Assembly (NCBI RefSeq): GCF_030161095.1
Contig: NZ_BSPP01000007.1
Span: 62,001 to 126,000, forward strand
Length of the DNA: 64,000 nucleotides
From: Cypionkella aquatica
Lineage (GTDB): Bacteria > Pseudomonadota > Alphaproteobacteria > Rhodobacterales > Rhodobacteraceae
Direction: 5' to 3'
Part shown: positions 1 to 64,000 of the stretch, piece by piece
Layout: every line of letters starts with the position of its first letter
Numbering within the stretch: position 1 is the stretch's first letter
Position numbers and translations under genes: made by a program
The notes under the pieces: generated by a model
What the model was told of the DNA's origin: nothing
The model's database searches: none
The model's input: only the letters and a program-made list of their open reading frames with translations

Positions 1-2706
1 CAAAGCCGCCCGCGCGCTGCTGGCACGACGCAGGGTGCGATCTATGCCTTGCGCACCGATCTGATCACCGCAGAGGCGCGGGCTTTGCTGATGTCAGTGG
101 CGCGGGTGGTGTTGATTGCCAGCCGTGGCGACATTGGCCAGCAGATTGATGCTTTGCCCGCCCGGGCCTTGCCCACCAGTGTTCTGCCCGCCCGCACCTT
201 GCCTGCAGCAGCGCCCGTATTGGCGGCAGCTTTGCCCGTCGTGGCCGCCGATCAGGCAGAAGCGGAGGCGCTGCGCGATCTTGGGACTACGCTAGAGTTC
301 TTCAACGGCACTGGCGGCTTTGCCGAGGATGGCCGTGAATATGTGACCGTGCTGCGCGATGGCGCGACGACGCCCGCACCTTGGATCAATGTGGTGGCGA
401 ACCCGTCGTTCGGCTTTATCACCTCGGCCGAGGGTTCTGGCCCGGTTTGGGCGGAAAACAGCCGTGAGAACCAGTTGACGCCGTGGTCGAACGACGCTGT
501 GACCGATGTGGCGGGCGAGGCGGTCTATCTGCGCGATCTGGACAGTGGTGCGCTGTGGACTCCAACCGCTCTGCCGATGCGCGGGGCTGGCAGCTATATT
601 GCCCGGCATGGCTTTGGCTATTCGCGCTTTTCACACAGCGCCCATGGCATTGCCGCCGAGATGCTGCGCACCGTGCCGCTGCAAGACCCGCTGCGCATCA
701 CCCGTCTGACCCTGCGCAATCAATCCGACCGCAGCCGCAGACTTTCAGTCACCAGCTATGCCGAATGGGTGATGGGGCCGTCGCGGGCCGCCACGGCGGC
801 GCATGTCACCACCGAGTGCGATCCTGACACCGGTGCGCTCATGGCGCGCAACCCCTATGGCATGGCCTTTCCGGGCCGCGTCGCCTTTGCCGATATTGGC
901 GCGGATTGTGCGGGCTTTAGCTGTGATCGCTCTGAGGTTCTGGGGCCAAGCGGCAGTATGGCCGATCCGGCGGGCCTGCGCGGACAAGAGCTGTCTGGCT
1001 GGGTTGGTGCGGGGGTTGATCCCTGTGCGGCGCAACAGCGCATCATCACGCTTGCGCCGGGGCAAAGCATCGAGCTGCGCTTTTTGCTGGGTCAGGCCAA
1101 GCGCATCGAAGAGGCGCGTGATCTGATCAAGCGCTACCGCGATGCTGATCTGGATGCATTGCAGGCTGAAATCGCCGCCTATTGGGCCGGGATTCTGGGC
1201 GCTGTGCAGGTGAAAACTCCAGACCGTTCGATGGATATTCTGCTGAATGGCTGGTTGCTGTATCAAACCTTGGCCTGCCGGATCTGGGCGCGGGCGGGGT
1301 TCTATCAGGCCAGCGGCGCCTATGGCTTCCGCGATCAGCTGCAAGACGGCATGGCGCTGACCTTCAGCCGCCCCGAGATGACGCGCGAGCATCTGCTGCG
1401 CGCAGCCGCTCGGCAATTCCCCGAAGGCGACGTGCAACACTGGTGGCTGCCCCATTCCGGGCAGGGCGTGCGCACGCGGATCTCGGATGACCGAGTTTGG
1501 CTGGGCTTTGGCGTCGCGCGCTATGTGGCGATTTCCGGCGATGCCGCGATCTTGGACGCGCAGGTGCCGTTCTTGGAAGCGCCGCAAGTGCCGGTGGGCA
1601 AACATGATGATTTCTCGCAGCCAACTGTGTCGGATCAGACCGCCAGCCTGTTCGAGCATTGCGCGCGTGGCATAGATCAAGCCATTGCGATGACAGGAGA
1701 AAATGGCATCCCGCTGATTGGCACCGGCGACTGGAATGACGGGATGAACCAAGTGGGCGAGGATGGCCACGGCACCAGCGTCTGGCTGGGCTGGCTGCTG
1801 ATTGCCACGGTTGATATGCTGGCGCCGCTGGCTGACAGCCGCGATCCTGCGCGGGCGGCCAAATGGCGCGCCCACGCCAAAGCGGTGCGGGCCGCGATCG
1901 AGGATCAGGCTTGGGACGGCGCATGGTATCGGCGCGGAACCTTTGACGATGGCACATGGTTCGGCTCGGTCGCATCAGAAGAATGCAAGATCGACAGCAT
2001 TGCGCAATCCTGGTCGGTGCTTTCAGGCGCGGGCGATCCGGCGCGTGCGGCGGCAGCGATGGAAGCGGTCGACCAGCATCTGGTGCGGCGCGATCCCGAT
2101 CTGGTGCTGCTGTTCACGCCCCCCTTCGATCACTCGCCGCATAATCCCGGCTATATCAAAGGCTATCCGCCGGGCCTGCGCGAAAATGGCGGTCAATACA
2201 GCCATGCGGCCATGTGGGCGGTGCTGGCCTTTGCGCGGCTGGGGCAGGGCGACAAGGCGGCTGAATTGTTTGGCTTGCTGAACCCAATCAACCATGCGCG
2301 CACCGCAGACGCTGCGCAGCTTTACAAGGCAGAACCCTATGTGATCGCTGCCGATGTCTATTCGACTGCGCCGCATGAGGGCCGGGCGGGTTGGTCTTGG
2401 TATACCGGCTCTGCGGGCTGGATGTATCGCGCCGGGATCGAGGGTATCCTTGGGCTGACGCGCGCTGCCGATACGCTGATATTCGATCCCTGCCTGCCCG
2501 CGCATTGGCCGGGGTTGACGATGAAACTGCAACATGACGGCGCTGATGTGACGGTCGAGGTGGTGAACAGCAGCGGTGCTGGGCGCGGCGTGGCGCAGGC
2601 CGAGGTTGACGGCATCATTGCGCAGCACAGCGGCGGGGCTTTTCATCTGCCCCTAAGACCGGGCGCGCTGCACCTGCGCTTGGTTCTGGGACGAGAGGGC
2701 AGTTGA
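1..2706 (+). CDS. Cyclic beta-glucan synthase/GH94 phosphorylase-type protein, C-terminal part (5' end outside window)
   Basis: The reading frame is open from base 1, so the gene begins upstream; about 901 residues are visible. It resembles the C-terminal GH94 module of NdvB-type cyclic beta-1,2-glucan synthases, membrane-bound enzymes that make periplasmic or capsular glucans. The start (QGAIYALRTDL) matches the segment preceding the carbohydrate-binding beta-sandwich of those proteins. The GH94 catalytic motif GDWNDGM, containing the general-acid Asp, is encoded near 1727-1746. The (alpha/alpha)6-barrel end (SHAAMWAVLAFARLG, GWSWYTGSAGWMYR) is intact, followed by the short C-terminal beta domain. 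TTG at 49 is only an internal codon. The family assignment is firm; whether the missing N-terminal half carries the GT84 transferase is inferred from family architecture. Confidence 0.85.
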   Translation, partial: QSRPRAAGTTQGAIYALRTDLITAEARALLMSVARVVLIASRGDIGQQIDALPARALPTSVLPARTLPAAAPVLAAALPVVAADQAEAEALRDLGTTLEFFNGTGGFAEDGREYVTVLRDGATTPAPWINVVANPSFGFITSAEGSGPVWAENSRENQLTPWSNDAVTDVAGEAVYLRDLDSGALWTPTALPMRGAGSYIARHGFGYSRFSHSAHGIAAEMLRTVPLQDPLRITRLTLRNQSDRSRRLSVTSYAEWVMGPSRAATAAHVTTECDPDTGALMARNPYGMAFPGRVAFADIGADCAGFSCDRSEVLGPSGSMADPAGLRGQELSGWVGAGVDPCAAQQRIITLAPGQSIELRFLLGQAKRIEEARDLIKRYRDADLDALQAEIAAYWAGILGAVQVKTPDRSMDILLNGWLLYQTLACRIWARAGFYQASGAYGFRDQLQDGMALTFSRPEMTREHLLRAAARQFPEGDVQHWWLPHSGQGVRTRISDDRVWLGFGVARYVAISGDAAILDAQVPFLEAPQVPVGKHDDFSQPTVSDQTASLFEHCARGIDQAIAMTGENGIPLIGTGDWNDGMNQVGEDGHGTSVWLGWLLIATVDMLAPLADSRDPARAAKWRAHAKAVRAAIEDQAWDGAWYRRGTFDDGTWFGSVASEECKIDSIAQSWSVLSGAGDPARAAAAMEAVDQHLVRRDPDLVLLFTPPFDHSPHNPGYIKGYPPGLRENGGQYSHAAMWAVLAFARLGQGDKAAELFGLLNPINHARTADAAQLYKAEPYVIAADVYSTAPHEGRAGWSWYTGSAGWMYRAGIEGILGLTRAADTLIFDPCLPAHWPGLTMKLQHDGADVTVEVVNSSGAGRGVAQAEVDGIIAQHSGGAFHLPLRPGALHLRLVLGREGS

Positions 2707-2996
2707 GCCGCAGTGCTGACGGCGATGATCAAGACGGCGATGATTAAAACGCGAGGCAAGCAGCGAACGGCGTATCGACCTGTCCAATGTTTGGGCGGCT
2801 TTGGTTGCTTCGCCCGCTTGGCCGTCAGGGTCAGGCAAGACCGGTGTGGGCAGGCTGACAACCCGACGGCGTTGCGCATGGCCAACGCCTGATCTGGGTT
2901 ATTACTGCGATAGTATCCAACCCAACCTTGCTTTGTGATCGCCGTCGCTATCCGCACCGATGCGCGCAATCCGTCGTGTTGGCGGATCCGTGGGCC
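2707..2996. other. Intergenic gap between convergent genes
   Basis: 290 bp between the stop of the glucan synthase gene and the stop of rlmF. It contains a short imperfect direct repeat (GACGGCGATGAT near 2718 and 2735). I see no convincing gene, hairpin with T-run or RNA. Confidence 0.4.
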
Positions 2997-3902
2997 TTAC
3001 AAGGATCTCTGCGTTTCAGGATAGTAAGTCCACGCAATAAAACGACTTTCCTTCTGGCCCTGCGCCATTTCGACGGTCTTGACCTCGGCGATCCGCGCTT
3101 TCGCCAGCAACCGCGACAGCGGCTTGAGGCTGTCCTTCTTGGACACCAGCGCGGTGAACCACAGGCATTGCTCGGCAAAATCCATGCTCTGTTCGATCAT
3201 GCGGGCGATGAAGCCGATCTCGCCGCCCGGGCACCACAATTCAGCGTTCTGACCGCCGAAATTCAATGTGCCCGAGTCACCCTTGCCAAGGTTGCGCCAC
3301 TTGCGCCGGCTGCCCTTGTCCGCTTGCGCAGGAGAGGTATGAAACGGCGGATTGCACAAAGTGACATGAAAGCGATCATCGGGGCGCAGCACGCCTTTGA
3401 AGATATCCTCAGGATTGTTCTGGCGTCTGAGCGCGATGTTCAGACCGTTTCTTTGGCAAATCTGCCGCGCCGATGCGATCGAGACCGGATCAATATCGAC
3501 GCCGGTAAAGTGCCAACCATATGCGTGCTGACCGATCAGCGGATAGACAAGGCTGGCCCCGGTGCCAATGTCCAGCGCCTTGATGTCAGGGCCGCGCGGG
3601 ATCTGTTGATCATTACTTTCGGCAAGCAAATCCGCAAGGTAATGGATGTAATCGACGCGGCCGGGAATCGGGGGGCACAGGTACGTGGCGGGAATCTCCC
3701 AAAAATCGAGATCATAATGCGTCAGCAAAAGCGCGCGGTTCAGCATGCGCACCGCGGCCACGTCCGAAAAATCAATCGTGATCTCACCGCGTGGGTTGCG
3801 TGTCGTGACTGTCGCCAGCTCGGGCGATTTCGCCATCAGACGTTCAAAGTCATACCCATCGCGGTGCTGGTTGCGGGAATGCAATGTCGGTTTGACAGCC
3901 AT
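2997..3902 (-). CDS. rlmF: 23S rRNA (adenine(1618)-N6)-methyltransferase
   Basis: RlmF (YbiN) uses SAM to methylate A1618 of 23S rRNA. The 301-residue product matches the E. coli protein (308 aa) along its length: a conserved N-terminus (LHSRNQHRDGYDF), LCPPIPGRVDYIHYLADLLA, the SAM-binding LDIGTGASLVYPLIG, the catalytic NPPF of N6-adenine methyltransferases in TLCNPPFHTS, LNFGGQNAELWCPGGE and the C-terminal EMAQGQKESRFIAWT. The frame is open to 4157, but homology begins at ATG 3902 (MAVKPTLH), so that start is chosen. The gene is divergent from the catabolic operon and probably a single-gene unit. Confidence 0.93.
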   Translation of the reverse strand: MAVKPTLHSRNQHRDGYDFERLMAKSPELATVTTRNPRGEITIDFSDVAAVRMLNRALLLTHYDLDFWEIPATYLCPPIPGRVDYIHYLADLLAESNDQQIPRGPDIKALDIGTGASLVYPLIGQHAYGWHFTGVDIDPVSIASARQICQRNGLNIALRRQNNPEDIFKGVLRPDDRFHVTLCNPPFHTSPAQADKGSRRKWRNLGKGDSGTLNFGGQNAELWCPGGEIGFIARMIEQSMDFAEQCLWFTALVSKKDSLKPLSRLLAKARIAEVKTVEMAQGQKESRFIAWTYYPETQRSL

Positions 3903-4389
3903 GGAAAACCTTTGTGCTGGTTGGCGCATAAATGGCGCCCGACTGGGTGTCGAGCTTAGATCTTCATGGCTGCCCGAGGCATAGTGCAACAATCCTTCCG
4001 CGTCACCCCATTGAAACAACGCACAAGCGCATCCTTCACGAAATGACCGCAGCAACACCTGATGCTGCGCAGCCTTCAGGGGGCAAGGCGCGATGGTCTT
4101 GGGCAAGCGGGAGATAGCCCAAAACCGTCGTCCTTCAACGCCCGTTTTGCCCCTCAAAATTTTGGTCTTGCCTAGTCCGGCGCGTAGGGGTCACCGCAAA
4201 TCTGGTTCAGTTTGAGGCGACAGCGCACTCGGGGCGAAGATTAGGCCTTTGATATATAGTGTTTTTTCTAAATCGCGAAGAGCCCCAAGAATTATGTTGA
4301 CAGATTTGTGTGATCAATAAAAACTTAACTCATAAGTTAAGAAATGCAAAATCAGAATTGCACGAAAGAATCGAACCGGGGGACAGGGG
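3903..4389. other. Divergent intergenic region (rlmF / catabolic operon)
   Basis: 487 bp without a convincing gene. The left part (to about 4200) is GC-rich and lies upstream of rlmF; the right part (4240-4380) is AT-rich and holds the promoter and operator of the rightward operon, listed separately. The short frames in it show no recognisable protein signal. Confidence 0.5.
4297..4341 (+). promoter_or_regulatory. Putative promoter with palindromic operator for the catabolic operon
   Basis: A consensus -35 hexamer TTGACA lies at 4297-4302 and an AT-rich stretch 12-20 bp downstream could supply the -10. Overlapping it is a perfect 7+4+7 palindrome, CTTAACT-CATA-AGTTAAG, at 4324-4341. Its length and position fit a TetR-family operator, and the operon encodes a TetR regulator (8062-8742). 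The palindrome and hexamer are seen directly; the regulatory link is inference. Confidence 0.6.
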
Positions 4390-5442
4390 ATGTTGCAAGA
4401 GCGCGTCGAGGGGAAATGGCTGGCGAGTTTTCGTCGCGTTCTAGCCTTGAACGGCATCGGCAAAGGCACGCAGGTTGCGCTGCTGCATGAAACCCAATCT
4501 CGCCCGGTTCTGGTGCATCTGGCCGAGCTTGCGCTGTATGATCTGGGGGCTGAATTCTGCATGATCCAGATGCCCACCCCAGCCCAGAACGCGCCTGTGC
4601 CGGTCAAATCCACCGGCACCAGCTGGGCGATCGCCGGCAACCGCGCGGTGATCGAGGCGCTGAAAAGTGTCGATGTGATCGTCGATTGCACGGTAGAAGG
4701 TCTGATCCACGCCCCCGAATGGCCTGAAATCGAAGGCGCTGGACGTGCCCGCCTTTTCGTCATCACCAACGAACACCCTGAAATCCTTGAACGCACCGAG
4801 CCAAAGGCCGAACACGCCCCCCGGGTCGAAGCGGGCATCCAGATGCTGCGCGCGGCGTCACAGATGCGTGTCACCTCGACCATCGGCACCGACCTGACCA
4901 TCGACCTGCGCGACGCACCCTGTGGCGGCACGCCGGGCTTTGGCACCACGCCCGGTTCGGTCGCGCATTGGCCGGGCGGGCTTTGTCTCGCCTTTCCCGG
5001 CAAGAATGCGGTCAATGGCCGGATCGTCATGGGGGTCGGCGATATGAACCTGACCTTCAAGACCTGCCTGACCAGCCAGATCGACTTTACCATCGAGAAT
5101 GACTTTGTGACTGCCATCAAGGGCGACGGCATCGACGCTCTGCATTTGCGCGAATACATGGCGGCGTGGAACGACAAGAACGCTTACGGCATGAGCCATG
5201 TCGGCTGGGGTATGAACCCCGGCGCGCAATGGGTCAGTGCCGCGTTGTATGACAAGCGCGACATGCAGGCGGTAGAGTTTCGGGCGATTGCCGGTTCCTT
5301 CCTCTGGTCAACCGGCGCCAACCAATATGCCGGGCGCTACACGCTTGGCCATTTTGATCTGCCAATGCGCAATTGCACCATCGCCCTCGACGGCCAGGTT
5401 GTCGTCAGAGAAGGCGTGTTGCAAGGCGCTTTGGCCGCGTAA
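4390..5442 (+). CDS. NicX-like 2,5-dihydroxypyridine 5,6-dioxygenase family protein
   Basis: The 350-residue product aligns by eye with NicX of Pseudomonas putida throughout: VVDCTVEGLIHAPEW resembles the LLHSPEQ region, GVGDMNLTFKTCLTSQI matches VGDIILPFKNYC, DALHLREYMAAWND matches EYLRDYMKYFND, and YGMSHVGWGMNPGAQW matches YGISHIGWGLQPRAQW, followed by the C-terminal HFDLPMRNCTIALD. NicX is a non-haem Fe(II) enzyme of the aminopeptidase-T/M29 fold that opens the 2,5-dihydroxypyridine ring; the conserved His and Glu residues are present. ATG 4390 follows a G-rich Shine-Dalgarno (GGGGGACAGGGG). It is the first gene of the operon. The true substrate is unknown, because the other nic genes are absent. 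Confidence 0.75.
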   Translation: MLQERVEGKWLASFRRVLALNGIGKGTQVALLHETQSRPVLVHLAELALYDLGAEFCMIQMPTPAQNAPVPVKSTGTSWAIAGNRAVIEALKSVDVIVDCTVEGLIHAPEWPEIEGAGRARLFVITNEHPEILERTEPKAEHAPRVEAGIQMLRAASQMRVTSTIGTDLTIDLRDAPCGGTPGFGTTPGSVAHWPGGLCLAFPGKNAVNGRIVMGVGDMNLTFKTCLTSQIDFTIENDFVTAIKGDGIDALHLREYMAAWNDKNAYGMSHVGWGMNPGAQWVSAALYDKRDMQAVEFRAIAGSFLWSTGANQYAGRYTLGHFDLPMRNCTIALDGQVVVREGVLQGALAA

Positions 5443-5460
5443 TCCCCGAAAGGACCGAAG

Positions 5461-6768
5461 ATGAGCACCCCCGCCGACTATTATGACCTTTCCCGCGTCC
5501 GACCCGAAGTTCTGAGCGTTCTGGACAAAATCAATGAACTGGGTGCGACCTTTGCCAAGCGTGCCGTCGGCATCGACCTGCAAGCCTCGTTTCCGGTTGA
5601 AAACTACAAAGACCTTGCAGCGCTTGGCTATCTGACGCTGACCGTGCCCACAGAATTCGGCGGCCATGGCTTCAGCCTTGGCGAATATGCGATGGTGGGG
5701 GCCGAGATCGGCAAATACTGCGGCGCGACCGCGCTGACCTTCAACATGCACAATTCTTCGATGATGTGGTCGCGGTTCATGTACGAGTTGCCGCACCTGA
5801 CCGACGCGGATCGCGCCGCCTTCGCCCCGCTGCGCGAACGCCAATTCCGCCGCGCGGTCAAGGAACAGGGCATCTATTCGCAGCCGATCTCGGAAGCCGG
5901 GCAGAACTGGACCTCAAAGCCCGCGCAGACCAATTGTCGCAAAGTTGAAGGCGGCTGGGTGATAAATGGCTTCAAGAAGTTCGCCTCATTGGCGGGCTAT
6001 TGTGACTATTACTCGATTGTTTGCACCGAACTGATCGACGGTGTCGAGCCGCGTCACGAAGACACCATGATCTTTGTCGTGCCGAAAGAGGCCAAGGGGC
6101 TGACGGTGCAGGGCACATGGGATCCGCTGGGGATGCGCGGCACCAACTCGCGCGATCTGGTGCTGAAAGATGTCTTTGTCAGCGAAGACGATCTGATGAT
6201 GCCGCGCGGATTGTTCATCAAGACCCTGCCGCATTGGCCACATATGATGGCCACCCTTTCGCCCACCTATATGGGCGTGGCGCAGGGTGCTTATGATTTC
6301 ACGGTCGCCTATCTGCGTGGCGAAGTGGAAGGCCAGCCCGCTGCCGACCGCCGCATGTTTGGCACCAAACGGATCGCCGTCGGCAAGATGTATGCGCGAC
6401 TTGCCGCGATGCGCGCCCTGTGGTGGCAGGTATTCACAGAGGCGCAGGGCATGCCCTCCAAGGCGCAGGTGCTGCGGATGTATGCGGCGCAATACAATGT
6501 CATGGAAGGCGTGCAAGAGATCGCAGCCATGGCCATCCGCACCTGTGGCGGCCAGTCGATGCTGAAATCCATGCCGTTGGAGAGGATGTATCGTGACAGC
6601 CGCTGCGGCGCGCTGATGTTGCCCTATACCTCGGAAATCATGGAAGATTATCTTTCGGTGCTGACGCTTTACGATGTCGAGGATCTGGACAAGGCCCCCG
6701 GCGATGCTGATGGCGCGCGGTCTTCGTTGTGGCGCGGGACGGCAGGCGCGCTGAAAGGTCTGCGGTAA
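5461..6768 (+). CDS. Acyl-CoA dehydrogenase-fold flavoprotein, probable two-component monooxygenase
   Basis: The 435-residue product has the acyl-CoA dehydrogenase order: helical N-domain (GYLTLTVPTEFGGHGFSLGEY), middle beta-domain (WVINGFKKFASLA, DPLGMRGTNSRDLVLKDVFV) and C-terminal helical domain (GGQSMLKSMPLERMYRDSR). At the place where ordinary dehydrogenases have the catalytic Glu in EGTS, this protein reads PYTS (MLPYTSEIMEDY). With a flavin reductase in the same operon (10076-10597), this suggests a group-D flavin monooxygenase such as the DszC/HsaA types rather than a CoA-ester dehydrogenase. The start ATG follows AAAGGA by a good distance, and the gap to the dioxygenase gene is 18 bp. 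The substrate is not known. Confidence 0.7.
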   Translation: MSTPADYYDLSRVRPEVLSVLDKINELGATFAKRAVGIDLQASFPVENYKDLAALGYLTLTVPTEFGGHGFSLGEYAMVGAEIGKYCGATALTFNMHNSSMMWSRFMYELPHLTDADRAAFAPLRERQFRRAVKEQGIYSQPISEAGQNWTSKPAQTNCRKVEGGWVINGFKKFASLAGYCDYYSIVCTELIDGVEPRHEDTMIFVVPKEAKGLTVQGTWDPLGMRGTNSRDLVLKDVFVSEDDLMMPRGLFIKTLPHWPHMMATLSPTYMGVAQGAYDFTVAYLRGEVEGQPAADRRMFGTKRIAVGKMYARLAAMRALWWQVFTEAQGMPSKAQVLRMYAAQYNVMEGVQEIAAMAIRTCGGQSMLKSMPLERMYRDSRCGALMLPYTSEIMEDYLSVLTLYDVEDLDKAPGDADGARSSLWRGTAGALKGLR

Positions 6769-6772
6769 TCCC

Positions 6773-8065
6773 ATGGGGCAGGAACAGGTTCAGGTCATCG
6801 GCTTTTCCACCGCGCCAGCAGAGGCCGTCTGGGCTGTGGCCCGCGACTTCTGCTGCCTGTGGCACCCTGCCTTGGCCACCATGTCCGCCGAGCGGGATGC
6901 GCAAGGCCACTTGATCCGCGCCTTCACCATCAAGGGCGAGGCCAAGACCTACCGCGAGCGCCTGACTTGGTTCAGCGACAGCGACATGACCCTTGCCTAT
7001 ACCCATGTCGAGGGCATCGAAGGTGCCGAACGCTATGATGCGCGGCTTGGCGTTGCGCCGTCCCAACAGGGGGGCAGCGTGATCACCATGTCGGCCAACA
7101 TGACCGCCCGCACCACCCGCATCAATGAGATGGCGGCAGGCACCAAAGCTGTCTTTGAAGAGGCGGTTGCGGCTTTGGCTGCGGTGGCAGAGACCAAGGG
7201 CATGGCTGCCCCATTGCCGCCCTTACCCGCTGGCATCGTCAGTCAAAGGCAGCTGATCGACGATCTGCCGCGCCTTGCAATCGAAGTGACCGCCGCCAAA
7301 CCCGGCCCGCTGTGCTTGTTCCTGCATGGCATCGGCGGCTCGCGGTTGAACTGGCAGCGCCAGCTTGCAACCATTGGCCATCTGACCCAAGCAGCCGCCC
7401 TTGATTTGCGCGGCTATGGCGACAGCGGCCTTGGGGCACAGGAATCCACGGTAGACGATTATTGCGATGATATTTTGCGGGTGGCCGAGGTTCTGGGGGC
7501 GGACAAGCTGATCCTTGTTGGCCTGTCCTATGGGTCTTGGATCGCCACATCTTTTGCGATGCGCTATCCTGAAAAGCTGGCTGGGCTTGTTTTGTCGGGC
7601 GGATGCACCGGCATGTCTGAAGCGGGCGCGTCAGAGCGCGAAGCCTTTCGTGTCAGCCGTGAAATACCGCTGAATGCGGGTCAAGTCCCTGCCGATTTTG
7701 CCCCGTCGGTTGTCAACGTGATCGCGGGCCCGCATGCCAGCGCAGCGGTGCGGGAAGAGCTTTTCACCTCGATGGCGGCGATCCCGGCCGCGACCTATCG
7801 CGATGCCTTGCTGTGCTTTACCAACCCGAGGGAGAGGTTTGATTTCTCTCGCCTAGATATGCCTGTGCTGATGATGACCGGCGCATACGACCGACTTGCC
7901 CCACCCGCCGAAATTCGTAGCGTGGCCGAGCGGATTTTTGATGCCGCCAAAAACCCCGATCTGCGCTTTGAGGTCATCGCCGGGGTGGGCCATGTTTGCA
8001 ATGTCGAAGGGGCAGAGGTCTTTACCCGGCATCTGCATGATTTCGTTGCGCGGTTTGTGCCATGA
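6773..8065 (+). CDS. SRPBCC domain fused to alpha/beta hydrolase
   Basis: A 430-residue two-domain protein. Residues about 1-145 look like an SRPBCC/polyketide-cyclase-type ligand-binding domain (VIGFSTAPAEAVWAVARDF at the start, a typical long C-terminal helix near residue 125). Residues about 165-430 are an alpha/beta hydrolase: oxyanion HGIGGS, LDLRGYGDSG, nucleophile elbow GLSYGS, acid-loop region MMTGAYDRLAPP and catalytic His in GVGHVCNVE. A hydrolase at this place could play the role of NicD (N-formylmaleamate deformylase) after ring cleavage, but that is inference. It starts 4 bp after the preceding stop and overlaps the TetR gene by ATGA. Confidence 0.75.
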   Translation: MGQEQVQVIGFSTAPAEAVWAVARDFCCLWHPALATMSAERDAQGHLIRAFTIKGEAKTYRERLTWFSDSDMTLAYTHVEGIEGAERYDARLGVAPSQQGGSVITMSANMTARTTRINEMAAGTKAVFEEAVAALAAVAETKGMAAPLPPLPAGIVSQRQLIDDLPRLAIEVTAAKPGPLCLFLHGIGGSRLNWQRQLATIGHLTQAAALDLRGYGDSGLGAQESTVDDYCDDILRVAEVLGADKLILVGLSYGSWIATSFAMRYPEKLAGLVLSGGCTGMSEAGASEREAFRVSREIPLNAGQVPADFAPSVVNVIAGPHASAAVREELFTSMAAIPAATYRDALLCFTNPRERFDFSRLDMPVLMMTGAYDRLAPPAEIRSVAERIFDAAKNPDLRFEVIAGVGHVCNVEGAEVFTRHLHDFVARFVP

Positions 8066-8742
8066 CCACCTTGCCGCGCCGCCAGATGAACCGTGTGATC
8101 AAGGAAAAGCGCATCCTTGCCGCCGCGCTGAAAGTGTTCTCTGAAAACGGGTATTCGGGTGCGTCCATGGATGTTGTGGCGACCGAGGCGGGCCTGTCCA
8201 AGCCGACGCTCTATCAGTATTTTGAAAGCAAAGAGCAGCTTTTTGCCACAATGATGATGCAAAAGCGCGATGACATGCTGTTGCCGCTGCGCGAAGCGGG
8301 GACCGGCGACATGGTGGTGCAACTGCATCGTTTCGCTTGGGCCTATGCTGATACCGTCATGCATCCCGATCTGCTGTCTTTGGCCCGCCTGACGATTGGC
8401 GAAGTGCAGCGCTTCCCCGAGATCGGCCGCGCGTATCAGGCTGCCGGACCAGAACGCGTGTTGGAAGGGTTGATGGGCTACCTGTTGGCCTACCGTGCTG
8501 CGGGTCGTCTGGCCTTTGACGATGCCGAACTGGCTGCCGAAGATCTGTGGGGCCTTATCCTGTCTGCGCCACGGAATCAGGCGCTTTACAAACCCGACCT
8601 CGTCCTTGGCCGTGATGCCATTGCGCGCTTTGTTCACAATGGGTTGCGCGTCTTCCTGCGCGCCTATTCGACCCATCCAACTGCCGACCTTGAAATACTC
8701 GAAGGGCAGAAAGCCCCGGAAATCCAACAGGTGACAGAATGA
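8062..8742 (+). CDS. TetR/AcrR family regulator
   Basis: 226 residues. The N-terminal helix-turn-helix is typical: KRILAAALKVFSENGYSGAS, then VATEAGLSKPTLYQYFESKEQLF. The C-terminal ligand-binding part resembles the AcrR/RutR-like class with LARLTIGEVQRFPEIGRAY. It lies inside the operon, coupled by ATGA overlaps to both neighbours, so it is probably co-transcribed with the genes it controls and would bind the palindrome at 4324-4341. Its inducer is presumably the pathway substrate or an intermediate. Confidence 0.88.
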   Translation: MTTLPRRQMNRVIKEKRILAAALKVFSENGYSGASMDVVATEAGLSKPTLYQYFESKEQLFATMMMQKRDDMLLPLREAGTGDMVVQLHRFAWAYADTVMHPDLLSLARLTIGEVQRFPEIGRAYQAAGPERVLEGLMGYLLAYRAAGRLAFDDAELAAEDLWGLILSAPRNQALYKPDLVLGRDAIARFVHNGLRVFLRAYSTHPTADLEILEGQKAPEIQQVTE

Positions 8743-10079
8743 CTCTTGACGACTTCCTTGCCGATCCCGCCAGCCGGTTTGCAACTGTGGCGATGGCCGA
8801 TACCAACGGGCTGTTGCGGGGTCAGATGGTCTCTGTTGGCAGCCTGAAGGGCATCGCACAGAACGGCATGGGCATGGCCCCGGCCCAATTGGCGCTGGAC
8901 CCGACCGATGCCATGCTGATCATGCCCGGCGTCAATGACGACAGCGGCGATTTCCACGATGACCCGCTGGTGCTTGACCCTGCCAGCGTGCGGCGTCTGC
9001 CATGGGCAAAGCCCGGCCATGATTTGCTGGTTCTGTCGAACTACACCGGCGCATCAGCACAGATGTGCCCGCGCTCGATCCTCAAATCGGTGCTGGCCCG
9101 CGCCGATGCCGGTGGGCTTGTGCCAAAATATGGCATGGAGCTGGAATATACCCTGTTTGATGAGACCCCGGAATCGGCGCGCGCCAAGGGGTATCGCAAC
9201 CTCAAGACCGCGACGCTGCATGCCAGCCACGATCTGATCATCTATCAGGTGGTGCAGACCGAATGGTATCAGGCTTTGGCCGAGATGTGTGAGCCTTTGG
9301 GCATCAACCTTGCCAAGATGCACGAAGAGATCGGCGGCGGGTTCATGGAGGCCTGCATTGCGGCGGGCACTGGTGTGGAGCCTGCTGACCAATTGGTATT
9401 GTTGAAGAATTTCATCCGCGCGCTGGCCTTGCGTCAGGGACGGTCTGTGACTTTCATGCCGCGCTGGAACGAGGAAGCCGACAGTCAATCCATTCATCTG
9501 CACGTCAGCATGAAGGATAAGTCCGGCACCTCGATCTTCCATGATGCGCGCGAAAAGAACGGCGTCAGCAAGACCTTCCGGCACTTCTTGGGTGGGCTGC
9601 AGAAATATGTCGGCGATTTGACCCTGATCTTTCAGCCCACGGTCAACTCTTACCGCCGATTTGCACCGGGCACCTTCGCCCCGCCCGGCCTGACTTGGGG
9701 CTATGAAAACCGCACGACCTGCTTCCGGCTGGTTGGCCATGATGCGGCAAGCTTGCGGGTCGAAAATCGTCTGCCGGGGGCCGATTGCAACCCGTATCTC
9801 AGCGCAGCCGCCACCATCGCGGCAGGCACCGCCGGTATCCTTGAGCAGATCGAGCCCGATCCCGAGACCATCGGTTCTGGCTATGCCCAAAAACCCGACC
9901 GCGACTTCGCCCGCTCTATGCCCGAAGCGATAGAGCGGCTGCGTGGCTCTGATTTCGCCAAAAACTGGCTGGGTGAGCGCTTCGTCGAAACCTTTACCGC
10001 CACGCGCCAATGCCAATACGACGAATTCCGCAAGAAAGTGCCGGATGTCGAATTGGCCCGCTTTTTCGATCTGGGATGA
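8739..10079 (+). CDS. Glutamine synthetase-like ligase (probable gamma-glutamyl-amine ligase)
   Basis: 446 residues of the glutamine synthetase superfamily: N-terminal beta-grasp (FATVAMADTNGLLRGQMV), then the catalytic part with KYGMELEYTLFD, MHEEIGGGFMEACI, ADQLVLLKNFIRALA, FMPRWN, a His pair in IHLHVSM, NSYRRFAPGTFAPPGLTWG and the ENRLPGADCNPYL loop. In catabolic operons such GS-like enzymes (PuuA, IpuC, aniline gamma-glutamylation enzymes) attach glutamate to amines; this sequence lacks the typical housekeeping GlnA setting. It starts inside the tetR stop (ATGA) and ends overlapping the reductase start. The amine or amide substrate is not predictable from sequence alone. Confidence 0.8.
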   Translation: MTLDDFLADPASRFATVAMADTNGLLRGQMVSVGSLKGIAQNGMGMAPAQLALDPTDAMLIMPGVNDDSGDFHDDPLVLDPASVRRLPWAKPGHDLLVLSNYTGASAQMCPRSILKSVLARADAGGLVPKYGMELEYTLFDETPESARAKGYRNLKTATLHASHDLIIYQVVQTEWYQALAEMCEPLGINLAKMHEEIGGGFMEACIAAGTGVEPADQLVLLKNFIRALALRQGRSVTFMPRWNEEADSQSIHLHVSMKDKSGTSIFHDAREKNGVSKTFRHFLGGLQKYVGDLTLIFQPTVNSYRRFAPGTFAPPGLTWGYENRTTCFRLVGHDAASLRVENRLPGADCNPYLSAAATIAAGTAGILEQIEPDPETIGSGYAQKPDRDFARSMPEAIERLRGSDFAKNWLGERFVETFTATRQCQYDEFRKKVPDVELARFFDLG

Positions 10080-10597
10080 CCGGTATGGAAAAAGCCGAAT
10101 TGCGCAAAGCCTTTGTGGAAGGCATGAGCCGCGCCGCGACCTTTGTTGCTGTGGCAACGACCGATGGCGAGGCCGGGCGTTTTGGCGTCACCATCTCATC
10201 GCTGACTTCGGTTTCTGCCGATGGGGATCATCCTTCGCTGTTGGCTTGTGTGCATCAGCTCAGCCCGGCCGCAACCGCGATCCTGAACAACCGCGCCTTC
10301 TGTGCCAATCTGCTGCATGAGGGCCAGCAAAGTCTGGCTGATCTGTTCGCAGGTCGCGCCAATGTCAGCGCCGAGTCGCGGTTCGATCACACCGACTGGG
10401 TCACCGGGCAAGGGGGCCAGCCTATCCTGACCGGAGCCACCGCAAGTTTTGAATGTACGCTGGCCACCGCCGTGCTGTGGGAAACCCATTACATCATCGT
10501 CGGCAAGGTCACGTCTGTCATCCTCTCTGAAGCACCCTCGGCTCTGCTTTATGGACAGCGGGCCTATCGGCGGGCGGTCAATCTGAGCGACGCCTAA
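10076..10597 (+). CDS. Flavin reductase family protein (HpaC-like)
   Basis: About 173 residues with the flavin_reduct fold: the N-terminal FVAVATTDGEAGRFGVTISS, SVSADGDHPSLLACV, LNNRAFCANLL, RFDHTDW and the C-terminal HYIIVGKVTSV. Such proteins supply reduced FMN or FAD to a partner monooxygenase, here most likely the acyl-CoA-dehydrogenase-fold protein at 5461. ATG 10076 overlaps the ligase stop in an ATGA; ATG 10085, 9 bp later and behind GGGA, is an alternative. The frame is open further upstream but those codons overlap the ligase gene. Confidence 0.82.
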   Translation: MTGMEKAELRKAFVEGMSRAATFVAVATTDGEAGRFGVTISSLTSVSADGDHPSLLACVHQLSPAATAILNNRAFCANLLHEGQQSLADLFAGRANVSAESRFDHTDWVTGQGGQPILTGATASFECTLATAVLWETHYIIVGKVTSVILSEAPSALLYGQRAYRRAVNLSDA

Positions 10598-10677
10598 GCG
10601 CGCAGCAAACTCGACCCTGGCGCAAAGCCAAGGGGCGCAACCAGAGATCCGTCACAGAAACGGACTCGACGACCAAC

Positions 10678-10692
10678 AAGGAGAATGGCGTG
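10678..10692 (+). promoter_or_regulatory. RBS deciding a GTG start, with an overlapping two-codon ATG minicistron
   Basis: AAGGAGA (10678-10684) is followed at once by ATG GCG TGA (10685-10693), which is too close for initiation and out of frame. The GTG at 10690, inside that minicistron and six bases beyond the GGAG, opens the permease frame and is best placed as the start. Confidence 0.6.
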
Positions 10693-12129
10693 ACCGACAG
10701 GACAACATCCGGGGCAAATACGCTCCGCAAGAATTCGCTGGGGCTGATTGCGGTGACTTTCATGGTCATCTCGGCAGCGGCCCCGCTGACCGGGGTTGCA
10801 GGGGCGATGCCGCTGGCCTTTCTGCTGGGCAACGGGTCGGGCGTGCCCCTGACCTTCGCCTTGCTGACGCTGGTGATGCTGGCATTTGCCGTGGGCTATG
10901 TCGCAATGAGCCGCCATGTCACCAATGCGGGGGCCTTTTACGCCTATGCCGCGCGGGGTTTGGGCGGCGGCGCGGGCGGGGCTGTGTCGATCGTCGCCGT
11001 TGTGGCCTATAATGCGATGCAGTTCGGCCTGATCGGCCTCTTTGGTGGGATTACCGCCGGGGTGTTCGGCGGGCTGGGGCTGGTTCTGCCCTGGTATGTC
11101 TGGAGCCTGATCGCCGTGCTTTTGGTCGGCATTCTTGGCTATCGGCAGGTCGATCTGTCAGCCAAGGTGCTGGTGGTGCTGGTCGGGCTGGAGTATCTGA
11201 TCGTGCTGATTGTCGATGCGGCTATTCTGATGAAAGGCGGGCCTGCAGGCACCACGGCACCGCTCTTTGATTTTGCGGCGCTCAATTCCGGATCGCTTAC
11301 AGCGGCCGTTCTGTTCTGCTTGGGCTCTTTCATCGGGATTGAAGCGACGACGATCTATGGGGAAGAGGCCCGAGATCCCGAAGTGACGATCCCCCGTGCA
11401 ACCTATCTGGCGGTTGTGCTGATTGGCGTTTTTTTCATCTTCACCACATGGCTGATGGTCAAGGCGGTAGGGTCAGAGAACCTTCTGCCGACGCTGGGCG
11501 GGATGAGCGATCCGACCGCCTTTTTCTTTGATCTGACCGGGCAATATGTCGGCGGCACTGCGGCGAATATTGCCGGGCTGCTCTTGGTCTCTAGCCTCTT
11601 TGCGGCCCTTTCTGCCTTTCACAACTATGTGGCGCGCTACACCTATGTTGCCGGGCGCGAGGGGCTGCTTCCTGCCGTGTTTGGGCGCACCCATGATGCG
11701 CATCAAAGCCCGCATATCGGCTCTGTGGCGCAGACCATTGGCTCGCTGGTCGTGCTGGCGATCTTTGCCGCCCTTGGGCTGGATCCGGTGTTGCAGATGT
11801 TTACTTGGGTGGCTCAGGTTGGCACTTTGGGTGTGGTGTTGATGATGGCAGTGACTTCGGTATCCGTGATCGCGTTCTTTCGCAAAAATGGCGGTGGGCC
11901 GGTGCTTTCAACCCTGCTGCTGCCGGCGATCTCGGCGGTGATCATGTTGGCGCTGTTTGTCTATATCTTCCTGAATTTCGGAGATTTGACTGGAACGGCA
12001 GGCGGCTCGCTTGGATGGATCCTGCCGGGGCTTATTCCTCTTGGCGCTGCCATCGGTTGGCTCTTGTCGGCGCGGCTGAAGTCGCGTGACCCCACGGCCT
12101 ACAAGATGCTGGGCCAAAATCGGATTTAA
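10690..12129 (+). CDS. APC family amino acid/amine permease
   Basis: 479 residues with about 12 hydrophobic segments and the usual N-terminal signature of the amino acid-polyamine-organocation superfamily (LGLIAVTFMVISAAAPLTGV, then FAVGYVAMSRHVTNAGAFYAY). FIGIEATTIYGEEARDPEVTIPRAT is the conserved TM6-TM7 loop region. It is the last gene of the operon, 92 bp after the flavin reductase, and is probably the uptake system for the compound degraded. It starts with GTG. A strong intrinsic terminator follows. Substrate unknown; members range from amino acids to amines such as ethanolamine or putrescine. Confidence 0.88.
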   Translation: MTDRTTSGANTLRKNSLGLIAVTFMVISAAAPLTGVAGAMPLAFLLGNGSGVPLTFALLTLVMLAFAVGYVAMSRHVTNAGAFYAYAARGLGGGAGGAVSIVAVVAYNAMQFGLIGLFGGITAGVFGGLGLVLPWYVWSLIAVLLVGILGYRQVDLSAKVLVVLVGLEYLIVLIVDAAILMKGGPAGTTAPLFDFAALNSGSLTAAVLFCLGSFIGIEATTIYGEEARDPEVTIPRATYLAVVLIGVFFIFTTWLMVKAVGSENLLPTLGGMSDPTAFFFDLTGQYVGGTAANIAGLLLVSSLFAALSAFHNYVARYTYVAGREGLLPAVFGRTHDAHQSPHIGSVAQTIGSLVVLAIFAALGLDPVLQMFTWVAQVGTLGVVLMMAVTSVSVIAFFRKNGGGPVLSTLLLPAISAVIMLALFVYIFLNFGDLTGTAGGSLGWILPGLIPLGAAIGWLLSARLKSRDPTAYKMLGQNRI

Positions 12130-12143
12130 GCTTGGCCGAAAAC

Positions 12144-12178
12144 AAAAGGCAGAGCAGCAGCGCTGCTCTGCCTTTTTT
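12144..12178 (+). terminator. Intrinsic terminator of the catabolic operon
   Basis: Perfect 11-bp stem GGCAGAGCAGC/GCTGCTCTGCC (12148-12158 and 12162-12172) with a 3-base loop, preceded by AAAA and followed by six T. The flanking A and T runs also make it usable from the opposite strand for guaD. Confidence 0.93.
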
Positions 12179-12305
12179 ATCTGCGTTGTCGGGCTCGCTT
12201 CGGAACTCTGGCTTGTCACCCAGATAGACCGACAAAACCTCGGCAAACAGCGTTTGGGTCAAGCTGCGCGTGCGCTTGGGTTGCTTGGCCCATTCCAAAG
12301 CCACG

Positions 12306-13583
12306 CTATGCGCTGGCTTTGCCGCCGATCCATGTTGCCCGAATGGCGCGGTCGTCGCCCAGCATGATGCTGGGGAAAATCGCTTGCCAGATGTCGGCGG
12401 CGCGGCGGGTGGCTTGTTCGATGGCGGGGGTGGATTGCAGGTTCAGGATGGTCAGATCGGCCTCCATCCCCGGCGCGATATTGCCGATCTGGTGTTCGGC
12501 ATGCAGGGCGCGGGCTGACCCCACGGTGGCAAGCCACCAAAGCTGGCTGGGGTGCAGGGCTTGGCCGCGCAATTGGCCGACCTCATAAGCGGCGGCCATG
12601 GTGTGCAGCATCGAAAACGACGACCCACCACCGGTGTCGGTGGCAAGGCCAACGCGCAGCTTGCGCGCAAGCGCCATGTCAAACAGCCCCGATCCGATAA
12701 AGGTGTTCGAGGTCGGGCAGTGCACAAGCGAAGCCCCGGCCTCAATCAAGCGGTCTTTCTCGCGCGCGGACAAATGGATGGCGTGGCCGTAGACGGCCCC
12801 TTCGCGCAGCAGGCCCTGCGCCTCATAGGTATCAAGGTAGCCGCGCGATTGCGGAAACAGCTCTTTCACCCAAGCTATTTCGTCGACCTGCTCGGACAGA
12901 TGGGTTTGCATCAGGCAGTCCGGGTGCTCTCGCCACAGTTGGCCCATCGCGGCGAGCTGTTCAGGGGTCGAGGTTGGTGAGAATCGCGGGGTGATCACAT
13001 AGGACAGCCGATCTTGGCCATGCCACTTTTGCAGCAGGCGTTTGCTGTCATCATAGCCCGATTGCACGGTATCGCGCAGGCCATCAGGCGCATTGCGGTC
13101 CATGCAGGTTTTGCCCGCAAATGCACGCAAGCCCCGGCTTTGGGCAGCGGTGAAGAACGCGTCGACGGACTCCGGGTGGATGGTGGCATAGCTGCACATC
13201 GACGTGGTGCCATGCGCCAGCGCCAGATCAAGGTAGCGGTTAGCCACCTCATCGGCATAGGCGCGGTCGGCAAAGCGCATCTCCTCGGGGAAGGTATAGC
13301 TGTTCAGCCAATCAATCAGCCGCTTGCCCCAGGATGCGATGATCGCGGTTTGCGGATAATGCACATGCGCGTCGATAAACCCCGCCGAGATCAGGCAGCG
13401 CCCATAATCGGTGATGCAGGCTTGCGGATAGGCAGCGCGGATCGCATCCGCCGGACCAACGGCGGCAATCTTGCCGTTTTCAATCGCAACCGCGCCAAAG
13501 CTTTCATGGCGCGCGGCCTCCGGGCCCTCCACAAAGGGATCACCTGCAAAGCACAGCACTTGCCCCAGAAGAATGTCGGTCAT
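12306..13583 (-). CDS. guaD: Guanine deaminase
   Basis: GuaD hydrolyses guanine to xanthine and ammonia in purine catabolism. The 425-residue amidohydrolase has the metal-binding HVHYPQ motif near residue 67, AHGTTSMCSYATIH, the substrate-binding PRFSPT, the QTHLSE metal ligand, HAIHL and the guanine-deaminase-specific CPTSNTFIGSGLFD, then the last metal ligand in ATDTGGG. Two ATGs are possible (13589 and 13583); GGAG lies 8 bases before 13583, which fits better. It is convergent with the upstream operon and about 130 bp from its terminator, so it may be independent, although both concern N-rich compounds. Confidence 0.92.
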   Translation of the reverse strand: MTDILLGQVLCFAGDPFVEGPEAARHESFGAVAIENGKIAAVGPADAIRAAYPQACITDYGRCLISAGFIDAHVHYPQTAIIASWGKRLIDWLNSYTFPEEMRFADRAYADEVANRYLDLALAHGTTSMCSYATIHPESVDAFFTAAQSRGLRAFAGKTCMDRNAPDGLRDTVQSGYDDSKRLLQKWHGQDRLSYVITPRFSPTSTPEQLAAMGQLWREHPDCLMQTHLSEQVDEIAWVKELFPQSRGYLDTYEAQGLLREGAVYGHAIHLSAREKDRLIEAGASLVHCPTSNTFIGSGLFDMALARKLRVGLATDTGGGSSFSMLHTMAAAYEVGQLRGQALHPSQLWWLATVGSARALHAEHQIGNIAPGMEADLTILNLQSTPAIEQATRRAADIWQAIFPSIMLGDDRAIRATWIGGKASA

Positions 13584-13654
13584 TCGCATACTCCGCTTGC
13601 CAAACCCTGTTAGACTATAGGCTTATGGCGTTCAGGTAAATTTCCGCATCCCCC

Positions 13655-13671
13655 CTGTTTCCTTGAAACAG
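13655..13671 (+). promoter_or_regulatory. Hairpin in the mgtE leader
   Basis: CTGTTTC-CTT-GAAACAG (7-bp perfect stem) sits about 30 bp before the mgtE start and is followed by CTTTCTG. It could be a terminator-like attenuator or an operator. Its role is unknown; no M-box-type riboswitch is recognisable. Confidence 0.35.
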
Positions 13672-13703
13672 CTTTCTGTAAGCAAGCGGCAAAGGAGTGC
13701 AAC

Positions 13704-15074
13704 ATGGCGGAAAATCTGGCAGTTATGGACGAAGACGAAGTCCACGCCGACCGCGTGGCCGCAATTCTTGATGCGGTTGAGGCCGAGGATGCCGCCCGCA
13801 TCACCGAGTTGATGGAGCCGTTGCACGCCGCCGATATTGCCGATGTGCTGGAACAGATCGGCTCGGGCGCCCGCCGCGCGCTGCTGGCGTTGTGGTCGGG
13901 CGAGATTGACGGCGAAATCCTGTCCGAGATTGACGAATCGATCCGCGAAGAGGTGATCGAATCGCTGCCACATTCGGTTGTTGCCGAAGCCATGCGCGAG
14001 CTGGATACCGATGATGTCGTCGATATTCTGGAAGACCTTGACCTGCCGCAACAGGGCCTGATCCTTGATGCGCTAGAGGATGTCGACCGCATCGCAGTGC
14101 AGCAGGCGATGGGCTACCCCGAGGAATCCGCGGGCCGCCTGATGCAGCGCGAAGTGGTTGTCGCACCCGAGCATTGGACGGTGGGCGAGGCGATTGATTA
14201 TCTGCGCGAAACCCCGCATCTGCCTGATCAGTTCTATCATGTGATTTTGGTTGATCCGCGCATGAAACCAACGGGTTATGTGACCTTGGGGCGGTTGTTG
14301 TCGAGCAGGCGCGATGTGCTGTTGCGCGACATTCTGGAAGACAGTTTCCGCACGATTCCGGCGACGGAATCCGAGGCTGATGTGGCCTATATGTTCAACC
14401 AGTATCACTTGATCTCGACCCCGGTGGTCGATGTGACCGGGCGCTTGGTTGGCGTGATCACCATTGATGATGCCATGAACGTGCTGGACGAAGAACACGA
14501 ACAGGACATGCTGCGACTGGCGGGCGTTGGCGACGAATCCAGTCTTTCGGACGGGGTTTGGGCGACAGCAAAGCAGCGCTTGCCGTGGCTGGTGGTGAAC
14601 CTGTTTACGGCGTCGATCAGTGCTTTTGTGATCTCGCGGTTTGAGAGCACGATTGCGTCTTTGGTGACCTTGGCGGCACTGATGCCGATTGTGGCGTCAA
14701 CTGGTGGGATTGCGGGCACGCAGTCGCTGGCGGTGGCGGTACGCGCACTGGCGACACGGAGTTTGACCTCTGCCAACGCCAAGCGGGTGGTTTTGCGCGA
14801 ATTGGTCGGCGGATTGCTGAATGGGCTGGCCTTGGCCTGTCTGCTGGGTCTGGCCGGGACGCTGATCTTTGGCGATTGGAAGCTGGGGCTGGTATTGGGG
14901 GCGGCGATGATCACCAATCAACTGGTGGCCGCGATGGGCGGGGTGCTGGTGCCCTTGGGCCTGCATCGCTTAAAGCTGGATCCGGCCTTGGCCTCGGGGA
15001 CGTTTGTGACCACGCTGACCGACGTGCTGGGCTATTTGGCGTTCCTGGGGCTGGCAAGCATGGTGTTGTTATGA
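13704..15074 (+). CDS. mgtE: Magnesium transporter MgtE
   Basis: 456 residues, normal length for MgtE, the Mg2+-gated Mg2+ channel of the inner membrane. Order seen: cytosolic N-domain of short helical repeats (residues about 5-130, LMEPLHAADIADVLEQIG), CBS pair (about 135-255, PDQFYHVILVDPRMKPTGYVTL and HLISTPVVDVTGRLVGVITI), plug helix, then five membrane helices (285-456) with the characteristic ALMPIVASTGGIAGTQSLAV and NGLALACLLGLAGT. ATG 13704 follows AAAGGAG. Its stop overlaps the start of the next gene. Confidence 0.95.
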   Translation: MAENLAVMDEDEVHADRVAAILDAVEAEDAARITELMEPLHAADIADVLEQIGSGARRALLALWSGEIDGEILSEIDESIREEVIESLPHSVVAEAMRELDTDDVVDILEDLDLPQQGLILDALEDVDRIAVQQAMGYPEESAGRLMQREVVVAPEHWTVGEAIDYLRETPHLPDQFYHVILVDPRMKPTGYVTLGRLLSSRRDVLLRDILEDSFRTIPATESEADVAYMFNQYHLISTPVVDVTGRLVGVITIDDAMNVLDEEHEQDMLRLAGVGDESSLSDGVWATAKQRLPWLVVNLFTASISAFVISRFESTIASLVTLAALMPIVASTGGIAGTQSLAVAVRALATRSLTSANAKRVVLRELVGGLLNGLALACLLGLAGTLIFGDWKLGLVLGAAMITNQLVAAMGGVLVPLGLHRLKLDPALASGTFVTTLTDVLGYLAFLGLASMVLL

Positions 15075-15610
15075 TGGATAAATCCGAGGCCCGCAAAGCA
15101 GCGTTTGCCGCGCGCAAGCTGGCGTTTGCTGCAGGGCAGGGGCAGGCGGGCGAGATTTTGGCCGATGTTCTCGCAGAGCACCGGGGCCGGGCTTTGGCCG
15201 GATATATGGCAATGCGCACCGAAGCCGATCCGATGGCTGCGATGTTGGCGCATCAGGGGCCGGTCTGCGTGCCGGTGATCGTGGCGCAGGGGCAGGCTTT
15301 GCGGTTTCGCGAATGGTCGCCCGGCTGTGCGATGGAATTGGGGGCGTTTGGTGCCATGATCCCAGCCGAGGGCGCGTGGATTGAACCCGAGGTGCTGATC
15401 GTGCCGCTGGTGGGTTTTGACGCGCGCGGGTTTCGCTTGGGCTACGGCGGCGGTTTTTATGACCGCACCCTGCAAGGCTTGCGCGCCAAGCGCGCGACCT
15501 TGGCGGTGGGGTTCGGGTTTTCCGGGCAGGAATTGGCCGAAGTGCCGATTGATGAATTCGATCAGCGATTGGATCTGATGGTGACCGAAGCAGGGGTGCG
15601 GCGATTTTAG
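15071..15610 (+). CDS. 5-formyltetrahydrofolate cyclo-ligase
   Basis: The enzyme (MTHFS/YgfA type) converts 5-formyl-THF to 5,10-methenyl-THF with ATP. The 179-residue product carries the N-terminal basic helix (KSEARKAAFAARKLAF) and the diagnostic ATP-binding GYGGGFYDRTL, with PLVGFDARGFRLG before it and the C-terminal PIDEFDQRLDLMVTE. The start ATG 15071 overlaps the mgtE stop (ATGA), implying coupling; a second ATG follows immediately. The open frame further upstream is inside mgtE. It normally sits next to the 6S RNA gene in many proteobacteria, but I see no 6S RNA here. Confidence 0.9.
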   Translation: MMDKSEARKAAFAARKLAFAAGQGQAGEILADVLAEHRGRALAGYMAMRTEADPMAAMLAHQGPVCVPVIVAQGQALRFREWSPGCAMELGAFGAMIPAEGAWIEPEVLIVPLVGFDARGFRLGYGGGFYDRTLQGLRAKRATLAVGFGFSGQELAEVPIDEFDQRLDLMVTEAGVRRF

Positions 15611-15721
15611 GGGGCGCTTGGGGCTGGCCGCTGGGGTTTCACACCCCAGACCCCGTGGAATATTTGCGCCAGTATGAAAGCAAATTTTACTCAAATTGTT
15701 CCGAGTTTTGAATCCGCTCAA

Positions 15722-15746
15722 CCCTGATCGCGGTTGGCGATCAGGG
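15722..15746. terminator. Inverted repeat between convergent genes, possible terminator
   Basis: CCCTGATCGC and GCGATCAGGG (15722-15731, 15737-15746) form a perfect 10-bp stem with a 5-base loop, located between the cyclo-ligase stop and the end of the Tad locus. There is no T-run on either strand, so termination is only inferred from position. Confidence 0.5.
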
Positions 15747-15774
15747 GAAATTTAGGGTGTCGATCAATCTGATC

Positions 15775-17091
15775 TTATTTGGCGATGGTTTCCTGTTTTA
15801 CGAACATGTTGCTCCAGGCGCGTTCCATCAATTCGGGGGTCATTTGATAGGGGATACCCTCAAACTCGCAAACCGCGATCATCTGATCAATCAGGAAGGT
15901 CGGCTGGTAGTTGGCGAAGTTGTTGGCAATCGTCGGATATTTCGATTTCAGCATGTAGATCAGCGTCGCCTCGTCCAGCGGCACTTTCTTTTTCTTGGCG
16001 ACCATGGCGAAGATTTTCAGGAACATTTCCTGATTGGGGCCATCAATCTTGATCTTGAAGAAAATCCGGCGCAAAGCCGCACCGTCGAAGATCTCATTCG
16101 GGTGGAAGTTGGTTGAAAAGATCACCAGCGTGTCGAACGGCACAGTGAATTTCTCGCCCGATTGCAGCGCCAGAATATCGCGGGATTCTTCCAGTGGCAC
16201 GATCCAGCGGTTGACGAGCTTCTGCGGCGGCTCTGCCTGACGGCCCAAATCGTCGACGATGAAAATGCCGCCCGAGGCTTTCAGCTGCAGCGGGGCCTGA
16301 TAGGTGCGCGCGGTCGGGTTGTATTTCAGATCGAGCATATCCAGCGTCAGTTCGCCGCCGGTGATCACGGAAGGACGCTCGCAATAGACATAGCGGTTGT
16401 CATAGCGGTTGCCACTGCGGCGCAAAGCGTTGGGGTCGTCAACGGATTCTTCGGCGGAAGAATGGACGATTGGATCGAAAACGGTGATCACCTGACCGGA
16501 ATATTCGATCGCACGCGGGATGTAGATCTTATCCCCCAAAGCGGCACGGATGCCGTTGGAGATCGAGGATTTGCCATTGCCCGGCGGGCCATACATCAGG
16601 ATTGAACGACCCGAGGTGACGGCGGGACCAAGATTAGAGATCAGATCGGGCGGCAGGATCAGATGGCCCATGCCCTTCATCAGCTCGGGCCTTGTGAGCT
16701 TGATGTCGCGCACCGATTGGCGTTTCATCTGCGCCGAATAGGCGGCCAGCGGCACCGGCAAAGCGCCGTAGTATTCCGATTGCGACAAAGCATCCAACGC
16801 ACGGGATTTGCCCGCATCTGTCAGCTGATAACCCATCTCATTGCTGGTGCTTGTCGCGTTCAGCGTGCCTTTGGCTTCCAGCAGACGCTGTTGGCGGGCA
16901 GCGTCGATCAATTGCTGGGTCAGCACCACCGGCAGGCTGATGGCGCGCGACAGATCCGAGACCAGATCAAGGTTCATCCTGAACATGGTTTTCAGCAGAA
17001 TATCGCGCATCATGACCGAGCTCAGGCCAGTTTCGGCCAAGCTTTTCGGTTGCTGCGGGGCTTGCACCCCCATCGGCACTTGCATGTTCAT
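15775..17091 (-). CDS. Tad-locus AAA family ATPase
   Basis: 438 residues. Residues about 20-120 are a helical N-domain; the AAA module follows with Walker A GPPGNGKSS (about 170), Walker B GGIFIVDDLGRQ and a sensor-type IFSTNFHP, then RRIFFKIKIDGP. AAA ATPases of this type occur regularly at Flp/Tad pilus loci of Rhodobacteraceae, but their task in pilus assembly is not established. It is the last gene of the leftward Tad cluster, 60 bp from cpaA. An N-terminal Met pair (MNM) leaves the exact start uncertain by two codons. Confidence 0.8.
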   Translation of the reverse strand: MNMQVPMGVQAPQQPKSLAETGLSSVMMRDILLKTMFRMNLDLVSDLSRAISLPVVLTQQLIDAARQQRLLEAKGTLNATSTSNEMGYQLTDAGKSRALDALSQSEYYGALPVPLAAYSAQMKRQSVRDIKLTRPELMKGMGHLILPPDLISNLGPAVTSGRSILMYGPPGNGKSSISNGIRAALGDKIYIPRAIEYSGQVITVFDPIVHSSAEESVDDPNALRRSGNRYDNRYVYCERPSVITGGELTLDMLDLKYNPTARTYQAPLQLKASGGIFIVDDLGRQAEPPQKLVNRWIVPLEESRDILALQSGEKFTVPFDTLVIFSTNFHPNEIFDGAALRRIFFKIKIDGPNQEMFLKIFAMVAKKKKVPLDEATLIYMLKSKYPTIANNFANYQPTFLIDQMIAVCEFEGIPYQMTPELMERAWSNMFVKQETIAK

Positions 17092-17151
17092 CGGCGCACC
17101 TTTGGCTGGTCATGGGCAGCATTGTGCCCAAGCGTTCAACAAAGGTTTGGC

Positions 17152-17658
17152 TTAGAAAAGCGGCAAGAGTGCGGCCAAAAGAAAGAAGATCAGTGTTCCT
17201 GACAGCGCCAGCCCCATCGGAAAATCTTTATGCGTCCAGCTTTGCCAATCGGTCGTGGCGGCGCGGAACGGCGGGATCAGGCGGGCAAGGCGGTGGGCGG
17301 CGAAGGCCCCCAAAAGGCAGGCGGCATACAGCCCCAGCACAAAGCGGATATCGGCATGGATGAACAAAGGCGCCATCGCAGCGGCGAATTTCGCATCGCC
17401 CGCACCAACCGCACCGGCTGCGTTCAAGATAAACCCTGCGACCAGCACGCAAGCCGCCAACGCCCAGCCCCACAGCCATGCTTTGAACGGCAGCAGACCG
17501 CACAGCACCACAATCAACCCCAGCACCAGCCACAGCGCAAGCATGGCCAAGCCAGCTTTGTTGGGGATTTTCATGAATTTCATATCGCTCCACGACACCC
17601 AAAGAGCGATGGCAAAGCAGAATGGCAAAAAGATCAGCGCGACGAGCGGTGCGATCAT
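17152..17658 (-). CDS. cpaA: Prepilin peptidase CpaA/TadV
   Basis: 168 residues with about five to six membrane segments. The two catalytic Asp of A24 prepilin peptidases are in WSDMKFMKIPN and GAGDAKFAAA (the GxGD motif). The protein has the short form without the N-methylase domain, as usual for TadV. It would cleave the Flp prepilins encoded upstream. The start is 1 bp after the end of the TPR lipoprotein gene. Confidence 0.92.
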   Translation of the reverse strand: MIAPLVALIFLPFCFAIALWVSWSDMKFMKIPNKAGLAMLALWLVLGLIVVLCGLLPFKAWLWGWALAACVLVAGFILNAAGAVGAGDAKFAAAMAPLFIHADIRFVLGLYAACLLGAFAAHRLARLIPPFRAATTDWQSWTHKDFPMGLALSGTLIFFLLAALLPLF

Positions 17659-17659
17659 G

Positions 17660-18505
17660 TCAGCCTCCCAAGGCTTTCAGGCTGCGCTCGGCAGCCTCGA
17701 AATAGGTGGGGGACGTATCGACGGCTTGCTGCAAAAGCTCGCGGCCAACCGATGTGTCGCCTTGTTTCACCGCAGCAAGACCCATGGTGTAATACAGCTG
17801 CGCGCGTTCAGTCTGGGTGATTTCGATCACCGGCATATCATATTTGCGCTGCCCGGCGCGGGCGAGGATCAGGTTGTTCTTGGCGGTGAACAGGCTGGGA
17901 TCATAGGTCAAAGCTTCGAGAAACAGCTTTTCCGCGCCAGCATTGTCGCCGCGTGACAGTTTGGAGAACCCCCAGTTGTTGTAAACACCCGAGGGCTTGG
18001 TGGTCAGCCCCGCCGCGATGTCATAAAAGCTGTCGGCTTTCTTCCAGTCTTTCTTGCTGTCGGCCACCATCGCCTCAAGCCGGTAACGCTCAAAGGTTTC
18101 AAAGGTTGGCGGAACGGTGTTCAGCGTGGCTTCTGTGCCAGCCCAATCCGAGGTGCGCATCTGTGCATCGGCCAGGGACACCCGATCCTCGCTGGTGCCT
18201 TCGGGCGAGGCGATGATGGTCTTCCACACGCCGATGGCCTCGGACGGCTTGTTGGCGCGGATCAGCGATTTCGCAAGGCCGCGTTTCAGATCAATGCGGT
18301 CCGGGTTCTCAACGCTGGATTTCTGGAAATAGGCCACGGCCTCATCCGGGTCGCCCACCGTCAGCATGATGTCACTGAGGTTGGATTCATCGACGACATT
18401 TACGGATTTCAGGGCGCGTTTCGAGGCCGCATCGCGCGTGCCCTGACAACCAGTCAAGGCGACTGCGCCAACAAGGCACAGCTTCAGCAAAACAGGGTGG
18501 CGCAT
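17660..18505 (-). CDS. TadD-like TPR lipoprotein
   Basis: 281 residues with a lipoprotein signal (lipobox LTGC at residues 17-20) and several TPR units (DEAVAYFQKSSVENPDRIDL, PSGVYNNWGFSKLSRGDNAG, AEKLFLEALTYDPS). TadD-type outer-membrane lipoproteins help the Tad secretin to assemble; that role is by analogy. Lies directly before cpaA in the transcription order. Two tadD-like genes are adjacent here. Confidence 0.82.
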   Translation of the reverse strand: MRHPVLLKLCLVGAVALTGCQGTRDAASKRALKSVNVVDESNLSDIMLTVGDPDEAVAYFQKSSVENPDRIDLKRGLAKSLIRANKPSEAIGVWKTIIASPEGTSEDRVSLADAQMRTSDWAGTEATLNTVPPTFETFERYRLEAMVADSKKDWKKADSFYDIAAGLTTKPSGVYNNWGFSKLSRGDNAGAEKLFLEALTYDPSLFTAKNNLILARAGQRKYDMPVIEITQTERAQLYYTMGLAAVKQGDTSVGRELLQQAVDTSPTYFEAAERSLKALGG

Positions 18506-18536
18506 TTTGCGTCCTTTTTAGTCTGACTGCTCGATC

Positions 18537-19106
18537 CTAGAGTTGCGAGAGCAAGACGTAGCTGCCTTGTCCGCGCCGCACGAGTTTCATCACGGGTTTC
18601 TCATCCTCAGCCGGATCATATAGCGATTGTTCACTGCGCGCGATAGCGAGCTTGAGATTTTCGCGAATGGAGTCCGATTGGCCACTGTCCAAGGCGAAAG
18701 CCTGCTGAAACACCCGGCGGGCTTCGCCGATATTGCCTTGCTCCATCAGCACGCAGCCCAGATTGTTCAGCGCGGGCACGTTGGATTCGTCGGCCTCAAT
18801 CGCGCGGCGCAGCACCTTTTCGGCCTGACCCAAGCGCCCCAGCTTCAGATCAGCCGAGCCGATGGCCGACAGCACATCCGCATTCATGCCCTGTTCGGCG
18901 GCGGCACGGTAATAGGCCTTCATCGCCAGTTCAAATTCGCCAGCCTCCATCAGGCGGTGGCCGACCAGCAGGCCATCGACGCCCTGTTCGCGGCCATCGG
19001 CGGCAAAGGGCACGTTGCGCGGCGCACCAGATGCCGAAAGGCCGCCCGTATTGCCACAGGCGGCCAGAATGGTGCAGATCAGAAACAACACTGCCGCGCG
19101 CGTCAC
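18537..19106 (-). CDS. tadD: Second TadD-like TPR lipoprotein
   Basis: 189 residues with a signal peptide and lipobox LAAC (residues 14-17), followed by TPR repeats (EFELAMKAYYRAAAEQGMNA, LGRLGQAEKVLRRAIEADES, GNIGEARRVFQQAFALDSG). Shorter than its neighbour at 17660 and closer to TadD length. It follows tadC by about 40 bp in the transcription order. Confidence 0.8.
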   Translation of the reverse strand: MTRAAVLFLICTILAACGNTGGLSASGAPRNVPFAADGREQGVDGLLVGHRLMEAGEFELAMKAYYRAAAEQGMNADVLSAIGSADLKLGRLGQAEKVLRRAIEADESNVPALNNLGCVLMEQGNIGEARRVFQQAFALDSGQSDSIRENLKLAIARSEQSLYDPAEDEKPVMKLVRRGQGSYVLLSQL

Positions 19107-19144
19107 ATAAAGCCCCGTTTACAACCGGGCTTTGCACCCGTGGT

Positions 19145-20128
19145 TCAGCCGCCACCAACGGTTTTAGAGATCCCGTAAATTGATGGTCCGATCAGAATGA
19201 TCAATAGCGGTGGCAGCGTAAACAGCATAGTGCCAAGGGTCAGTTTTGTCGGCAATTTGTTTGCCATTTCTTCTGCCCGCATGATGCGTTTGTCGCGCAT
19301 CTCGGCGGAATACACCCGCAAGGCGTCTGACATCGAGGTGCCGAAGCTTGCTGATTGCACCAAGGTTGTGCAGAACGACGAGATATCGGCGATGCCCACC
19401 CGCTCTGACATGTCTTTCAGCACTTTGACGCGTTCCTTGCCGGCCTTGACCTCTTGCGCCACGGTGTCGAATTCTTCTGCCAGCGCAGGGCAGGACGCGC
19501 GGCTTTCTTTGGCGATGCGGTTGATGGATTGATCCAGCGATTGACCAGCCTCGACACAGACCAACATCAGATCAAGCGCGTCTGGAAAGCCCGAGACGAT
19601 TTCCGCCTGCCGCTTTTGCACCCGGCTGTTGACCCAATACATCGGGAAATAATAGCCAAGCCCCCCCGGCAGCAGGGTCGAAAGGATCATCACTTGGGTC
19701 GAGACTTCGGCATCGCCCTTGCTGGCGAGGGTGTATAGCAACCCCAAAACCAGCAGGCCGACCCCAAGCGTCATCTGCGCAAAGTGAAAGGTCCGCACGG
19801 CATTCTTTTGCTTGTAACCTGCGCGCATCATTTTCAGCCGCGAGGCGCTCATGGCCTCTTCATCCTGCGGTTCCAGGAACGAGGCGAATTTCTGAAGCTT
19901 GTCGGCCTTTTCATTATGGCGCAGGCTGGCGCCCTTTTTCGCGGTGGACGCGGTTTCAATCTCGCGGCGCAGGGCTTTCAGCTTGTCGAAAGGCTCTGGC
20001 TTTTTCTGCAAAAGCATCGGCAAAACGGCGACCATCAGCGCCAGACCCAGCAGGCCAACTGCAAGCAAAGGGCCAAGCGGGCCGAAATTGTCGGTCAGCT
20101 GCGTGGTGATATTGTTCAGGAAATCCAT
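19145..20128 (-). CDS. tadC: Tad pilus inner-membrane platform protein TadC
   Basis: 327 residues of the type II secretion F-domain family. N-terminal and C-terminal membrane helices surround the cytoplasmic T2SSF domain, with the family pattern GFPDALDLMLVCVEAGQSLD, LAEEFDTVAQEVKAGK and SASFGTSMSDALRVYS. Together with TadB it forms the platform for the TadA ATPase. It starts 5 bp after the tadB stop. Confidence 0.93.
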   Translation of the reverse strand: MDFLNNITTQLTDNFGPLGPLLAVGLLGLALMVAVLPMLLQKKPEPFDKLKALRREIETASTAKKGASLRHNEKADKLQKFASFLEPQDEEAMSASRLKMMRAGYKQKNAVRTFHFAQMTLGVGLLVLGLLYTLASKGDAEVSTQVMILSTLLPGGLGYYFPMYWVNSRVQKRQAEIVSGFPDALDLMLVCVEAGQSLDQSINRIAKESRASCPALAEEFDTVAQEVKAGKERVKVLKDMSERVGIADISSFCTTLVQSASFGTSMSDALRVYSAEMRDKRIMRAEEMANKLPTKLTLGTMLFTLPPLLIILIGPSIYGISKTVGGG

Positions 20129-20133
20129 GACGC

Positions 20134-21102
20134 TTAGACCTTAATGTTTACCATGATACGCATGAAGATGATGTTGATGACCAGAAACACCCCGACTCCG
20201 ATGCAGGCGGGAATGAACACGGGCGATTGCGAAACATCATCATAGTAATCAGGCTTTAGAATGTTGATCATGACGATGGCACCGATTGGAAACATCGACA
20301 GGAACATGCCCGACCATTTCGCCTCGCCGGTGATGGCTTTGACGCGGCGGAACAGTTTGAAGCGGGCGCGGATCACTTTGGACAGACCTTCAAGGATCTC
20401 GGCCAAGTTGCCGCCCGAGGTTTGCTGAATGGTTACCGCCACCGCCAGAAAGCGCAAATCCTGGCTGTCCATCCGCTCGGCAAAGGCTTTCAGGCTGTCG
20501 GCGACGTTGCGCCCGTAAGCGGCTTCGTCCGAGATCATGCCAAACTCGGTTCCCAACGGGTCGGGGACTTCTTTTGATACGATGCCGATGGCCGAGGCAA
20601 ACGGATGGCCGACACGCAACGACCGCACCATCAGCTCGACCGCGTCGGGCAGTTGTTCATCCATCAAGGCAATGCGCTTTTTGGCCTTGCCGTTGACCCA
20701 GAAGTAAACGCCACCCACCCCCATGCCCACCGCAATCAGGGCGCGGATCGGCAAGGCGACCTCGGTGCCGACCGTCAGACCCCCAAACGCCACGATCACC
20801 ATGCCCACCATGATCATCACCAGCTGTTGCGGCGTAAAGGCGATGTTGGCCTTTTGCGCCTTCTTGGCCAGAATGGAATACAGCGGGATGCCGCGAGAGT
20901 TGACGTGCTGTTCGGTTTCCTTGCGCAGCTGCTCCAGCACCTGTTCGCGGTTGTTGTTCTTCTCCAACAAAGCAAGGCGACGGCTGGTGCGGCTGTTCAG
21001 GCTGATGGATTTGCCAAAGGCGACCAGATACAGACCGTTCACCATCACCACGACGGCGACAAAGATCAGAACATAGATAAGTGGGGCGGCTGAAAGGGTC
21101 AT
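20134..21102 (-). CDS. tadB: Tad pilus inner-membrane platform protein TadB
   Basis: 322 residues, same F-domain family as TadC: an N-terminal membrane helix, QLPDAVELMVRSLRVGHPFA, GTEFGMISDEAAYGRNV, VTIQQTSGGNLAEILEGLS, and two C-terminal membrane helices. It lies 8 bp after the cpaF stop, so it is co-translated with it. Confidence 0.93.
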   Translation of the reverse strand: MTLSAAPLIYVLIFVAVVVMVNGLYLVAFGKSISLNSRTSRRLALLEKNNNREQVLEQLRKETEQHVNSRGIPLYSILAKKAQKANIAFTPQQLVMIMVGMVIVAFGGLTVGTEVALPIRALIAVGMGVGGVYFWVNGKAKKRIALMDEQLPDAVELMVRSLRVGHPFASAIGIVSKEVPDPLGTEFGMISDEAAYGRNVADSLKAFAERMDSQDLRFLAVAVTIQQTSGGNLAEILEGLSKVIRARFKLFRRVKAITGEAKWSGMFLSMFPIGAIVMINILKPDYYDDVSQSPVFIPACIGVGVFLVINIIFMRIMVNIKV

Positions 21103-21110
21103 GGCGGGCC

Positions 21111-22562
21111 TCAGTTGATGGGTTCGTAGATCGAGGCGGGCAGATCATAGCCCCATTGGCGGAAGCGGTCGGAATAATGGCTGCGCACGCCGGTTGCGTT
21201 GAAGCGGCCAATGATCTTGCCGTTGGGTTCCACCCCCAGACGCTCATAGCGGAACACTTCCTGCATCGAGATCACTTCGCCCTCCATGCCGGTGATTTCG
21301 GTGATCGACACCATGCGGCGCGAGCCGTCTTGCAAGCGGCTGGCCTGCACGATCAGGTTCACAGCCGAGGCGATCTGGCTGCGCACGGCTTTGAGCGGCA
21401 TCTCGATCCCGGCCATAGCGACCATGTTTTCAAGGCGGCTGATGCCGTCGCGGGCCGAGTTGGCGTGAATGGTGGTCATTGATCCGTCGTGACCGGTGTT
21501 CATCGCCTGCAGCATGTCGATGACTTCCTCGCCGCGGGTTTCGCCCACGATGATACGGTCAGGACGCATCCGCAAAGCGTTGCGCAAGCAATCGCGCTGC
21601 GTCACCGCGCCTTTGCCTTCGACGTTCGCAGGGCGGCTTTCCATCCGGCCCACATGCACCTGTTGCAGCTGAAGTTCGGCGGTATCCTCAATCGTCAACA
21701 CCCGCTCGGTGTTGTCGATGAACGACGACAAAGCGTTCAAAGTGGTGGTTTTACCCGACCCCGTGCCGCCCGAGACGATCACGTTCAACCGGCAAGACAC
21801 GGCAGCTTGCAGGTACAGGCCCATTTCTTCGGTAAAGGCGCCGAATTTCACCAGATCGGGAATACCCAGCTTTTCTTTCTTGAATTTTCTGATCGAAACA
21901 AGCGATCCGTCAACAGCCACCGGCGGCACCATGCAGTTAAAACGGCTGCCATCGGCCAAACGCGCATCGCAATAGGGGTTGGATTCGTCGACCCGGCGGC
22001 CCACGGCGGACACGATCTTGTCGATGATGCGCAGCAGATGGCGTTCATCCTTGAAGGTGATGTCGGTCAGGGTCAGCTTGCCGCCGCGTTCGACAAAGAT
22101 GCGGTTCGGGCCGTTGACCAGAATATCGTTGACAGATTCATCGCGCAGCAACGGCTCCAGCGGGCCAAGGCCCATCACTTCATCGTAAAGTTCCTGATTG
22201 AGCGTGTTGCGATCCGCTTGCGACAAAGCCACCGACATCTCATCCAAGGCTTCCGAGGCGATGGCGGCGATTTCAAGCTTTAGGTTGGCTTCCGAGGCTT
22301 GCTCAAGTGCCGCAAGGTTCAGGTTGTCCAACAAGCGCTTGTGCAGCTCTTGCTTCAACTCGCCAAGGCGTTCCTTGCGCTTCTTTTCCTTGTCGGCGGC
22401 CACCGCTTCGGCAGCAGGGCGCGGCGGTGGGGCTGCAGGGCGGCTGATGCCGGGTTTCGGCGCAGGTGCGGGGGCAGGGGCAACAGCCGGACGCGCGCTG
22501 TTGGCCGCAACCGGGCTGCTGGCCTGTGGCGCACCATCCGGCTTTTTGAAACGAGAAAACAT
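21111..22562 (-). CDS. cpaF: Tad pilus assembly/retraction ATPase TadA (CpaF)
   Basis: 483 residues of the secretion-superfamily ATPases. A Pro/Ala-rich N-terminal tail (residues about 10-55) precedes the helical N-domain; the motor follows with [20 protein letters not shown], Walker [17 protein letters not shown], the Asp box EDTAELQL, Walker B region [19 protein letters not shown] and the His box GSMTTIHAN. This hexamer powers pilus polymerisation and, in Caulobacter-type systems, also retraction. Confidence 0.95.
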
Positions 22563-22583
22563 CTTACACCCCCAAAGTGAGCC

Positions 22584-23900
22584 TTAGCCCCGCCCGGTTT
22601 CCACGGACTTGTTCAGATCAAACAGCGATTTCGCAAGCTTTTGGATTTCTTTACGCAGCGGATTTTTAGCGGCGTTTTCCGACAGTGGCAGGCCGTGGTC
22701 ATTGGCCTGCGTCACCTGCGCGCCGCCATCGGGCAGCTGCACTTCGATTGCAATATCGAGGCTTTCCGCCATCCGCTTCACCCGGCTTTTCGCCGAAAGA
22801 TCGGTGAATTTCGGCGCGCGGTTCAACACATAACGCAGCTTTTCATGCGGCAGCGCCTCGGCCTTCAGCGCGCGCGTCAACCGCAGCACGTTCTGCGCCG
22901 AGCGTAAGTCCAGCTCCATCAGCGCAAAGTAGACATGCGCACGGCTCAGCACGGTCTCGGTCCAGGCGACAATCGTGCGGGGCATGTCGATCACCACGAA
23001 ATCAAAATTCGCGCGCGCCATGTCGATGATGCGGCCAATGTCTTCGGGCGTGACAATATCCAGCGGCAGCATGTCGGAAGGTGCTGTCAGCACATGCAGC
23101 TTGTCGTTGAAGGTCAGCATCGCCGCCAGCATCGCATCGCTGTCGGCATGCGCGGTATCGGTCAGCAGATCAAACACCGCCTCTTTGCGTGGCAGATCCA
23201 GATAGGTCGCAGCCGAGCCATACTGAAAGTCAAAGTCGATCAGGCAGACCCGAGGCGCGTCGGTTTTCGACAGATTTGCCAATTCCCAAGCCAGATTGGT
23301 GGCAAAGGTCGATGCCCCACAACCACCCGCCAGACCATGCACCGGCAGCACCACCGCATCGCGGTCGCCCTTGGCCTTGAAGGCAGGGGCCTTTTCGGCA
23401 TGCGGCTCGTCCACAGCAACCACGGCTGGGGCTGCCACCGGGGCAGGGGCAGGGGCAGGGGCAGGGGCAGGCGCTGCAACAGGGGCGGGTGCGGGTTTGC
23501 GCACGCGCTCGATGGCTTCGTGCAGTGCGCCATCCGGCAGCGGATAGGGCACGAAATCTTCGGCCCCCAACCGCAGCAACTGGTGCAAGGCGGCTGGCCC
23601 CACCTGATCGGCAATCAAGATCACTTTGATCGACTTGGATTTTGCCGTTTGAATGATTTCGGTGATCCGTGACAGATCGGCCTCATCTTCGGCATCCACC
23701 GCGATGGCGACAAATTGCAGCGTCTCGGCCTCGGGTTGGCCAAGGAAAATCAGCGCATCGTCAAAGCCAAGGTCGCCCCAAGCCTCGCCCAGTTCGTTTT
23801 CCATATCGTCGATCAGCAGATCAAAATTCTGCACATCGCGCGAAATCGTACACGCCAGAATGGGTGCCGGATCGGGGTGTAAGTTTGCTACGCTCGTCAT
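22584..23900 (-). CDS. tadZ: Tad pilus localisation protein TadZ (CpaE)
   Basis: 438 residues. An N-terminal atypical receiver-like domain (about 10-130) is joined by a Pro/Ala linker ([10 protein letters not shown]) to a MinD/ParA-type ATPase with a deviant Walker A, GLAGGCGASTFATNLAW, and CLIDFDFQYGS. TadZ/CpaE places the pilus machine at the cell pole. The linker is encoded by a tandem hexamer (listed separately). 21 bp separate it from cpaF. Confidence 0.92.
   Translation of the reverse strand: MTSVANLHPDPAPILACTISRDVQNFDLLIDDMENELGEAWGDLGFDDALIFLGQPEAETLQFVAIAVDAEDEADLSRITEIIQTAKSKSIKVILIADQVGPAALHQLLRLGAEDFVPYPLPDGALHEAIERVRKPAPAPVAAPAPAPAPAPAPVAAPAVVAVDEPHAEKAPAFKAKGDRDAVVLPVHGLAGGCGASTFATNLAWELANLSKTDAPRVCLIDFDFQYGSAATYLDLPRKEAVFDLLTDTAHADSDAMLAAMLTFNDKLHVLTAPSDMLPLDIVTPEDIGRIIDMARANFDFVVIDMPRTIVAWTETVLSRAHVYFALMELDLRSAQNVLRLTRALKAEALPHEKLRYVLNRAPKFTDLSAKSRVKRMAESLDIAIEVQLPDGGAQVTQANDHGLPLSENAAKNPLRKEIQKLAKSLFDLNKSVETGRG
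23440..23471. repeat. Tandem GGGGCA hexamer repeat within tadZ
   Basis: About five copies of the 6-bp unit GGGGCA on the + strand encode the alternating Ala-Pro linker of TadZ on the - strand. The unit is a multiple of three, so slippage would lengthen or shorten the linker without a frameshift. Confidence 0.8.
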
Positions 23901-24229
23901 CGTTTATCGTCCCTCTCAAGACATCCCACCACCGACCCCTGCCAAAATTAAGGCGCGAATGGGGCCGATCCAAGGATCATGCTTGGCCATCGGCGCGGCA
24001 GTGTTCCCGTTAGGTGCAAGATGCTGGAGGATGGTGGCGAGATTGGGGCTAAAACAGCGTCAATCTGGGGTATTTGCAGCGCTTCGGGATTTCGTGGAAA
24101 CAAAACCAAGCGCGGGTGGGCGATCAACGGCCCGCCGTGGCTGCGCCAAAGCCAAGGCAAAAGCAAAGGCACGGCACAAAGCAAAACGCCCCCAGCTGAC
24201 CAGCGGGGGGCGTTGCAATTCTGCTGCTG
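23901..24229. other. Gap within the Tad locus (tadZ leader)
   Basis: 329 bp between tadZ and the OmpA-family gene. I see no convincing gene. A hairpin-like CCAGCTGACCAGCGGGGGG lies at 24191-24209 just after the OmpA gene stop region, and the rest would hold a tadZ promoter. Confidence 0.35.
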
Positions 24230-24889
24230 TTACTGGCCGCCTGAGGGATCAACCTGAGTGTCGATGACCACGTTCTGCGGATGTGGAGGCACAGCGCTTT
24301 TGATGTATTCTTTCATGATGATCGCCGCATACTTACCGTTCAGCACCGTTGGGTTGTTCTTCACAAAACCAGTGACTTCGGTGACGGTGCGTCGATTGCG
24401 CTGTTCGGGACCGGGCGTTTGCACCACGGGCTGGGTTTTACCAAACGACGCCACAGCCTCCAGCCGCGCTGAACCGATGCCAAGGCTGGTCAGATAGCGC
24501 ACCGCAGCTTTTGCACGGCGCAGACCCAAGGCTTTGTTATAGGCGTTAGAGCCGACCAGATCGGTATGGCCATAAACCCGGAAGCGCACTTCGGGGAACT
24601 GGCGGATCCAATCGGCTTGCTGTGCCAGCGTGGCACGGGATTCTGCGGTCAAATCGGCGCTGTTGAACGCAAAGGTGATCGTGCTGGGCACTTCGCTGGC
24701 AAACCGCTGCGCCAATGCGATGGTGTAGTCGCGGTCGCCCGACATCACCAAGGAATTGTTCATCGTCGAGTTGCCAAAGCCGCCTTCATCAATGGAAGAT
24801 CCAGCTTCGCGGTTAAATTCAGTCACATCGCAAGCGGCAAGGCTGATCATCGCCGCAGCAATCAGGGGGAGGGAGCGCATCTGCATCAA
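24230..24889 (-). CDS. OmpA-family lipoprotein of the Tad locus
   Basis: 219 residues: signal peptide with lipobox LAAC near residue 19, then a C-terminal OmpA peptidoglycan-binding domain (ITFAFNSADLTAESRATLAQ, FRVYGHTDLVGSNAYNKALG LRRA as two adjoining parts, and VASFGKTQP). Located between the secretin and TadZ genes, 1 bp after the secretin stop. It may anchor the secretin to peptidoglycan, by analogy with other Tad loci of alphaproteobacteria. Confidence 0.85.
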   Translation of the reverse strand: MMQMRSLPLIAAAMISLAACDVTEFNREAGSSIDEGGFGNSTMNNSLVMSGDRDYTIALAQRFASEVPSTITFAFNSADLTAESRATLAQQADWIRQFPEVRFRVYGHTDLVGSNAYNKALGLRRAKAAVRYLTSLGIGSARLEAVASFGKTQPVVQTPGPEQRNRRTVTEVTGFVKNNPTVLNGKYAAIIMKEYIKSAVPPHPQNVVIDTQVDPSGGQ

Positions 24890-24890
24890 A

Positions 24891-26294
24891 TCACTCCATC
24901 ACATAGCCATAAGAGCCGCTGAAATCCTGCCGAGCAACATCGCCCGCAGCGCCCTTTTGCTTGCCAGCCACGTTGCCGAACAGGAACAGATCCTTTTCCG
25001 ACGGCAGCTTGACGCGATCGGTCGGCAGGGCCAGCGCTTCGCCACGGGTTGGCGTGACCAGATGCGGTGTCACGATGATCACCAGTTCCGACTGCGCGCG
25101 CTGATATTCAGCCGAGCGGAACAAAGCCCCGATGATCGGAATGTCGCCCAGCCACGGCACTTGGCCGTTCAGATCGCGGAAGTCGTCTTGCAACAGCCCG
25201 GCGATGGCAAAGCTTTCGCCGTCGCGCATCTCAACCGTGGTCGAAGTTTCGCGGCGCTTGAACGCATTGACCGAAAAGCCCGACGCGGTGACAGAAGTGG
25301 TGGTATCAACCGAGGATACCGCCGCGTTGATCACCAGATTGATGATATCGCCATCCACCACGGTCGGGGTAAAGTTCAGCTCAACCCCGAACGGTTTGTA
25401 TTCAATGCTGATGCCGTCACTGTCGCTGACCGGGATCGGATATTCGCCACCAGCCAGAAACTTCGCCTCTTGCCCCGAAAGCGCGGTCAGGTTCGGCTCG
25501 GCCAAGGTGCGCACAACGCCTTTGGATTCAAGCGCTTCCAGCAGCACCGCGAATTCAAGCGAGCCTGCGGTAAAGCCCAGACCCATCCGGCCCTGCGCTT
25601 GATTGCTGGACGTGATCGAATTGCCGTCCAGGAACGAATTCAGCTTGGCGGCTTCGGCAAACTGCCCGCCACCTGCGTTGACCCCCAGCTTGTTGCCGCC
25701 CGAAACTCCCAGCGAAGCCGATAGGTTCTTGGAAACCGACCGCTGCATTTCCGCAAAGCGCACCTTCAGCATGACTTGCTGGGTGCCGCCGACATTCATC
25801 AGGTTCGACACCCGCTTGGGCGCATAGCGTTCGGCCAGATCCAGCGCGCGGTCCAGCTTGGCGGTGGACGATACCGTCCCCGACATCACGATGCCATCAT
25901 TGGCCGTGCGCACTTCAATATTCTCGCCAGGCAGGATTTGTTGCAGGCGTTCTTTGAATTCCGCGACATCCGGCGTGACATGCACATCGACATTCGAGAT
26001 CAGCTTGCCATCCGGCCCCAGCAGGGTCAGCGTGGTCCGACCGGGCGTCTTGCCCAGAACGTAAATGCTTTTGTCCGACAGCGTCGAAATATCCGCGATG
26101 CCAGGGTTGGCAATCGACAGCTCGGCAAACGAGACATCGCTTTCCACAACCACGGCGCGGTTCATCGGCACGTTCAAGGGGGCCGAAGCCGACCCCTCCA
26201 TCACCCGCAACGTCTGTGCAGACAGCGGGCTGAGCGCCGAAGTTACAAGGGCAAGCCCCAAGCAACTGGCGGTCAGAAAATTGCGCATATTCAT
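24891..26294 (-). CDS. cpaC: Tad pilus secretin RcpA/CpaC
   Basis: 467 residues from ATG 26294 (MNMRNFLTASCLGLALVTSA), which gives a proper signal peptide; the longer frame to 26426 adds an implausible leader. After the signal come the pilus-secretin N-domain (LNVPMNRAVVVESDVSFAEL, SIYVLGKTPGRTTL), a BON-like domain (VEVRTANDG region) and the secretin domain (VRFAEMQRSVSKNLS, EPNLTALSGQEAKFLAGGE, MRDGESFAIAGLLQ, VIIVTPHLV). It forms the outer-membrane pore. Confidence 0.93.
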   Translation of the reverse strand: MNMRNFLTASCLGLALVTSALSPLSAQTLRVMEGSASAPLNVPMNRAVVVESDVSFAELSIANPGIADISTLSDKSIYVLGKTPGRTTLTLLGPDGKLISNVDVHVTPDVAEFKERLQQILPGENIEVRTANDGIVMSGTVSSTAKLDRALDLAERYAPKRVSNLMNVGGTQQVMLKVRFAEMQRSVSKNLSASLGVSGGNKLGVNAGGGQFAEAAKLNSFLDGNSITSSNQAQGRMGLGFTAGSLEFAVLLEALESKGVVRTLAEPNLTALSGQEAKFLAGGEYPIPVSDSDGISIEYKPFGVELNFTPTVVDGDIINLVINAAVSSVDTTTSVTASGFSVNAFKRRETSTTVEMRDGESFAIAGLLQDDFRDLNGQVPWLGDIPIIGALFRSAEYQRAQSELVIIVTPHLVTPTRGEALALPTDRVKLPSEKDLFLFGNVAGKQKGAAGDVARQDFSGSYGYVME

Positions 26295-26500
26295 GTGACC
26301 TGCCCTTTCGATCACGCCTCTGGTCGGGTCTTGTTCTGCCCAATCCAGTTCGCAAGATGACGTAAGTGTCGTTTTTTTGCAAGAATCAAATGGTTGGAGG
26401 CCGTTCCTTATGTGGATAACCTGCAACAGGGGGCTAACTCTGGCGGAAATGCAAAACTGCGGCCACTATAGGAAGTGGCCGCAGTTTTGATTTTGTCGAC

Positions 26501-27343
26501 TTAATTGGTGCAGGCGATCGGCACTTGGGTTGGCACACCGCCCTGACGCACGGTGATATAGCAGGCTTCCGGGGCTGCCGCTGCCACTTCCGGGGCCGCC
26601 GCGACATCGCCGTTGATGTCCTTTGTCGTCACCTTGATTTCGGTCGGATCATTCGCCGCCGTGCTGTCATTGCCGACCAGCGACATCACCAGACGCCCGG
26701 TGGCCTGAGCTTGCGCCAGACGGCCAACCTGTTCGGGCGTGGCGGCCACTGTCATCGTGCGGCTTTGAATTTCACCGGCGGCGACCGTCGCCTTGGCGTT
26801 GCGATCCACCGCGATGATCTTCACGGCTTTCTCGATGCGCTGGGTGATTTCCGACCCCGACGCATCCGAGCTGCCCGTCCAGTAGATATCCACCCGGTCG
26901 CCCGGCTGCAGGAAGTCTGCCGCATCGACCTTGATCGCAAAAGCCCGCATGCCCTTGTCAATCGCGCCGTTCAGCCCGGCCTGTTCCCCCGGAGCAGTGA
27001 CCTTCACCGCCAGGATGGGTTCAAACTTTTCCATCTGCCGCAGCACATAGCGCGGGTCTTTGGCATCAGCCGGGAACAGCAGGTCGCCATCCTCGAACGC
27101 GCCTTCCGGCAGAGCGTTTTTCGGCCAGTAAATCCGCTGCACGTCTTCCTTGGTCAACGGGTCGCCGTAATTCTTCGTCTTGTTGACCACGAACACCATG
27201 GCAAGCCCACCGGTATCGGCCATCAGTTTCTCTTCGCGGATCACAGCAGATTGCTGCTGGCCGATGAAATTCTTTGCCATGAGCACGGCGGCGCCAGCCA
27301 GCATCATGCCGACAACAAGCACCAATCCAAAGATCATTCGCAT
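26501..27343 (-). CDS. cpaB: Flp pilus assembly protein CpaB/RcpC
   Basis: 280 residues with an N-terminal membrane anchor (FGLVLVVGMMLAGAAVLMA), a SAF domain (MVFVVNKTKNYGDPLTKEDV, then MRAFAIKVDAADFLQPGDRVDIYW) and a C-terminal region of the RcpC type (VGRLAQAQATGRLVMSLV). CpaB works with the secretin in the periplasm. The start is preceded by AAAGGGA. About 200 bp separate it from the secretin gene, enough for a second promoter. Confidence 0.9.
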   Translation of the reverse strand: MRMIFGLVLVVGMMLAGAAVLMAKNFIGQQQSAVIREEKLMADTGGLAMVFVVNKTKNYGDPLTKEDVQRIYWPKNALPEGAFEDGDLLFPADAKDPRYVLRQMEKFEPILAVKVTAPGEQAGLNGAIDKGMRAFAIKVDAADFLQPGDRVDIYWTGSSDASGSEITQRIEKAVKIIAVDRNAKATVAAGEIQSRTMTVAATPEQVGRLAQAQATGRLVMSLVGNDSTAANDPTEIKVTTKDINGDVAAAPEVAAAAPEACYITVRQGGVPTQVPIACTN

Positions 27344-27403
27344 GCTAGTCCCTTTCCCACTCGTTTCCGCATCGCTGCAAGCCGCACGGAAAACCCCAAC
27401 TCT

Positions 27404-27589
27404 TTAGTCGTAACTATCTTTCACACTGGCAATGAACTCGCCGAGCCCCGAGGCACTGCTTTCCGCACTGTAGGCCACAGGCCAGAGCACAGTCATTGCC
27501 ACCCCAATCACTGCCGCCGACAGAACAACCCAATCAACGGTCACGGCCCCATCCGTGTCGCGCAGGAACTTTTTCAAACTACGTTTCAT
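27404..27589 (-). CDS. Flp-type pilin, divergent small pilin
   Basis: 61 residues from ATG 27589, chosen because AAGGA lies 6 bases upstream; the frame continues to 27625. A short basic leader (MKRSLKKFLRDTDG) precedes the hydrophobic pilin helix AVTVDWVVLSAAVIGVAMTV. The cleavage site would be after the Gly. It shares the VTVDW motif with the two Flp pilins further up but has a different C-terminus (SGLGEFIASVKDSYD), so it may be a minor pilin. It lies between cpaB and the major pilin genes. Confidence 0.8.
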   Translation of the reverse strand: MKRSLKKFLRDTDGAVTVDWVVLSAAVIGVAMTVLWPVAYSAESSASGLGEFIASVKDSYD

Positions 27590-27732
27590 TGACATTCCTT
27601 TGACGGCGCGAGCGAGCTTTTTCAAAACACTGACAACCCTCGCTTAGCTTCGGATTATGGCCAGAATCAGACGGATTCTGTGGCGGCTTTGTGTCTGGTA
27701 TTTCTGTCTGGCAATTGGTTTGCGTGTGACGG

Positions 27733-27762
27733 AAAAGGCCGCATCCCGTCCCGGATGCGGCC
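27733..27762 (-). terminator. Terminator of the proximal flp gene
   Basis: On the - strand GGCCGCATCC and GGATGCGGCC (arms at 27753-27762 and 27737-27746) form a 10-bp stem with a 6-base loop, then TTTTCC. It lies about 30 bp after the flp stop and is duplicated with the gene (compare 28560-28589). A strong terminator here would make most transcripts carry flp only. Confidence 0.85.
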
Positions 27763-27793
27763 CCCACCTTGTTCAGGTGATCGACAAAGTCGA

Positions 27794-28003
27794 TTACGGG
27801 TTGTTGCCGTAGCCCGAGTTCATCGCGGTCATGTCGGTGACGATTTCATCGCCCAGACCGGTGATCGCGCCGCCAACGGTGTTCATCACAACGATGCCGA
27901 GGCCAACGATTGCTGCGGTCAGCACGACCCAGTCAACGGTCACAGCGCCGGATTCGTCAGCGCGGAAGGATTTGAACAGGTTGCGGAGTTTCAAAGTCAT
28001 CAT
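27794..28003 (-). CDS. flp: Flp major pilin, proximal copy
   Basis: 69 residues. A leader ending in ADESG precedes the mature pilin AVTVDWVVLTAAIVGLGIVV, with a hydrophobic helix and a short polar tail. CpaA would cut after Gly. The conserved Glu-Tyr of classical Flp pilins at +5/+6 is Asp-Trp. The protein is identical to that of the copy at 28621-28830. Start: MM pair at 28003/28000, weak GGGAAA upstream. Confidence 0.92.
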   Translation of the reverse strand: MMTLKLRNLFKSFRADESGAVTVDWVVLTAAIVGLGIVVMNTVGGAITGLGDEIVTDMTAMNSGYGNNP

Positions 28004-28009
28004 TTTTAG

Positions 28010-28557
28010 ATTTCCCTATCTAGGAGTTTGCTCAGCTATCACCGTCTTGGTTCGTCACGTTCTGGCCTCTGTTCCAGTTCGCTCACCGCGTCGGCTTGGG
28101 GTCATATAGCTGGTTGATCGTGGCGCGATTGCGGCAAGGTTTTGGTCTTTTCGGGGTGCTTTCACCAATTCGTGATTATTTGCGATATTTTGTATAAACA
28201 GTAAGTTTCCGTTTTAGAAACAACAGCTTGAAGCCGTCGCGATGCGCTGTTGATTGTAGGGATCAGGCTGGTCGGCGCGCCCGCCCTCATGCGGCGATAT
28301 GCTGGCAAGGGACGCAGGCTTTGGCCCTTGTCGGCGGCTGATCGCGTCAAGGCGGCACACAGTCGTCTTGGCAAGCAGCTGGTGCGGTCTGGCATGGTCG
28401 CTTTGCGCCATGTGCCGCGTGGCCTTCAAGTGGGGGGCAGCGTGGCGCTGCGAGAACGCTCAGGCATGAAACCGGGCCTGATTGGAAAATAGGGAATATG
28501 ATCGGAAATATTGATCAGAAGTTGGGCCGCCAAATCGTCAAAGCGAACGGCGCAAAT
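28010..28557. other. Spacer between the duplicated flp copies
   Basis: About 550 bp. The right part (28010-28200) is AT-richer and would hold the proximal flp promoter; both flp leaders share CTGAGCAA 25-35 bp before the start codon. The middle (28200-28500) is GC-rich with no gene that I can support. Confidence 0.45.
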
Positions 28558-28559
28558 GG

Positions 28560-28589
28560 AAAAGGCCGCATCCCGTCCCGGATGCGGCC
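28560..28589 (-). terminator. Terminator of the distal flp gene
   Basis: The same hairpin as at 27733-27762 (arms 28564-28573 and 28580-28589, followed on the - strand by TTTTCC), about 30 bp after the stop. Confidence 0.85.
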
Positions 28590-28620
28590 CTCACCTTGTT
28601 CAGGTGATCGAGAAAGTCGA

Positions 28621-28830
28621 TTACGGGTTGTTGCCGTAGCCCGAGTTCATCGCAGTCATGTCGGTGACGATTTCATCGCCCAGACCGGTGATCGCGCCGC
28701 CAACGGTGTTCATCACAACGATGCCCAGGCCAACGATTGCTGCCGTCAGCACGACCCAGTCAACGGTCACAGCGCCAGATTCGTCAGCGCGGAAGGATTT
28801 GAACAGGTTGCGGAGTTTCAAAGTCATCAT
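28621..28830 (-). CDS. flp: Flp major pilin, distal copy
   Basis: 69 residues, identical in all residues to the product of 27794-28003. The leader RBS here (AAAGGGACC region) is better than that of the proximal copy, and its own promoter would lie in 28831-29000. Being first in the leftward direction and followed by its own terminator, it is probably expressed as a single-gene transcript. Confidence 0.92.
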   Translation of the reverse strand: MMTLKLRNLFKSFRADESGAVTVDWVVLTAAIVGLGIVVMNTVGGAITGLGDEIVTDMTAMNSGYGNNP

Positions 28831-29186
28831 AATTTGGTCCCTTTCCCAGGATTGCTCAGGTTTCTAACCGCTTCGGCACTGTCAGCTGCGATCTCTGTTT
28901 CGCCGCTTGCCGTTCGGTATGACCCTATATAGCCCCGTGATCGTGGCGGCAGTTTGGTCAGGGTGGGGCGTTTTTGAAGCGCTGCAAATTAAGCGGCAAA
29001 ATCGTGCAAACATATGATATATAAAGATTAATAATTTAACCTTTGCTTAACGACCTATTGGCGGGGCGTTGCTTTTGGGCCGATTTGGGCAAAATAGCCA
29101 TGATTGGGGCCAATCAAACGTGGAAAAGCGCGCGCTGTTCTGCGACAGTTTTCACAACGATAACAAGGCAGGCGGCATCCAACGTG
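28831..29186. other. Divergent intergenic region (flp / lytic transglycosylase)
   Basis: About 356 bp; 29005-29045 is strongly AT-rich (CATATGATATATAAAG, TTAATAATTTAACC) and is the likely promoter zone for both directions. No gene seen. Confidence 0.45.
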
Positions 29187-30056
29187 ATGCGACGGGCAGT
29201 AGGCACAGTTTTGGCTGGTCTGATTCTTCTGGTGCCGCATGCGGCAGCGGCTGAAATCATCATGAATTCTGCAGCAAGTGACGGGTTCAAGCGCATCAAG
29301 GTCAGTGACAATCTGCCCGGCAAGCGCATCACCGTGCAGATTGATCCGGCTGAACAAGCCCGTTTGCTGGCCGCGCTGCCCGAGGTTGAGGCCCGCGTGC
29401 CAGATGTGCCAGCCGATCCGAACGCGCCACTTGCTCCGGCCACCCCGACGCCCGCTTCGGCCAAATATGGCTGGTTCTGGGATGCGGTCCCGACACAGCG
29501 CGACCAGCCTTCGGGACGCTTCCCGCTGGCTTTGGCCACGCTCAGTCAGGGCCCGGGTGGCGTCAGTGTTACGGCACCCCGGATGCAAAGCATGCAAGAA
29601 ATTGCGGGCTCTTACGGCACCGAGATTCTGAAGGCGACGATTGGCACCGATGTCTCGCCAGCTTTGGTGCTGGCGGTGATCGGCATTGAAAGTGCGGGCA
29701 AGCCGGGTGCGGTCAGTTCGGCAGGCGCGCAGGGCTTGATGCAGCTGATCCCGGCGACGGCGGCGCGCTTTGGCGTCAGCGATTCCACCGATCCGGTGCA
29801 GAACATCAAGGGCGGTGTGGCCTATCTGGATTGGCTGATGAAGCGGTTTGACCGCGACCCGCTGATGGTGATTGCCGCCTATAACGCGGGCGAGGGCGCA
29901 ATTGACGCCAACTCCGGCGTGCCGCCCTATGCCGAAACCCGTGATTATGTGCCCAAGGTTTTGGCCGCGTGGCAAGTGGCACAGGGCCTCTGCCTCAGCC
30001 CGCCCGAGCTGGTGACCGACCCTTGCGTGTTCAAGGTGATCTCGGCCAACAACTGA
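29187..30056 (+). CDS. Soluble lytic murein transglycosylase of the Tad locus
   Basis: 289 residues from ATG 29187 (MRRAVGTVLAGLILLVPHAA AAE as a signal peptide); the longer frame from 29043 lacks a sensible start. Residues about 145-280 are an SLT domain: catalytic Glu in VIGIESAG, the AQGLMQLIPATAARFGV motif, IKGGVAYLDWLM and AAYNAGEGAI. It would open gaps in peptidoglycan for pilus assembly. Divergent from flp. Confidence 0.88.
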   Translation: MRRAVGTVLAGLILLVPHAAAAEIIMNSAASDGFKRIKVSDNLPGKRITVQIDPAEQARLLAALPEVEARVPDVPADPNAPLAPATPTPASAKYGWFWDAVPTQRDQPSGRFPLALATLSQGPGGVSVTAPRMQSMQEIAGSYGTEILKATIGTDVSPALVLAVIGIESAGKPGAVSSAGAQGLMQLIPATAARFGVSDSTDPVQNIKGGVAYLDWLMKRFDRDPLMVIAAYNAGEGAIDANSGVPPYAETRDYVPKVLAAWQVAQGLCLSPPELVTDPCVFKVISANN

Positions 30057-30086
30057 TCTGGGCGGTCAAATCGTTAACAATCCCGA

Positions 30087-30113
30087 AACGGCTGTCGCTA
30101 AGCCGTTGTTTTT
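30087..30113 (+). terminator. Terminator after the transglycosylase gene
   Basis: AACGGCT/AGCCGTT stem with a 7-base loop, followed by GTTTTT, 30 bp after the stop. Confidence 0.82.
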
Positions 30114-30122
30114 AATGGGTCG

Positions 30123-30147
30123 AAAAATGGTCCCAACTCGGGACCAT
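30123..30147 (-). terminator. Terminator after the GNAT gene
   Basis: ATGGTCCC-AACTC-GGGACCAT, a perfect 8-bp stem (30127-30147 region), followed on the - strand by TTTTTCG. It begins at the stop codon of the GNAT gene. Confidence 0.85.
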
Positions 30148-30432
30148 TCAAACTGCGAACACATCCGCCCATTCAGGATGCTTTTTCCGCGTCGCATTCA
30201 CGAACGGGCAAAGCGGCATGATTTTGAACCCCTCGGCCCGGGCATCGGCGACAAACTGCGTCAGCATCGCCAACCCGGCACCCGTGCCACGAAAGCTGGC
30301 GGGCACCTCGGTATGGTCGGCGATCACCAGCGTCGGGCTGGTGATCGAATAGGTCATCTCGGCCTCTTCACCGTTCTGACGGATATAATAGCGCCCCTTG
30401 CTGGTGCCATGCGCGCGCAAAACCTCAGTCAA
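30148..30432 (-). CDS. Small GNAT-family N-acetyltransferase (YjdJ type)
   Basis: 94 residues of the minimal GNAT class: GRYYIRQNGEEAEMTYS, LVIADHTEVPASFRGTGAG (acetyl-CoA loop) and KIMPLCPFV. The frame opens with TTG at 30432, overlapping the scoB stop, which suggests coupled translation; ATG 30357 would cut off conserved sequence. Substrate unknown. Confidence 0.75.
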   Translation of the reverse strand: MTEVLRAHGTSKGRYYIRQNGEEAEMTYSITSPTLVIADHTEVPASFRGTGAGLAMLTQFVADARAEGFKIMPLCPFVNATRKKHPEWADVFAV

Positions 30433-31054
30433 CGATCGTACCCTCGGTTGCCGCGCGCAGCTCTGCCTCTGTCACACCCTCGGCAACCTCGACGATCTTC
30501 AAACCGCCCGGCACCACATCCAGCACGCCAAGGTTCGAGATGATCCGGTTGACCACGCCCTTGCCCGTCAACGGCAAGGTGCAGGCTTTCAACACCTTGG
30601 ATTCGCCGTGCTTGCTGGTGTGATCCATCACGACAACAACCCGGCCAACGCCCGCGACCAGATCCATCGCCCCGCCCATGCCCTTGACCAACTTGCCGGG
30701 GATCATCCAATTCGCCAGATCGCCGTTCTCGGCCACCTCCATCGCGCCAAGGATCGCCATCGCAATCTTGCCGCCTCGGATCATCGCAAAACTCTGGGCA
30801 GAATCGAAATACGCGGTCTGCGGCAATTCGGTGATGGTCTGCTTGCCCGCGTTGATCAAGTCGGCGTCTTCCTCGCCTTCAAACGGGAAGGGGCCCATGC
30901 CAAGCATGCCGTTTTCCGACTGCAAGGTGACGTTCACACCCTCGGGAATATAGTTGGCGACCAGAGTAGGAATACCGATGCCCAGATTGACATACCAGCC
31001 GTCTTGCAACTCGCGCCCGGCGCGCTCGGCCATTTGGTTTCTGTCCCACGCCAT
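30425..31054 (-). CDS. scoB: 3-oxoacid CoA-transferase subunit B
   Basis: 209 residues of the family I CoA-transferase beta subunit: LGIGIPTLVANYIP, the catalytic Glu in QSENGMLG, GGKIAMAILGAMEV and the C-terminal VNRIISNLGVLDV. With ScoA it moves CoA from succinyl-CoA to acetoacetate in ketone-body use. Its ATG overlaps the TAA of a small gene inserted between scoA and scoB. Confidence 0.92.
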   Translation of the reverse strand: MAWDRNQMAERAGRELQDGWYVNLGIGIPTLVANYIPEGVNVTLQSENGMLGMGPFPFEGEEDADLINAGKQTITELPQTAYFDSAQSFAMIRGGKIAMAILGAMEVAENGDLANWMIPGKLVKGMGGAMDLVAGVGRVVVVMDHTSKHGESKVLKACTLPLTGKGVVNRIISNLGVLDVVPGGLKIVEVAEGVTEAELRAATEGTIVD

Positions 31055-31290
31055 TATTCGTCTCCCACTTCCCTAACCGCATTTGCCAAATCAAACACAG
31101 ATCCACTAATCTCCGCAGCGATTTGCTTACCTGCAAGCAGGACAGCGTGAGCTTCGACGAGCTGCCCAATGAGTTGCATTTTCGCTTCATCCCGCGCGGC
31201 TGGGTATTGTTCATCTACCAAATTCTTGGCTTCTAAGAACATTTTTACCCTGCCTTTCTCATAATTGAGCGGATCATCGAATATATCCAT
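31054..31290 (-). CDS. Small unknown protein between scoA and scoB
   Basis: 78 residues from ATG 31290, acidic and helical (KMFLEAKNLVDEQYP, KMQLIGQLVEAHAVLL), no signal peptide or membrane segment and no family I recognise. It fits tightly: 4 bp after the scoA stop, and its TAA shares bases with the scoB ATG, so it is translated with them. The longer frame to 31614 is antisense-free overlap with scoA and is not credible. Confidence 0.7.
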   Translation of the reverse strand: MDIFDDPLNYEKGRVKMFLEAKNLVDEQYPAARDEAKMQLIGQLVEAHAVLLAGKQIAAEISGSVFDLANAVREVGDE

Positions 31291-31294
31291 CAAT

Positions 31295-31996
31295 CTAGAG
31301 GTCCTTCTTACGAGTCGTGCGGTTCTCAATGCGTTTTTCGTGCTGGCCCTGAATGATGCGGTGCACATAGATGCCCGGCAGGTGGATCGTATCGGGGTCA
31401 AGGCTGCCAAGCGGCACGATTTCTTCCACCTCGGCCACACAGACCTTGCCCGACGTCGCCGCTGGTGGGTTGAAGTTGCGCGCGGTCTTGCGGAACACAA
31501 GGTTGCCCGACGGGTCAGCTTTCCACGCTTTGACGATGGCCAGATCGCTGACCAGACCGGTTTCAAGAATATAGGTCTTGCCATTAAAATCGTGATGCTC
31601 TTTGCCTTCGGCAATCACCGTGCCCACACCGGTTGCGGTGTAGAAACCGGGGATACCGGCCCCGCCTGCGCGCATCCGCTCGGCCAAAGTGCCCTGCGGG
31701 TTGAACTCCAACTCCAACTCGCCCGACAGATACTGCCGCATGAATTCAGCGTTTTCGCCAACATAGGATGAGATCATCTTCTTGACCTGCCGGGTGGCCA
31801 GCAATTGGCCAAGCCCAAAGCCATCGACGCCCGCGTTGTTCGAGGCAATGGTCAGATCCTTGGTGCCCGCATCGCGGATCGCCGCAATCAGCAATTCCGG
31901 GATGCCGCTCAGCCCAAAACCGCCCGAGGCGATCAACATGCCGTCAAACAACAACCCGTCCAGCGCTGCCGCCGCGTTGGGATAGATTTTCTTCAT
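31295..31996 (-). CDS. scoA: 3-oxoacid CoA-transferase subunit A
   Basis: 233 residues from ATG 31996 ([15 protein letters not shown]). Alpha-subunit motifs: [47 protein letters not shown] and the C-terminal [12 protein letters not shown]. The frame continues upstream to 32218 but without homology. The promoter should lie in 31997-32130. Confidence 0.92.
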
Positions 31997-32138
31997 AAAT
32001 GGCCCTCGCAAACTGTTGCGGGCATAGGAAACGCGGCACGCCGGGAAGTCAATCGCCGGGGCCTTCGGGTTTGCGGTAACATTGGCGATTTGAGGCCAGA
32101 TTTTCGGGTCCGCAGATTTCGCCGCCGCATGGCAAGGC

Positions 32139-32166
32139 TTTACCCCGCCGTGCAGATGGCTATGGT
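32139..32166 (+). promoter_or_regulatory. Putative host tRNA-Leu promoter
   Basis: TTTACC (32139-32144) and TATGGT (32161-32166) with a 16-bp spacer, placing a start near 32173, about 20 bp before the tRNA 5' half. It would now read into the element and its replacement tRNA at 32324. Confidence 0.45.
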
Positions 32167-32193
32167 GCGCACAGATACCAGACCCGCAACTAT

Positions 32194-32233
32194 GCCCGCG
32201 TGGTGAAATGGTAGACACATGAGACTTAAAATC
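32194..32233 (+). pseudogene. 5' half of the host tRNA-Leu(UAA), cut in the anticodon loop
   Basis: Begins with the acceptor strand GCCCGCG, then a normal D-arm (GTG-AAATGGTAGA-CAC) and the anticodon arm up to ACTTAAAATC. After that the sequence departs from any tRNA. The matching 3' half is 16.7 kb away at 48904-48959. The base before GAGA is T where G would be needed to pair, which suggests decay since the gene was split. Confidence 0.9.
32224..32233 (+). repeat. attL core of element A
   Basis: ACTTAAAATC, the anticodon-loop core shared by the host tRNA, both element junctions and both element tRNAs. Confidence 0.85.
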
Positions 32234-32323
32234 CTGCCTTCTGGCCTGATAAACGTATTGTTTTCATAGTCTTAAGGCGATACGAAGAACTCTGGGCCTG
32301 ATTTAGACCCAATGCACGTCTTT
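32234..32323. other. Left end of element A
   Basis: The first 58 bases from the core (32224-32281) match the left end of element B (44771-44828) at 45 of 58 positions without gaps. The best block, CATAGTCTTAAGGCGAT, starts 41 bases from the core start in both. It could be an integrase arm site or a promoter/processing signal for the tRNA that follows. Confidence 0.7.
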
Positions 32324-32408
32324 GCGGGCGTGGTGGAACGGTAGACACAAGCGACTTAAAATCGCTAGAGCCAAGCTCGTGCGGGTTCGACTCCCGCCGC
32401 CCGCACCA
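32324..32408 (+). tRNA. tRNA-Leu(UAA), carried by element A
   Basis: Complete class II tRNA of 85 nt: acceptor GCGGGCG/CGCCCGC, D-arm GTG/CAC, anticodon stem AGCGA/TCGCT with loop CTTAAAA (anticodon TAA at 32357-32359), variable arm GAGC-CAA-GCTC, T-arm GCGGG-TTCGACT-CCCGC, discriminator A and encoded CCA. It differs from the host copy outside the loop, so it was brought in, not duplicated. It would replace the interrupted host gene. Confidence 0.95.
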
Positions 32409-32551
32409 GTGATTGTTCAGCTCGTGCTTGCACATCAAGTCTTGCCTTTACGATATGTTGAGAACAATAGTAGAACACAGAAAACGCTGCTGACAAGCCA
32501 GAGGTGGCTAGTTACACAAGCAGAAGTGTTCGGCGTCAGGGGGCCTCCAAT

Positions 32552-33520
32552 ATGTTGCAGTCGATCGAGATGTGTGCGGGTGCTGGTGGTCAGGCTCTTG
32601 GGTTGGAACAAGCTGGCTTCGGTCACCAAGCTCTTGTCGAGATTGACGCTCACTGCTGCAACACCCTCCGGGCAAACCGTCCAAAGTGGAACGTGCTGGA
32701 GCAAGACCTTCAGATATTCAAGGAGCGGGCAAAGGACTTTCATGGGGTGGACTTGGTTGCGGGCGGTCTGCCATGCCCGCCGTTCTCAGTGGCCGGAAAG
32801 CAGCTAGGCGCTCTGGACGAACGCAACCTGTTCCCTGACGCGCTGCAGATAGTGGACGCCATCAAGCCAAAGGCAGTGATGATCGAGAACGTCCGCGGGT
32901 TCCTTGACGCAGTATTCAAAGACTACCGAGAGGGGCTCAAGTCGCAACTCAAGAAGATGGGCTATGTGACTGACTGGCGCCTGCTGAACGCCTCGCACTT
33001 TGGTGTGCCGCAGCTTCGGCCCAGGGTTATAATTGTGGCTGTCCGTGAGGAATTTGCGGATCGGTTCGAATGGCCAGAAGAACAGCACCGAAACCCGCCA
33101 ACAGTTGGCAATGTCTTGCGCGACCTGATGGGCGAAAACGGCTGGCGTGGCCTTAACGCTTGGTGCGAACGGGCGGATGAAATTGCGCCCACCATTGTAG
33201 GTGGCAGCAAGAAACACGGCGGCCCAGACCTTGGCCCGACCAGAGCAAGGCGCGCTTGGGAGACGCTTGGAGTGAATGGCAAGACCATTGCCGAGGAAGC
33301 ACCAGACCGGGACTATGTGGGGATGCCCCGGTTAACAGTGCAGATGGTCGCCCGGCTGCAGGGCTTTCCCGACGACTGGCACATTACCGGCAAGAAGACT
33401 GCAGCCTACCGGCAGGTGGGCAACGCGTTTCCGCCACCGGTTGCCAAGGCTGTAGCAACGAATGTTCGAAAGGCGATCGAAAGCAAGGCCACCCGGCGCC
33501 TCCACCTAATCGCCAGCTGA
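32552..33520 (+). CDS. DNA (cytosine-5)-methyltransferase
   Basis: 322 residues from ATG 32552, behind GGGGG. Motif I EMCAGAGGQALGLEQAGF, motif IV with the catalytic Cys GGLPCPPFS, motif VI ENVRGF, motif VIII QLRPRVIIVA and motif X YRQVGNAFPPPVA are all present; the target-recognition region lies between residues about 190 and 270. It is the modification enzyme of a type II system with the adjacent HNH nuclease, with which it overlaps tail to tail by 15 bp. The recognition sequence cannot be told from here. Confidence 0.93.
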   Translation: MLQSIEMCAGAGGQALGLEQAGFGHQALVEIDAHCCNTLRANRPKWNVLEQDLQIFKERAKDFHGVDLVAGGLPCPPFSVAGKQLGALDERNLFPDALQIVDAIKPKAVMIENVRGFLDAVFKDYREGLKSQLKKMGYVTDWRLLNASHFGVPQLRPRVIIVAVREEFADRFEWPEEQHRNPPTVGNVLRDLMGENGWRGLNAWCERADEIAPTIVGGSKKHGGPDLGPTRARRAWETLGVNGKTIAEEAPDRDYVGMPRLTVQMVARLQGFPDDWHITGKKTAAYRQVGNAFPPPVAKAVATNVRKAIESKATRRLHLIAS

Positions 33521-34288
33521 TTTGCCTTTTCGCTTCTCGAAGTCTTTAATCAGCTTCACGTGATCCGCAGGCAGGTCCCGCCAGTTCCGCAAGGTATAAA
33601 AGGACTGGACGCCCTTCCTGTCCCGCTTCTTGGTCACATCGATTTCCAACCCTACAGGCTCATAGCGCAGTTCCCGTAACCGCTTCCGCCAGTCAAGCTG
33701 CTGATCCTTGACGTTGGCAACGAACTCAATGGCATAGGCCGGCACGGGTTCAGGCATGTGGAGGCGGAGAAACTGGGCAATTCGCTCGTGGACCGACTCA
33801 ATGTTGACGACCTTCTTCATCTCGTCGCCGTCAAAGGTCCCGAAGAAGTTGCGCTTGCCCCGATTGCAGGCTTCACAGATGGCCCACAGGTTTTCCAGGG
33901 TAGTGGGCCCACCCCAGCTTTGTGGAATTTTGTGATCGGCCTGGAGCTTGACCCCATCCTCTTTGATCGTCTGCCCGCACATCTGGCAGCGGCCGTGGGC
34001 AAGGTGCATAACCGCAGCCCTTAGCTTTTCGGTCACTTGGCCCGCGTCGGCAGTTGGCGCTTCCCGCTCGGCTCCGAGGACATAGACCGTGGAGCCATCT
34101 TTCTTGATGGCGTCGAGGGTGTAGAGCTTGCGAATGTCTCGCACACGCCGGTTGAAATGCTCCTGTGTTTCGGCAGTGGCGTTCAGCAATTCCCGCATCT
34201 CGGCCATGCTGAGACCCTCGGGATGTTGCCTCAGCAGTTCCAAGGCTTTCTCGGCGACGTGGCCTAGTGTGATCTTCGACTGTGACAT
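33506..34288 (-). CDS. HNH restriction endonuclease
   Basis: 260 residues. The HNH/zinc module is in the middle: CQMCGQTIKEDG, LQADHKIPQSWGG (His of the motif), TTLENLWAICEACNRGKRN. The N-terminal 90 residues look like a winged helix (GLSMAEMRELLN). Convergent with the methyltransferase and overlapping its 3' end, the usual layout of HNH-type restriction-modification pairs. Confidence 0.87.
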   Translation of the reverse strand: MSQSKITLGHVAEKALELLRQHPEGLSMAEMRELLNATAETQEHFNRRVRDIRKLYTLDAIKKDGSTVYVLGAEREAPTADAGQVTEKLRAAVMHLAHGRCQMCGQTIKEDGVKLQADHKIPQSWGGPTTLENLWAICEACNRGKRNFFGTFDGDEMKKVVNIESVHERIAQFLRLHMPEPVPAYAIEFVANVKDQQLDWRKRLRELRYEPVGLEIDVTKKRDRKGVQSFYTLRNWRDLPADHVKLIKDFEKRKGKSAGD

Positions 34289-34478
34289 CAGATCAGTCTT
34301 GTCAGCTGGCTAAACGCAGTCAAGGCCCGCGTTTCAAGAACCAAGAAGTATTCTGGTAGCACCGTGCCGCGAGGGAAAACTTGCTGCTTGCGCTCACTTT
34401 TATGCTTGCCACACAATCGTGGAAGTTGTGAGATCAATCGATCCGAAGCTTCAAAAGTGTCTCAAGCTAGAGTTTCAA

Positions 34479-36374
34479 ATGCAGATAGATAAGTTACAAA
34501 TAAAAAATCTTCGATCAATTGAGAGCATCGAAGTGGGCTTTGATAAAGTTACTGCATTGCTGGGCAGCAATAACGCCGGCAAGTCAACTATCTTGCGAGC
34601 GCTTCAGCTCTTTTTCGAATCTGCCCCAAAGGTTGAAGATGATGACTTTCATAAACGAGCAGCGCCCGAAATTGAAGTTTCCATAACCTTCCGTGATCCA
34701 ACGCCTGCAGAAATTGAGGAGTTCGGCAACGCCGTCATAGACGGACGAATGACGGTCTCGAGAAAATTTCTTAAAGACAAGGGCGATCTACACCTCTCCT
34801 ATAGCGTCATGGCAAAGAGCTATCCAGCTTTCGAAGCCATAAGGCAAGAAACAAGTAAGACGAAGAAACGCTCAGACTTTAACATTATAGCCGATGCAAC
34901 CGAAGGTTTGGATCGTGCCACCAGCGCGGAAGATGCAGACGCAAAGATGGCTGCCTGGGAGCTTGCGAACCCAGATAAATTAGAGTTGATGAGTGTTGGC
35001 GGATTTTTTGGATTTCCAAATGTTGCCAATGGAAAGCTGCGAAAAAAGACATCTGTTCACTTTGTGCCTGCTGTTGCCGATGCCTCCGAGCAAACGTCTG
35101 ACCCACGTCGTAGCCCAATCATCGTTTTGCTAGCTGAAATTGCTAAGCAAATCTACGAGAACAGACAAGAAGTTCAGGATTTTGTAGCACAGGCAAACAC
35201 ACATTTCTCCGAGTTGGTTTCGCCTGCGAGATTTCCAGAACTTGCAAATATAAGTGGTCGGCTAACTGATACAATTCAGAAATACTACCAAGACTCAAAA
35301 CTGTTGGCAGATTGGGAGGTGGATCAAGGGATCAAAGTATCGTTCCCACAGCCTGTCATAAGAATTGAAGACAATGGCTTTCTAAGTGGATTGCAGAACG
35401 TGGGCCATGGTCTTCAGCGGGCAGCACTTTTCTCAGTAATTGAGTTTCTAGCAACTAGCTCCGCCCAACCCGGTGCAGAGAACTTTGCTGAGGCCCAAAG
35501 CGACATTATCCTCTTGGTTGAAGAGCCTGAAATATATCAGCATCCAATTAAGCAACTCGTTATCAACGACGCGTTTCACGTGATATGCCAGAATTTTAGT
35601 GCTCAGACGGGAATACGCTTTCAGATCGTATTTGCAACCCATTCTGAGAAGTTTATTGGAATTAGCAAGTTCCATTCAGCGCGGATACTGAGAAAATATA
35701 CGGAGGATGATCGCAACAGGCACACGGCTTCTTCTGTCAATCTTCGCGAGTGCTCGGAGTATTTTGCAGCGCTCCTGAACAAAGAAGCCATGGCGGACGA
35801 TGCTTTTGAAGCAAAGATGCACATCTTCTCGCGTGAACTTTGCGAAGGTTTCTTTGCTGATAAGGTTATTCTTGTCGAAGGGGTAACTGATAAAGCGATT
35901 CTGGAGGGAGCTTACCGAGCCGCCGGTCGTGATGTGCGTGCTGAAGGAATTTCCATTATCCCAGTAGATGGTAAGAACAAGTTGGATAAGCCATTCTATA
36001 TATTTGGAAAGCTGGGGATACCGACTTTTGCTGTGTTCGATTCGGATGCACGGAGGAATGAGGGAAATAGACGCATACCTTGCAACCACCTACTTCAGAA
36101 GATTGCAAATGTTGATGCTCCAGTGGATTTGCCAAGCGGCTGCTTTGATCGCTTTGCTGCTTTTGAAGGGAATATTGAAGTATATCTAAAGGGAGCGGCG
36201 GGCGGTCTTTGGGAGCAAGAGTTTGTGGCGTTGGCTGCAGCATTTGGCTTGGATGTCGATGATCTTTGCAAAACGCCTGTAGCAATAGCAGCAGTCTGTC
36301 AGCGGTGTCGTGAAGCAGGGAAGGATTTGGGAATGTTTGATGCAATTATTGCCGCGGTAGATCAACTAAGATGA
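34479..36374 (+). CDS. OLD-family ATP-dependent nuclease (AAA ATPase plus Toprim)
   Basis: 631 residues from ATG 34479, chosen because the family starts close to the IKNLRSIESIEV strand; GTG 34419 is a longer alternative. Domain order: ABC/SMC-like ATPase with Walker A LLGSNNAGKST (29-37), Walker B IILLVEEPEIYQHP and the ATHS H-loop, then a Toprim domain with VILVEGVTDKAIL and FDSDAR. OLD proteins act in phage exclusion; GajA of Gabija is related, but no UvrD-like GajB is present. The gene is clearly richer in A+T than its neighbours and uses TTA codons, a sign of transfer. Confidence 0.88.
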   Translation: MQIDKLQIKNLRSIESIEVGFDKVTALLGSNNAGKSTILRALQLFFESAPKVEDDDFHKRAAPEIEVSITFRDPTPAEIEEFGNAVIDGRMTVSRKFLKDKGDLHLSYSVMAKSYPAFEAIRQETSKTKKRSDFNIIADATEGLDRATSAEDADAKMAAWELANPDKLELMSVGGFFGFPNVANGKLRKKTSVHFVPAVADASEQTSDPRRSPIIVLLAEIAKQIYENRQEVQDFVAQANTHFSELVSPARFPELANISGRLTDTIQKYYQDSKLLADWEVDQGIKVSFPQPVIRIEDNGFLSGLQNVGHGLQRAALFSVIEFLATSSAQPGAENFAEAQSDIILLVEEPEIYQHPIKQLVINDAFHVICQNFSAQTGIRFQIVFATHSEKFIGISKFHSARILRKYTEDDRNRHTASSVNLRECSEYFAALLNKEAMADDAFEAKMHIFSRELCEGFFADKVILVEGVTDKAILEGAYRAAGRDVRAEGISIIPVDGKNKLDKPFYIFGKLGIPTFAVFDSDARRNEGNRRIPCNHLLQKIANVDAPVDLPSGCFDRFAAFEGNIEVYLKGAAGGLWEQEFVALAAAFGLDVDDLCKTPVAIAAVCQRCREAGKDLGMFDAIIAAVDQLR

Positions 36375-36471
36375 CAGACAGTCACGCGCTTTCATGGATA
36401 AATGGCAATCGGAACAGGTGCTTGGGTGCTATGGGTAGCCATCAGGCCCGATATGGACGCCTCCGAACAGC

Positions 36472-36493
36472 AAAAAGCCCGCCGAAGCGGGCT
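36472..36493 (-). terminator. Terminator facing leftward transcription of element A
   Basis: AGCCCGC-CGAA-GCGGGCT (36476-36493); on the - strand the hairpin is followed by TTTT. It ends the leftward small-gene transcripts before the OLD gene. Confidence 0.88.
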
Positions 36494-36515
36494 GATTGGC
36501 GGCAATTTGAGGTTG

Positions 36516-36734
36516 TCAGTAGTCCGCGCTCATCTCTCCATGGGCGATGAAGTCAGCCCGCATCTCTTCTAGCGCAGCAACGCCAGTCGCTTCGGCTCGA
36601 CGGGCATAGTCGGCAAAGGCGCCTCGTGGCAGGTGGTTCAGCGTGCGATGGTCTTCCATCAGCAGCGTCTCAATCAGGCCGGCGAACCTTTTGAAGTCCG
36701 CCGACAGCAGGTCAGCAATGGTCTGCTTATACAT
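36516..36734 (-). CDS. Small unknown protein, element A
   Basis: 72 residues from ATG 36734, preceded by GGAGACCCCC. Helical and acidic (MYKQTIADLLSADFKRFAGL, LEEMRADFIAHGE), no membrane segment. No family recognised. Confidence 0.6.
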   Translation of the reverse strand: MYKQTIADLLSADFKRFAGLIETLLMEDHRTLNHLPRGAFADYARRAEATGVAALEEMRADFIAHGEMSADY

Positions 36735-36810
36735 AGGGGGTCTCCGTTGTTGCAGTTTCATCCTGTCCGGAATAGCTCTGCCCGCGAATGGCGAAAACGC
36801 AGATTGCAGG

Positions 36811-36843
36811 AAATAAAAAGGGCGACCAAACTGGCCGCCCTTT
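36811..36843 (-). terminator. Terminator after the conserved gene pair, element A
   Basis: A 12-bp stem (AAAGGGCGACCA / TGGCCGCCCTTT, one G-T wobble) with a 3-base loop, T-rich on the - strand (TTTTTATTT), immediately after the stop at 36848. Confidence 0.88.
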
Positions 36844-36847
36844 CCGA

Positions 36848-37069
36848 TCATTCCGCAGCGAACCTTTGTTGCCGTCTCCACATTGATCGTGGCGCAGGTT
36901 GTTCGCGCATCAATTCTCTGAGACACTGCATGGTCTGCAATTCCTCTTTCAGCATTCCCTCATAGCGGAATTGCTTATGATGAACTCGCAACGCATCAGC
37001 CCGCCTTTTTGCCTTTTCGATTGGTGTCTCTTGCAGCCCCACCAAGTTGAGCAAGAGATATGGTTTCAT
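36848..37069 (-). CDS. Conserved element protein, second gene of the pair (element A)
   Basis: 73 residues, basic and helical. Its N-terminus (MKPYLLLNLVGLQETPIEKA) matches the product of 47174-47467 in element B (MKPLLLLNRVDGPQESTIEK); the C-termini differ. Coupled by an ATGA overlap to the gene before it in both elements. Function unknown. Confidence 0.72.
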   Translation of the reverse strand: MKPYLLLNLVGLQETPIEKAKRRADALRVHHKQFRYEGMLKEELQTMQCLRELMREQPAPRSMWRRQQRFAAE

Positions 37070-37374
37070 TCCGTCACAGCCTTCGCTTTGCGACGGTGGG
37101 GAACGTCCACCCCGTCACGGCGCAGGCGAGCGGCCACGCTGGCAACCGACCTCGCGGACGTGTTGCAGGGTTTGAACTGATCGTGGATCAGCGTGACAAT
37201 CTGGTCGTAGGACATGGTTGCGTCCATCACCAGTTGCGCGATCACTTCACCGATCTTCGGTGCCTTCACTTCGGGTTCAGCGGGCTTGGTCTCGGCCAGG
37301 ATCGTCTCGGCAACTTGATCGGGGTCAGCGCCTGCGAGAACAGCGGACACGGCGTCTTCAAATTTCTTCGGCAT
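37066..37374 (-). CDS. Conserved element protein, first gene of the pair (element A)
   Basis: 102 residues. DAVSAVLAGADPDQVAE at the N-terminus and SVASVAARLRRDGVDVPHRR at the C-terminus are shared with 47464-47796 of element B. The second half (LVMDATMSYDQIVTLI to the C-terminus) looks like a small winged-helix or helix-turn-helix fold and also resembles the C-terminal half of the ribbon-helix-helix protein at 38355. The leader GGAGTGACTGACCC before the ATG is nearly the same in element B. Possibly a DNA-binding regulator. Confidence 0.75.
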   Translation of the reverse strand: MPKKFEDAVSAVLAGADPDQVAETILAETKPAEPEVKAPKIGEVIAQLVMDATMSYDQIVTLIHDQFKPCNTSARSVASVAARLRRDGVDVPHRRKAKAVTE

Positions 37375-37735
37375 GGGTCAGTCACTCCTATTGCCTGGTC
37401 ACCGCGACCAGGATGATAGGATTGTGTCGCGTGGGCTGGGTCTCGAACGCCCATAAAGGGCCGTTTCCCAACGACATTTTGTTTCGGAACCGCTCGGCAG
37501 ACATACCTGAGGCAGACGGTTACCGAGCGCGCTGTCCATCAGGTCGGGGGGCCGGGGGAAGCATCTGAACGACACTGTGCGCCTCGATCGGCGCGCTATC
37601 GGGCCTCCGGGTTGGCCTGAGGTCTTCCATGGTTGTCTATGCCTTTAGACCGGCACGCCTTTCGGGTGCCGGTCTTGGGACAGTTAGTCCTAGGGCGAGC
37701 CGACGCCAGTGCTGCACACCGGCCCGCCCTTTGCG
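37375..37735. other. Gap in element A with a GC-rich hairpin
   Basis: 361 bp. GACCGGCAC and GTGCCGGTC (37648-37656 and 37666-37674) form a 9-bp stem without a T-run; CTGGTC/GACCAG near 37395 is a smaller one. No gene that I can support. Confidence 0.45.
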
Positions 37736-37927
37736 TTAATGTTGAGCTTTTTCCGTCTGCGCCTCCTTTTCCTGTTCCCGTGCTTTCCGCAACGCCTTGT
37801 GGTAGGTGCGGTAGCAATCCGCCGTCCCCTTTTTGACACCAACCTCAATCATGAGCGTGGCGCTTTTCGTTTGCGGGCGATCATCGAGCATCTTGAAACA
37901 CTCGGCCTTCATGCTGTTCACTCGCAT
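37736..37927 (-). CDS. Small basic unknown protein, element A
   Basis: 63 residues, ATG 37927 behind AAGGGG, highly charged (KGTADCYRTYHKALRKAREQ). It overlaps the end of the preceding gene by 10 bp. No family recognised. Confidence 0.55.
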   Translation of the reverse strand: MRVNSMKAECFKMLDDRPQTKSATLMIEVGVKKGTADCYRTYHKALRKAREQEKEAQTEKAQH

Positions 37928-38220
37928 GGGAAAGACCCCTTCTGCCGCAGGATCGAATAGGTTTCCTGATTGATGGTCAGGTTGTCGGCCCGGTCACCAA
38001 ACTGCCGCTCAAGGGCCGCGGGAATGTCCCACTCGGTTTCCTCAAGAATGGCCAAAAGCGTCTTGACCTGATTTTTCTTGAGCCCGGTGAGGCTGCCGAT
38101 CGCTTCGGGGCTAGTGGTGCCCATCGCGATTGCACCAATGGCCGTCTTTTCCATATCGGACAGGTAGTGCCCAGACCACTTGTTGCTGAGCGGGATGGCC
38201 CCGATTGGTTTGACTTGCAT
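37918..38220 (-). CDS. Small unknown protein, element A
   Basis: 100 residues; GTTSPEAIGSLTGLKKNQVKTL reads like a helix-turn-helix, so a DNA-binding role is possible. First gene of a leftward pair; its leader is divergent from the ribbon-helix-helix gene and contains AGGAG. Confidence 0.6.
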   Translation of the reverse strand: MQVKPIGAIPLSNKWSGHYLSDMEKTAIGAIAMGTTSPEAIGSLTGLKKNQVKTLLAILEETEWDIPAALERQFGDRADNLTINQETYSILRQKGSFPCE

Positions 38221-38259
38221 ACTCTCTCCTTCTATTAGGAGTTGTCACCCGCGATCTAT

Positions 38260-38276
38260 CTAGCTCTATTAGCTAG
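38260..38276. promoter_or_regulatory. Palindromic operator candidate in the divergent promoter
   Basis: CTAGCT-CTATT-AGCTAG between the divergent genes at 38220 (-) and 38355 (+). An autoregulated operator for the RHH protein or the HTH-like neighbour is plausible. Confidence 0.5.
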
Positions 38277-38354
38277 TGATTGGGTGCCAAATGACTAGAC
38301 GATGATTCTCATGGATGCAAGTCAAATGATGTGCAGAAGGGTTCTATTTTTCTT

Positions 38355-38684
38355 ATGAAGAAGTTCAGCGTTGCCCTGCCCGATGAGCTTTATGACGCTG
38401 TGACCGAGAGGGCGGCACTCGAAGGCATCAACATCAGCGACGTCGTGCGGGACACTCTAGCGCGGGAGTTCGCCTTCAAGCCGCATCGAACAATTGGTGA
38501 GGTTGCCATGGAAGCCATCAGGGCTGGCGCGACCAACCAGCAAACCTTGGCCCACGTGCACAAGCTCTTTCCCGACAGCAACGCGTCGGCTGCGTCGATC
38601 GCGTGGTATCGGATGACATTACGTAAGGAAGGCGAAGCCGTTCCGACCGATCGGGAGGCGAAAGTTGCGGCGAAGTGGCCCTGA
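38355..38684 (+). CDS. Ribbon-helix-helix DNA-binding protein, element A
   Basis: 109 residues from ATG 38355. The first 45 residues are a typical RHH (KKFSVALPDELYDAVTERAA, then GINISDVVRDTLAREF). The rest (AIRAGATNQQTLAHVHKLFP to GEAVPTDREAK) resembles the C-terminal half of the conserved protein at 37066, suggesting a shared domain. It is the only rightward gene in this half of the element, so it is likely a repressor controlling the divergent promoter. Confidence 0.78.
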   Translation: MKKFSVALPDELYDAVTERAALEGINISDVVRDTLAREFAFKPHRTIGEVAMEAIRAGATNQQTLAHVHKLFPDSNASAASIAWYRMTLRKEGEAVPTDREAKVAAKWP

Positions 38685-39311
38685 AAATAGGTGGCTATCG
38701 AGCCCGGTTCTGACCTGGCGACGGGCTGAATGCGTCAACTCCCTGACCGGGAAGCCTTAATCTTCCATCGTCACCGGACTAATGATCCGTTCGGGCAAAA
38801 GAGTATGGGCGCCAGGAGACCTGGCGCCCACTCTTTACCCGCACTGCGAGTCCGCAACACCGAAACGCCAGACAGCCGGGAAGATGGTCCCGGACGCGGC
38901 GGACCTACCACGCCGCGCCCAGGGTTATCCCGACGAGGCTGGCTTGACACAACCGCGCCGGGAATAGGGTGCCGCCAGGGACATGACCACCTGGCGGCCA
39001 GTGCCAATCCGGGGAGATGAAACCCGACCTGGCACGACGTCGCGGGAAAACTTCAACCTAAACCCACGACGATTTATGCGGACGGGTCATGGACATACCC
39101 GCCCCGGCCACATCCTTACCCGTCCGAAGACACGAGGAGGGCCTAACGCGGAACGAGGACCCGTAAAGACGACGTTCCGCGCGTTCGAATTGATGGAGAC
39201 GGCAGCCCCACGCCACACGAGACTGCCGCCTCCGGGTCCCTCGCCTGCGAACAGGGGAACCTACAGCAACGCCGCTTTACTTGGAGGTGGGCAAGCGCTG
39301 CTGATGGAATT
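38685..39311. other. Non-coding GC-rich hairpin array, element A
   Basis: 627 bp without a credible gene but with at least eight inverted repeats in a row. Arms: 38807-38816/38820-38829 (10 bp, extended by AAAGAG/CTCTTT), 38876-38881/38888-38893, 38895-38901/38911-38917, 38971-38979/38990-38998, 39001-39006/39030-39035, 39079-39087/39118-39126, 39147-39155/39173-39181, 39200-39205/39233-39238 (extended by GGAG/CTCC). The first could end the RHH transcript. The rest suggest a structured RNA, an origin or a packaging/transfer site. Confidence 0.75.
38798..38836 (+). terminator. First hairpin of the array, possible terminator of the RHH gene
   Basis: GGGCGCCAGG-AGA-CCTGGCGCCC with outer AAAGAG/CTCTTT pairs, 115 bp after the RHH stop; short T-run only. 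Confidence 0.55.
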
Positions 39312-39557
39312 TCAGTCCTGGGCCGGTTGGCTTTCGATGAACCGGCTGGCCTCTTCCCGGTGGCGCAGGATCGCGCCGCCCAGGTCGGACTTCACGACTG
39401 CATCGTAGGCGTCCAGGTGGTTCAGCCCGTCAGCGGCCATCTTGTCCTGCGTCATGGTTTCGAGAAGGGCGTCACCTTCGTCGCGCAGGCTGATTGCCCG
39501 CTTCCGCAGCGAAGTTTCCTTTTCGGCCTTCGCGATCATCTGTTCCAGGGTGTTCAT
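39312..39557 (-). CDS. Small charged helical protein, element A
   Basis: 81 residues, ATG 39557 behind AAGGAA. Likely coiled coil (LEQMIAKAEKETSLRKRAIS). Last gene of a tight leftward operon of six. No family recognised. Confidence 0.65.
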   Translation of the reverse strand: MNTLEQMIAKAEKETSLRKRAISLRDEGDALLETMTQDKMAADGLNHLDAYDAVVKSDLGGAILRHREEASRFIESQPAQD

Positions 39558-39569
39558 GCTGGTGGTTCC

Positions 39570-40145
39570 TTACTCAAAGGGGTCGGCGGTCGGTCCGAAC
39601 ATATCGGACAGGGTGCGACCCGTGCCGGACGGAGGGGGCGGCATCCGCATCGCCCGGTAGAGGTGCGGGGCCAGTTGATAGAGGCTGCGCTTGATCGCCA
39701 GGGCGACAAGGCCGATGGATGCACGGTGCTTGTCGGGTTCACCCATCTGCCGATCGATCGCTGAGATACGCGCATTCAGTTCCATGAACCGGCCGAGGGC
39801 CTTGTCCATGTCACTCGTCGCAGCGTCCAGTTCGGCGGCTGCCTCGAAGCGGTCTTGCAGCAGGCTGTCACGTTCTGTTTCCAGGGACGCCAGGCGCTTC
39901 ACCTCTTCGGCGCGCAATGCCGCGTCCAGATCACCTTGCAGAACTTCGTGGGCAGCTTCGGCCCGCATGTCCTCAAGGGTCTCTTCTTGCAGCTTGCGGG
40001 CGAGGGCGTCGAAGGCTTGCGGATCGGTCACGGCAAGCCGCCGCTCATCAAGGCTCAACGGGCGAGGCGCCCGGTTGCGGCTGATGAAAGCCGAAACGCG
40101 CGGGGCAAGGTCGGCGACCTTCGATTTGAGTGTGGCCGTGTCCAT
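39570..40145 (-). CDS. Coiled-coil protein, element A
   Basis: 191 residues from ATG 40145, preceded by GGAG at 8 bases; the frame extends to 40364 without a good start. The middle third is a long heptad-like, Glu/Ala/Leu-rich helix (LARKLQEETLEDMRAEAAHE), and the C-terminus is Pro-rich (RMPPPPSGTGRTLSD). It could be a scaffold-like or structural protein of a satellite, but I cannot assign a family. Confidence 0.65.
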   Translation of the reverse strand: MDTATLKSKVADLAPRVSAFISRNRAPRPLSLDERRLAVTDPQAFDALARKLQEETLEDMRAEAAHEVLQGDLDAALRAEEVKRLASLETERDSLLQDRFEAAAELDAATSDMDKALGRFMELNARISAIDRQMGEPDKHRASIGLVALAIKRSLYQLAPHLYRAMRMPPPPSGTGRTLSDMFGPTADPFE

Positions 40146-40195
40146 GGGGTTCTCCAGGTCTGTTGACGCTGACATTGCCGCGCCGGTCGCCGACT

Positions 40196-40696
40196 TTACG
40201 CCAGCGTTTTGCCGGTCAGCCACTTCAAGAACCCATCGGGCAACCCGTGCTGGTGGTGCAGGTCGTCCGCCTCTTTCAGCAACCGCAGCCTGTAGCAGCG
40301 GAGAGACCCCGAAGTGGCAGGTATGCACCCATTCTCGGCAAGAACTTCTTGCAACGCTGTCCAAGCGCCATAGGGCAAACTGGTATCATCCACCTGCATC
40401 ATGGTCGCGGCAGTCAGCCGCAGGGCGTTTGCTGTGACAGAGCCCGCGGGGTCGAGGCCCGCCGTGACAACCGCCGGAACGATCCGCGCTTTTGCCCGGT
40501 CCACTGTTGGACGCATCCGCGGGTTGACCTTCTGTCGTTCCTTCTTGGCGATCAGGGCTGGCACAAGGTCAGGCCGCTTAGCCCGGATGGCGTCGATCAG
40601 GCGCGCAACGCATGTGCCCGCTTCCTCCACCGTTTGATCCCAGCTCACTTTCGGATCGGCAAGCAGGGCCTCGATTTTCTCCATGGTGGCGATCAC
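40196..40696 (-). CDS. Unknown protein, element A
   Basis: 166 residues. GTG 40696 has GGAGG eight bases upstream, so it is preferred to ATG 40684. The N-terminal half is helical (KIEALLADPKVSWDQTVEEA), the C-terminal half ends in LPDGFLKWLTGKTLA. No family recognised; it lies in the same operon as its neighbours. Confidence 0.62.
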   Translation of the reverse strand: MIATMEKIEALLADPKVSWDQTVEEAGTCVARLIDAIRAKRPDLVPALIAKKERQKVNPRMRPTVDRAKARIVPAVVTAGLDPAGSVTANALRLTAATMMQVDDTSLPYGAWTALQEVLAENGCIPATSGSLRCYRLRLLKEADDLHHQHGLPDGFLKWLTGKTLA

Positions 40697-40717
40697 GCGC
40701 TGCCCTCCGATGTGGTG

Positions 40718-41005
40718 CTACTGGTCATAGAATGGCGTTGCGCGCACCCAGGCGAGCAGGTCTGCCCGGTCGGTCTCGCTGATGAACTTGTCACCTGTGA
40801 TGCTGACAATCGCTTCCTCACGGGCGTCCCGGCTGATCCACGGGATTTTGGGTCGCCCTTCGCGCAGTTCGGTCAACAGGCCTTCGTCGGTCGTGATCCA
40901 GCCTTTGGTGACGCGCATCATTGTGGTTCCGGCTTGATGGGCAACGCAGGCGACCCCGCCGGGCAGGACGAAATGGATAGGCGGCAAAGTGGGGGCTACG
41001 GGCAT
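40718..41005 (-). CDS. Small unknown protein, element A
   Basis: 95 residues, ATG 41005, overlapping the end of the upstream gene by 10 bp, with GGAG inside that gene as its ribosome site. Contains a beta-rich start (PIHFVLPGGVACVAHQ) and ends in LLAWVRATPFYDQ. No family recognised. Confidence 0.58.
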   Translation of the reverse strand: MPVAPTLPPIHFVLPGGVACVAHQAGTTMMRVTKGWITTDEGLLTELREGRPKIPWISRDAREEAIVSITGDKFISETDRADLLAWVRATPFYDQ

Positions 41006-41508
41006 TCATCTGTCTCCGGGTTGATAAGGCGGGGGAGTGGGCGCAGGTCGGTAGAAACGTAAGATGCGGCTGAGGCGCTGACGTTTACCGATGTGGTGGA
41101 AACGGGCTTGTCCGCCGAGGCCATCAGCTTTTCGATCAGCTTTGAAAGGATCGTGGGATTGCATCCGACAAGCCGGGGGCCACGAACTGCGTTGAAGTCC
41201 TCGTCAAGCAACGCCGCCCCATCCGGGCCGGTAAGGTATTCCCAGACGATGGTGCCGGTAGCTGCGAGCGATTTTTCCATGACCTCGTGCAGCGCCGTGT
41301 CACGCCGTGCCAGCAGGGCCAGGTTCCAGAGGTCATCGAAGTCCGCAGAACTGCACCGCGCCAGATAAAGGGAAAGAACGTCGCTGCCTGCCGCCTTTGC
41401 TGCCAGCACGGGCGACCGTCCCGCCACTAGCGCCTGGACAAAGGCCATCTGCTGATCCTCCGTCGCCGGGGCCAGTTCGGACAGTTTCATGGGCGCAAGC
41501 TGGTTCAT
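40996..41508 (-). CDS. Possible terminase-small-subunit-like HTH protein, element A
   Basis: About 170 residues (start uncertain: ATG 41508 or 41490, no clear Shine-Dalgarno). The N-terminal AFVQALVAGRSPVLAAKAAG followed by the pattern ..YLARCSSADFDDLWNLAL resembles the helix-turn-helix of phage small terminases, in which a DxxFxxxWxxA stretch follows the recognition helix. The C-terminus is Ser/Thr-rich. A paralogue-like partner lies at 41810-42136. The assignment is pattern-based and tentative. Confidence 0.5.
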   Translation of the reverse strand: MNQLAPMKLSELAPATEDQQMAFVQALVAGRSPVLAAKAAGSDVLSLYLARCSSADFDDLWNLALLARRDTALHEVMEKSLAATGTIVWEYLTGPDGAALLDEDFNAVRGPRLVGCNPTILSKLIEKLMASADKPVSTTSVNVSASAASYVSTDLRPLPRLINPETDECP

Positions 41509-41809
41509 CGTATCGGGCCAATACTGGATTTCGTCAGGCGCTCCCCATAAGCCCAAGATAACAAAGGGCAAAAGGGCACGTTTTTGGGACAAAGGATTAG
41601 ATGTCACTCGATCGCAATGTGGCGCGGTCTTCCGTGACATTACGCCAGCGTTTCCGGACGCAACCCGGCCGGTGCGCTTTGGTCGGTCTGACTGATGCCC
41701 GGATCATCCCCCGGTCAATTACACCGTGCGCACGCGGCATCGATGCACCGAGACGGCAAAGCGCCAGGCATCGCTACCGAAAGCCCGAGCGAGCCGAATA
41801 TCTTCCAAT

Positions 41810-42136
41810 CTACGATGCCAGCAGGGCGAACGGGTTTGACTGCCCCTTGATCCACGCGAACAGCCGGCCCGGTGGGTTTCGCGGGATGGGCTCGAAGTCA
41901 GCGTCCAGGATGGGCTGGCCGGTTTCATCGGCGAAGTGATCGGGGCTCACGACGCGCAGGGCGTGACCGAGTTGGGTGGCGTCGATCAGGGCGACCCTGA
42001 ACACGGGGTCACGGCTGGCCTTCACATAGGCCGTCGCCCTAGCAATTCCGACGAACTCTGCTGCATCTGAGGTCTGAACCCCAAGGCTGACCAACCGCAG
42101 GAACAAGGGCCAATTCGTTGTGCTATATCCCGCCAT
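41810..42136 (-). CDS. Possible terminase-small-subunit-like HTH protein, element A (second)
   Basis: 108 residues from ATG 42136, with GGAGGG nine bases upstream. FLRLVSLGVQTSDAAEFVGI then ATAYVKASRDPVFRVALIDA follows the small-terminase HTH pattern more closely than its partner at 40996. It is the first gene of the leftward operon of six and its promoter would lie in the AT-rich repeat region just upstream. In satellites such a protein can redirect helper-phage packaging; that is inference only. Confidence 0.55.
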   Translation of the reverse strand: MAGYSTTNWPLFLRLVSLGVQTSDAAEFVGIARATAYVKASRDPVFRVALIDATQLGHALRVVSPDHFADETGQPILDADFEPIPRNPPGRLFAWIKGQSNPFALLAS

Positions 42137-42520
42137 TTCGCACCCTCCATTCGATGCGGTCATGGTGTCGGGTCGTTCTGGCGTGGAAAACCATCAATGC
42201 TGATTTGTTATCGCCGTTATCACTGTTATCACTGTTATCGCCGTAATACTTCCACTGTCCCCGGGGCGAAAAGCACCGAAAAACCTAAGTGCTTGATTTT
42301 GTTATGTCGTCGCTGTCTTTGACTTCTCAGCGACAAAGGGGCGACGGTGTAAGTGCTTGTGTTTATTATATTGTCGCTTTGTCGCTTTAGTCGCTATAAT
42401 ATCTATATAATAAGCCAGAAAACACCCCAGCTTCTATTGAGCACCGCAATTGGCAGAGTCTGGAAGTTCGCGCGCGCGCGTGCGAAGCGATCAGTGCGAC
42501 AACTGCGACATGGCGACAAC
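42137..42520. other. AT-rich iteron-like region of element A
   Basis: 384 bp without a gene. It contains four tandem 9-mers (42207-42242), two copies of TAAGTGCTTG (42286-42295 and 42350-42359), clustered GTCGC motifs (three in 42371-42396), an AT-rich stretch (ATATTATATAGAT-type near 42400) and an AAGCGCTT palindrome near 42533. This layout is like a replication origin or a complex promoter. Confidence 0.6.
42207..42242 (+). repeat. Tandem 9-bp repeats (iteron-like)
   Basis: GTTATCGCC, GTTATCACT, GTTATCACT, GTTATCGCC in uninterrupted succession, followed by the partial GTAATACTT. Confidence 0.85.
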
Positions 42521-42895
42521 TTAACAAAAACAAGCGCTTAAGCTACAGCGATCCGGCGACAAGCTCGGCGACACAGCGACAAATATCCGCCACCGGTCGT
42601 AGTTCGCTGATGTGGCGCAAGCTGCCAGGCAATCAAGCCCGGCAGCCAGAGCGTCGGGCAGCAGGTATTCCCGTTCGGTCTCGATCAGCCACGCCCGGAG
42701 GTCTTCCACCCGGTGCATGGTTTTCGTCACCATGATCTTCTTGCCCGAGTAGGTGCGGGTCTTCACGCGACCTTTGAAGAACGGAATGCCCACACCGCGG
42801 GTGCGATATTGGTCGAGAGACTTGGGGGCAATTCCGGTGATTTCGGCCACATCTTCATTCGTGAGGCCGATAAACGATGGCGTCGATTGTTCCAT
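42521..42895 (-). CDS. Excisionase/AlpA-like DNA-binding protein, element A
   Basis: 124 residues from ATG 42895. The first half is a MerR/AlpA-type winged helix: IGLTNEDVAEITGIAPKSLD followed by QYRTRGVGIPFFKG, typical of recombination directionality factors. The longer frame to 42991 runs through a hairpin and is less likely. Close to the integrase, as expected of xis. Confidence 0.65.
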   Translation of the reverse strand: MEQSTPSFIGLTNEDVAEITGIAPKSLDQYRTRGVGIPFFKGRVKTRTYSGKKIMVTKTMHRVEDLRAWLIETEREYLLPDALAAGLDCLAACATSANYDRWRIFVAVSPSLSPDRCSLSACFC

Positions 42896-42997
42896 GACAA
42901 TGCTATCATCGCTACTATGAGCGATCTCCTGAGGGACTGGGATTTTGCACTGTCTGGTAGGGCGGGGAAACGTGTGGGTTTTCCCGCCCATTTTCTT

Positions 42998-43372
42998 TCA
43001 TGCCGACTGTAGCGCGGCCTGTTTGTCGGTTAAACCAACGAACTCGCCCTGTGTCACATTCGACGGCTGCACCATAGCCTGTGCGCCCGTGTCGATCAAG
43101 CCAAGCCGCTGCACGGCCATCTGCACCGCTTCCTCAAGAAAGGGCAGGCGTGACGGTTGGTGATCGGTGATGTGCTGTGCGATGAACTGGAGGTAGATGC
43201 GGCCAAACTTCATCTTGCTCGGCCAACTCTTCCTTGCCGCTTTGGAGGTGAAGCCCCCGACCGGAATGATCGTCGCCATTCTGGCGTCGTCCCATCCCAA
43301 CGCGTGCTGCGCCTCGTCAAAGGTCAGCAACAGCGGTTTCTTCCCCCAAGGCAAAAAGCTAGATTGATCCAT
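42998..43372 (-). CDS. Unknown protein next to the integrase, element A
   Basis: 124 residues from ATG 43372, with AGGAG eight bases upstream; GTG 43381 is too close to the ribosome site. No clear domain (LLLTFDEAQHALGWDDARMA, then KSWPSKMKFGRIYLQFIAQH). A GGGCGGG...CCCGCCC hairpin (42959-42990) follows the stop. Confidence 0.6.
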   Translation of the reverse strand: MDQSSFLPWGKKPLLLTFDEAQHALGWDDARMATIIPVGGFTSKAARKSWPSKMKFGRIYLQFIAQHITDHQPSRLPFLEEAVQMAVQRLGLIDTGAQAMVQPSNVTQGEFVGLTDKQAALQSA

Positions 43373-43472
43373 GCGACGCACTCCTACTGCGTTTGCAACA
43401 AGACTGACCCTCCAAACAGATCAGTTTTCCTCCGGCCATCGGGACTGCAATCCCGGTGGCCGTGCTTGCATC

Positions 43473-44615
43473 TTAGCGCGCGTCATGCCGGCGATTACGC
43501 CAGCGAACGCACCCCTTCGCAGTATTGTCCTGAGGCAACGATGGCTCGCCAAAGATCACGTAATTCCACGTCACACCAGCAGGGCGATGGTTCATCAAGA
43601 TCATCGTCATGCCCACATCGACACCCGCTTCCATCGCGAAGGTGCGAAACGTGTGCCGCATCCCGTGGGGGGCATAGTTGAAGGTGGTGGTGCGGCACAT
43701 CTGCTCTATGTGGCCGGACTTTGCCGTAGGGGATGCGAAGACATAGTGCGAGCAGAGGGGGCGGGTCAGTTCCCGAACTTCTTCCAACTCCTGTCGCACA
43801 AACCGGGGCAGAGGCAGCTTGAACGCCTTGGACTCGCCACCCTTTGGTGACGGCAGGGTCAGCACGCCATCGGCATCGATGTGTTCCCATTTCATCGACC
43901 TGGCGTCACCACTCCGAAGGCCGCACAGCAACATCACAATCCAGCACACCCGCCGAACGCGATCCTCCATCCCGTCCAGCGACCGCCACAGGGCAGGCAT
44001 GTCGTTCGGCGATACGGCCCAATTTCTCGCCACCTCTTTGTTCAGCTTCACGGCGCGTGTGACGACATTCGGGGGCAGGTCAAAGGTGCGGGCAGTGTCG
44101 TTCAGTAGCAGCTTGAGCACCCGCATTGCCCCGTTCGCACCATAGGCCCCGCTATTCTTCGTCAGGCGCTCGTGAAGGGCTCGGGCAGTTTCCCGGTCGA
44201 TCGCATCCATGCGGGTGTTTTTCAGCTTCTTCAACGAGCCGTCCACCTTGTCGCGATACCACTGCTTCGTCCGAGGCGAGAGGTCAGGGCGACTGTCGAG
44301 ATACCTTTCCAGCGCTTGCGCCAGGGTCGGAACTTCAGTCTTTACCCTGCGCGGGTCTTCACCCCTGCTGAGCTTCAAGCGGATTTCCTGAGCTTCGGCG
44401 CGTGCTGTCTTTAGCGACACCTGGTCAGTTCGCCCGAGCGTCACGGTGACGTAGCACCCGCCGGGGTTGTTGATCTTTCCCATCAGTTTGAACGACGACG
44501 CCTTCTTGCCCACGACGACACGAAGGCCGGGGACGGTTGCATCATACAGGATTGCACCCTGCGGATGCTCTTCGTGGAGTTTCGCCACAAGGGCTTGGGT
44601 TAGGCTGGTGGTCAT
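43473..44615 (-). CDS. int: Tyrosine-type integrase of element A (intact)
   Basis: 380 residues from ATG 44615, behind GGAGGATACA. Order: N-terminal arm-binding domain of the P4-integrase type (QGAILYDATVPGLRVVVGKK), core-binding SAM-like domain (about 110-200) and catalytic domain with Arg in LLCGLRSGDARSMKW, HxxR in GMRHTFRTFA, His in LMNHRPAGVTWN and the nucleophile Tyr in NYVIFGE. It reads away from the right core, about 155 bp from it. Its relative at 47905 in element B is truncated. It should act on the anticodon-loop core. Confidence 0.92.
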   Translation of the reverse strand: MTTSLTQALVAKLHEEHPQGAILYDATVPGLRVVVGKKASSFKLMGKINNPGGCYVTVTLGRTDQVSLKTARAEAQEIRLKLSRGEDPRRVKTEVPTLAQALERYLDSRPDLSPRTKQWYRDKVDGSLKKLKNTRMDAIDRETARALHERLTKNSGAYGANGAMRVLKLLLNDTARTFDLPPNVVTRAVKLNKEVARNWAVSPNDMPALWRSLDGMEDRVRRVCWIVMLLCGLRSGDARSMKWEHIDADGVLTLPSPKGGESKAFKLPLPRFVRQELEEVRELTRPLCSHYVFASPTAKSGHIEQMCRTTTFNYAPHGMRHTFRTFAMEAGVDVGMTMILMNHRPAGVTWNYVIFGEPSLPQDNTAKGCVRWRNRRHDAR

Positions 44616-44915
44616 TGTATCCTCCATATTCAGGCCCTGGTCTGGACCCTCTGACAGACCCAACGGTGACGAATGCACCGGAAGGCTATGGAAGGGATTA
44701 TGACGTGATTTCAAGCACTTCCGAACCATGAAACAGGCTGGGGAAGGCTACAGAAAACTCAGACTGAAATACTTAAAATCCTGCTTTCTGTTGTGAAAAG
44801 AGTAACGATTACATAGCCTTAAGGCGATTTTGTTCGGCGACAGCCATACATAAGCCATCTATGCCCGATTGATTGGCCTGAAATGGCTTGATAAAGGGCA
44901 GTTTCGGAGCCGTCA
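44616..44915. other. Junction of elements A and B
   Basis: 300 bp holding the integrase leader, the right end of A, the shared core at 44771-44780 and the left end of B. The right ends of A and B share a CACTTC...CCATGAAA block shortly before their cores (around 44717 and 48850). Confidence 0.65.
44771..44780 (+). repeat. Core between elements A and B
   Basis: ACTTAAAATC serving as the right junction of A and left junction of B. Confidence 0.85.
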
Positions 44916-44997
44916 CCCCACGTGGAGAAATTGGTAAACTCAGGAGACTTAAAATCTCCCGCCGTAAGGCTTCCCGGTTCGAGGCCGGGCGTGGGGA
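44916..44997 (+). tRNA. tRNA-Leu(UAA), carried by element B
   Basis: Complete class II tRNA: acceptor CCCCACG/CGTGGGG, D-arm GAG/CTC, anticodon stem GGAGA/TCTCC with loop CTTAAAA (anticodon TAA at 44950-44952), variable arm GCC-GTAA-GGC, T-arm CCCGG-TTCGAGG-CCGGG, discriminator A. No CCA is encoded (CGG follows), unlike the element A copy, so it depends on CCA addition. Position 1 is C. It is now 12.5 kb from the host tRNA promoter. Confidence 0.88.
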
Positions 44998-45048
44998 CGG
45001 TTCCAACTACATCTTGACCAACGAGGCAGACGCCTTTCTATTGGTGGG

Positions 45049-46116
45049 ATGGATCAACTTGACCTTCTCATAGCCGACTCATTTGTAGCAGAACTTGCAG
45101 GGCGACATGGCCTTCCAGTTACAGGGCTGTTGCCTCGATACATGGAACGCAAAACCAAGGCGGCCACTCGTGGTGCCAAGGCACGGCGATCGCTTGGCAA
45201 CGTCTATGCCTTGCTTGTGCTTGCCGAGGACTTTGTTGCGGGCAAACCCGATGGGTCCAGGTTCACTGACCTGCTAGCGCGCATGAAGGCGCTACCCTTT
45301 GGCTCAAAGCTGCAAAATCACCCACTCGACAACCGATTGAACGACGAATTTGGTCGCCAAATGGAAGTGACTGGCGATCTGCTACCAGTTCAAGCCACGC
45401 TAGTTGGCGGTCAGAAGGCGAGGCGGATTTCACCCGCTTTGCTCGCCCATGATGGTGCGAGCCCTGCGGCTGCTGCACAGTTTATTGTTGATGTGGTTGA
45501 GCAGTATATCCACCTCATCACCGAAAAGCAGTCGTCCTACCTGGACGAAATTGATGAGCTTACGACCGCAGCGGAGCTAACCGAATTTCTGGAGACAGCA
45601 TTTGAGCCAAACTCAGATGCAAGGCTTTTTGAGGTCGTCTCGTATATCCTGCTAGCTGAGCACTATCGGGGGCGCTCTGTCTGGGTTGGCGACTCGGCTG
45701 CAACCGTTCGAGAGACACCCATCCGCCTGTTCCGAAGCGGGCGCACTAACGCCAATGATGGTGGCATTGATTTCGTGATGCAGCCACTCGGGCGGTTCTT
45801 CCAGGTGACCGAAACTCTGGATTTCGCCAAGTATTTCCTCGACTTCGAGAAGGTCAATCGGTTTCCAATCAGCTTCGTCGTCAAGGTTGAAACTAAGCCA
45901 GACGCTGCAATCAAGATCATCAAGGCTGATGCCTTGCGCTCAGGGCGTTACACCGAGGCCCAGGTTGACAGCTACATGACCCTGTTTGAAGAGGTTTTCA
46001 CCCTACCCATTCTGCGCGAGGTTCTGGCAGCACTGCCAGGTGACGCGGCATCAGTGGGCAGGATGAAGAGCGAATTGGCCCTGCAATTCCGACTTGAATA
46101 CGGGCTGCTAGATTAG
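45049..46116 (+). CDS. Putative type II restriction endonuclease, element B
   Basis: 355 residues with no family I can name. It lies tail to tail with a methyltransferase gene, stop codons overlapping, as restriction partners often do. A possible PD-(D/E)xK core is NDGGIDFVMQPLGRFFQVTE (Asp, then about ten residues to a beta-strand), but the usual Lys would be Thr in QVT. If it is the partner of the YhdJ-like methyltransferase, the target might be ATGCAT. Starts with ATG just after the tRNA. Confidence 0.6.
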   Translation: MDQLDLLIADSFVAELAGRHGLPVTGLLPRYMERKTKAATRGAKARRSLGNVYALLVLAEDFVAGKPDGSRFTDLLARMKALPFGSKLQNHPLDNRLNDEFGRQMEVTGDLLPVQATLVGGQKARRISPALLAHDGASPAAAAQFIVDVVEQYIHLITEKQSSYLDEIDELTTAAELTEFLETAFEPNSDARLFEVVSYILLAEHYRGRSVWVGDSAATVRETPIRLFRSGRTNANDGGIDFVMQPLGRFFQVTETLDFAKYFLDFEKVNRFPISFVVKVETKPDAAIKIIKADALRSGRYTEAQVDSYMTLFEEVFTLPILREVLAALPGDAASVGRMKSELALQFRLEYGLLD

Positions 46117-46994
46117 AACAAGGTGGCTTGGGCAACTTCGGGCGCCGTGATCCCTTCGCCAGTTCTGTCCTTCTTTGACTTGTTCTTGGTTTTGCGGGCT
46201 TTGACTTTGGCCAGTTCATCCTCTGAATAGGTGGAGGGAATACCAACCCGACGAAGGCCTATCTTCACATATTCTTCGTTGATTTCGATGCCAATCGATT
46301 TGCGGCCAAGTCGTGCAGCAACCGCAGATGTGGTGAACGTCCCTGAGAATGGATCAAGAACAACGTCACCCGCATTGCTTGAGGCCTTTATCACACGTTC
46401 CAGCAAGGCCTCGGGTTTTTGCGAGGGATGATCTTCATATTCGTCCATCTTGAAGCGAACGCGGGCAAAGTCCCAGACGTTGCCAGGCACTTTTTCCGTT
46501 GAGTATGGCTGTGGCGGGTCTTTCCGATAATCGATCAGCGCCCGTTTTGCCCCTGTCTTTGCCTCCACCAGTATCTCATCTGCATTGAACGTGTAGGCCT
46601 TCGGGTCAGCAACCATATGCAAAATGGGCTCCCACATTGATCCGAAGTATCTTCGGGCCTGGACGCCCGAACTGTCATATGTCCAGACAATCCGAGAAAG
46701 AATGTGGGCGCGTGCTCGGCAGAACAGGTCAAAGTGGGGCATCATCTGAGTTGAAGTCATCAGGTAAAAGGTCCCCGTAGGACTCAGCACCCTCAGGCAC
46801 TCTGCAATCCAAGCGCGGCTCCACTCCAAATATTCGTCCTCTTCCTTGAAGTCTTTCAGCCCGTTGAAGTCCTTCCCAATATTGTAGGGTGGGTCGGCAA
46901 ACACCAAGTTCACCGAGCCAGTTTCGACGGTTGCAAGGGCTTCGAGCACGTCCCCGTGCAGTATCTTGTGGTTCTCGGCTTCAAGTAAACGCAT
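46113..46994 (-). CDS. Adenine-specific DNA methyltransferase, YhdJ-like
   Basis: 293 residues of the beta class: catalytic motif IV VFADPPYNIGKDF near residue 33, and motif I near the C-terminus (LDPFSGTFTTSAVAARLGRK, SIGIEINEEY). It follows E. coli YhdJ almost throughout, for example IVWTYDSSGVQARRYFGSMW, ILVEAKTGAKRALIDYRKDP and EYEDHPSQKPEALLERVI. YhdJ methylates the second A of ATGCAT, so the same specificity is a fair guess. In E. coli YhdJ is an orphan; here it has a possible nuclease partner. Confidence 0.92.
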   Translation of the reverse strand: MRLLEAENHKILHGDVLEALATVETGSVNLVFADPPYNIGKDFNGLKDFKEEDEYLEWSRAWIAECLRVLSPTGTFYLMTSTQMMPHFDLFCRARAHILSRIVWTYDSSGVQARRYFGSMWEPILHMVADPKAYTFNADEILVEAKTGAKRALIDYRKDPPQPYSTEKVPGNVWDFARVRFKMDEYEDHPSQKPEALLERVIKASSNAGDVVLDPFSGTFTTSAVAARLGRKSIGIEINEEYVKIGLRRVGIPSTYSEDELAKVKARKTKNKSKKDRTGEGITAPEVAQATLF

Positions 46995-47118
46995 TGGCAG
47001 TCGTCTCCGGGCTTAGCTGTCTATCGGCTATCTCCTGACACAATATCGAGCGTCTTCAGGGAAAGATATGCCAAGCTCTAGCATACTCGACCGCGATGGA
47101 GTCGAACAGCCCGAGAAC

Positions 47119-47147
47119 AAAAAGAAAAGAGGCCCACGAAGGGCCCC
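47119..47147 (-). terminator. Terminator after the conserved gene pair, element B
   Basis: GGCCC-ACGAA-GGGCC hairpin (47131-47145), T-rich on the - strand (TCTTTTCTTTTT), 27 bp after the stop at 47174. It corresponds in place to 36811-36843 of element A. Confidence 0.8.
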
Positions 47148-47173
47148 TTGTTTGTCGCTTCCAAAACCGCTGG

Positions 47174-47467
47174 TCACTCAGCCACGAAAACCTTGCGAAC
47201 CCGTGCCTCTACCTGTCTAGCACGCCACCTGCGCAACGCCCGCTGGCCCCACGCAGGCATGTCTCGCAAGTGAAGGCCAAGGTCTTCTGCCATCTGTTCG
47301 CGGGTCACCCCGCGCTCCATCGCCTGTTCGACCTGACCAACTGTGTCTTGGCCCGTTTGCCGCAACCGTTTACAAAACGAGGTGAGGGCACGTGCCCTCA
47401 GCCTTGCTTTTTCGATGGTGCTCTCCTGCGGTCCGTCCACCCTGTTCAGCAGGAGAAGTGGCTTCAT
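47174..47467 (-). CDS. Conserved element protein, second gene of the pair (element B)
   Basis: 97 residues, basic; counterpart of 36848-37069 of A by its N-terminus, with a longer C-terminus (QMAEDLGLHLRDMPAWGQRA) that could be another helix-turn-helix. ATGA overlap with the preceding gene, exactly as in A. Confidence 0.72.
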   Translation of the reverse strand: MKPLLLLNRVDGPQESTIEKARLRARALTSFCKRLRQTGQDTVGQVEQAMERGVTREQMAEDLGLHLRDMPAWGQRALRRWRARQVEARVRKVFVAE

Positions 47468-47796
47468 GCAGTCTCACCTTTCTGCTGACGGCGAAGCGGG
47501 ACCTCCACACCTTCTTTGCGAAGTCGGGCAGCAACCGAGGCGACCGAACGGCGGGAGGTCTGAGCATCCGTGAACTTCCCCCGGATGATTTGGACGATGG
47601 CGTCATAGGACAGTGTGGCGTCCATGACCAACTCGGTCACGGCAGAACCAATCGTCATGCGAGGTTCTTTCACTTCGGCGGGCTTTTGCACCTCAGCTGA
47701 TGCGGCCACTTCTGCCAATACCTTGTCAGCAACTTGGTCGGGGTCTTGGCCGTGCAGAACAGCGGACACAGCGTCCGTGAAGGTCTTCTTACTCAT
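47464..47796 (-). CDS. Conserved element protein, first gene of the pair (element B)
   Basis: 110 residues, counterpart of 37066-37374 (DAVSAVLHGQDPDQVADKVL; SVASVAARLRKEGVEVPLRR). The leader GGAGATGACTGACC is nearly the same as in A. Function unknown, possibly DNA binding. Confidence 0.75.
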   Translation of the reverse strand: MSKKTFTDAVSAVLHGQDPDQVADKVLAEVAASAEVQKPAEVKEPRMTIGSAVTELVMDATLSYDAIVQIIRGKFTDAQTSRRSVASVAARLRKEGVEVPLRRQQKGETA

Positions 47797-47904
47797 GGTC
47801 AGTCATCTCCTAAAAAGGTCCAGCGCGCAGCGCGATGAACAATCTCAGGTTGTCGCGCTGGTGGGGATAAACGAGCCCCTTAAACTGCGGGTGCTGATGA
47901 CAAA

Positions 47905-48747
47905 TCACTTCAGAGTTGCGGGGCAATTGCTTTCGGTAAGGGTCGACGAGCAAGCACCAGGCGCACGTGGTCCGAAAGCTCTGACGGCTGCGACACAAAG
48001 CGAGGGGAGTGCTTCCCACCTTATCGCCCGAGCGTTGCCGGAGCGAAGACCAGTTGTCAGCATCAAAAGCCAGCAAGCAGCCCGCACCCTATCTTCCATT
48101 GCATCAAGTTCCCGCCACAACTTTGGCAAGTCATCCCCCGAGATTGCCCACTGGCGAGGGTGCTCTTTGTTCAGGCGGACAGCACGGGAGATGGGGTTGG
48201 GCGGTAGGTCGAGTGTGCGGGCAGCATCGTTGTGCAGGAGCTTCAAAACACGGGCAACATGATTGGCAGCAGATGGGCCATTCTTCTTTGTCACACGTTC
48301 ATGCAGGCGACGAACGGTGTCACGATCCATCTTATCCATGGGCAGCTTGGCAAGGTCCTTCCACACGGGTTTGAGATGAGTGCGGTAGCTGCGAAGCGTC
48401 GTGGGTTGCAGGTCATTTTTCCGGGTCTCTTCATACCTGGACAACACCTCTTCAAGCGTTGGCATCTTGCTTTTGGGCGTTCTTGGGTCTTCTCCACGAG
48501 CAAGCGCTTGGCGCAACTCCACCGAACGTGACCTAGCGGTGGTGAGGGACATTTCATCAGTACGCCCCACGATGATGGACACGTAGCGACCTGTTCCATC
48601 ATTTACCCGCCCCACATGCTTGAACGAGCAACTGGTCTTGCCCACCACGAGACGTAGCCCTGCAACCTCTGAGTCATAGAGTTGGGTCCCAGGGGTGTGG
48701 TCTTCCATTGCCCTTCGAACCAGGGCTTGCGTCAACTTCTCTGGCAT
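47905..48747 (-). pseudogene. Truncated tyrosine integrase of element B
   Basis: 280 residues from ATG 48747 (AGGAAGATGAT upstream). The N-terminal and core-binding domains match the intact integrase of A (QLYDSEVAGLRLVVGK, TARTLDLPPNPISRAVRLNK-like regions), and the first catalytic Arg is there (MLTTGLRSGNARAIRWE). At about residue 245 (near 48012) the match stops; HxxR and the Tyr nucleophile are missing, replaced by 35 unrelated residues. The 210 bp from there to 47797 have no recognisable origin. Confidence 0.85.
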
Positions 48748-48903
48748 ATCATCTTCCTGTCTATCAAAGCCATGTGTCAGGCCATTTCTGAGCCATGGCG
48801 TCACATGGTTCAGGAAGGGCAGACAGGAAAATAGTGCGCTAGATCAATCACTTCGTAAGCCATGAAATGGCCCCACGTGATTGCACATGGCGAAGGTCGA
48901 ACA

Positions 48904-48913
48904 ACTTAAAATC
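48904..48913 (+). repeat. attR core of element B
   Basis: ACTTAAAATC; to its left the sequence (GAACA) is element, to its right tRNA. Confidence 0.85.
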
Positions 48914-48959
48914 TCCCGGCCGTATGGCCGTGCCGGTTCGAGTCCGGCCGCGGGCACCA
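48904..48959 (+). pseudogene. 3' half of the host tRNA-Leu(UAA)
   Basis: From the anticodon loop on: TCTCC stem, variable arm GGCC-GTAT-GGCC, T-arm GCCGG-TTCGAGT-CCGGC, acceptor strand CGCGGGC, A and CCA. The acceptor pairs perfectly with GCCCGCG at 32194-32200. Without a 5' half next to it, it cannot form a tRNA. Confidence 0.9.
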
Positions 48960-48978
48960 GTCTGGCTAAAGTATTGCT

Positions 48979-49440
48979 TTAGAACAGCTCCTTAACCGCC
49001 TCCATCGCCACATACGTCGAGGTTGATGCGACATGTGGCAGCGCCGAGATGCGTTCGGCCAACACCCGGCGGTAATCCTGAATATCAGTGGTGCGCACCT
49101 TCAACAGGTAATCGAAACGGCTGGCGATCATATGGGCCTGTTCCACTTCTGGCACCGCCAGCACGGCTTTGTTGAAGGCCTGCAAAGCAGCTTCTCGCGT
49201 ATCGGAAAGCCGCACTTCGACAAAGGCGACATGGGCTTGCCCCATGCGGATCGGGTCCAGATTGGCGCGGTAGCCGGTGATCACGCCGCCATCCTCCAAC
49301 CGTTTCATCCGGGCTTGGGTCGGGGATTTTGACAGGCCAATGCGGCGGCCCAGTTCGGTGGCGCTGATGCGGCCATCCATGCTGAGTTCGCGCAAAATCG
49401 CGTGATCAAAGCGGTCCAGCTCGGCCCGGTCGATTGGCAT
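48979..49440 (-). CDS. putR: Lrp/AsnC-type regulator, probable proline-utilisation activator PutR
   Basis: 153 residues: N-terminal HTH (DHAILRELSMDGRISATELG, GLSKSPTQARMKRLED) and C-terminal RAM domain (VFVEVRL-like VAFVEVRLSDTRE, RFDYLLKVRTTDIQDYRRVL). Divergent from putA with 105 bp between, as for PutR of Rhodobacter capsulatus, which activates putA with proline and represses itself. Confidence 0.88.
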   Translation of the reverse strand: MPIDRAELDRFDHAILRELSMDGRISATELGRRIGLSKSPTQARMKRLEDGGVITGYRANLDPIRMGQAHVAFVEVRLSDTREAALQAFNKAVLAVPEVEQAHMIASRFDYLLKVRTTDIQDYRRVLAERISALPHVASTSTYVAMEAVKELF

Positions 49441-49482
49441 GGCGCTGCGATCCTTTTACGGCGTTTCGGCTGCGGTTCAGTC

Positions 49483-49488
49483 TATAAT
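49483..49488 (+). promoter_or_regulatory. putA -10 element
   Basis: TATAAT at 49483-49488, 58 bp before the putA start. No good -35 stands 17 bp upstream, consistent with a promoter that needs the PutR activator. Confidence 0.5.
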
Positions 49489-49545
49489 GAGGGAAACAGC
49501 CTGTCAAACCTGCGCTATCATGGGCAAAATATTTGGGGGTCTGCG

Positions 49546-52500
49546 ATGCGTGATGCTTTGTCGGTGATTGAACGTGATTCTCTGCGCGATGAAGCGGCGC
49601 TGGTGGGCGATCTTATCGCCGAGGCGGGCATGGATGCGGCGCAACGGGCGCGCATCACCGCTTTGGGCGCTGATTTCGTGCGCCGGATCCGCAGCAGCGC
49701 CAAACCCGGCTTGATGGAGGTGTTTCTTGCCGAGTACGGCCTGTCCACCGACGAAGGCATCGCGCTGATGTGTCTGGCCGAGGCGCTTTTGCGGGTGCCG
49801 GATGCCGAAACCATGGATGCACTGATCGAAGACAAGATTGCCCCCAGCGATTGGGGCCGCCACTTGGGCAAATCGGCGTCCTCGCTGGTCAATGCGTCAA
49901 CCTGGGCCTTGATGCTGACGGGCAAGGTGCTGGACGAACGCGAGCCGGGCGTGGTGGGCCATCTGAAAGCCGCGGTGAAACGGCTTGGCGAACCGGTGAT
50001 CCGCACCGCCGTCACCCGCGCCATGAAGGAAATGGGGCGCAACTTTGTGTTGGGCGAAACCATTGAAAAGGCGATGAAACGCGCGACGGTGCTGGAAGGG
50101 CAGGGCTATACCTACAGCTATGACATGCTTGGCGAAGCCGCGCGCACCGAAGCCGATGCGCGGCGCTATCATCTGTCTTATTCAGCCGCGATCACCGCGA
50201 TTGCCAAAGCCGCAACCACCGGCGACATCCGCACCAATCCCGGCATTTCGGTGAAACTCTCGGCATTGCATCCGCGCTACGAGGTCGCCAAACGCGCCCG
50301 CGTGATGGAAGAACTGGTGCCACGGGTGCGGGCTTTGGCAGGTCTGGCCAAGGCGGCGGGTCTGGGCTTTAACATCGACGCCGAAGAGGCTGATCGTCTG
50401 TCGCTGTCACTAGAGGTGATCGAGGCGGTTCTGGCTGACCCGGCCCTGCGCGGCTGGGATGGCTTTGGCGTCGTGGTGCAAGCTTACGGGCGGCGCGCGG
50501 GGGCGGTGATCGACTGGCTTTATGCGCTAAGCCAGCGCTTGGATCGCCGCATCATGGTGCGCTTGGTCAAGGGTGCCTATTGGGATGCCGAGGTCAAACG
50601 CGCGCAGGTTCTGGGCCTTGCATCCTTCCCGGTGTTCACCCGCAAACAAGCCACCGATGTCAGCTACATCGCCAATGCCCGCAAATTGCTGGGCATGACC
50701 GACCGGATTTATCCGCAATTTGCGACGCACAACGCGCATACAGTGGCGGCCATTCTGGACATGGCGAGCGACAAAAAAGCGTTTGAGTTCCAGCGCTTAC
50801 ATGGCATGGGCGAACGGCTGCACGACATCGTTCTGACCGACAACGCCACCCGCTGCCGCATCTATGCGCCCGTTGGCGCGCACCGCGATCTGCTGGCCTA
50901 CCTCGTGCGCCGTCTGTTGGAGAACGGCGCGAACTCATCTTTCGTCAACCAGATCGTCAATGAAGAGGTCAGCCCCGAAACCGTCGCCGCCTGCCCAATC
51001 ACCGCGATGGAGGCGATGTCCCCGGTGCCAAGCCCGGCGATTGCGACCGGGCCCGCGCTGTTTGGCGCGCGCAAGAACGCGCAGGGCTGGGATCTGACCG
51101 ATGCGGGCGATCTGGCGGCGATTGCAACCGCACGCGCGCCGCATCTGGACCGTGTTTTTGAGGCAGCCCCGATGCTGGCGGGCGCGGTTGCAGGCGGGGC
51201 GCGCCACGCGGTGATCAACCCGGCCACCGGGGCATTGGTGGGCCATTGCACCCCTGCGGCCGAGGCGGATGTCGCCACGGCGCTGGGCGCGGCACAGCCT
51301 TGGGCCGCATCTGCGGAAACCCGTGCCTCAGCCCTACGCCGCGCCGCTGATCTTTATGAGGAAAACTTCGGTGCCTTCTTTGCGCTGCTGGCGCGCGAGG
51401 CTGGTAAATCGCTGGCCGATGCGGTGGCAGAGCTGCGCGAAGCCGTTGATTTTCTGCGGTATTATGCTGATGGCGCTGCGGGCCTGACCCAACCTGCGCG
51501 CGGGATCTTTGCCTGCATCAGCCCGTGGAATTTCCCGCTTGCGATCTTCTCGGGCCAGATTGGCGCTGCTTTGGCGGCTGGCAATGCGGTGCTGGCAAAG
51601 CCCGCGCCACAGACTCCGCTGATCGCGGCATTGGCGGTGGATCTTCTGTGGCAAGCGGGCGTCCCGGCCAGCGCCTTGCAACTGCTGCCGGGCGATGGCG
51701 CGGTTGGCGGCTGGATCACCCGCGATCCCCGGATCAAGGGCGTGGCCTTTACCGGCTCGACCGAAACCGCGCAGAAAATCCGTCGGGTGATGGCAGAATT
51801 TGCGGACCCGACCGCGCCTTTGATCGCCGAAACCGGCGGTCTGAACGCCATGCTGGTCGACAGCACGGCTCTGCCCGAACAGGCGGTGCGCGATATTTTG
51901 GCCTCCAGCTTTCAATCGGCGGGGCAACGCTGCTCGGCGCTGCGCTGCCTTTATGTCCAAGAGGATGTCGCCCATTCGGTGCAGGACATGCTGTTCGGCG
52001 CGATGGATGAGCTGACATTGGGCGACCCCATTGACCTTGCCACCGATGTAGGCCCGGTGATTGATGTGCAGGCACAGGGCGGTATCCTTGATTATGTCGC
52101 TGCCGCCCGCGCGGAAGGTCGGGTGCTGCGCGAAATGACGGCACCTGCGCAGGGCACGTTCATCGCGCCCACGGTGATCAAAGTGGCTGGAATCGCCGCG
52201 ATGCCGCGTGAGATTTTCGGGCCAGTGCTGCATATTGCGACCTTCAAGGCAGGCGAGGTTGATCGCGTGGTGCAGGCGGTCAATGCCACCGGCTACGGGC
52301 TGACCTTTGGCCTGCACACAAGGATTGACGACCGCGTGCAGGCCGTGACAGAGGCGCTGCATGTCGGCAACCTTTACGTCAACCGCAACCAGATTGGCGC
52401 GGTGGTGGGCAGCCAACCCTTTGGCGGCGAAGGGCTTTCCGGCACCGGGCCAAAGGCGGGCGGGCCAGAATATCTGCTGCGCTTCACCGCGACCCCGGTT

Positions 52501-52974
52501 GAGACTTCGGCCGACACCAGCCCCGATCTGCCCGAAGCCTCTGTGGCCAAAGCGTTGCAAAGCCTGCCTGCACCGGCTGAGTCGCCGCATGCACGGGTGC
52601 TTCCGGGACCAACGGGCGAATCCAACCGGCTGACCGCCACCCCACGCGCCCCACTTTTGTGCCTTGGTCCGGGCGCGAAAGCGGCGGCGGCACAGGCACA
52701 GGCGATCCGCGCCTTGGGCGGTCAAGCCGTGCTTGCGGATGGCCTGACCCCGCTGGCCCTGACCCGGCTGACAGGCTTTTCCGGTGCGCTGTGGTGGGGC
52801 GATGCCACGGGTGGGCGGGCGCGGGCGCAGGCTTTGGCCGCGCGCAAAGGTCCAATCCTGCCGCTGATCGGCGATATGCCAGACATGGCGCATGCGATGC
52901 TAGAACGGCATGTCTGCATCGACACCACAGCCTCGGGCGGCAATGCGCAACTGCTGGCAGAAGTCTCGGGCTGA
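49546..52974 (+). CDS. putA: Bifunctional proline dehydrogenase / glutamate-semialdehyde dehydrogenase
   Basis: 1142 residues from ATG 49546 (behind GGGGGT); the frame opens earlier inside putR. PutA oxidises proline to glutamate in two steps with channelling. Seen in order: PRODH barrel (YSYDMLGEAARTEADARRYH, RLVKGAYWDAEVKRAQ, YPQFATHNAHT), then aldehyde dehydrogenase (CISPWNFPLAIFSGQ, catalytic Glu in AETGGLNAMLVD, catalytic Cys in SAGQRCSALR, RNQIGAVVGSQPFGGEGLSG) and a C-terminal extension with the vestigial domain typical of long PutAs. There is no N-terminal RHH domain, which fits regulation by PutR. Confidence 0.95.
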   Translation: MRDALSVIERDSLRDEAALVGDLIAEAGMDAAQRARITALGADFVRRIRSSAKPGLMEVFLAEYGLSTDEGIALMCLAEALLRVPDAETMDALIEDKIAPSDWGRHLGKSASSLVNASTWALMLTGKVLDEREPGVVGHLKAAVKRLGEPVIRTAVTRAMKEMGRNFVLGETIEKAMKRATVLEGQGYTYSYDMLGEAARTEADARRYHLSYSAAITAIAKAATTGDIRTNPGISVKLSALHPRYEVAKRARVMEELVPRVRALAGLAKAAGLGFNIDAEEADRLSLSLEVIEAVLADPALRGWDGFGVVVQAYGRRAGAVIDWLYALSQRLDRRIMVRLVKGAYWDAEVKRAQVLGLASFPVFTRKQATDVSYIANARKLLGMTDRIYPQFATHNAHTVAAILDMASDKKAFEFQRLHGMGERLHDIVLTDNATRCRIYAPVGAHRDLLAYLVRRLLENGANSSFVNQIVNEEVSPETVAACPITAMEAMSPVPSPAIATGPALFGARKNAQGWDLTDAGDLAAIATARAPHLDRVFEAAPMLAGAVAGGARHAVINPATGALVGHCTPAAEADVATALGAAQPWAASAETRASALRRAADLYEENFGAFFALLAREAGKSLADAVAELREAVDFLRYYADGAAGLTQPARGIFACISPWNFPLAIFSGQIGAALAAGNAVLAKPAPQTPLIAALAVDLLWQAGVPASALQLLPGDGAVGGWITRDPRIKGVAFTGSTETAQKIRRVMAEFADPTAPLIAETGGLNAMLVDSTALPEQAVRDILASSFQSAGQRCSALRCLYVQEDVAHSVQDMLFGAMDELTLGDPIDLATDVGPVIDVQAQGGILDYVAAARAEGRVLREMTAPAQGTFIAPTVIKVAGIAAMPREIFGPVLHIATFKAGEVDRVVQAVNATGYGLTFGLHTRIDDRVQAVTEALHVGNLYVNRNQIGAVVGSQPFGGEGLSGTGPKAGGPEYLLRFTATPVETSADTSPDLPEASVAKALQSLPAPAESPHARVLPGPTGESNRLTATPRAPLLCLGPGAKAAAAQAQAIRALGGQAVLADGLTPLALTRLTGFSGALWWGDATGGRARAQALAARKGPILPLIGDMPDMAHAMLERHVCIDTTASGGNAQLLAEVSG

Positions 52975-53111
52975 TTTCGGGTCTCATGTGATCTTCGGCA
53001 CAGCGCATCCTCTGGCCCAAATATCCACGGGGGGCGTGCCAAAGCCGCGGTGGGGGCAGACAGCCCCCCGTGACCGCTTGACGCCGCCCGCCAGATCGGA
53101 AACCCTAGCGC

Positions 53112-53849
53112 ATGTTTCCAATCCGCGATCATAACCCTTCGGGCCGGGTGCCCTATGTCACCTACGCGCTGCTTGTGGTGAACATCGCCGTGTTTCTGCT
53201 GGGCTGGTTTGGTCTGAAAACCGATTATGCGCTGGCAGAATTCTATTACACTTGGGGCGTGGTGCCTGCGTGGCTGATGCAAGGGCAGGGCTACGAAGGT
53301 CTGCTGACGCATATGTTCCTGCATGGCGGCTGGATGCATCTGGCGGGCAACATGCTGTTTTTGTGGATTTTTGGCGATAATCTTGAAGATGAGCTGGGGC
53401 ATGTCCGCTATCTGTTGTTCTATCTGGCTTGCGGCCTCGCGGCGGCGGGCTTGCAAATCGCGGGCGATCCGGGGTTCGACGGCCCGCTGATCGGGGCCTC
53501 GGGCGCGATTGCGGGGGTGCTGGGCGGCTATCTGGTGCTGTTTCCACGCGCCAAGGTCGATGTCTTGTTCATCTTCATCATCTTTTTCCGGGTGTTCTCG
53601 ATCTCGGCCTGGATCGTGCTGGGGGTCTGGTTTGCGATCCAAAGCTTTAACGGCTATGCGGCGACCGAGGACGGTGTGGCGTATCTTGCCCATATCGGCG
53701 GCTTTATCGCAGGTGCCGTGCTGGTGCTGCCGGTCTGGCTGCGGCGCGGTGGGCGGGCCTATTGGGCAAAGAACCACGGCAAACCGCCGCATCCAGCGGC
53801 AGAATATCCCATCAGCCCCAGCCGCATCCCGCGCGTGCCAAGGCGCTGA
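53112..53849 (+). CDS. Rhomboid family intramembrane serine protease
   Basis: 245 residues with six membrane segments: the L1 motif HMFLHGGWMHLAGNMLFLWI, catalytic Ser in GASGAIAGVLGGYL and catalytic His in YLAHIGGFIAGA. Starts with ATG 53112. Between putA and it lies a GGGGGC/GCCCCC hairpin without a T-run (about 53052-53068). Confidence 0.92.
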   Translation: MFPIRDHNPSGRVPYVTYALLVVNIAVFLLGWFGLKTDYALAEFYYTWGVVPAWLMQGQGYEGLLTHMFLHGGWMHLAGNMLFLWIFGDNLEDELGHVRYLLFYLACGLAAAGLQIAGDPGFDGPLIGASGAIAGVLGGYLVLFPRAKVDVLFIFIIFFRVFSISAWIVLGVWFAIQSFNGYAATEDGVAYLAHIGGFIAGAVLVLPVWLRRGGRAYWAKNHGKPPHPAAEYPISPSRIPRVPRR

Positions 53850-53955
53850 ACGGCACCGCAGCACGCCGGGGTCAAATCGGCTCAACGACCCATTCAGCCG
53901 CTTGAACCACTATATCTTGTGGAAATTCATCACAAATCGAGTCAAAATCACAAGT

Positions 53956-53978
53956 CTGTCCCCGCTGGGACAGATTTT
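53956..53978 (+). terminator. Terminator between rhomboid and the phosphatase
   Basis: CTGTCCC-CGCT-GGGACAG followed by ATTTT, about 110 bp after the rhomboid stop; also usable for the convergent gene. Confidence 0.65.
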
Positions 53979-54052
53979 GCGGTCAAAATCTACTGCTTCA
54001 GATCACATCGCAGGCCGAAAGGCTCTGAAGATTTGTGTCCAGAATGGATGAC

Positions 54053-54841
54053 TTATTCGTCGCGGATGATCTTGGTCAGCGGCGCGAACAGGTTTTCATT
54101 GGCGCAGATCAGCGCGCCCTTTTCCAGAATGTCATAGCCTTCGCGCACCGGGCCAATCAGACCGCCAGCTTCTTTCACCAGCAGAATCCCGGCAGCGATG
54201 TCCCACTGCTGCAACTCACGCTCCCAATAGCCGTCAAAGCGGCCAGCGGCGACATAAGCCAGATCCAGGGACGCCACCCCCCAGCGCCGCATCCCGGCGC
54301 AGGCGGGCATCAGGCGGGCAAGGTCGGCCAACGTGGCGGGCAGGGTTTTCTTGGCGCTGAACGGAACCCCGGTGGCGAACACCGCCTCGTGCATCGCGCG
54401 GCGACCAGACACCCGCAGGCGGCGGTCGTTCATCCAAGCGCCCGAGCCTTTTTCGGCCCAGAACATCTCGTCTTTGGCGGCATCGAACACCACCGCCGCG
54501 ATGATCTCGCCCTTATGCTCCAACGCAATCGAAACTGCCCAATGCGGCATGCCGTGCAAGAAGTTGGTGGTGCCATCCAGCGGGTCAACGATCCAGCGGC
54601 GGGTCGGGTCTTGGCCTTCGGTTTCGCCGGTTTCTTCGCCCAGCCAGCCATAGGTTGGCCGCGCGCCCATGAGATCCTCTTTGATGATCCGCTCGGCCTC
54701 GCGGTCGGCGCGGGTGACGAAATCACCGGGGCCTTTGGTCGAGACTTGCAACTGTTCGACCTCGCGGAAGTCTTTCACCAGCGCTTTGCCAGCGCGGCGG
54801 GCAGCCTTGATCATCACGTTGAGGTTGGCACTGCCTTGCAT
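54053..54841 (-). CDS. Inositol monophosphatase family protein (SuhB-like)
   Basis: 262 residues from ATG 54841, GGAG eight bases upstream. Metal-binding motifs: GEETGE, DPLDGTTNF and, near the C-terminus, WDIAAG. SuhB-type phosphatases act on inositol phosphates; SuhB also takes part in rRNA antitermination. Family certain, the physiological substrate not. Confidence 0.9.
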   Translation of the reverse strand: MQGSANLNVMIKAARRAGKALVKDFREVEQLQVSTKGPGDFVTRADREAERIIKEDLMGARPTYGWLGEETGETEGQDPTRRWIVDPLDGTTNFLHGMPHWAVSIALEHKGEIIAAVVFDAAKDEMFWAEKGSGAWMNDRRLRVSGRRAMHEAVFATGVPFSAKKTLPATLADLARLMPACAGMRRWGVASLDLAYVAAGRFDGYWERELQQWDIAAGILLVKEAGGLIGPVREGYDILEKGALICANENLFAPLTKIIRDE

Positions 54842-54941
54842 GGACGGACTCCGGTGGGATGTAAGGTGGCGGGCATACACGGCTGCCGCCAAGAGCGCAA
54901 GGCGGCGGCGTGCAGTCAAGCTGGCTGTTTCGGCGGGCTGG

Positions 54942-56456
54942 TCAGCTGTGGCGACTCAGTTCTGCGGCAAAGAACGGCTCTGGGCTGTCAACTTCGATCA
55001 GGCGGCGCTTTTCAACTTGCCAGAACCGGCTGCCCACGGCGCGGATGAAATCGCGGTCGTGGCTGACCAACAGACAAGTCGCGCCTTGGGTCAGCAGCTC
55101 GGATTGCAACGCCTCTTGGCCTTCGATGTCCAGATGGTTGGTTGGTTCATCCAGCAGGTAAAAATTCGGGTTCGACAGCCGCAGCAACAGCATCGCAAGC
55201 CGGGCCTTTTGGCCACCCGACAACTTGCCCAAGGGCCAGGATTGCCAATCGGGTTTGATGCCAGCGCCTGCCAACAGGGTCTTGGTGGTCTGGTCATTGG
55301 CATGCTGGCTGATCAGGGCCTGCGGGGTCATAGACTCGGGCAATTGCGCAAGGTTCTGGTCAGAGTATCCCAGCACAAGGGTTGCGGCGGCCTTGATCGT
55401 CGGATGCGCGTCTTGGATCGCGGCCAGAACGGCGCCGATCATTTGCGATTTGCCAGTGCCATTCGCGCCCAAAATCACCACGCGGTCGCCGCGCTCGATC
55501 CATTTCTGCCCGGTGTGAAACAGGGGCCGCGCGTCTGGTGTGGTGATGGGCGCATCGTTCAGGGTGATCAGCGCCTTGGCATGGGTGCCGGAATTGGCCA
55601 GTTTGATCGCCCCGGATGAGGTTTCACGATGCGCGGGGCGGGCGGCGGCCTCTAGCTTTTCGGCGCGGTCTTTCAGCTGCTTGGTCTTGGTGATCAGCAG
55701 ATCAGAGCCCGAGTTGATGCCGATATTCTTCAGCTTGGCGGCTTGGCGGCGCAGCTGATCGGCCTTGTTCAGATCATTCTCAAAGCGGCGGCTGTCGGCA
55801 GCGTCGGTTTCCTCCAATGCCACCCGCGCGCGGGAATAGGGCAGGGCGAACAGACGGCTGGCGGTTGCCCGCAGAAACAGGCTTCGATTGGTCGCGGCAT
55901 CCAGAAAAGCGCGGTCGTGGCTGGTGGTGATCACGGCCGTATCGCGGGGCAGCGCGTCCAGCCAGCGTTGCAGGGTGCCGATGCGCGACAGATCAAGGTG
56001 GTTTGTCGGCTCGTCCAGCAGATAGAGGTCGGGTTCAGTGATTGCGGCGCGCGCCAGCAAAGCGGTGCGCTGCCAGCCCCCCGACAATGCACCAAGCGGC
56101 GTGTCGCGCAGGGCTTCGGGCACTGCCAGATCATCCAGCACAATCTCGGCCCGCCAAGATTCGTATTCGGCCTGATCAGGGTCAAGTGCGGCCAGCGTCG
56201 CCGCGCGGAACGTAAGCGGCAGGATGGCAGCAGGCACATCCTGATCAACCAGCGCCCATTTCAGCCCACGCGCGCGCGTCACATCGCCCGAGGTCGGCTC
56301 CAGCATGCCCGCCAAACACCGCAGCAGCGAGGATTTGCCGCGCCCGTTGGCGGCGATCAGGCCAAGGCGGTCGCCTTGCTCGATGCTGAAGGTCAGATCG
56401 GTGAACAGAGATTGGCCAAGCGTCAGAGCCAAGGATTTGGTGGCAAGCAGGGTCAT
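54942..56456 (-). CDS. ABC-F family ATPase
   Basis: 504 residues from ATG 56456. Two ABC domains without membrane segments: Walker A GLIAANGRGKSS, signature LSGGWQRTALLARA, Walker B LYLLDEPTNHLD; then a charged linker (NKADQLRRQAAKLKNIGI) and the second domain with ILGANGTGKSQ, LSGGQKARLAM and FYLLDEPTNHLD. ABC-F proteins act on ribosomes, in translation regulation or antibiotic resistance. Close to the short Uup/YheS-type class; the exact role is open. Confidence 0.88.
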   Translation of the reverse strand: MTLLATKSLALTLGQSLFTDLTFSIEQGDRLGLIAANGRGKSSLLRCLAGMLEPTSGDVTRARGLKWALVDQDVPAAILPLTFRAATLAALDPDQAEYESWRAEIVLDDLAVPEALRDTPLGALSGGWQRTALLARAAITEPDLYLLDEPTNHLDLSRIGTLQRWLDALPRDTAVITTSHDRAFLDAATNRSLFLRATASRLFALPYSRARVALEETDAADSRRFENDLNKADQLRRQAAKLKNIGINSGSDLLITKTKQLKDRAEKLEAAARPAHRETSSGAIKLANSGTHAKALITLNDAPITTPDARPLFHTGQKWIERGDRVVILGANGTGKSQMIGAVLAAIQDAHPTIKAAATLVLGYSDQNLAQLPESMTPQALISQHANDQTTKTLLAGAGIKPDWQSWPLGKLSGGQKARLAMLLLRLSNPNFYLLDEPTNHLDIEGQEALQSELLTQGATCLLVSHDRDFIRAVGSRFWQVEKRRLIEVDSPEPFFAAELSRHS

Positions 56457-56663
56457 GTTTTTATCCGCATCAGAAATAGCGCAAAAGCGCCGTTGGGGGC
56501 GGACCAAAAACCTCTCAGGTGAAACCTGCAATCTGGCTTGGGTCAGCCCTGCGACAAGAGCAGGGCCGATGCAGGGCCATAGGTGCGTGGGTGACAGATT
56601 TGGATCATGCACCCCTCCTGATTTGCGTGTGCTTGGGCAGGTTAACCTCTGCCCAAGCGGAAA

Positions 56664-58202
56664 TCAATCATGTGCAACCGGGGCCTCACCGGGGGCCATC
56701 ACCCGCGGCTGCGCCTTTTTCAAAAGCAGCGTCAACGGCAGCGCACACAGCGTGATCACCATCATCAGATAGAAATCGTCGATATAGCTGATCATCAGGG
56801 CTTGGGTGGAAACCAGCCCCTCCATCTGTTGCAATGTGGTGGCACTCATCGTTCCGGGCGGCACCACCATGTTGAAATTGGGGTTGAACGGTGAAATCGC
56901 GGTGCCGATGTCGGCATGGTTGATCTGCACATTGCGCGTCAGCATCAGCGTTACCATCGAGATCCCAATGGACGAGCCAATGTTGCGCACCAGTGAAAAC
57001 AGGCTGGTGGCATCGGCGCGGAACTCGGGTGCGATGGTGGCAAAGGCGATGGTCGACAGCGGCACGAACACCAGCCCAAGGCCAAGACCTTGCAAAACGC
57101 CGGTCCAGATCACCAGACTCGAATCCATCTGCGGCGTGAACTGCGTCATGAAATGCAGCGAACCAGCAGTCAGGATCAGCCCGACAGAAACCAGCAAGCG
57201 CGCATCGACCTTTTGCACCAAGCGCCCGACCATGATCATCGAAATCATCGTGCCAACCCCACGCGGTGCCATGACAACGCCGGTCGTGATGGTGGGATAG
57301 CCGAAGATTTTCGACAGCATCGGTGGCAGCAGTGCAAGGCTGGCCAGCAGGATGATGCCGATGATAAAGATGAACACGAGGCCCGTCGAAAAGTTGCGAT
57401 CCAGAAACATCCGTGGGTTCAGGAACGGCTTGTCAGCCCCCAAGATGTGCAGCACGAACACCCACATCCCGGTCAGCGTCAGGAAAAGATAAAGCCAGAT
57501 TTCCCCAGATGAGAACCAATCAACCTCTCCACCGCGATCCAGCATCAGTTGCAAGGCCCCAATGCCCAACGACAGCATGGCAAAGCCGAAAAAGTCAAAG
57601 CGGCGCGGGCGGGTGATGGATTTTGGCAGATAGGCGGCACAGCCCCAAAAGGCGATGATGCCGACGGGCAGGTTGACGAAGAACACCCAGCGCCAGCTAA
57701 AGCTCTCGGTCAGCCAGCCGCCCAAAGTCGGGCCGATGATCGGGCCGACCATGATGCCAGCGCCCCACAAAGCCATGGCTTGGCCCGCCTTTTCGCGCGG
57801 GTTGATGTCCAACAGGAACGTCTGCGACAACGGCACGATGGCCGCGCCAAAGATGCCCTGCAACAGACGGAAAAACACCATGGAAGGCAGGCTCCACGCC
57901 AGACCGCAGGCGATAGAGGTGATCACGAAGCCCGCAATCGAGATCAGAAAGAACTCGCGCTTGCCGATGCGGTCGGACACCCAACCCGTCGCCGGGGTCA
58001 TGATGGCGGATGCAACGATATAGCTGGTCAGCACCCATGTGATGGTGTCTTGGCTGGCACCAAGGTCGCCGGTCATGGTGGGCAATGCCACATTGGCGAT
58101 GGTGGTATCCAGCACCTGCATGATCGTCGCCAGCATGATCGAAAGCGTGATCAGGCCCTTATGTGGCACTTCCGTAGAGGGCCCAGAGGCTGCGCTGCTC
58201 AT
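56664..58202 (-). CDS. emrB: DHA2-family MFS efflux transporter (EmrB-like)
   Basis: 512 residues with about 14 membrane segments. LDTTIANVALPTMTGDLGAS at the start and GWVSDRIGKREFFL are characteristic of DHA2 drug/H+ antiporters, with GPIIGPTLGGWLTE as motif C. With the EmrA-like adaptor (6 bp upstream) and an outer-membrane channel it would export hydrophobic compounds. Confidence 0.92.
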   Translation of the reverse strand: MSSAASGPSTEVPHKGLITLSIMLATIMQVLDTTIANVALPTMTGDLGASQDTITWVLTSYIVASAIMTPATGWVSDRIGKREFFLISIAGFVITSIACGLAWSLPSMVFFRLLQGIFGAAIVPLSQTFLLDINPREKAGQAMALWGAGIMVGPIIGPTLGGWLTESFSWRWVFFVNLPVGIIAFWGCAAYLPKSITRPRRFDFFGFAMLSLGIGALQLMLDRGGEVDWFSSGEIWLYLFLTLTGMWVFVLHILGADKPFLNPRMFLDRNFSTGLVFIFIIGIILLASLALLPPMLSKIFGYPTITTGVVMAPRGVGTMISMIMVGRLVQKVDARLLVSVGLILTAGSLHFMTQFTPQMDSSLVIWTGVLQGLGLGLVFVPLSTIAFATIAPEFRADATSLFSLVRNIGSSIGISMVTLMLTRNVQINHADIGTAISPFNPNFNMVVPPGTMSATTLQQMEGLVSTQALMISYIDDFYLMMVITLCALPLTLLLKKAQPRVMAPGEAPVAHD

Positions 58203-58208
58203 GGCGGA

Positions 58209-59366
58209 TTACTTCAGAAAGCCGGGCAGCAGGTCGGACAGGCTGCGGTGACGCCCGGTATCCACCGACACAGAGGCGCTGACACCCGAGGCAAGACCCG
58301 CCGCGTCATCTGGGTTGACCAGTTTCAGCGTCACCGGCACCCGTTGGGTGACTTTGACCCAGTTGCCAGTGGCGTTCTGCGCGGGCAGCAGCGAGAATTC
58401 TGATCCAGTGCCCGCACCGATGGCCGCCACAACCGCCTCGATCGTGCGGCCGGGATGGGCGTCAAACGTCAGCTCGGCGGGTGCGCCTACGGTGATGCCC
58501 GCAAGTTGGGTTTCCTTGAAATTGGCATCCACCCAAATGTCGTCGGTCTGCACCAAGGCAAACAGGCTTTGGCCCGCCGCAACCATCTGCCCCGGTTTGA
58601 ACGAGGATGCTTGATAGATCACGCCATCTGCCGGGGCTTTGACGACGGCATTGGCCAGATTATAGGCGGCTTGCTCGCGCGCAATGACCGCCGCACGGAC
58701 GGTGGGGTGATTGTCGGTCGGGATGTTCGGGTCGCCGCCAATCGCGGCGAGGGCCGAGGCTACAGCCTGTTTCGCCAGATCACGCTTATCAAGTGCCGTG
58801 CGTTCATCGTGGCGGGCGTCGATCAGGTTGGAGTCGGTGGCAACACCTTTGGCGCCAAGGCTTTCTTGCCGCTGACGCTCCAGCGTTTGATAGGCTGCTT
58901 CATCCTCGGCCAGCACCAGATTGGCTTGCGCTGTGCCATAGGCCAGCTTCAACTGCTCGACCGAGATGCGGGCGGCGCTGACGGCGGCTGCGGCTTGGGC
59001 TTGCGCCAGACGGAACGGCACCGGGTCAACTTGAAACAGCACATCGCCAGTGCTGACTGTCTGATTGTCTTTCACCAGCACTTTATCAATCCGCCCCGGC
59101 ACCGACGAGGCGACCGAAATCCGGGCCTGATGCAGATAAGCGTTTTCGGTTTCCTCATAGCGCCCGCCCATCAGCCAATAGCCACCGGCTGCCAGCAGCA
59201 CGACCACCGGCCCCGCGATCATCAAAGCACGGCGCTTTTTGCGCGGTGGCGGCGCGGGCGCTGCCAAAGGCTCTGCTGCCGGGGTGATCGGCGTGACATT
59301 CGCCGCGGCTGCATTGTTTGTGGCTGGGGTATTTGCAGCTGGGGTGTTGGTCGAAGTTGCGGTCAT
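58209..59366 (-). CDS. emrA: EmrA-like membrane-fusion protein
   Basis: 385 residues. A low-complexity Thr/Ala/Asn/Pro-rich N-terminus (TNTPAANTPATNNAAA) precedes one membrane helix (MIAGPVVVLLAAGGYWLM), a HlyD barrel-sandwich (ISVASSVPGRIDKVLVKDNQ) and the hairpin region, then VWVDANFKETQLAGI-type beta-barrel. Coupled to the MarR gene before and emrB after. Confidence 0.92.
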   Translation of the reverse strand: MTATSTNTPAANTPATNNAAAANVTPITPAAEPLAAPAPPPRKKRRALMIAGPVVVLLAAGGYWLMGGRYEETENAYLHQARISVASSVPGRIDKVLVKDNQTVSTGDVLFQVDPVPFRLAQAQAAAAVSAARISVEQLKLAYGTAQANLVLAEDEAAYQTLERQRQESLGAKGVATDSNLIDARHDERTALDKRDLAKQAVASALAAIGGDPNIPTDNHPTVRAAVIAREQAAYNLANAVVKAPADGVIYQASSFKPGQMVAAGQSLFALVQTDDIWVDANFKETQLAGITVGAPAELTFDAHPGRTIEAVVAAIGAGTGSEFSLLPAQNATGNWVKVTQRVPVTLKLVNPDDAAGLASGVSASVSVDTGRHRSLSDLLPGFLK

Positions 59367-59367
59367 A

Positions 59368-59829
59368 TCAGATGTCCTTCACGTCTGCCGCTGCATCGCA
59401 AACGGCCTGAGACAGAGTTGATGTCACCGAGGCAAGCCCGGTGATCAAAGCATGGCGCGCGTCAGGGGTCAGGTTTGACAGCGCTTCGGCAAATACGGAA
59501 TCCGCCATTGCCTTTAAGTCGTTGCGAATCAGCATGGTCGAGGGCGTTGCCACGATCACCCGCACCCGTCGATCTTCGGGATCAGGCTGGCGCGCGACCC
59601 AACCGGCTTGCTCCATCCTATCGACCAGCCGCGAGACCGAGATCGGCTCGATTTCCAGCTTGTCAGCGATGCGCGCCTGACTGGCGCTGCCTTCGCGCAA
59701 TACGACTGCCAAAAGCCGCCACTGCGCCGAAGACAGCCCATATTCCGACGCCCGCTGCGCGAAACGCTTGCGCACCAGACGCGACGCGTCGTGCAGCAGA
59801 GGGCCAAGCTGATCATGTGCAAAATTCAT
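59368..59829 (-). CDS. MarR family regulator of the emr operon
   Basis: 153 residues: winged HTH with LSSAQWRLLAVVLREGSASQ, ADKLEIEPISVSRLVDRMEQ and the wing RQPDPEDRRVRVI. First gene of the operon, 1 bp before emrA, so it probably represses its own promoter until a drug-like ligand binds, as EmrR does. Confidence 0.92.
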   Translation of the reverse strand: MNFAHDQLGPLLHDASRLVRKRFAQRASEYGLSSAQWRLLAVVLREGSASQARIADKLEIEPISVSRLVDRMEQAGWVARQPDPEDRRVRVIVATPSTMLIRNDLKAMADSVFAEALSNLTPDARHALITGLASVTSTLSQAVCDAAADVKDI

Positions 59830-59842
59830 AAGGCTAGATATA

Positions 59843-59856
59843 ATAAGCCTGCTTAT
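59843..59856. promoter_or_regulatory. MarR operator candidate
   Basis: Perfect palindrome ATAAGCCTGCTTAT, 14 bp upstream of the marR start and overlapping a TATAAT-like element on the - strand. AGGCT/AGCCT (59831-59850) forms an overlapping second dyad. Confidence 0.6.
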
Positions 59857-59915
59857 ATTTCCAATGCAATTCTTGCATGGCTCATTTGCAAGCCGCGCCG
59901 CAGCGGCGCAAAACC

Positions 59916-60836
59916 TTAGCTGCGTTGCAGTTTCACCGCTTCGGACCGACCAAGCCGCAAGAAATGACCAATGTAGGGCTTTGAAGCATCTTCTTCACGC
60001 GTCGCCGCAAATAGGCGTTTGGTGATCGCGTCGGTTTTGCCGGGCGGCGGGGCCAAGGCGCGGGTAACGTAATCGGCGTTGGATTTCACATCGCGCAGAA
60101 CCCAATCCGGAAGCACCGCTACACCCCGATTAGAGCCGACAAGCATCAGGATCACCGCGGTCAGTTCCACAGGGCGCTGGGCGCGAGGTTCGATCTTGGC
60201 GGGGGTCAGCAGTTCGGTGAACACATCCAGCTTATCGCGGGGCACAGGATAGGTGATCAGGGTCTGGTCGCGGAAATCCTCGGCCTCGATCAGCGATTTC
60301 TCGGCCAATGGGTTCTGTGCCGAAGCGATGAACATCGGATGATAATCGAATAACGGGTTAAAGGTGATGCCGGGCAAAGGTTCGGGGTTGGACGAGATCA
60401 CCAGATCCACCTCTTCGCGCAAAAGCGCGGGGAAGCTGTCAAAGGCGAGGCCGGCACGGATATCCACATCGACCTCGGGCCAAGCGTGGCGGAACAATTC
60501 CAGCACTGGAAACAGCCAGTCAAAGCAGGCGTGGCATTGGATGGCGATGTGCAAGCGCCCGGTTTTTCCGGCCTGAAGCGCGCGAAATTCTTCTTCCAGC
60601 GCGGTGATCTCGGGCAAAATCCTCTCGGCCGCGCGCAGCATCCTGATCCCCGCCGCAGAAAGCGTCATCGGTTTGGATCGGCGCACAAACAGCTCCATCC
60701 CAACCTGCGCCTCCAGTCCTGCCACCTGATGCGACAGCGCCGATTGCGTCATGTTCATCAGGTCGGCCGCGCGGGCAAGGCCACCGGCCTGATGGATGGC
60801 GCGGATTGTGCGCAGATGGCGGAGTTCCAGATACAT
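59916..60836 (-). CDS. metR: LysR-family regulator MetR
   Basis: 306 residues: LysR HTH (LRTIRAIHQAGGLARAADLM, MTQSALSHQVAGLEAQVG) and substrate domain with AIQCHACFDWLFPVLE, near-identical to the homocysteine-binding region of MetR (CHSCVQWLTPAL type), and DLVISSNPEPLPGI. It is divergent from metF and an exact MetR box lies between. Confidence 0.88.
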   Translation of the reverse strand: MYLELRHLRTIRAIHQAGGLARAADLMNMTQSALSHQVAGLEAQVGMELFVRRSKPMTLSAAGIRMLRAAERILPEITALEEEFRALQAGKTGRLHIAIQCHACFDWLFPVLELFRHAWPEVDVDIRAGLAFDSFPALLREEVDLVISSNPEPLPGITFNPLFDYHPMFIASAQNPLAEKSLIEAEDFRDQTLITYPVPRDKLDVFTELLTPAKIEPRAQRPVELTAVILMLVGSNRGVAVLPDWVLRDVKSNADYVTRALAPPPGKTDAITKRLFAATREEDASKPYIGHFLRLGRSEAVKLQRS

Positions 60837-60866
60837 GCGTGGTTCTCATGTTTATGTTGAAAACTA

Positions 60867-60879
60867 TGAATTGGATTCA
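60867..60879. promoter_or_regulatory. MetR binding site
   Basis: TGAATTGGATTCA matches the known MetR consensus TGAA-N5-TTCA exactly. It lies between metR (-) and metF (+), 45 bp before the metF start. Confidence 0.85.
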
Positions 60880-60923
60880 ATTTACGCAGCATGTCAGAAA
60901 GGGGCAAGTAAAAGGAGCCTATC

Positions 60924-61802
60924 ATGACCGCACCGCGCATCTCGTTTGAATTCTTCCCGCCGCAAAGCCTGGACGCCTCGTTCAAACTTTGGGAAACCGT
61001 GCAGGTGCTGGCCCCGATGCAACCAAATTTTGTCTCCGTGACTTACGGCGCAGGCGGCACAACCCGCAAACTGACGCATGAGGCAGTGGGCGCAATCAAG
61101 CGAAATTACGGGCTGAACGTGGCGGCGCATCTGACTTGCGTGGATGCCAGCCGTACCGAAACGCTTGAGATTGCAGATGCTTATGCCGAGGTTGGCGTGA
61201 ACGAGATTGTGGCTTTGCGCGGGGATGCACCGAAAGGGGCTGACCGCTTCACGCCACATCCCGAAGGCTTTGCCGATTCCTCCGAGCTGGTGGCGGCCTT
61301 GGCAAAAATCGGCAAGTTCAACATCCGTGTTGGGGCCTATCCCGAACCGCACCCGGATGCCGCCGACCGTTTTGCTGATGTGACATGGCTGAAGCGCAAG
61401 ATAGACGCAGGGGCCAGCAGCGCCATCACCCAGTTTTTCTTTGAAGCCGACACGTTCTTCCGTTTCCGCGATGCTTGCGTCAAAGCGGGGATTGATGCGC
61501 CAATCATTCCGGGTATCTTGCCGATCCAATCTTGGGAAGGCACCAAGAAATTCGCCGCCCGGTGTGGCACAAGCGTGCCTTTGCGTCTGGATGAGGGCTT
61601 TGCCGCCGCCAAACGCGACGGGCGCGAAGATTTGCTGGCGCTGACGCAATGCACAACTCTGTGCAGCCGTCTGTTGGAAGGTGGCGTGCAGGATCTGCAT
61701 TTCTACACGCTCAACCGCCCGGATCTAACCCGTGAGGTGGTGCGGGCATTGGGAATTGCGCCGGAAATTGCCCCCCAAATTGCACTCGAAAAGGTCGCTT
61801 AA
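60924..61802 (+). CDS. metF: Methylenetetrahydrofolate reductase
   Basis: 292 residues, standard bacterial MetF length. RISFEFFPPQSLDA with the catalytic Glu, FVSVTYGAGGTTRK, AHLTCVDASRTETLEIADAY, ALRGDAPKGAD, ITQFFFEADTFFRF and PGILPI are all present. It makes 5-methyl-THF for methionine synthesis. ATG 60924 follows AAAGGAG. Probably activated by MetR. Confidence 0.95.
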   Translation: MTAPRISFEFFPPQSLDASFKLWETVQVLAPMQPNFVSVTYGAGGTTRKLTHEAVGAIKRNYGLNVAAHLTCVDASRTETLEIADAYAEVGVNEIVALRGDAPKGADRFTPHPEGFADSSELVAALAKIGKFNIRVGAYPEPHPDAADRFADVTWLKRKIDAGASSAITQFFFEADTFFRFRDACVKAGIDAPIIPGILPIQSWEGTKKFAARCGTSVPLRLDEGFAAAKRDGREDLLALTQCTTLCSRLLEGGVQDLHFYTLNRPDLTREVVRALGIAPEIAPQIALEKVA

Positions 61803-61852
61803 GCGTTAACGTCTCCCTGACGGCAGGTCCCCCAGACCGGCGACCCTACTTG

Positions 61853-61882
61853 CGCGCCTCCCCCCACGGGAGGCGCGTTTTT
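61853..61882 (+). terminator. Terminator of metF
   Basis: CGCGCCTC/GAGGCGCG (61853-61860, 61870-61877) with a 9-base loop and TTTTT, 50 bp after the stop. Confidence 0.9.
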
Positions 61883-61941
61883 CCTATGCGGCCATGGGCA
61901 GGATGCGTTAAAGCTTGGGAAATATCGCAAGGATGCCCGCA

Positions 61942-62379
61942 ATGAAGCCGATTTTCGTTCTGAATGGCCCGAACCTGAACATGCTGGGCCAGCGCCAGCC
62001 CGAAATTTATGGCCAAGAAACCTTGGCCGATGTGGTGGCGCAACTGACCGCTTTGGCGCCGGAACTGGGGCTGAGCGTCGAGGCGATGCAATCCAACCAC
62101 GAAGGCCAATTGGTCGATTGGATTCAAGACGCGCGCGGCGTTGCGGCTGGCATTATCATCAATCCGGGGGCTTATTCGCACACCTCGGTGGCGATTCTGG
62201 ATGCGCTGAACCTGTTTGAAGGCGTGGTGCTTGAGGTGCATATATCAAACATCCACAAGCGCGAGGCGTTCCGGCATCATTCTTTTGTTTCGAGCCGCGC
62301 CGAGGGGGTGATCGCGGGCTTCGGCACTGAAGGTTATCTGCTGGCGCTGCGGCGGATGGCGACTTTGCTGACACGCTAA
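61942..62379 (+). CDS. aroQ: 3-dehydroquinate dehydratase, type II
   Basis: 145 residues from ATG 61942, with AAGGA upstream; the frame opens at 61915. [18 protein letters not shown] at the start, the catalytic His region [16 protein letters not shown] and [17 protein letters not shown] are diagnostic. Third step of the shikimate pathway. Confidence 0.96.
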
Positions 62380-62425
62380 GCATGGTTCAGCTGTGGAAGC
62401 CTCCGGCGGGGATATTTGGACGAGT

Positions 62426-63508
62426 ATGAAATGGTTTCAGTGGCATCCAAAGGCGCGTGTCGTAGGTGATGATCGGGCTTTGCGCGCGGCCTTGGCAGTG
62501 CCGGGGCGTCCGTTTCGGATTGGCGGGGGTGGGCCGCAGCCGCGTGGCGAGGGGATGTTTGAGACGCTGACCTCTGGCTCATCCGGAGCACCACGACGGA
62601 TTTTGCGCAGCATGGCCTCGTGGACGCACAGCTTTGCGATCAATGCCGGGTTGTTTGGCGTGGGGCCGGGTTGTCGCGTGGCCGTGCTGGGGGATCTGGT
62701 TCACTCGCTGGCGCTTTATGGCGCTCTGGAGGCGCTGCATCTGGGCGCAGAGTTGTCTTTGCTGGGTGGGATGCGGCCGGATCGGCAGGTGCGCGCGCTG
62801 CGGGGGGCTTCGGTGATTTATGCAACGCCTGCACAGTTGCGCCTGCTGATCGAGGCTGGTTGGCAGGCGTCTGGCTTGATCTTAGTTGGCGGATCAAAGC
62901 TGGATGCGGGCTTGCGGGCCGCTATGGCGGGGGCGCGGATCACCGAATTCTACGGTGCCGCCGAGGCAAGTTTCATCACGCTGGCAGGGCCGGATGCGCC
63001 TGCGAATTCGGTCGGATCGACCTATCCCGGGGTCGAGATTGAAGTGCGGGCAGGGCTGATTTGGGTGCGCTCGCCCTATCTGTTTCAGGGCTATGCCGGT
63101 CAGGATTTGGGGGCGGATGTGGGGGGGGCTATCTGGGATCAGGGCTGGTTGTCGGTGGGCGAAATGGGGAGGCTGGACGGCGGGTATCTCTATCTGTCTG
63201 GACGGGCAGGGCGGATGGTGACGGTTGCTGATCAAAATGTGTTTCCTGAGCAAATTGAAGAGTTTATCGGCGGGCTGCCGGGGGTAACCCGCGTTGCGAT
63301 ACTGCCGCGCCGGGATGCTTTGCGCGGTGCGGTCATGGTTGCGGTGATCCGCGGTGATACCAGTGCCGAGGCCGCAATACTGGCGGCGTGCCGGGCGCGC
63401 TTGGGGCCATTGATTGCCCCGCGCGCAGTCATCTGGGTGTTGGATTGGCCGGTGTTGGCCTCTGGTAAAACCGATCTTGTCGCGCTTGCGCATCAGGTCG
63501 GGCTATGA
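62426..63508 (+). CDS. AMP-binding acyl-CoA synthetase-like enzyme, short form
   Basis: 360 residues from ATG 62426, against about 500 for typical members, so the N-terminal domain is reduced. The phosphate loop TSGSSGAPRRI, FYGAAEASFITLAG, GEMGRLDGGYLYLSGRAGRM and the catalytic Lys in LASGKTDLVAL are present. It precedes a thiolase gene coupled by ATGA; together they may make an acyl or polyketide-like compound. Substrate unknown. Confidence 0.82.
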   Translation: MKWFQWHPKARVVGDDRALRAALAVPGRPFRIGGGGPQPRGEGMFETLTSGSSGAPRRILRSMASWTHSFAINAGLFGVGPGCRVAVLGDLVHSLALYGALEALHLGAELSLLGGMRPDRQVRALRGASVIYATPAQLRLLIEAGWQASGLILVGGSKLDAGLRAAMAGARITEFYGAAEASFITLAGPDAPANSVGSTYPGVEIEVRAGLIWVRSPYLFQGYAGQDLGADVGGAIWDQGWLSVGEMGRLDGGYLYLSGRAGRMVTVADQNVFPEQIEEFIGGLPGVTRVAILPRRDALRGAVMVAVIRGDTSAEAAILAACRARLGPLIAPRAVIWVLDWPVLASGKTDLVALAHQVGL

Positions 63509-64000
63509 GCGTTATTGTGGCTGCCAAACGCACAGCCGTTGTGCCGCGCGGCGGCGCTTTTGCACGGTTGGAGATTGAATATCTGGCCGCTCCCGTTGTG
63601 CAGGCTCTGCTGGAGGCGGCAGGGATTGCAGGGCAGCAGGTTGATGAATTGATCTGCGCCAATGCCTTGGGGGCTGGGGGCAATCCGGCGCGGCGCGTTG
63701 CGCTGGCCGCAGGTTTGCCCGAACGGGTGGCCGGATTGTCGGTCGATCGGCAATGCGCGGGGGGCTTGGATGCGATCCTGCTGGCGCGGGCTTTGGTGGA
63801 CAGCGGTGCAGCCGAAGCGGTCATCGCGGGCGGGGTGGAAAGCTATTCGCGCAGGCCCTTGCGGCTGCGCACCGACCCGGATGGCGGCGCGGCGGTCGCC
63901 TATGATCAGGCGCGGTTCACGCCTTGGGCGGACCGCGATCCGGCGATGGCGGATGCAGCATCGGCTTTGGCCGTGCGCTTAGGTATTTCAAGAGCGGCGC
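63505..64000 (+). CDS. Thiolase family protein, N-terminal part (3' end outside window)
   Basis: 165 residues visible. VIVAAKRTAVVPRGGAFA is the usual thiolase start and the nucleophile Cys stands in SVDRQCAGGLDAI; AGGVESYSRRP follows. Thiolases of this class join or cleave 3-oxoacyl-CoA. The frame is open to the window edge. ATG 63505 overlaps the synthetase stop. Confidence 0.9.
   Translation, partial: MSVIVAAKRTAVVPRGGAFARLEIEYLAAPVVQALLEAAGIAGQQVDELICANALGAGGNPARRVALAAGLPERVAGLSVDRQCAGGLDAILLARALVDSGAAEAVIAGGVESYSRRPLRLRTDPDGGAAVAYDQARFTPWADRDPAMADAASALAVRLGISRAA

Follow-up and report, generated by a model that had tools for sequence, protein, structure and literature searches.

Two tandem elements split a tRNA-Leu(UAA) gene of Cypionkella aquatica and each carry an intact tRNA that appears to replace it

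Introduction

What serves a bacterium as tRNA-Leu(UAA) when the host gene has been cut in two and left unrepaired? The question is raised by a locus of Cypionkella aquatica (GCF_030161095.1, NZ_BSPP01000007.1, 62,001-126,000, forward strand); this whole 64,000-nt stretch is the window that was analysed, and all coordinates are based on it. A preliminary description rightly recognised the split, unrepaired host gene, but overlooked that the interval also holds two complete tRNA-Leu(UAA) genes (32324-32408, 44916-44998). With its own gene cut and whole spares carried by the island, the cell apparently relies on the tRNA of the invader.

Results

The 5′ half of the host gene (32194-32233, + strand) ends, and the 3′ half (48904-48959, +) begins, with the 10-bp core ACTTAAAATC, which comprises the anticodon loop and closing pairs and forms the left junction of element A and the right junction of element B, respectively. 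Joined with the core counted once, the halves give an 86-nt tRNA with 7/7 acceptor-stem pairs, in agreement with the proposed split of one host gene in its anticodon loop. That integration did not rebuild the gene was likewise borne out, as ARAGORN calls neither host fragment alone; the left junction of element A has no tRNA fold. A pattern search found ACTTAAAATC exactly five times in the 4.04-Mb assembly, every time at the island locus, while the reversed pattern, as control, occurred once. The expected empty site exists in two genomes of the same genus (G398 and G403), where an unbroken gene of 86 nt lies between scoB-scoA and putR-putA, and the window 3′ half is 100% identical to the gene of G397 over 58 nt. 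An unpaired T at base 27 had been read as decay after the split, which is ruled out because the same T occurs in the intact empty-site genes of relatives, the stem CATGAG...CTCCC of the window being found in G398 and likewise in G397, G404 and G407.

The interval had been taken for a single 16.7-kb island. This is ruled out by a third core (44771-44780, +), previously overlooked, and a second integrase inside the interval, which therefore consists of two tandem elements, A (12.5 kb) and B (4.1 kb), with the third core at their junction. Both follow a common plan, namely a core, a spacer of 90-135 bp, an intact tRNA-Leu(UAA), restriction-modification cargo and a far-end tyrosine integrase, whole in A and truncated in B. 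Element B probably arrived before A, which would have entered B's left junction.

In element A, the 90-bp spacer (32234-32323, +) can be aligned with the spacers of relatives and contains the repeat-like GGGCCTGATTTAGACCC (32294-32310), a putative arm site; a promoter scan of this spacer upstream of the tRNA gene returned no site. The intact gene, tA (32324-32408, +; ARAGORN; Rfam 60.4 bits), encodes CCA. The cargo includes a C5 cytosine methylase (32504-33520, +), an HNH nuclease (33506-34288, −) and an OLD-family ATPase/TOPRIM protein (34419-36374, +), and the element further encodes a protein with a weak terminase-small-subunit (TerS)-like match (1.4e-4; 40996-41640, −) and the 418-aa tyrosine integrase IntA with Phage_integrase and Arm-DNA-bind_3 domains (43473-44729, −); no primase was found among the ORFs of A searched. 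Element B has a 135-bp spacer (44781-44915, +) and the intact gene tB (44916-44998, +), which does not encode CCA and was called by ARAGORN and missed by the Rfam search even at E up to 10, together with a type II restriction enzyme (45049-46116, +; PADLOC), an N6/N4 DNA methylase (46113-46994, −) and the truncated integrase IntB (47905-48804, −), which matches IntA residues 24-284 only. Apart from the weak TerS-like match, no virion genes were recognised among the ORFs of A and the larger ORFs of B that were searched with Pfam and, for 10 ORFs of A, PHROGs.

An intact host tRNA-Leu(UAA) elsewhere, which the preliminary description had named as counter-evidence, was not found in the assembly by core search, by tA search or among the typed Rfam tRNAs, a list of 42 that lacks tRNA-Tyr and tRNA-Ile and hence is not complete; in the window, ARAGORN found no tRNA besides tA and tB. 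With tA as query, for which tB is too diverged to match, one full-length match was obtained in each of the eight genomes sharing the layout, namely the spare. Since no other copy is detectable, the element tRNA may be required for survival after integration. The spares tA and tB are presumably expressed and charged. The host tRNA-Leu(UAA) gene is probably essential, but not certainly so, because UUA is hardly ever used as a codon (2 of 2132 across five flanking ORFs).

The eight genomes with this layout include C. aquatica and members of other genera. Two cores 105-135 bp apart occur in 7 of 390 order-level genomes, with a reversed control of 0 among the matches listed, and G342 adds a case whose core has a one-base variant; at the phylum level the double core was found in the own genome only (1/398). 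The second core lies inside an ARAGORN-called tRNA-Leu(UAA) in 8/8 genomes. When the host 5′ half was combined with the spare 3′ half, seven of eight pairs retained at most 5/7 acceptor pairs or at most 3/5 anticodon-stem pairs; half-replacement repair would give a mispaired tRNA in these seven. The exception is G266, for which classical repair would have been possible; its element encodes a primase and a TerS-like protein.

Various states of the layout were encountered. Two relics (G494, G583) have the tRNA but only remnants of the integrase, one genome has three layers of take-over, and in G573 the 5′ half shows decay and the allele type differs between the two ends. In G247 no copy was found other than a tB-like gene beside scoA, which differs from tB at seven positions, four of them forming two compensatory stem pairs and three lying in loops. 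Judging by P. ferrugineus, whose integrase is 88% identical to IntA yet whose spare is 75% identical to tA, spare alleles are not simply tracking the integrase. A Gemmobacter MAG, which may be incomplete, has the right end and no spare tRNA that could be found, and a search did not locate where the G332 integrase inserts. Searches for IntA relatives confirmed none in IMG/VR, gave no match in phages and two partial matches in plasmids; IMG/VR searches with the start of a tB-like tRNA and with the spacer motif gave 0 each.

Discussion

Based on these findings, we propose, as very probable, that the anticodon loop of the host tRNA-Leu(UAA) gene is occupied by two tandem tyrosine-integrase elements from the same family and that each element's own tRNA replaces the broken gene. 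We base this proposal on features read from genome sequences: the cut in the host gene, the empty site of relatives, the spares, the failure to detect any further copy and the recurrence of the layout in other genera. The integrase would recombine an attP sharing only the 10-bp ACTTAAAATC with the host gene, so that integration would cut the gene without rebuilding it, and the cell would survive by virtue of the complete tRNA-Leu(UAA) that each element has beside its left attachment arm. The spacer could hold the integrase arm sites and a promoter. With a whole tRNA on board, the element would no longer need to match the 5′ half of every host, and its spare could in turn serve the next element as a docking site. 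Points that weigh against the proposal are the failure of Rfam to find tB, the rarity of UUA codons, the negative promoter scan upstream of tA, the incomplete Rfam tRNA list, the missing spare in the Gemmobacter MAG and the possible classical repair in G266.

Phages frequently carry tRNAs for codon supply or against tRNA-cutting defences. The intact tRNAs here could be ordinary cargo of this kind, with an incidental match to the broken gene, and such carriage for codon supply or defence is discussed in the available part of one phage study (PMC10865867). We consider this improbable and set it aside for the recurring match to the cut isoacceptor: tA and tB both belong to the isoacceptor whose gene is cut, and each lies beside a left core; the same isoacceptor stands beside the core in 8/8 genomes with the layout, where no other intact copy was seen, and ARAGORN finds no tRNA of another kind in the window.

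That the intact genes belong to the host, with the elements sitting in an extra copy or a fragment, is very improbable. Host-like tRNAs do adjoin the fragments, and the G266 spare is 96% identical to its own host halves. We nevertheless set the idea aside: empty sites have a single gene where the halves lie, tA shares 74% identity with the host halves but 96% with the G494 spare, from a different genus, and the spacer upstream of the spare is common to elements of different hosts. Hardly credible is a split tRNA whose halves are joined in trans, with otherwise neutral elements. The window halves, when joined, do still form a complete tRNA with no decay, but this idea was set aside for the intact spares and for the decayed 5′ half of G573, whose ends moreover are of different allele types; to our knowledge, no bacterial tRNA halves are joined in trans.

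Beyond replacement of the broken gene by element tRNAs, we rather favour a take-over ratchet, in which a lineage's tRNA-Leu(UAA) would be replaced for good, and time and again, by a foreign allele from a mobile element, each spare being the next docking site. After decay of the halves, loss of the element tRNA would be lethal, so that the tRNA would act as a toxin-free addiction module and persist longer than the remainder of the element; such a take-over may already be complete in G247. The outcome in nature would be horizontal tRNA gene replacement, layered take-overs and relics that keep the tRNA and lose the integrase. A simple reason for carrying a whole tRNA could be that hosts have the anticodon loop in common while their stems are too different, so that half-replacement would usually mispair. 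For annotation, a split tRNA and an "extra" tRNA can stem from a single event.

The proposed mechanism resembles tRNA-dependent lysogeny, which, according to the available part of the report, was shown with experiments in temperate phages of Actinobacteria, whose integrases have classical, tRNA-rebuilding ones among their relatives (Guerrero-Bustamante and Hatfull 2024, PMC10865867). As there, a tyrosine integrase lies by the attachment site, attP and attB share only a short core (about 10 bp) in the tRNA gene with no tRNA rebuilt, and intact element tRNAs are present. Unlike the actinobacteriophages, the elements here are islands with restriction-modification cargo that target tRNA-Leu(UAA), their spare gene lies within 90-135 bp of the core, and tandem, layered and relic states occur; tRNA-dependent lysogeny moreover refers to temperate phages, which elements A and B, with no virion gene recognised among the ORFs searched, do not appear to be. 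Closer in taxonomy are the Lo5R7ANS-like prophages of Sinorhizobium meliloti, described in the accessible text as residing in the central part of tRNA-Leu(UAG) with an element tRNA as replacement, 80.6% identical to that of the host and 97.6% to that of Octadecabacter (PMC11476347). They share with our elements the alphaproteobacterial host, the central tRNA-Leu integration and a replacing tRNA resembling genes of other taxa; they differ in being prophages, reported in 2024 from two strains and in tRNA-Leu(UAG), and the accessible text mentions no layered or relic states.

In classical tDNA islands, as outlined in the portion of the Islander paper at hand, the missing part of the tRNA comes from attP, which restores the target gene (PMC4383910). 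The tyrosine integrase, the anticodon subsite and the target fragment at the far end are alike; in contrast, the target gene is not restored by elements A and B, and the left junction has no tRNA fold. An integrase with 56% identity in G058 works in the classical mode, in tRNA-Asn. Phage satellites (PICI- or P4-like) are small and have an integrase, a primase and/or a terminase small subunit and no full virion set; the elements here are likewise small with an integrase, and in addition the G266 element has the primase and the TerS-like protein, and A only the weak TerS-like match. A literature search covering few subscription journals found no such tRNA-Leu(UAA) island in Rhodobacteraceae. The tRNA-dependent mechanism is already known from phages; what seems new is its probable occurrence in islands without recognised virion genes, so that a phage strategy would extend to islands that carry anti-phage genes.

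Two tandem elements in a split tRNA-Leu(UAA) gene

The host tRNA-Leu(UAA) gene between scoA and putR is, as the preliminary description held, cut into two halves (32194-32233 and 48904-48959), neither of which is called as a tRNA by itself by ARAGORN, and which, joined with the 10-bp core counted once, make an 86-nt tRNA-Leu(UAA) whose acceptor stem pairs perfectly. The predicted empty site was found as well, as an uninterrupted 86-nt gene lying between scoB-scoA and putR-putA occurs in two genomes of the same genus, G398 and G403. The unpaired T at base 27 had been read as decay following the split; however, the same CATGAG...CTCCC stem is present in the intact gene of G398, and also in those of G397, G404 and G407, and the window's 3' half matches the G397 gene with 100% identity over 58 nt. 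Judged from sequence, decay of these host halves is not evident. At the same site in two other genomes (G400, L113:1874-16900; G396, L114:1700-6400), an intact tRNA-Leu(UAA) next to scoA is separated from a 3'-half match next to putR by 14.9 kb in the former and 4.9 kb in the latter, with metabolic-looking ORFs in between, and no obvious integrase was seen on inspection, rather than domain search, of the intervening ORFs of at least 150 aa.

While the split stands, the single 16.7-kb island originally proposed gives way to two elements, because a third core, at 44771, marks the start of 58 nt that share 79% identity with the left end. The interval thus consists of element A (32224-44770; 12,547 bp) and, directly after it, element B (44771-48903; 4,133 bp), both of which read, from left to right, core, spacer (90 bp in A, 135 bp in B), intact tRNA-Leu(UAA), cargo, a minus-strand tyrosine integrase and the next core. 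Among the cargo genes of A are those for a C5 methylase, an HNH nuclease and an OLD-family protein, and among those of B are genes for a type II restriction enzyme and a methylase. The integrase of A (IntA) has both integrase domains; that of B matches only IntA residues 24-284, and a search of the other frames of 47400-48820 for the rest gave no meaningful match, so that B is probably unable to move on its own. Probably B inserted first and A later, at the left junction of B.

The element-borne tRNAs as the apparent sole copies

Two genes of the window are called as intact tRNA-Leu(UAA) by ARAGORN, tA (32324-32408) in A and tB (44916-44998) in B. The core, ACTTAAAATC, occurs five times in the 4.04-Mb assembly, always at this locus (reversed control, one). 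Rfam reports 42 tRNAs in this 99.91% complete assembly, with tA the single tRNA-Leu(UAA); this list is incomplete, since it lacks tRNA-Tyr, tRNA-Ile and tB, and its sole-copy picture agrees with the searches made with the core and with tA.

Counting against tB, the Rfam tRNA model did not report it at E up to 10 despite its full cloverleaf fold, whereas tA scores 60 bits and the only tRNA-Leu(UAA) found in G247 (L069:1470-1552) scores 54. The latter gene, 91% identical to tB over 103 bp, adjoins scoA with no element visible beside it, and putR lies on another contig. Its 83 nt differ from tB at seven positions, which make up two compensatory pairs in stems and three bases in loops, and therefore both genes seem to be maintained as tRNAs.

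Recurrence, relics and layered take-overs

Two cores 105-135 bp apart were found in 7/390 order-level genomes (reversed control 0 among the rows listed), namely the own genome G000, G266, G494, G594, G573, G583 and G524, the last having the same coordinates and sequence as Pseudorhodobacter ferrugineus G395; in a phylum-level sample, the own genome alone had the double core (1/398). G342 shares the layout with a core differing by one base. In all eight, the second core lies inside a tRNA-Leu(UAA) called by ARAGORN, and searching with tA yielded a single full-length match per genome, the intact element-borne copy (spare), the remaining matches being known halves or short stretches. Patterns of the core and of core plus T-arm are consistent with this copy count, which strongly divergent genes (tB-like) or genes in assembly gaps could escape. 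The spacers of the eight genomes are 57-94% identical, and that of B is more distant (46-53%).

Some elements are reduced: in G494 nothing but the tRNA and a remnant of the integrase N terminus remains between matching host halves, with the right core mutated, and the 2.6-kb element of G583 has an integrase match of 27 residues. In G573 the 5' half has decayed, and the 3' half at the right end has the same sequence as that of the spare, which suggests a nested history. In G594 the order is a decayed 5' half, its spacer, another 5' half of element type, its spacer and an intact tRNA, and a separate contig has a right end where a 3' half accompanies a 58% identical integrase; these layers indicate that a spare can itself be split by a later element.

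IntA relatives (E up to 1e-40) occur in 7/394 family genomes (G000, G266, G342, G058, G361, G382 and G332), with the replacement layout in the first three. The small element of G058 (L078:440-3912), whose integrase is 56% identical to IntA, is inserted in tRNA-Asn in the classical gene-restoring way, flanked by an intact tRNA-Asn gene and, at its opposite end, by an identical 3' half. In G361 and G382 the integrases (~50% identical to IntA; L079:18322-19500 and L080:1-870) adjoin a GTA_TIM-domain gene. This gene looks cut, as if a gene-transfer-agent gene were the target of related elements. A scan of the genome collection added a Gemmobacter MAG (97%) and P. ferrugineus (88%), in both of which the core is followed by the host tRNA-Leu 3' half. 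The former shows the right end alone and no spare tRNA, and the integrase of the latter aligns in pieces and may be broken.

In 35 IMG/VR stretches with a double core, ARAGORN called a tRNA at the second core only in six, tRNA-Leu at both cores in five, a tRNA at the first core in seven (two with tRNA-Arg besides) and none in 17. Within the first six, a 5' half precedes an intact gene in L150 and L151, while L123/L156 (a single contig), L136 and L141 are attP-like, their core lacking a 5' half and being followed by an intact gene. Integrases lie near L123, L136 and L141, that of L123 being 24% identical to IntA over 276 residues, and these sequences give hints of independent origins. L123:4112-11880 (core at 5560) brings together genes for an integrase, a prohead protease, a capsid protein and a primase with a core plus intact tRNA-Leu(UAA), and the core-tRNA unit is present twice on this contig at a distance of ~9 kb, which suggests a repeat unit of satellite size. 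In L138, L145, L153 and L155 only the first core lies inside an intact tRNA-Leu(UAA), possibly a mirror-image arrangement.

A possible reason for carrying a whole tRNA

For the seven pairs having both host halves, spare-to-host identity was 0.74 in window A, 0.96 in G266, 0.73 in P. ferrugineus, 0.77 in G494, 0.74 in G594, 0.83 in G573 and 0.76 in G583. The P. ferrugineus spare is 0.99 identical to the window's host tRNA, tA is 0.96 identical to the spare of G494, from another genus, and G594, G573 and G342 share one spare sequence. Classical repair, in which the host 5' half is joined to the 3' half of the spare, would give a product with 5/7 acceptor pairs in six of the eight host/spare pairs and only 2/5 anticodon-stem pairs in G494, normal repair being feasible for G266 only; the true host or spare tRNAs have 7/7 acceptor and 4-5/5 anticodon-stem pairs, except for the mismatched ends of G573. 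This mispairing suggests that a whole tRNA may be carried because these hosts have a common anticodon loop and differing stems.

Comparison with known systems

The elements are possibly satellite-like: that of G266 encodes a primase and a TerS-like protein (9.5e-10), and A has a weaker TerS-like match (1.4e-4). Repeats of 11-bp period, such as AGGCCCGAAATAGGCCC, resemble arm-type sites and occur in 5/9 spacers; the B spacer has a different 11-bp repeat, and the same test found none in the spacers of window A, P. ferrugineus and G494.

As described, tRNA-dependent lysogeny involves a core of ~10 bp, a tRNA that is not rebuilt and a phage tRNA that is needed (Guerrero-Bustamante and Hatfull 2024, PMC10865867), and two S. 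meliloti prophages carry an Octadecabacter-like replacement for the tRNA-Leu(UAG) gene that they inactivate (PMC11476347). The mode of action of the window elements resembles that of both. However, those systems are phages, and no phage was recognised among the ORFs searched in the window elements, so the present case is not filed as lysogeny. As far as literature searches show, what is new here is islands with restriction-modification cargo as carriers, the occurrence of tandem, layered and relic forms, and the argument drawn from mismatched alleles.
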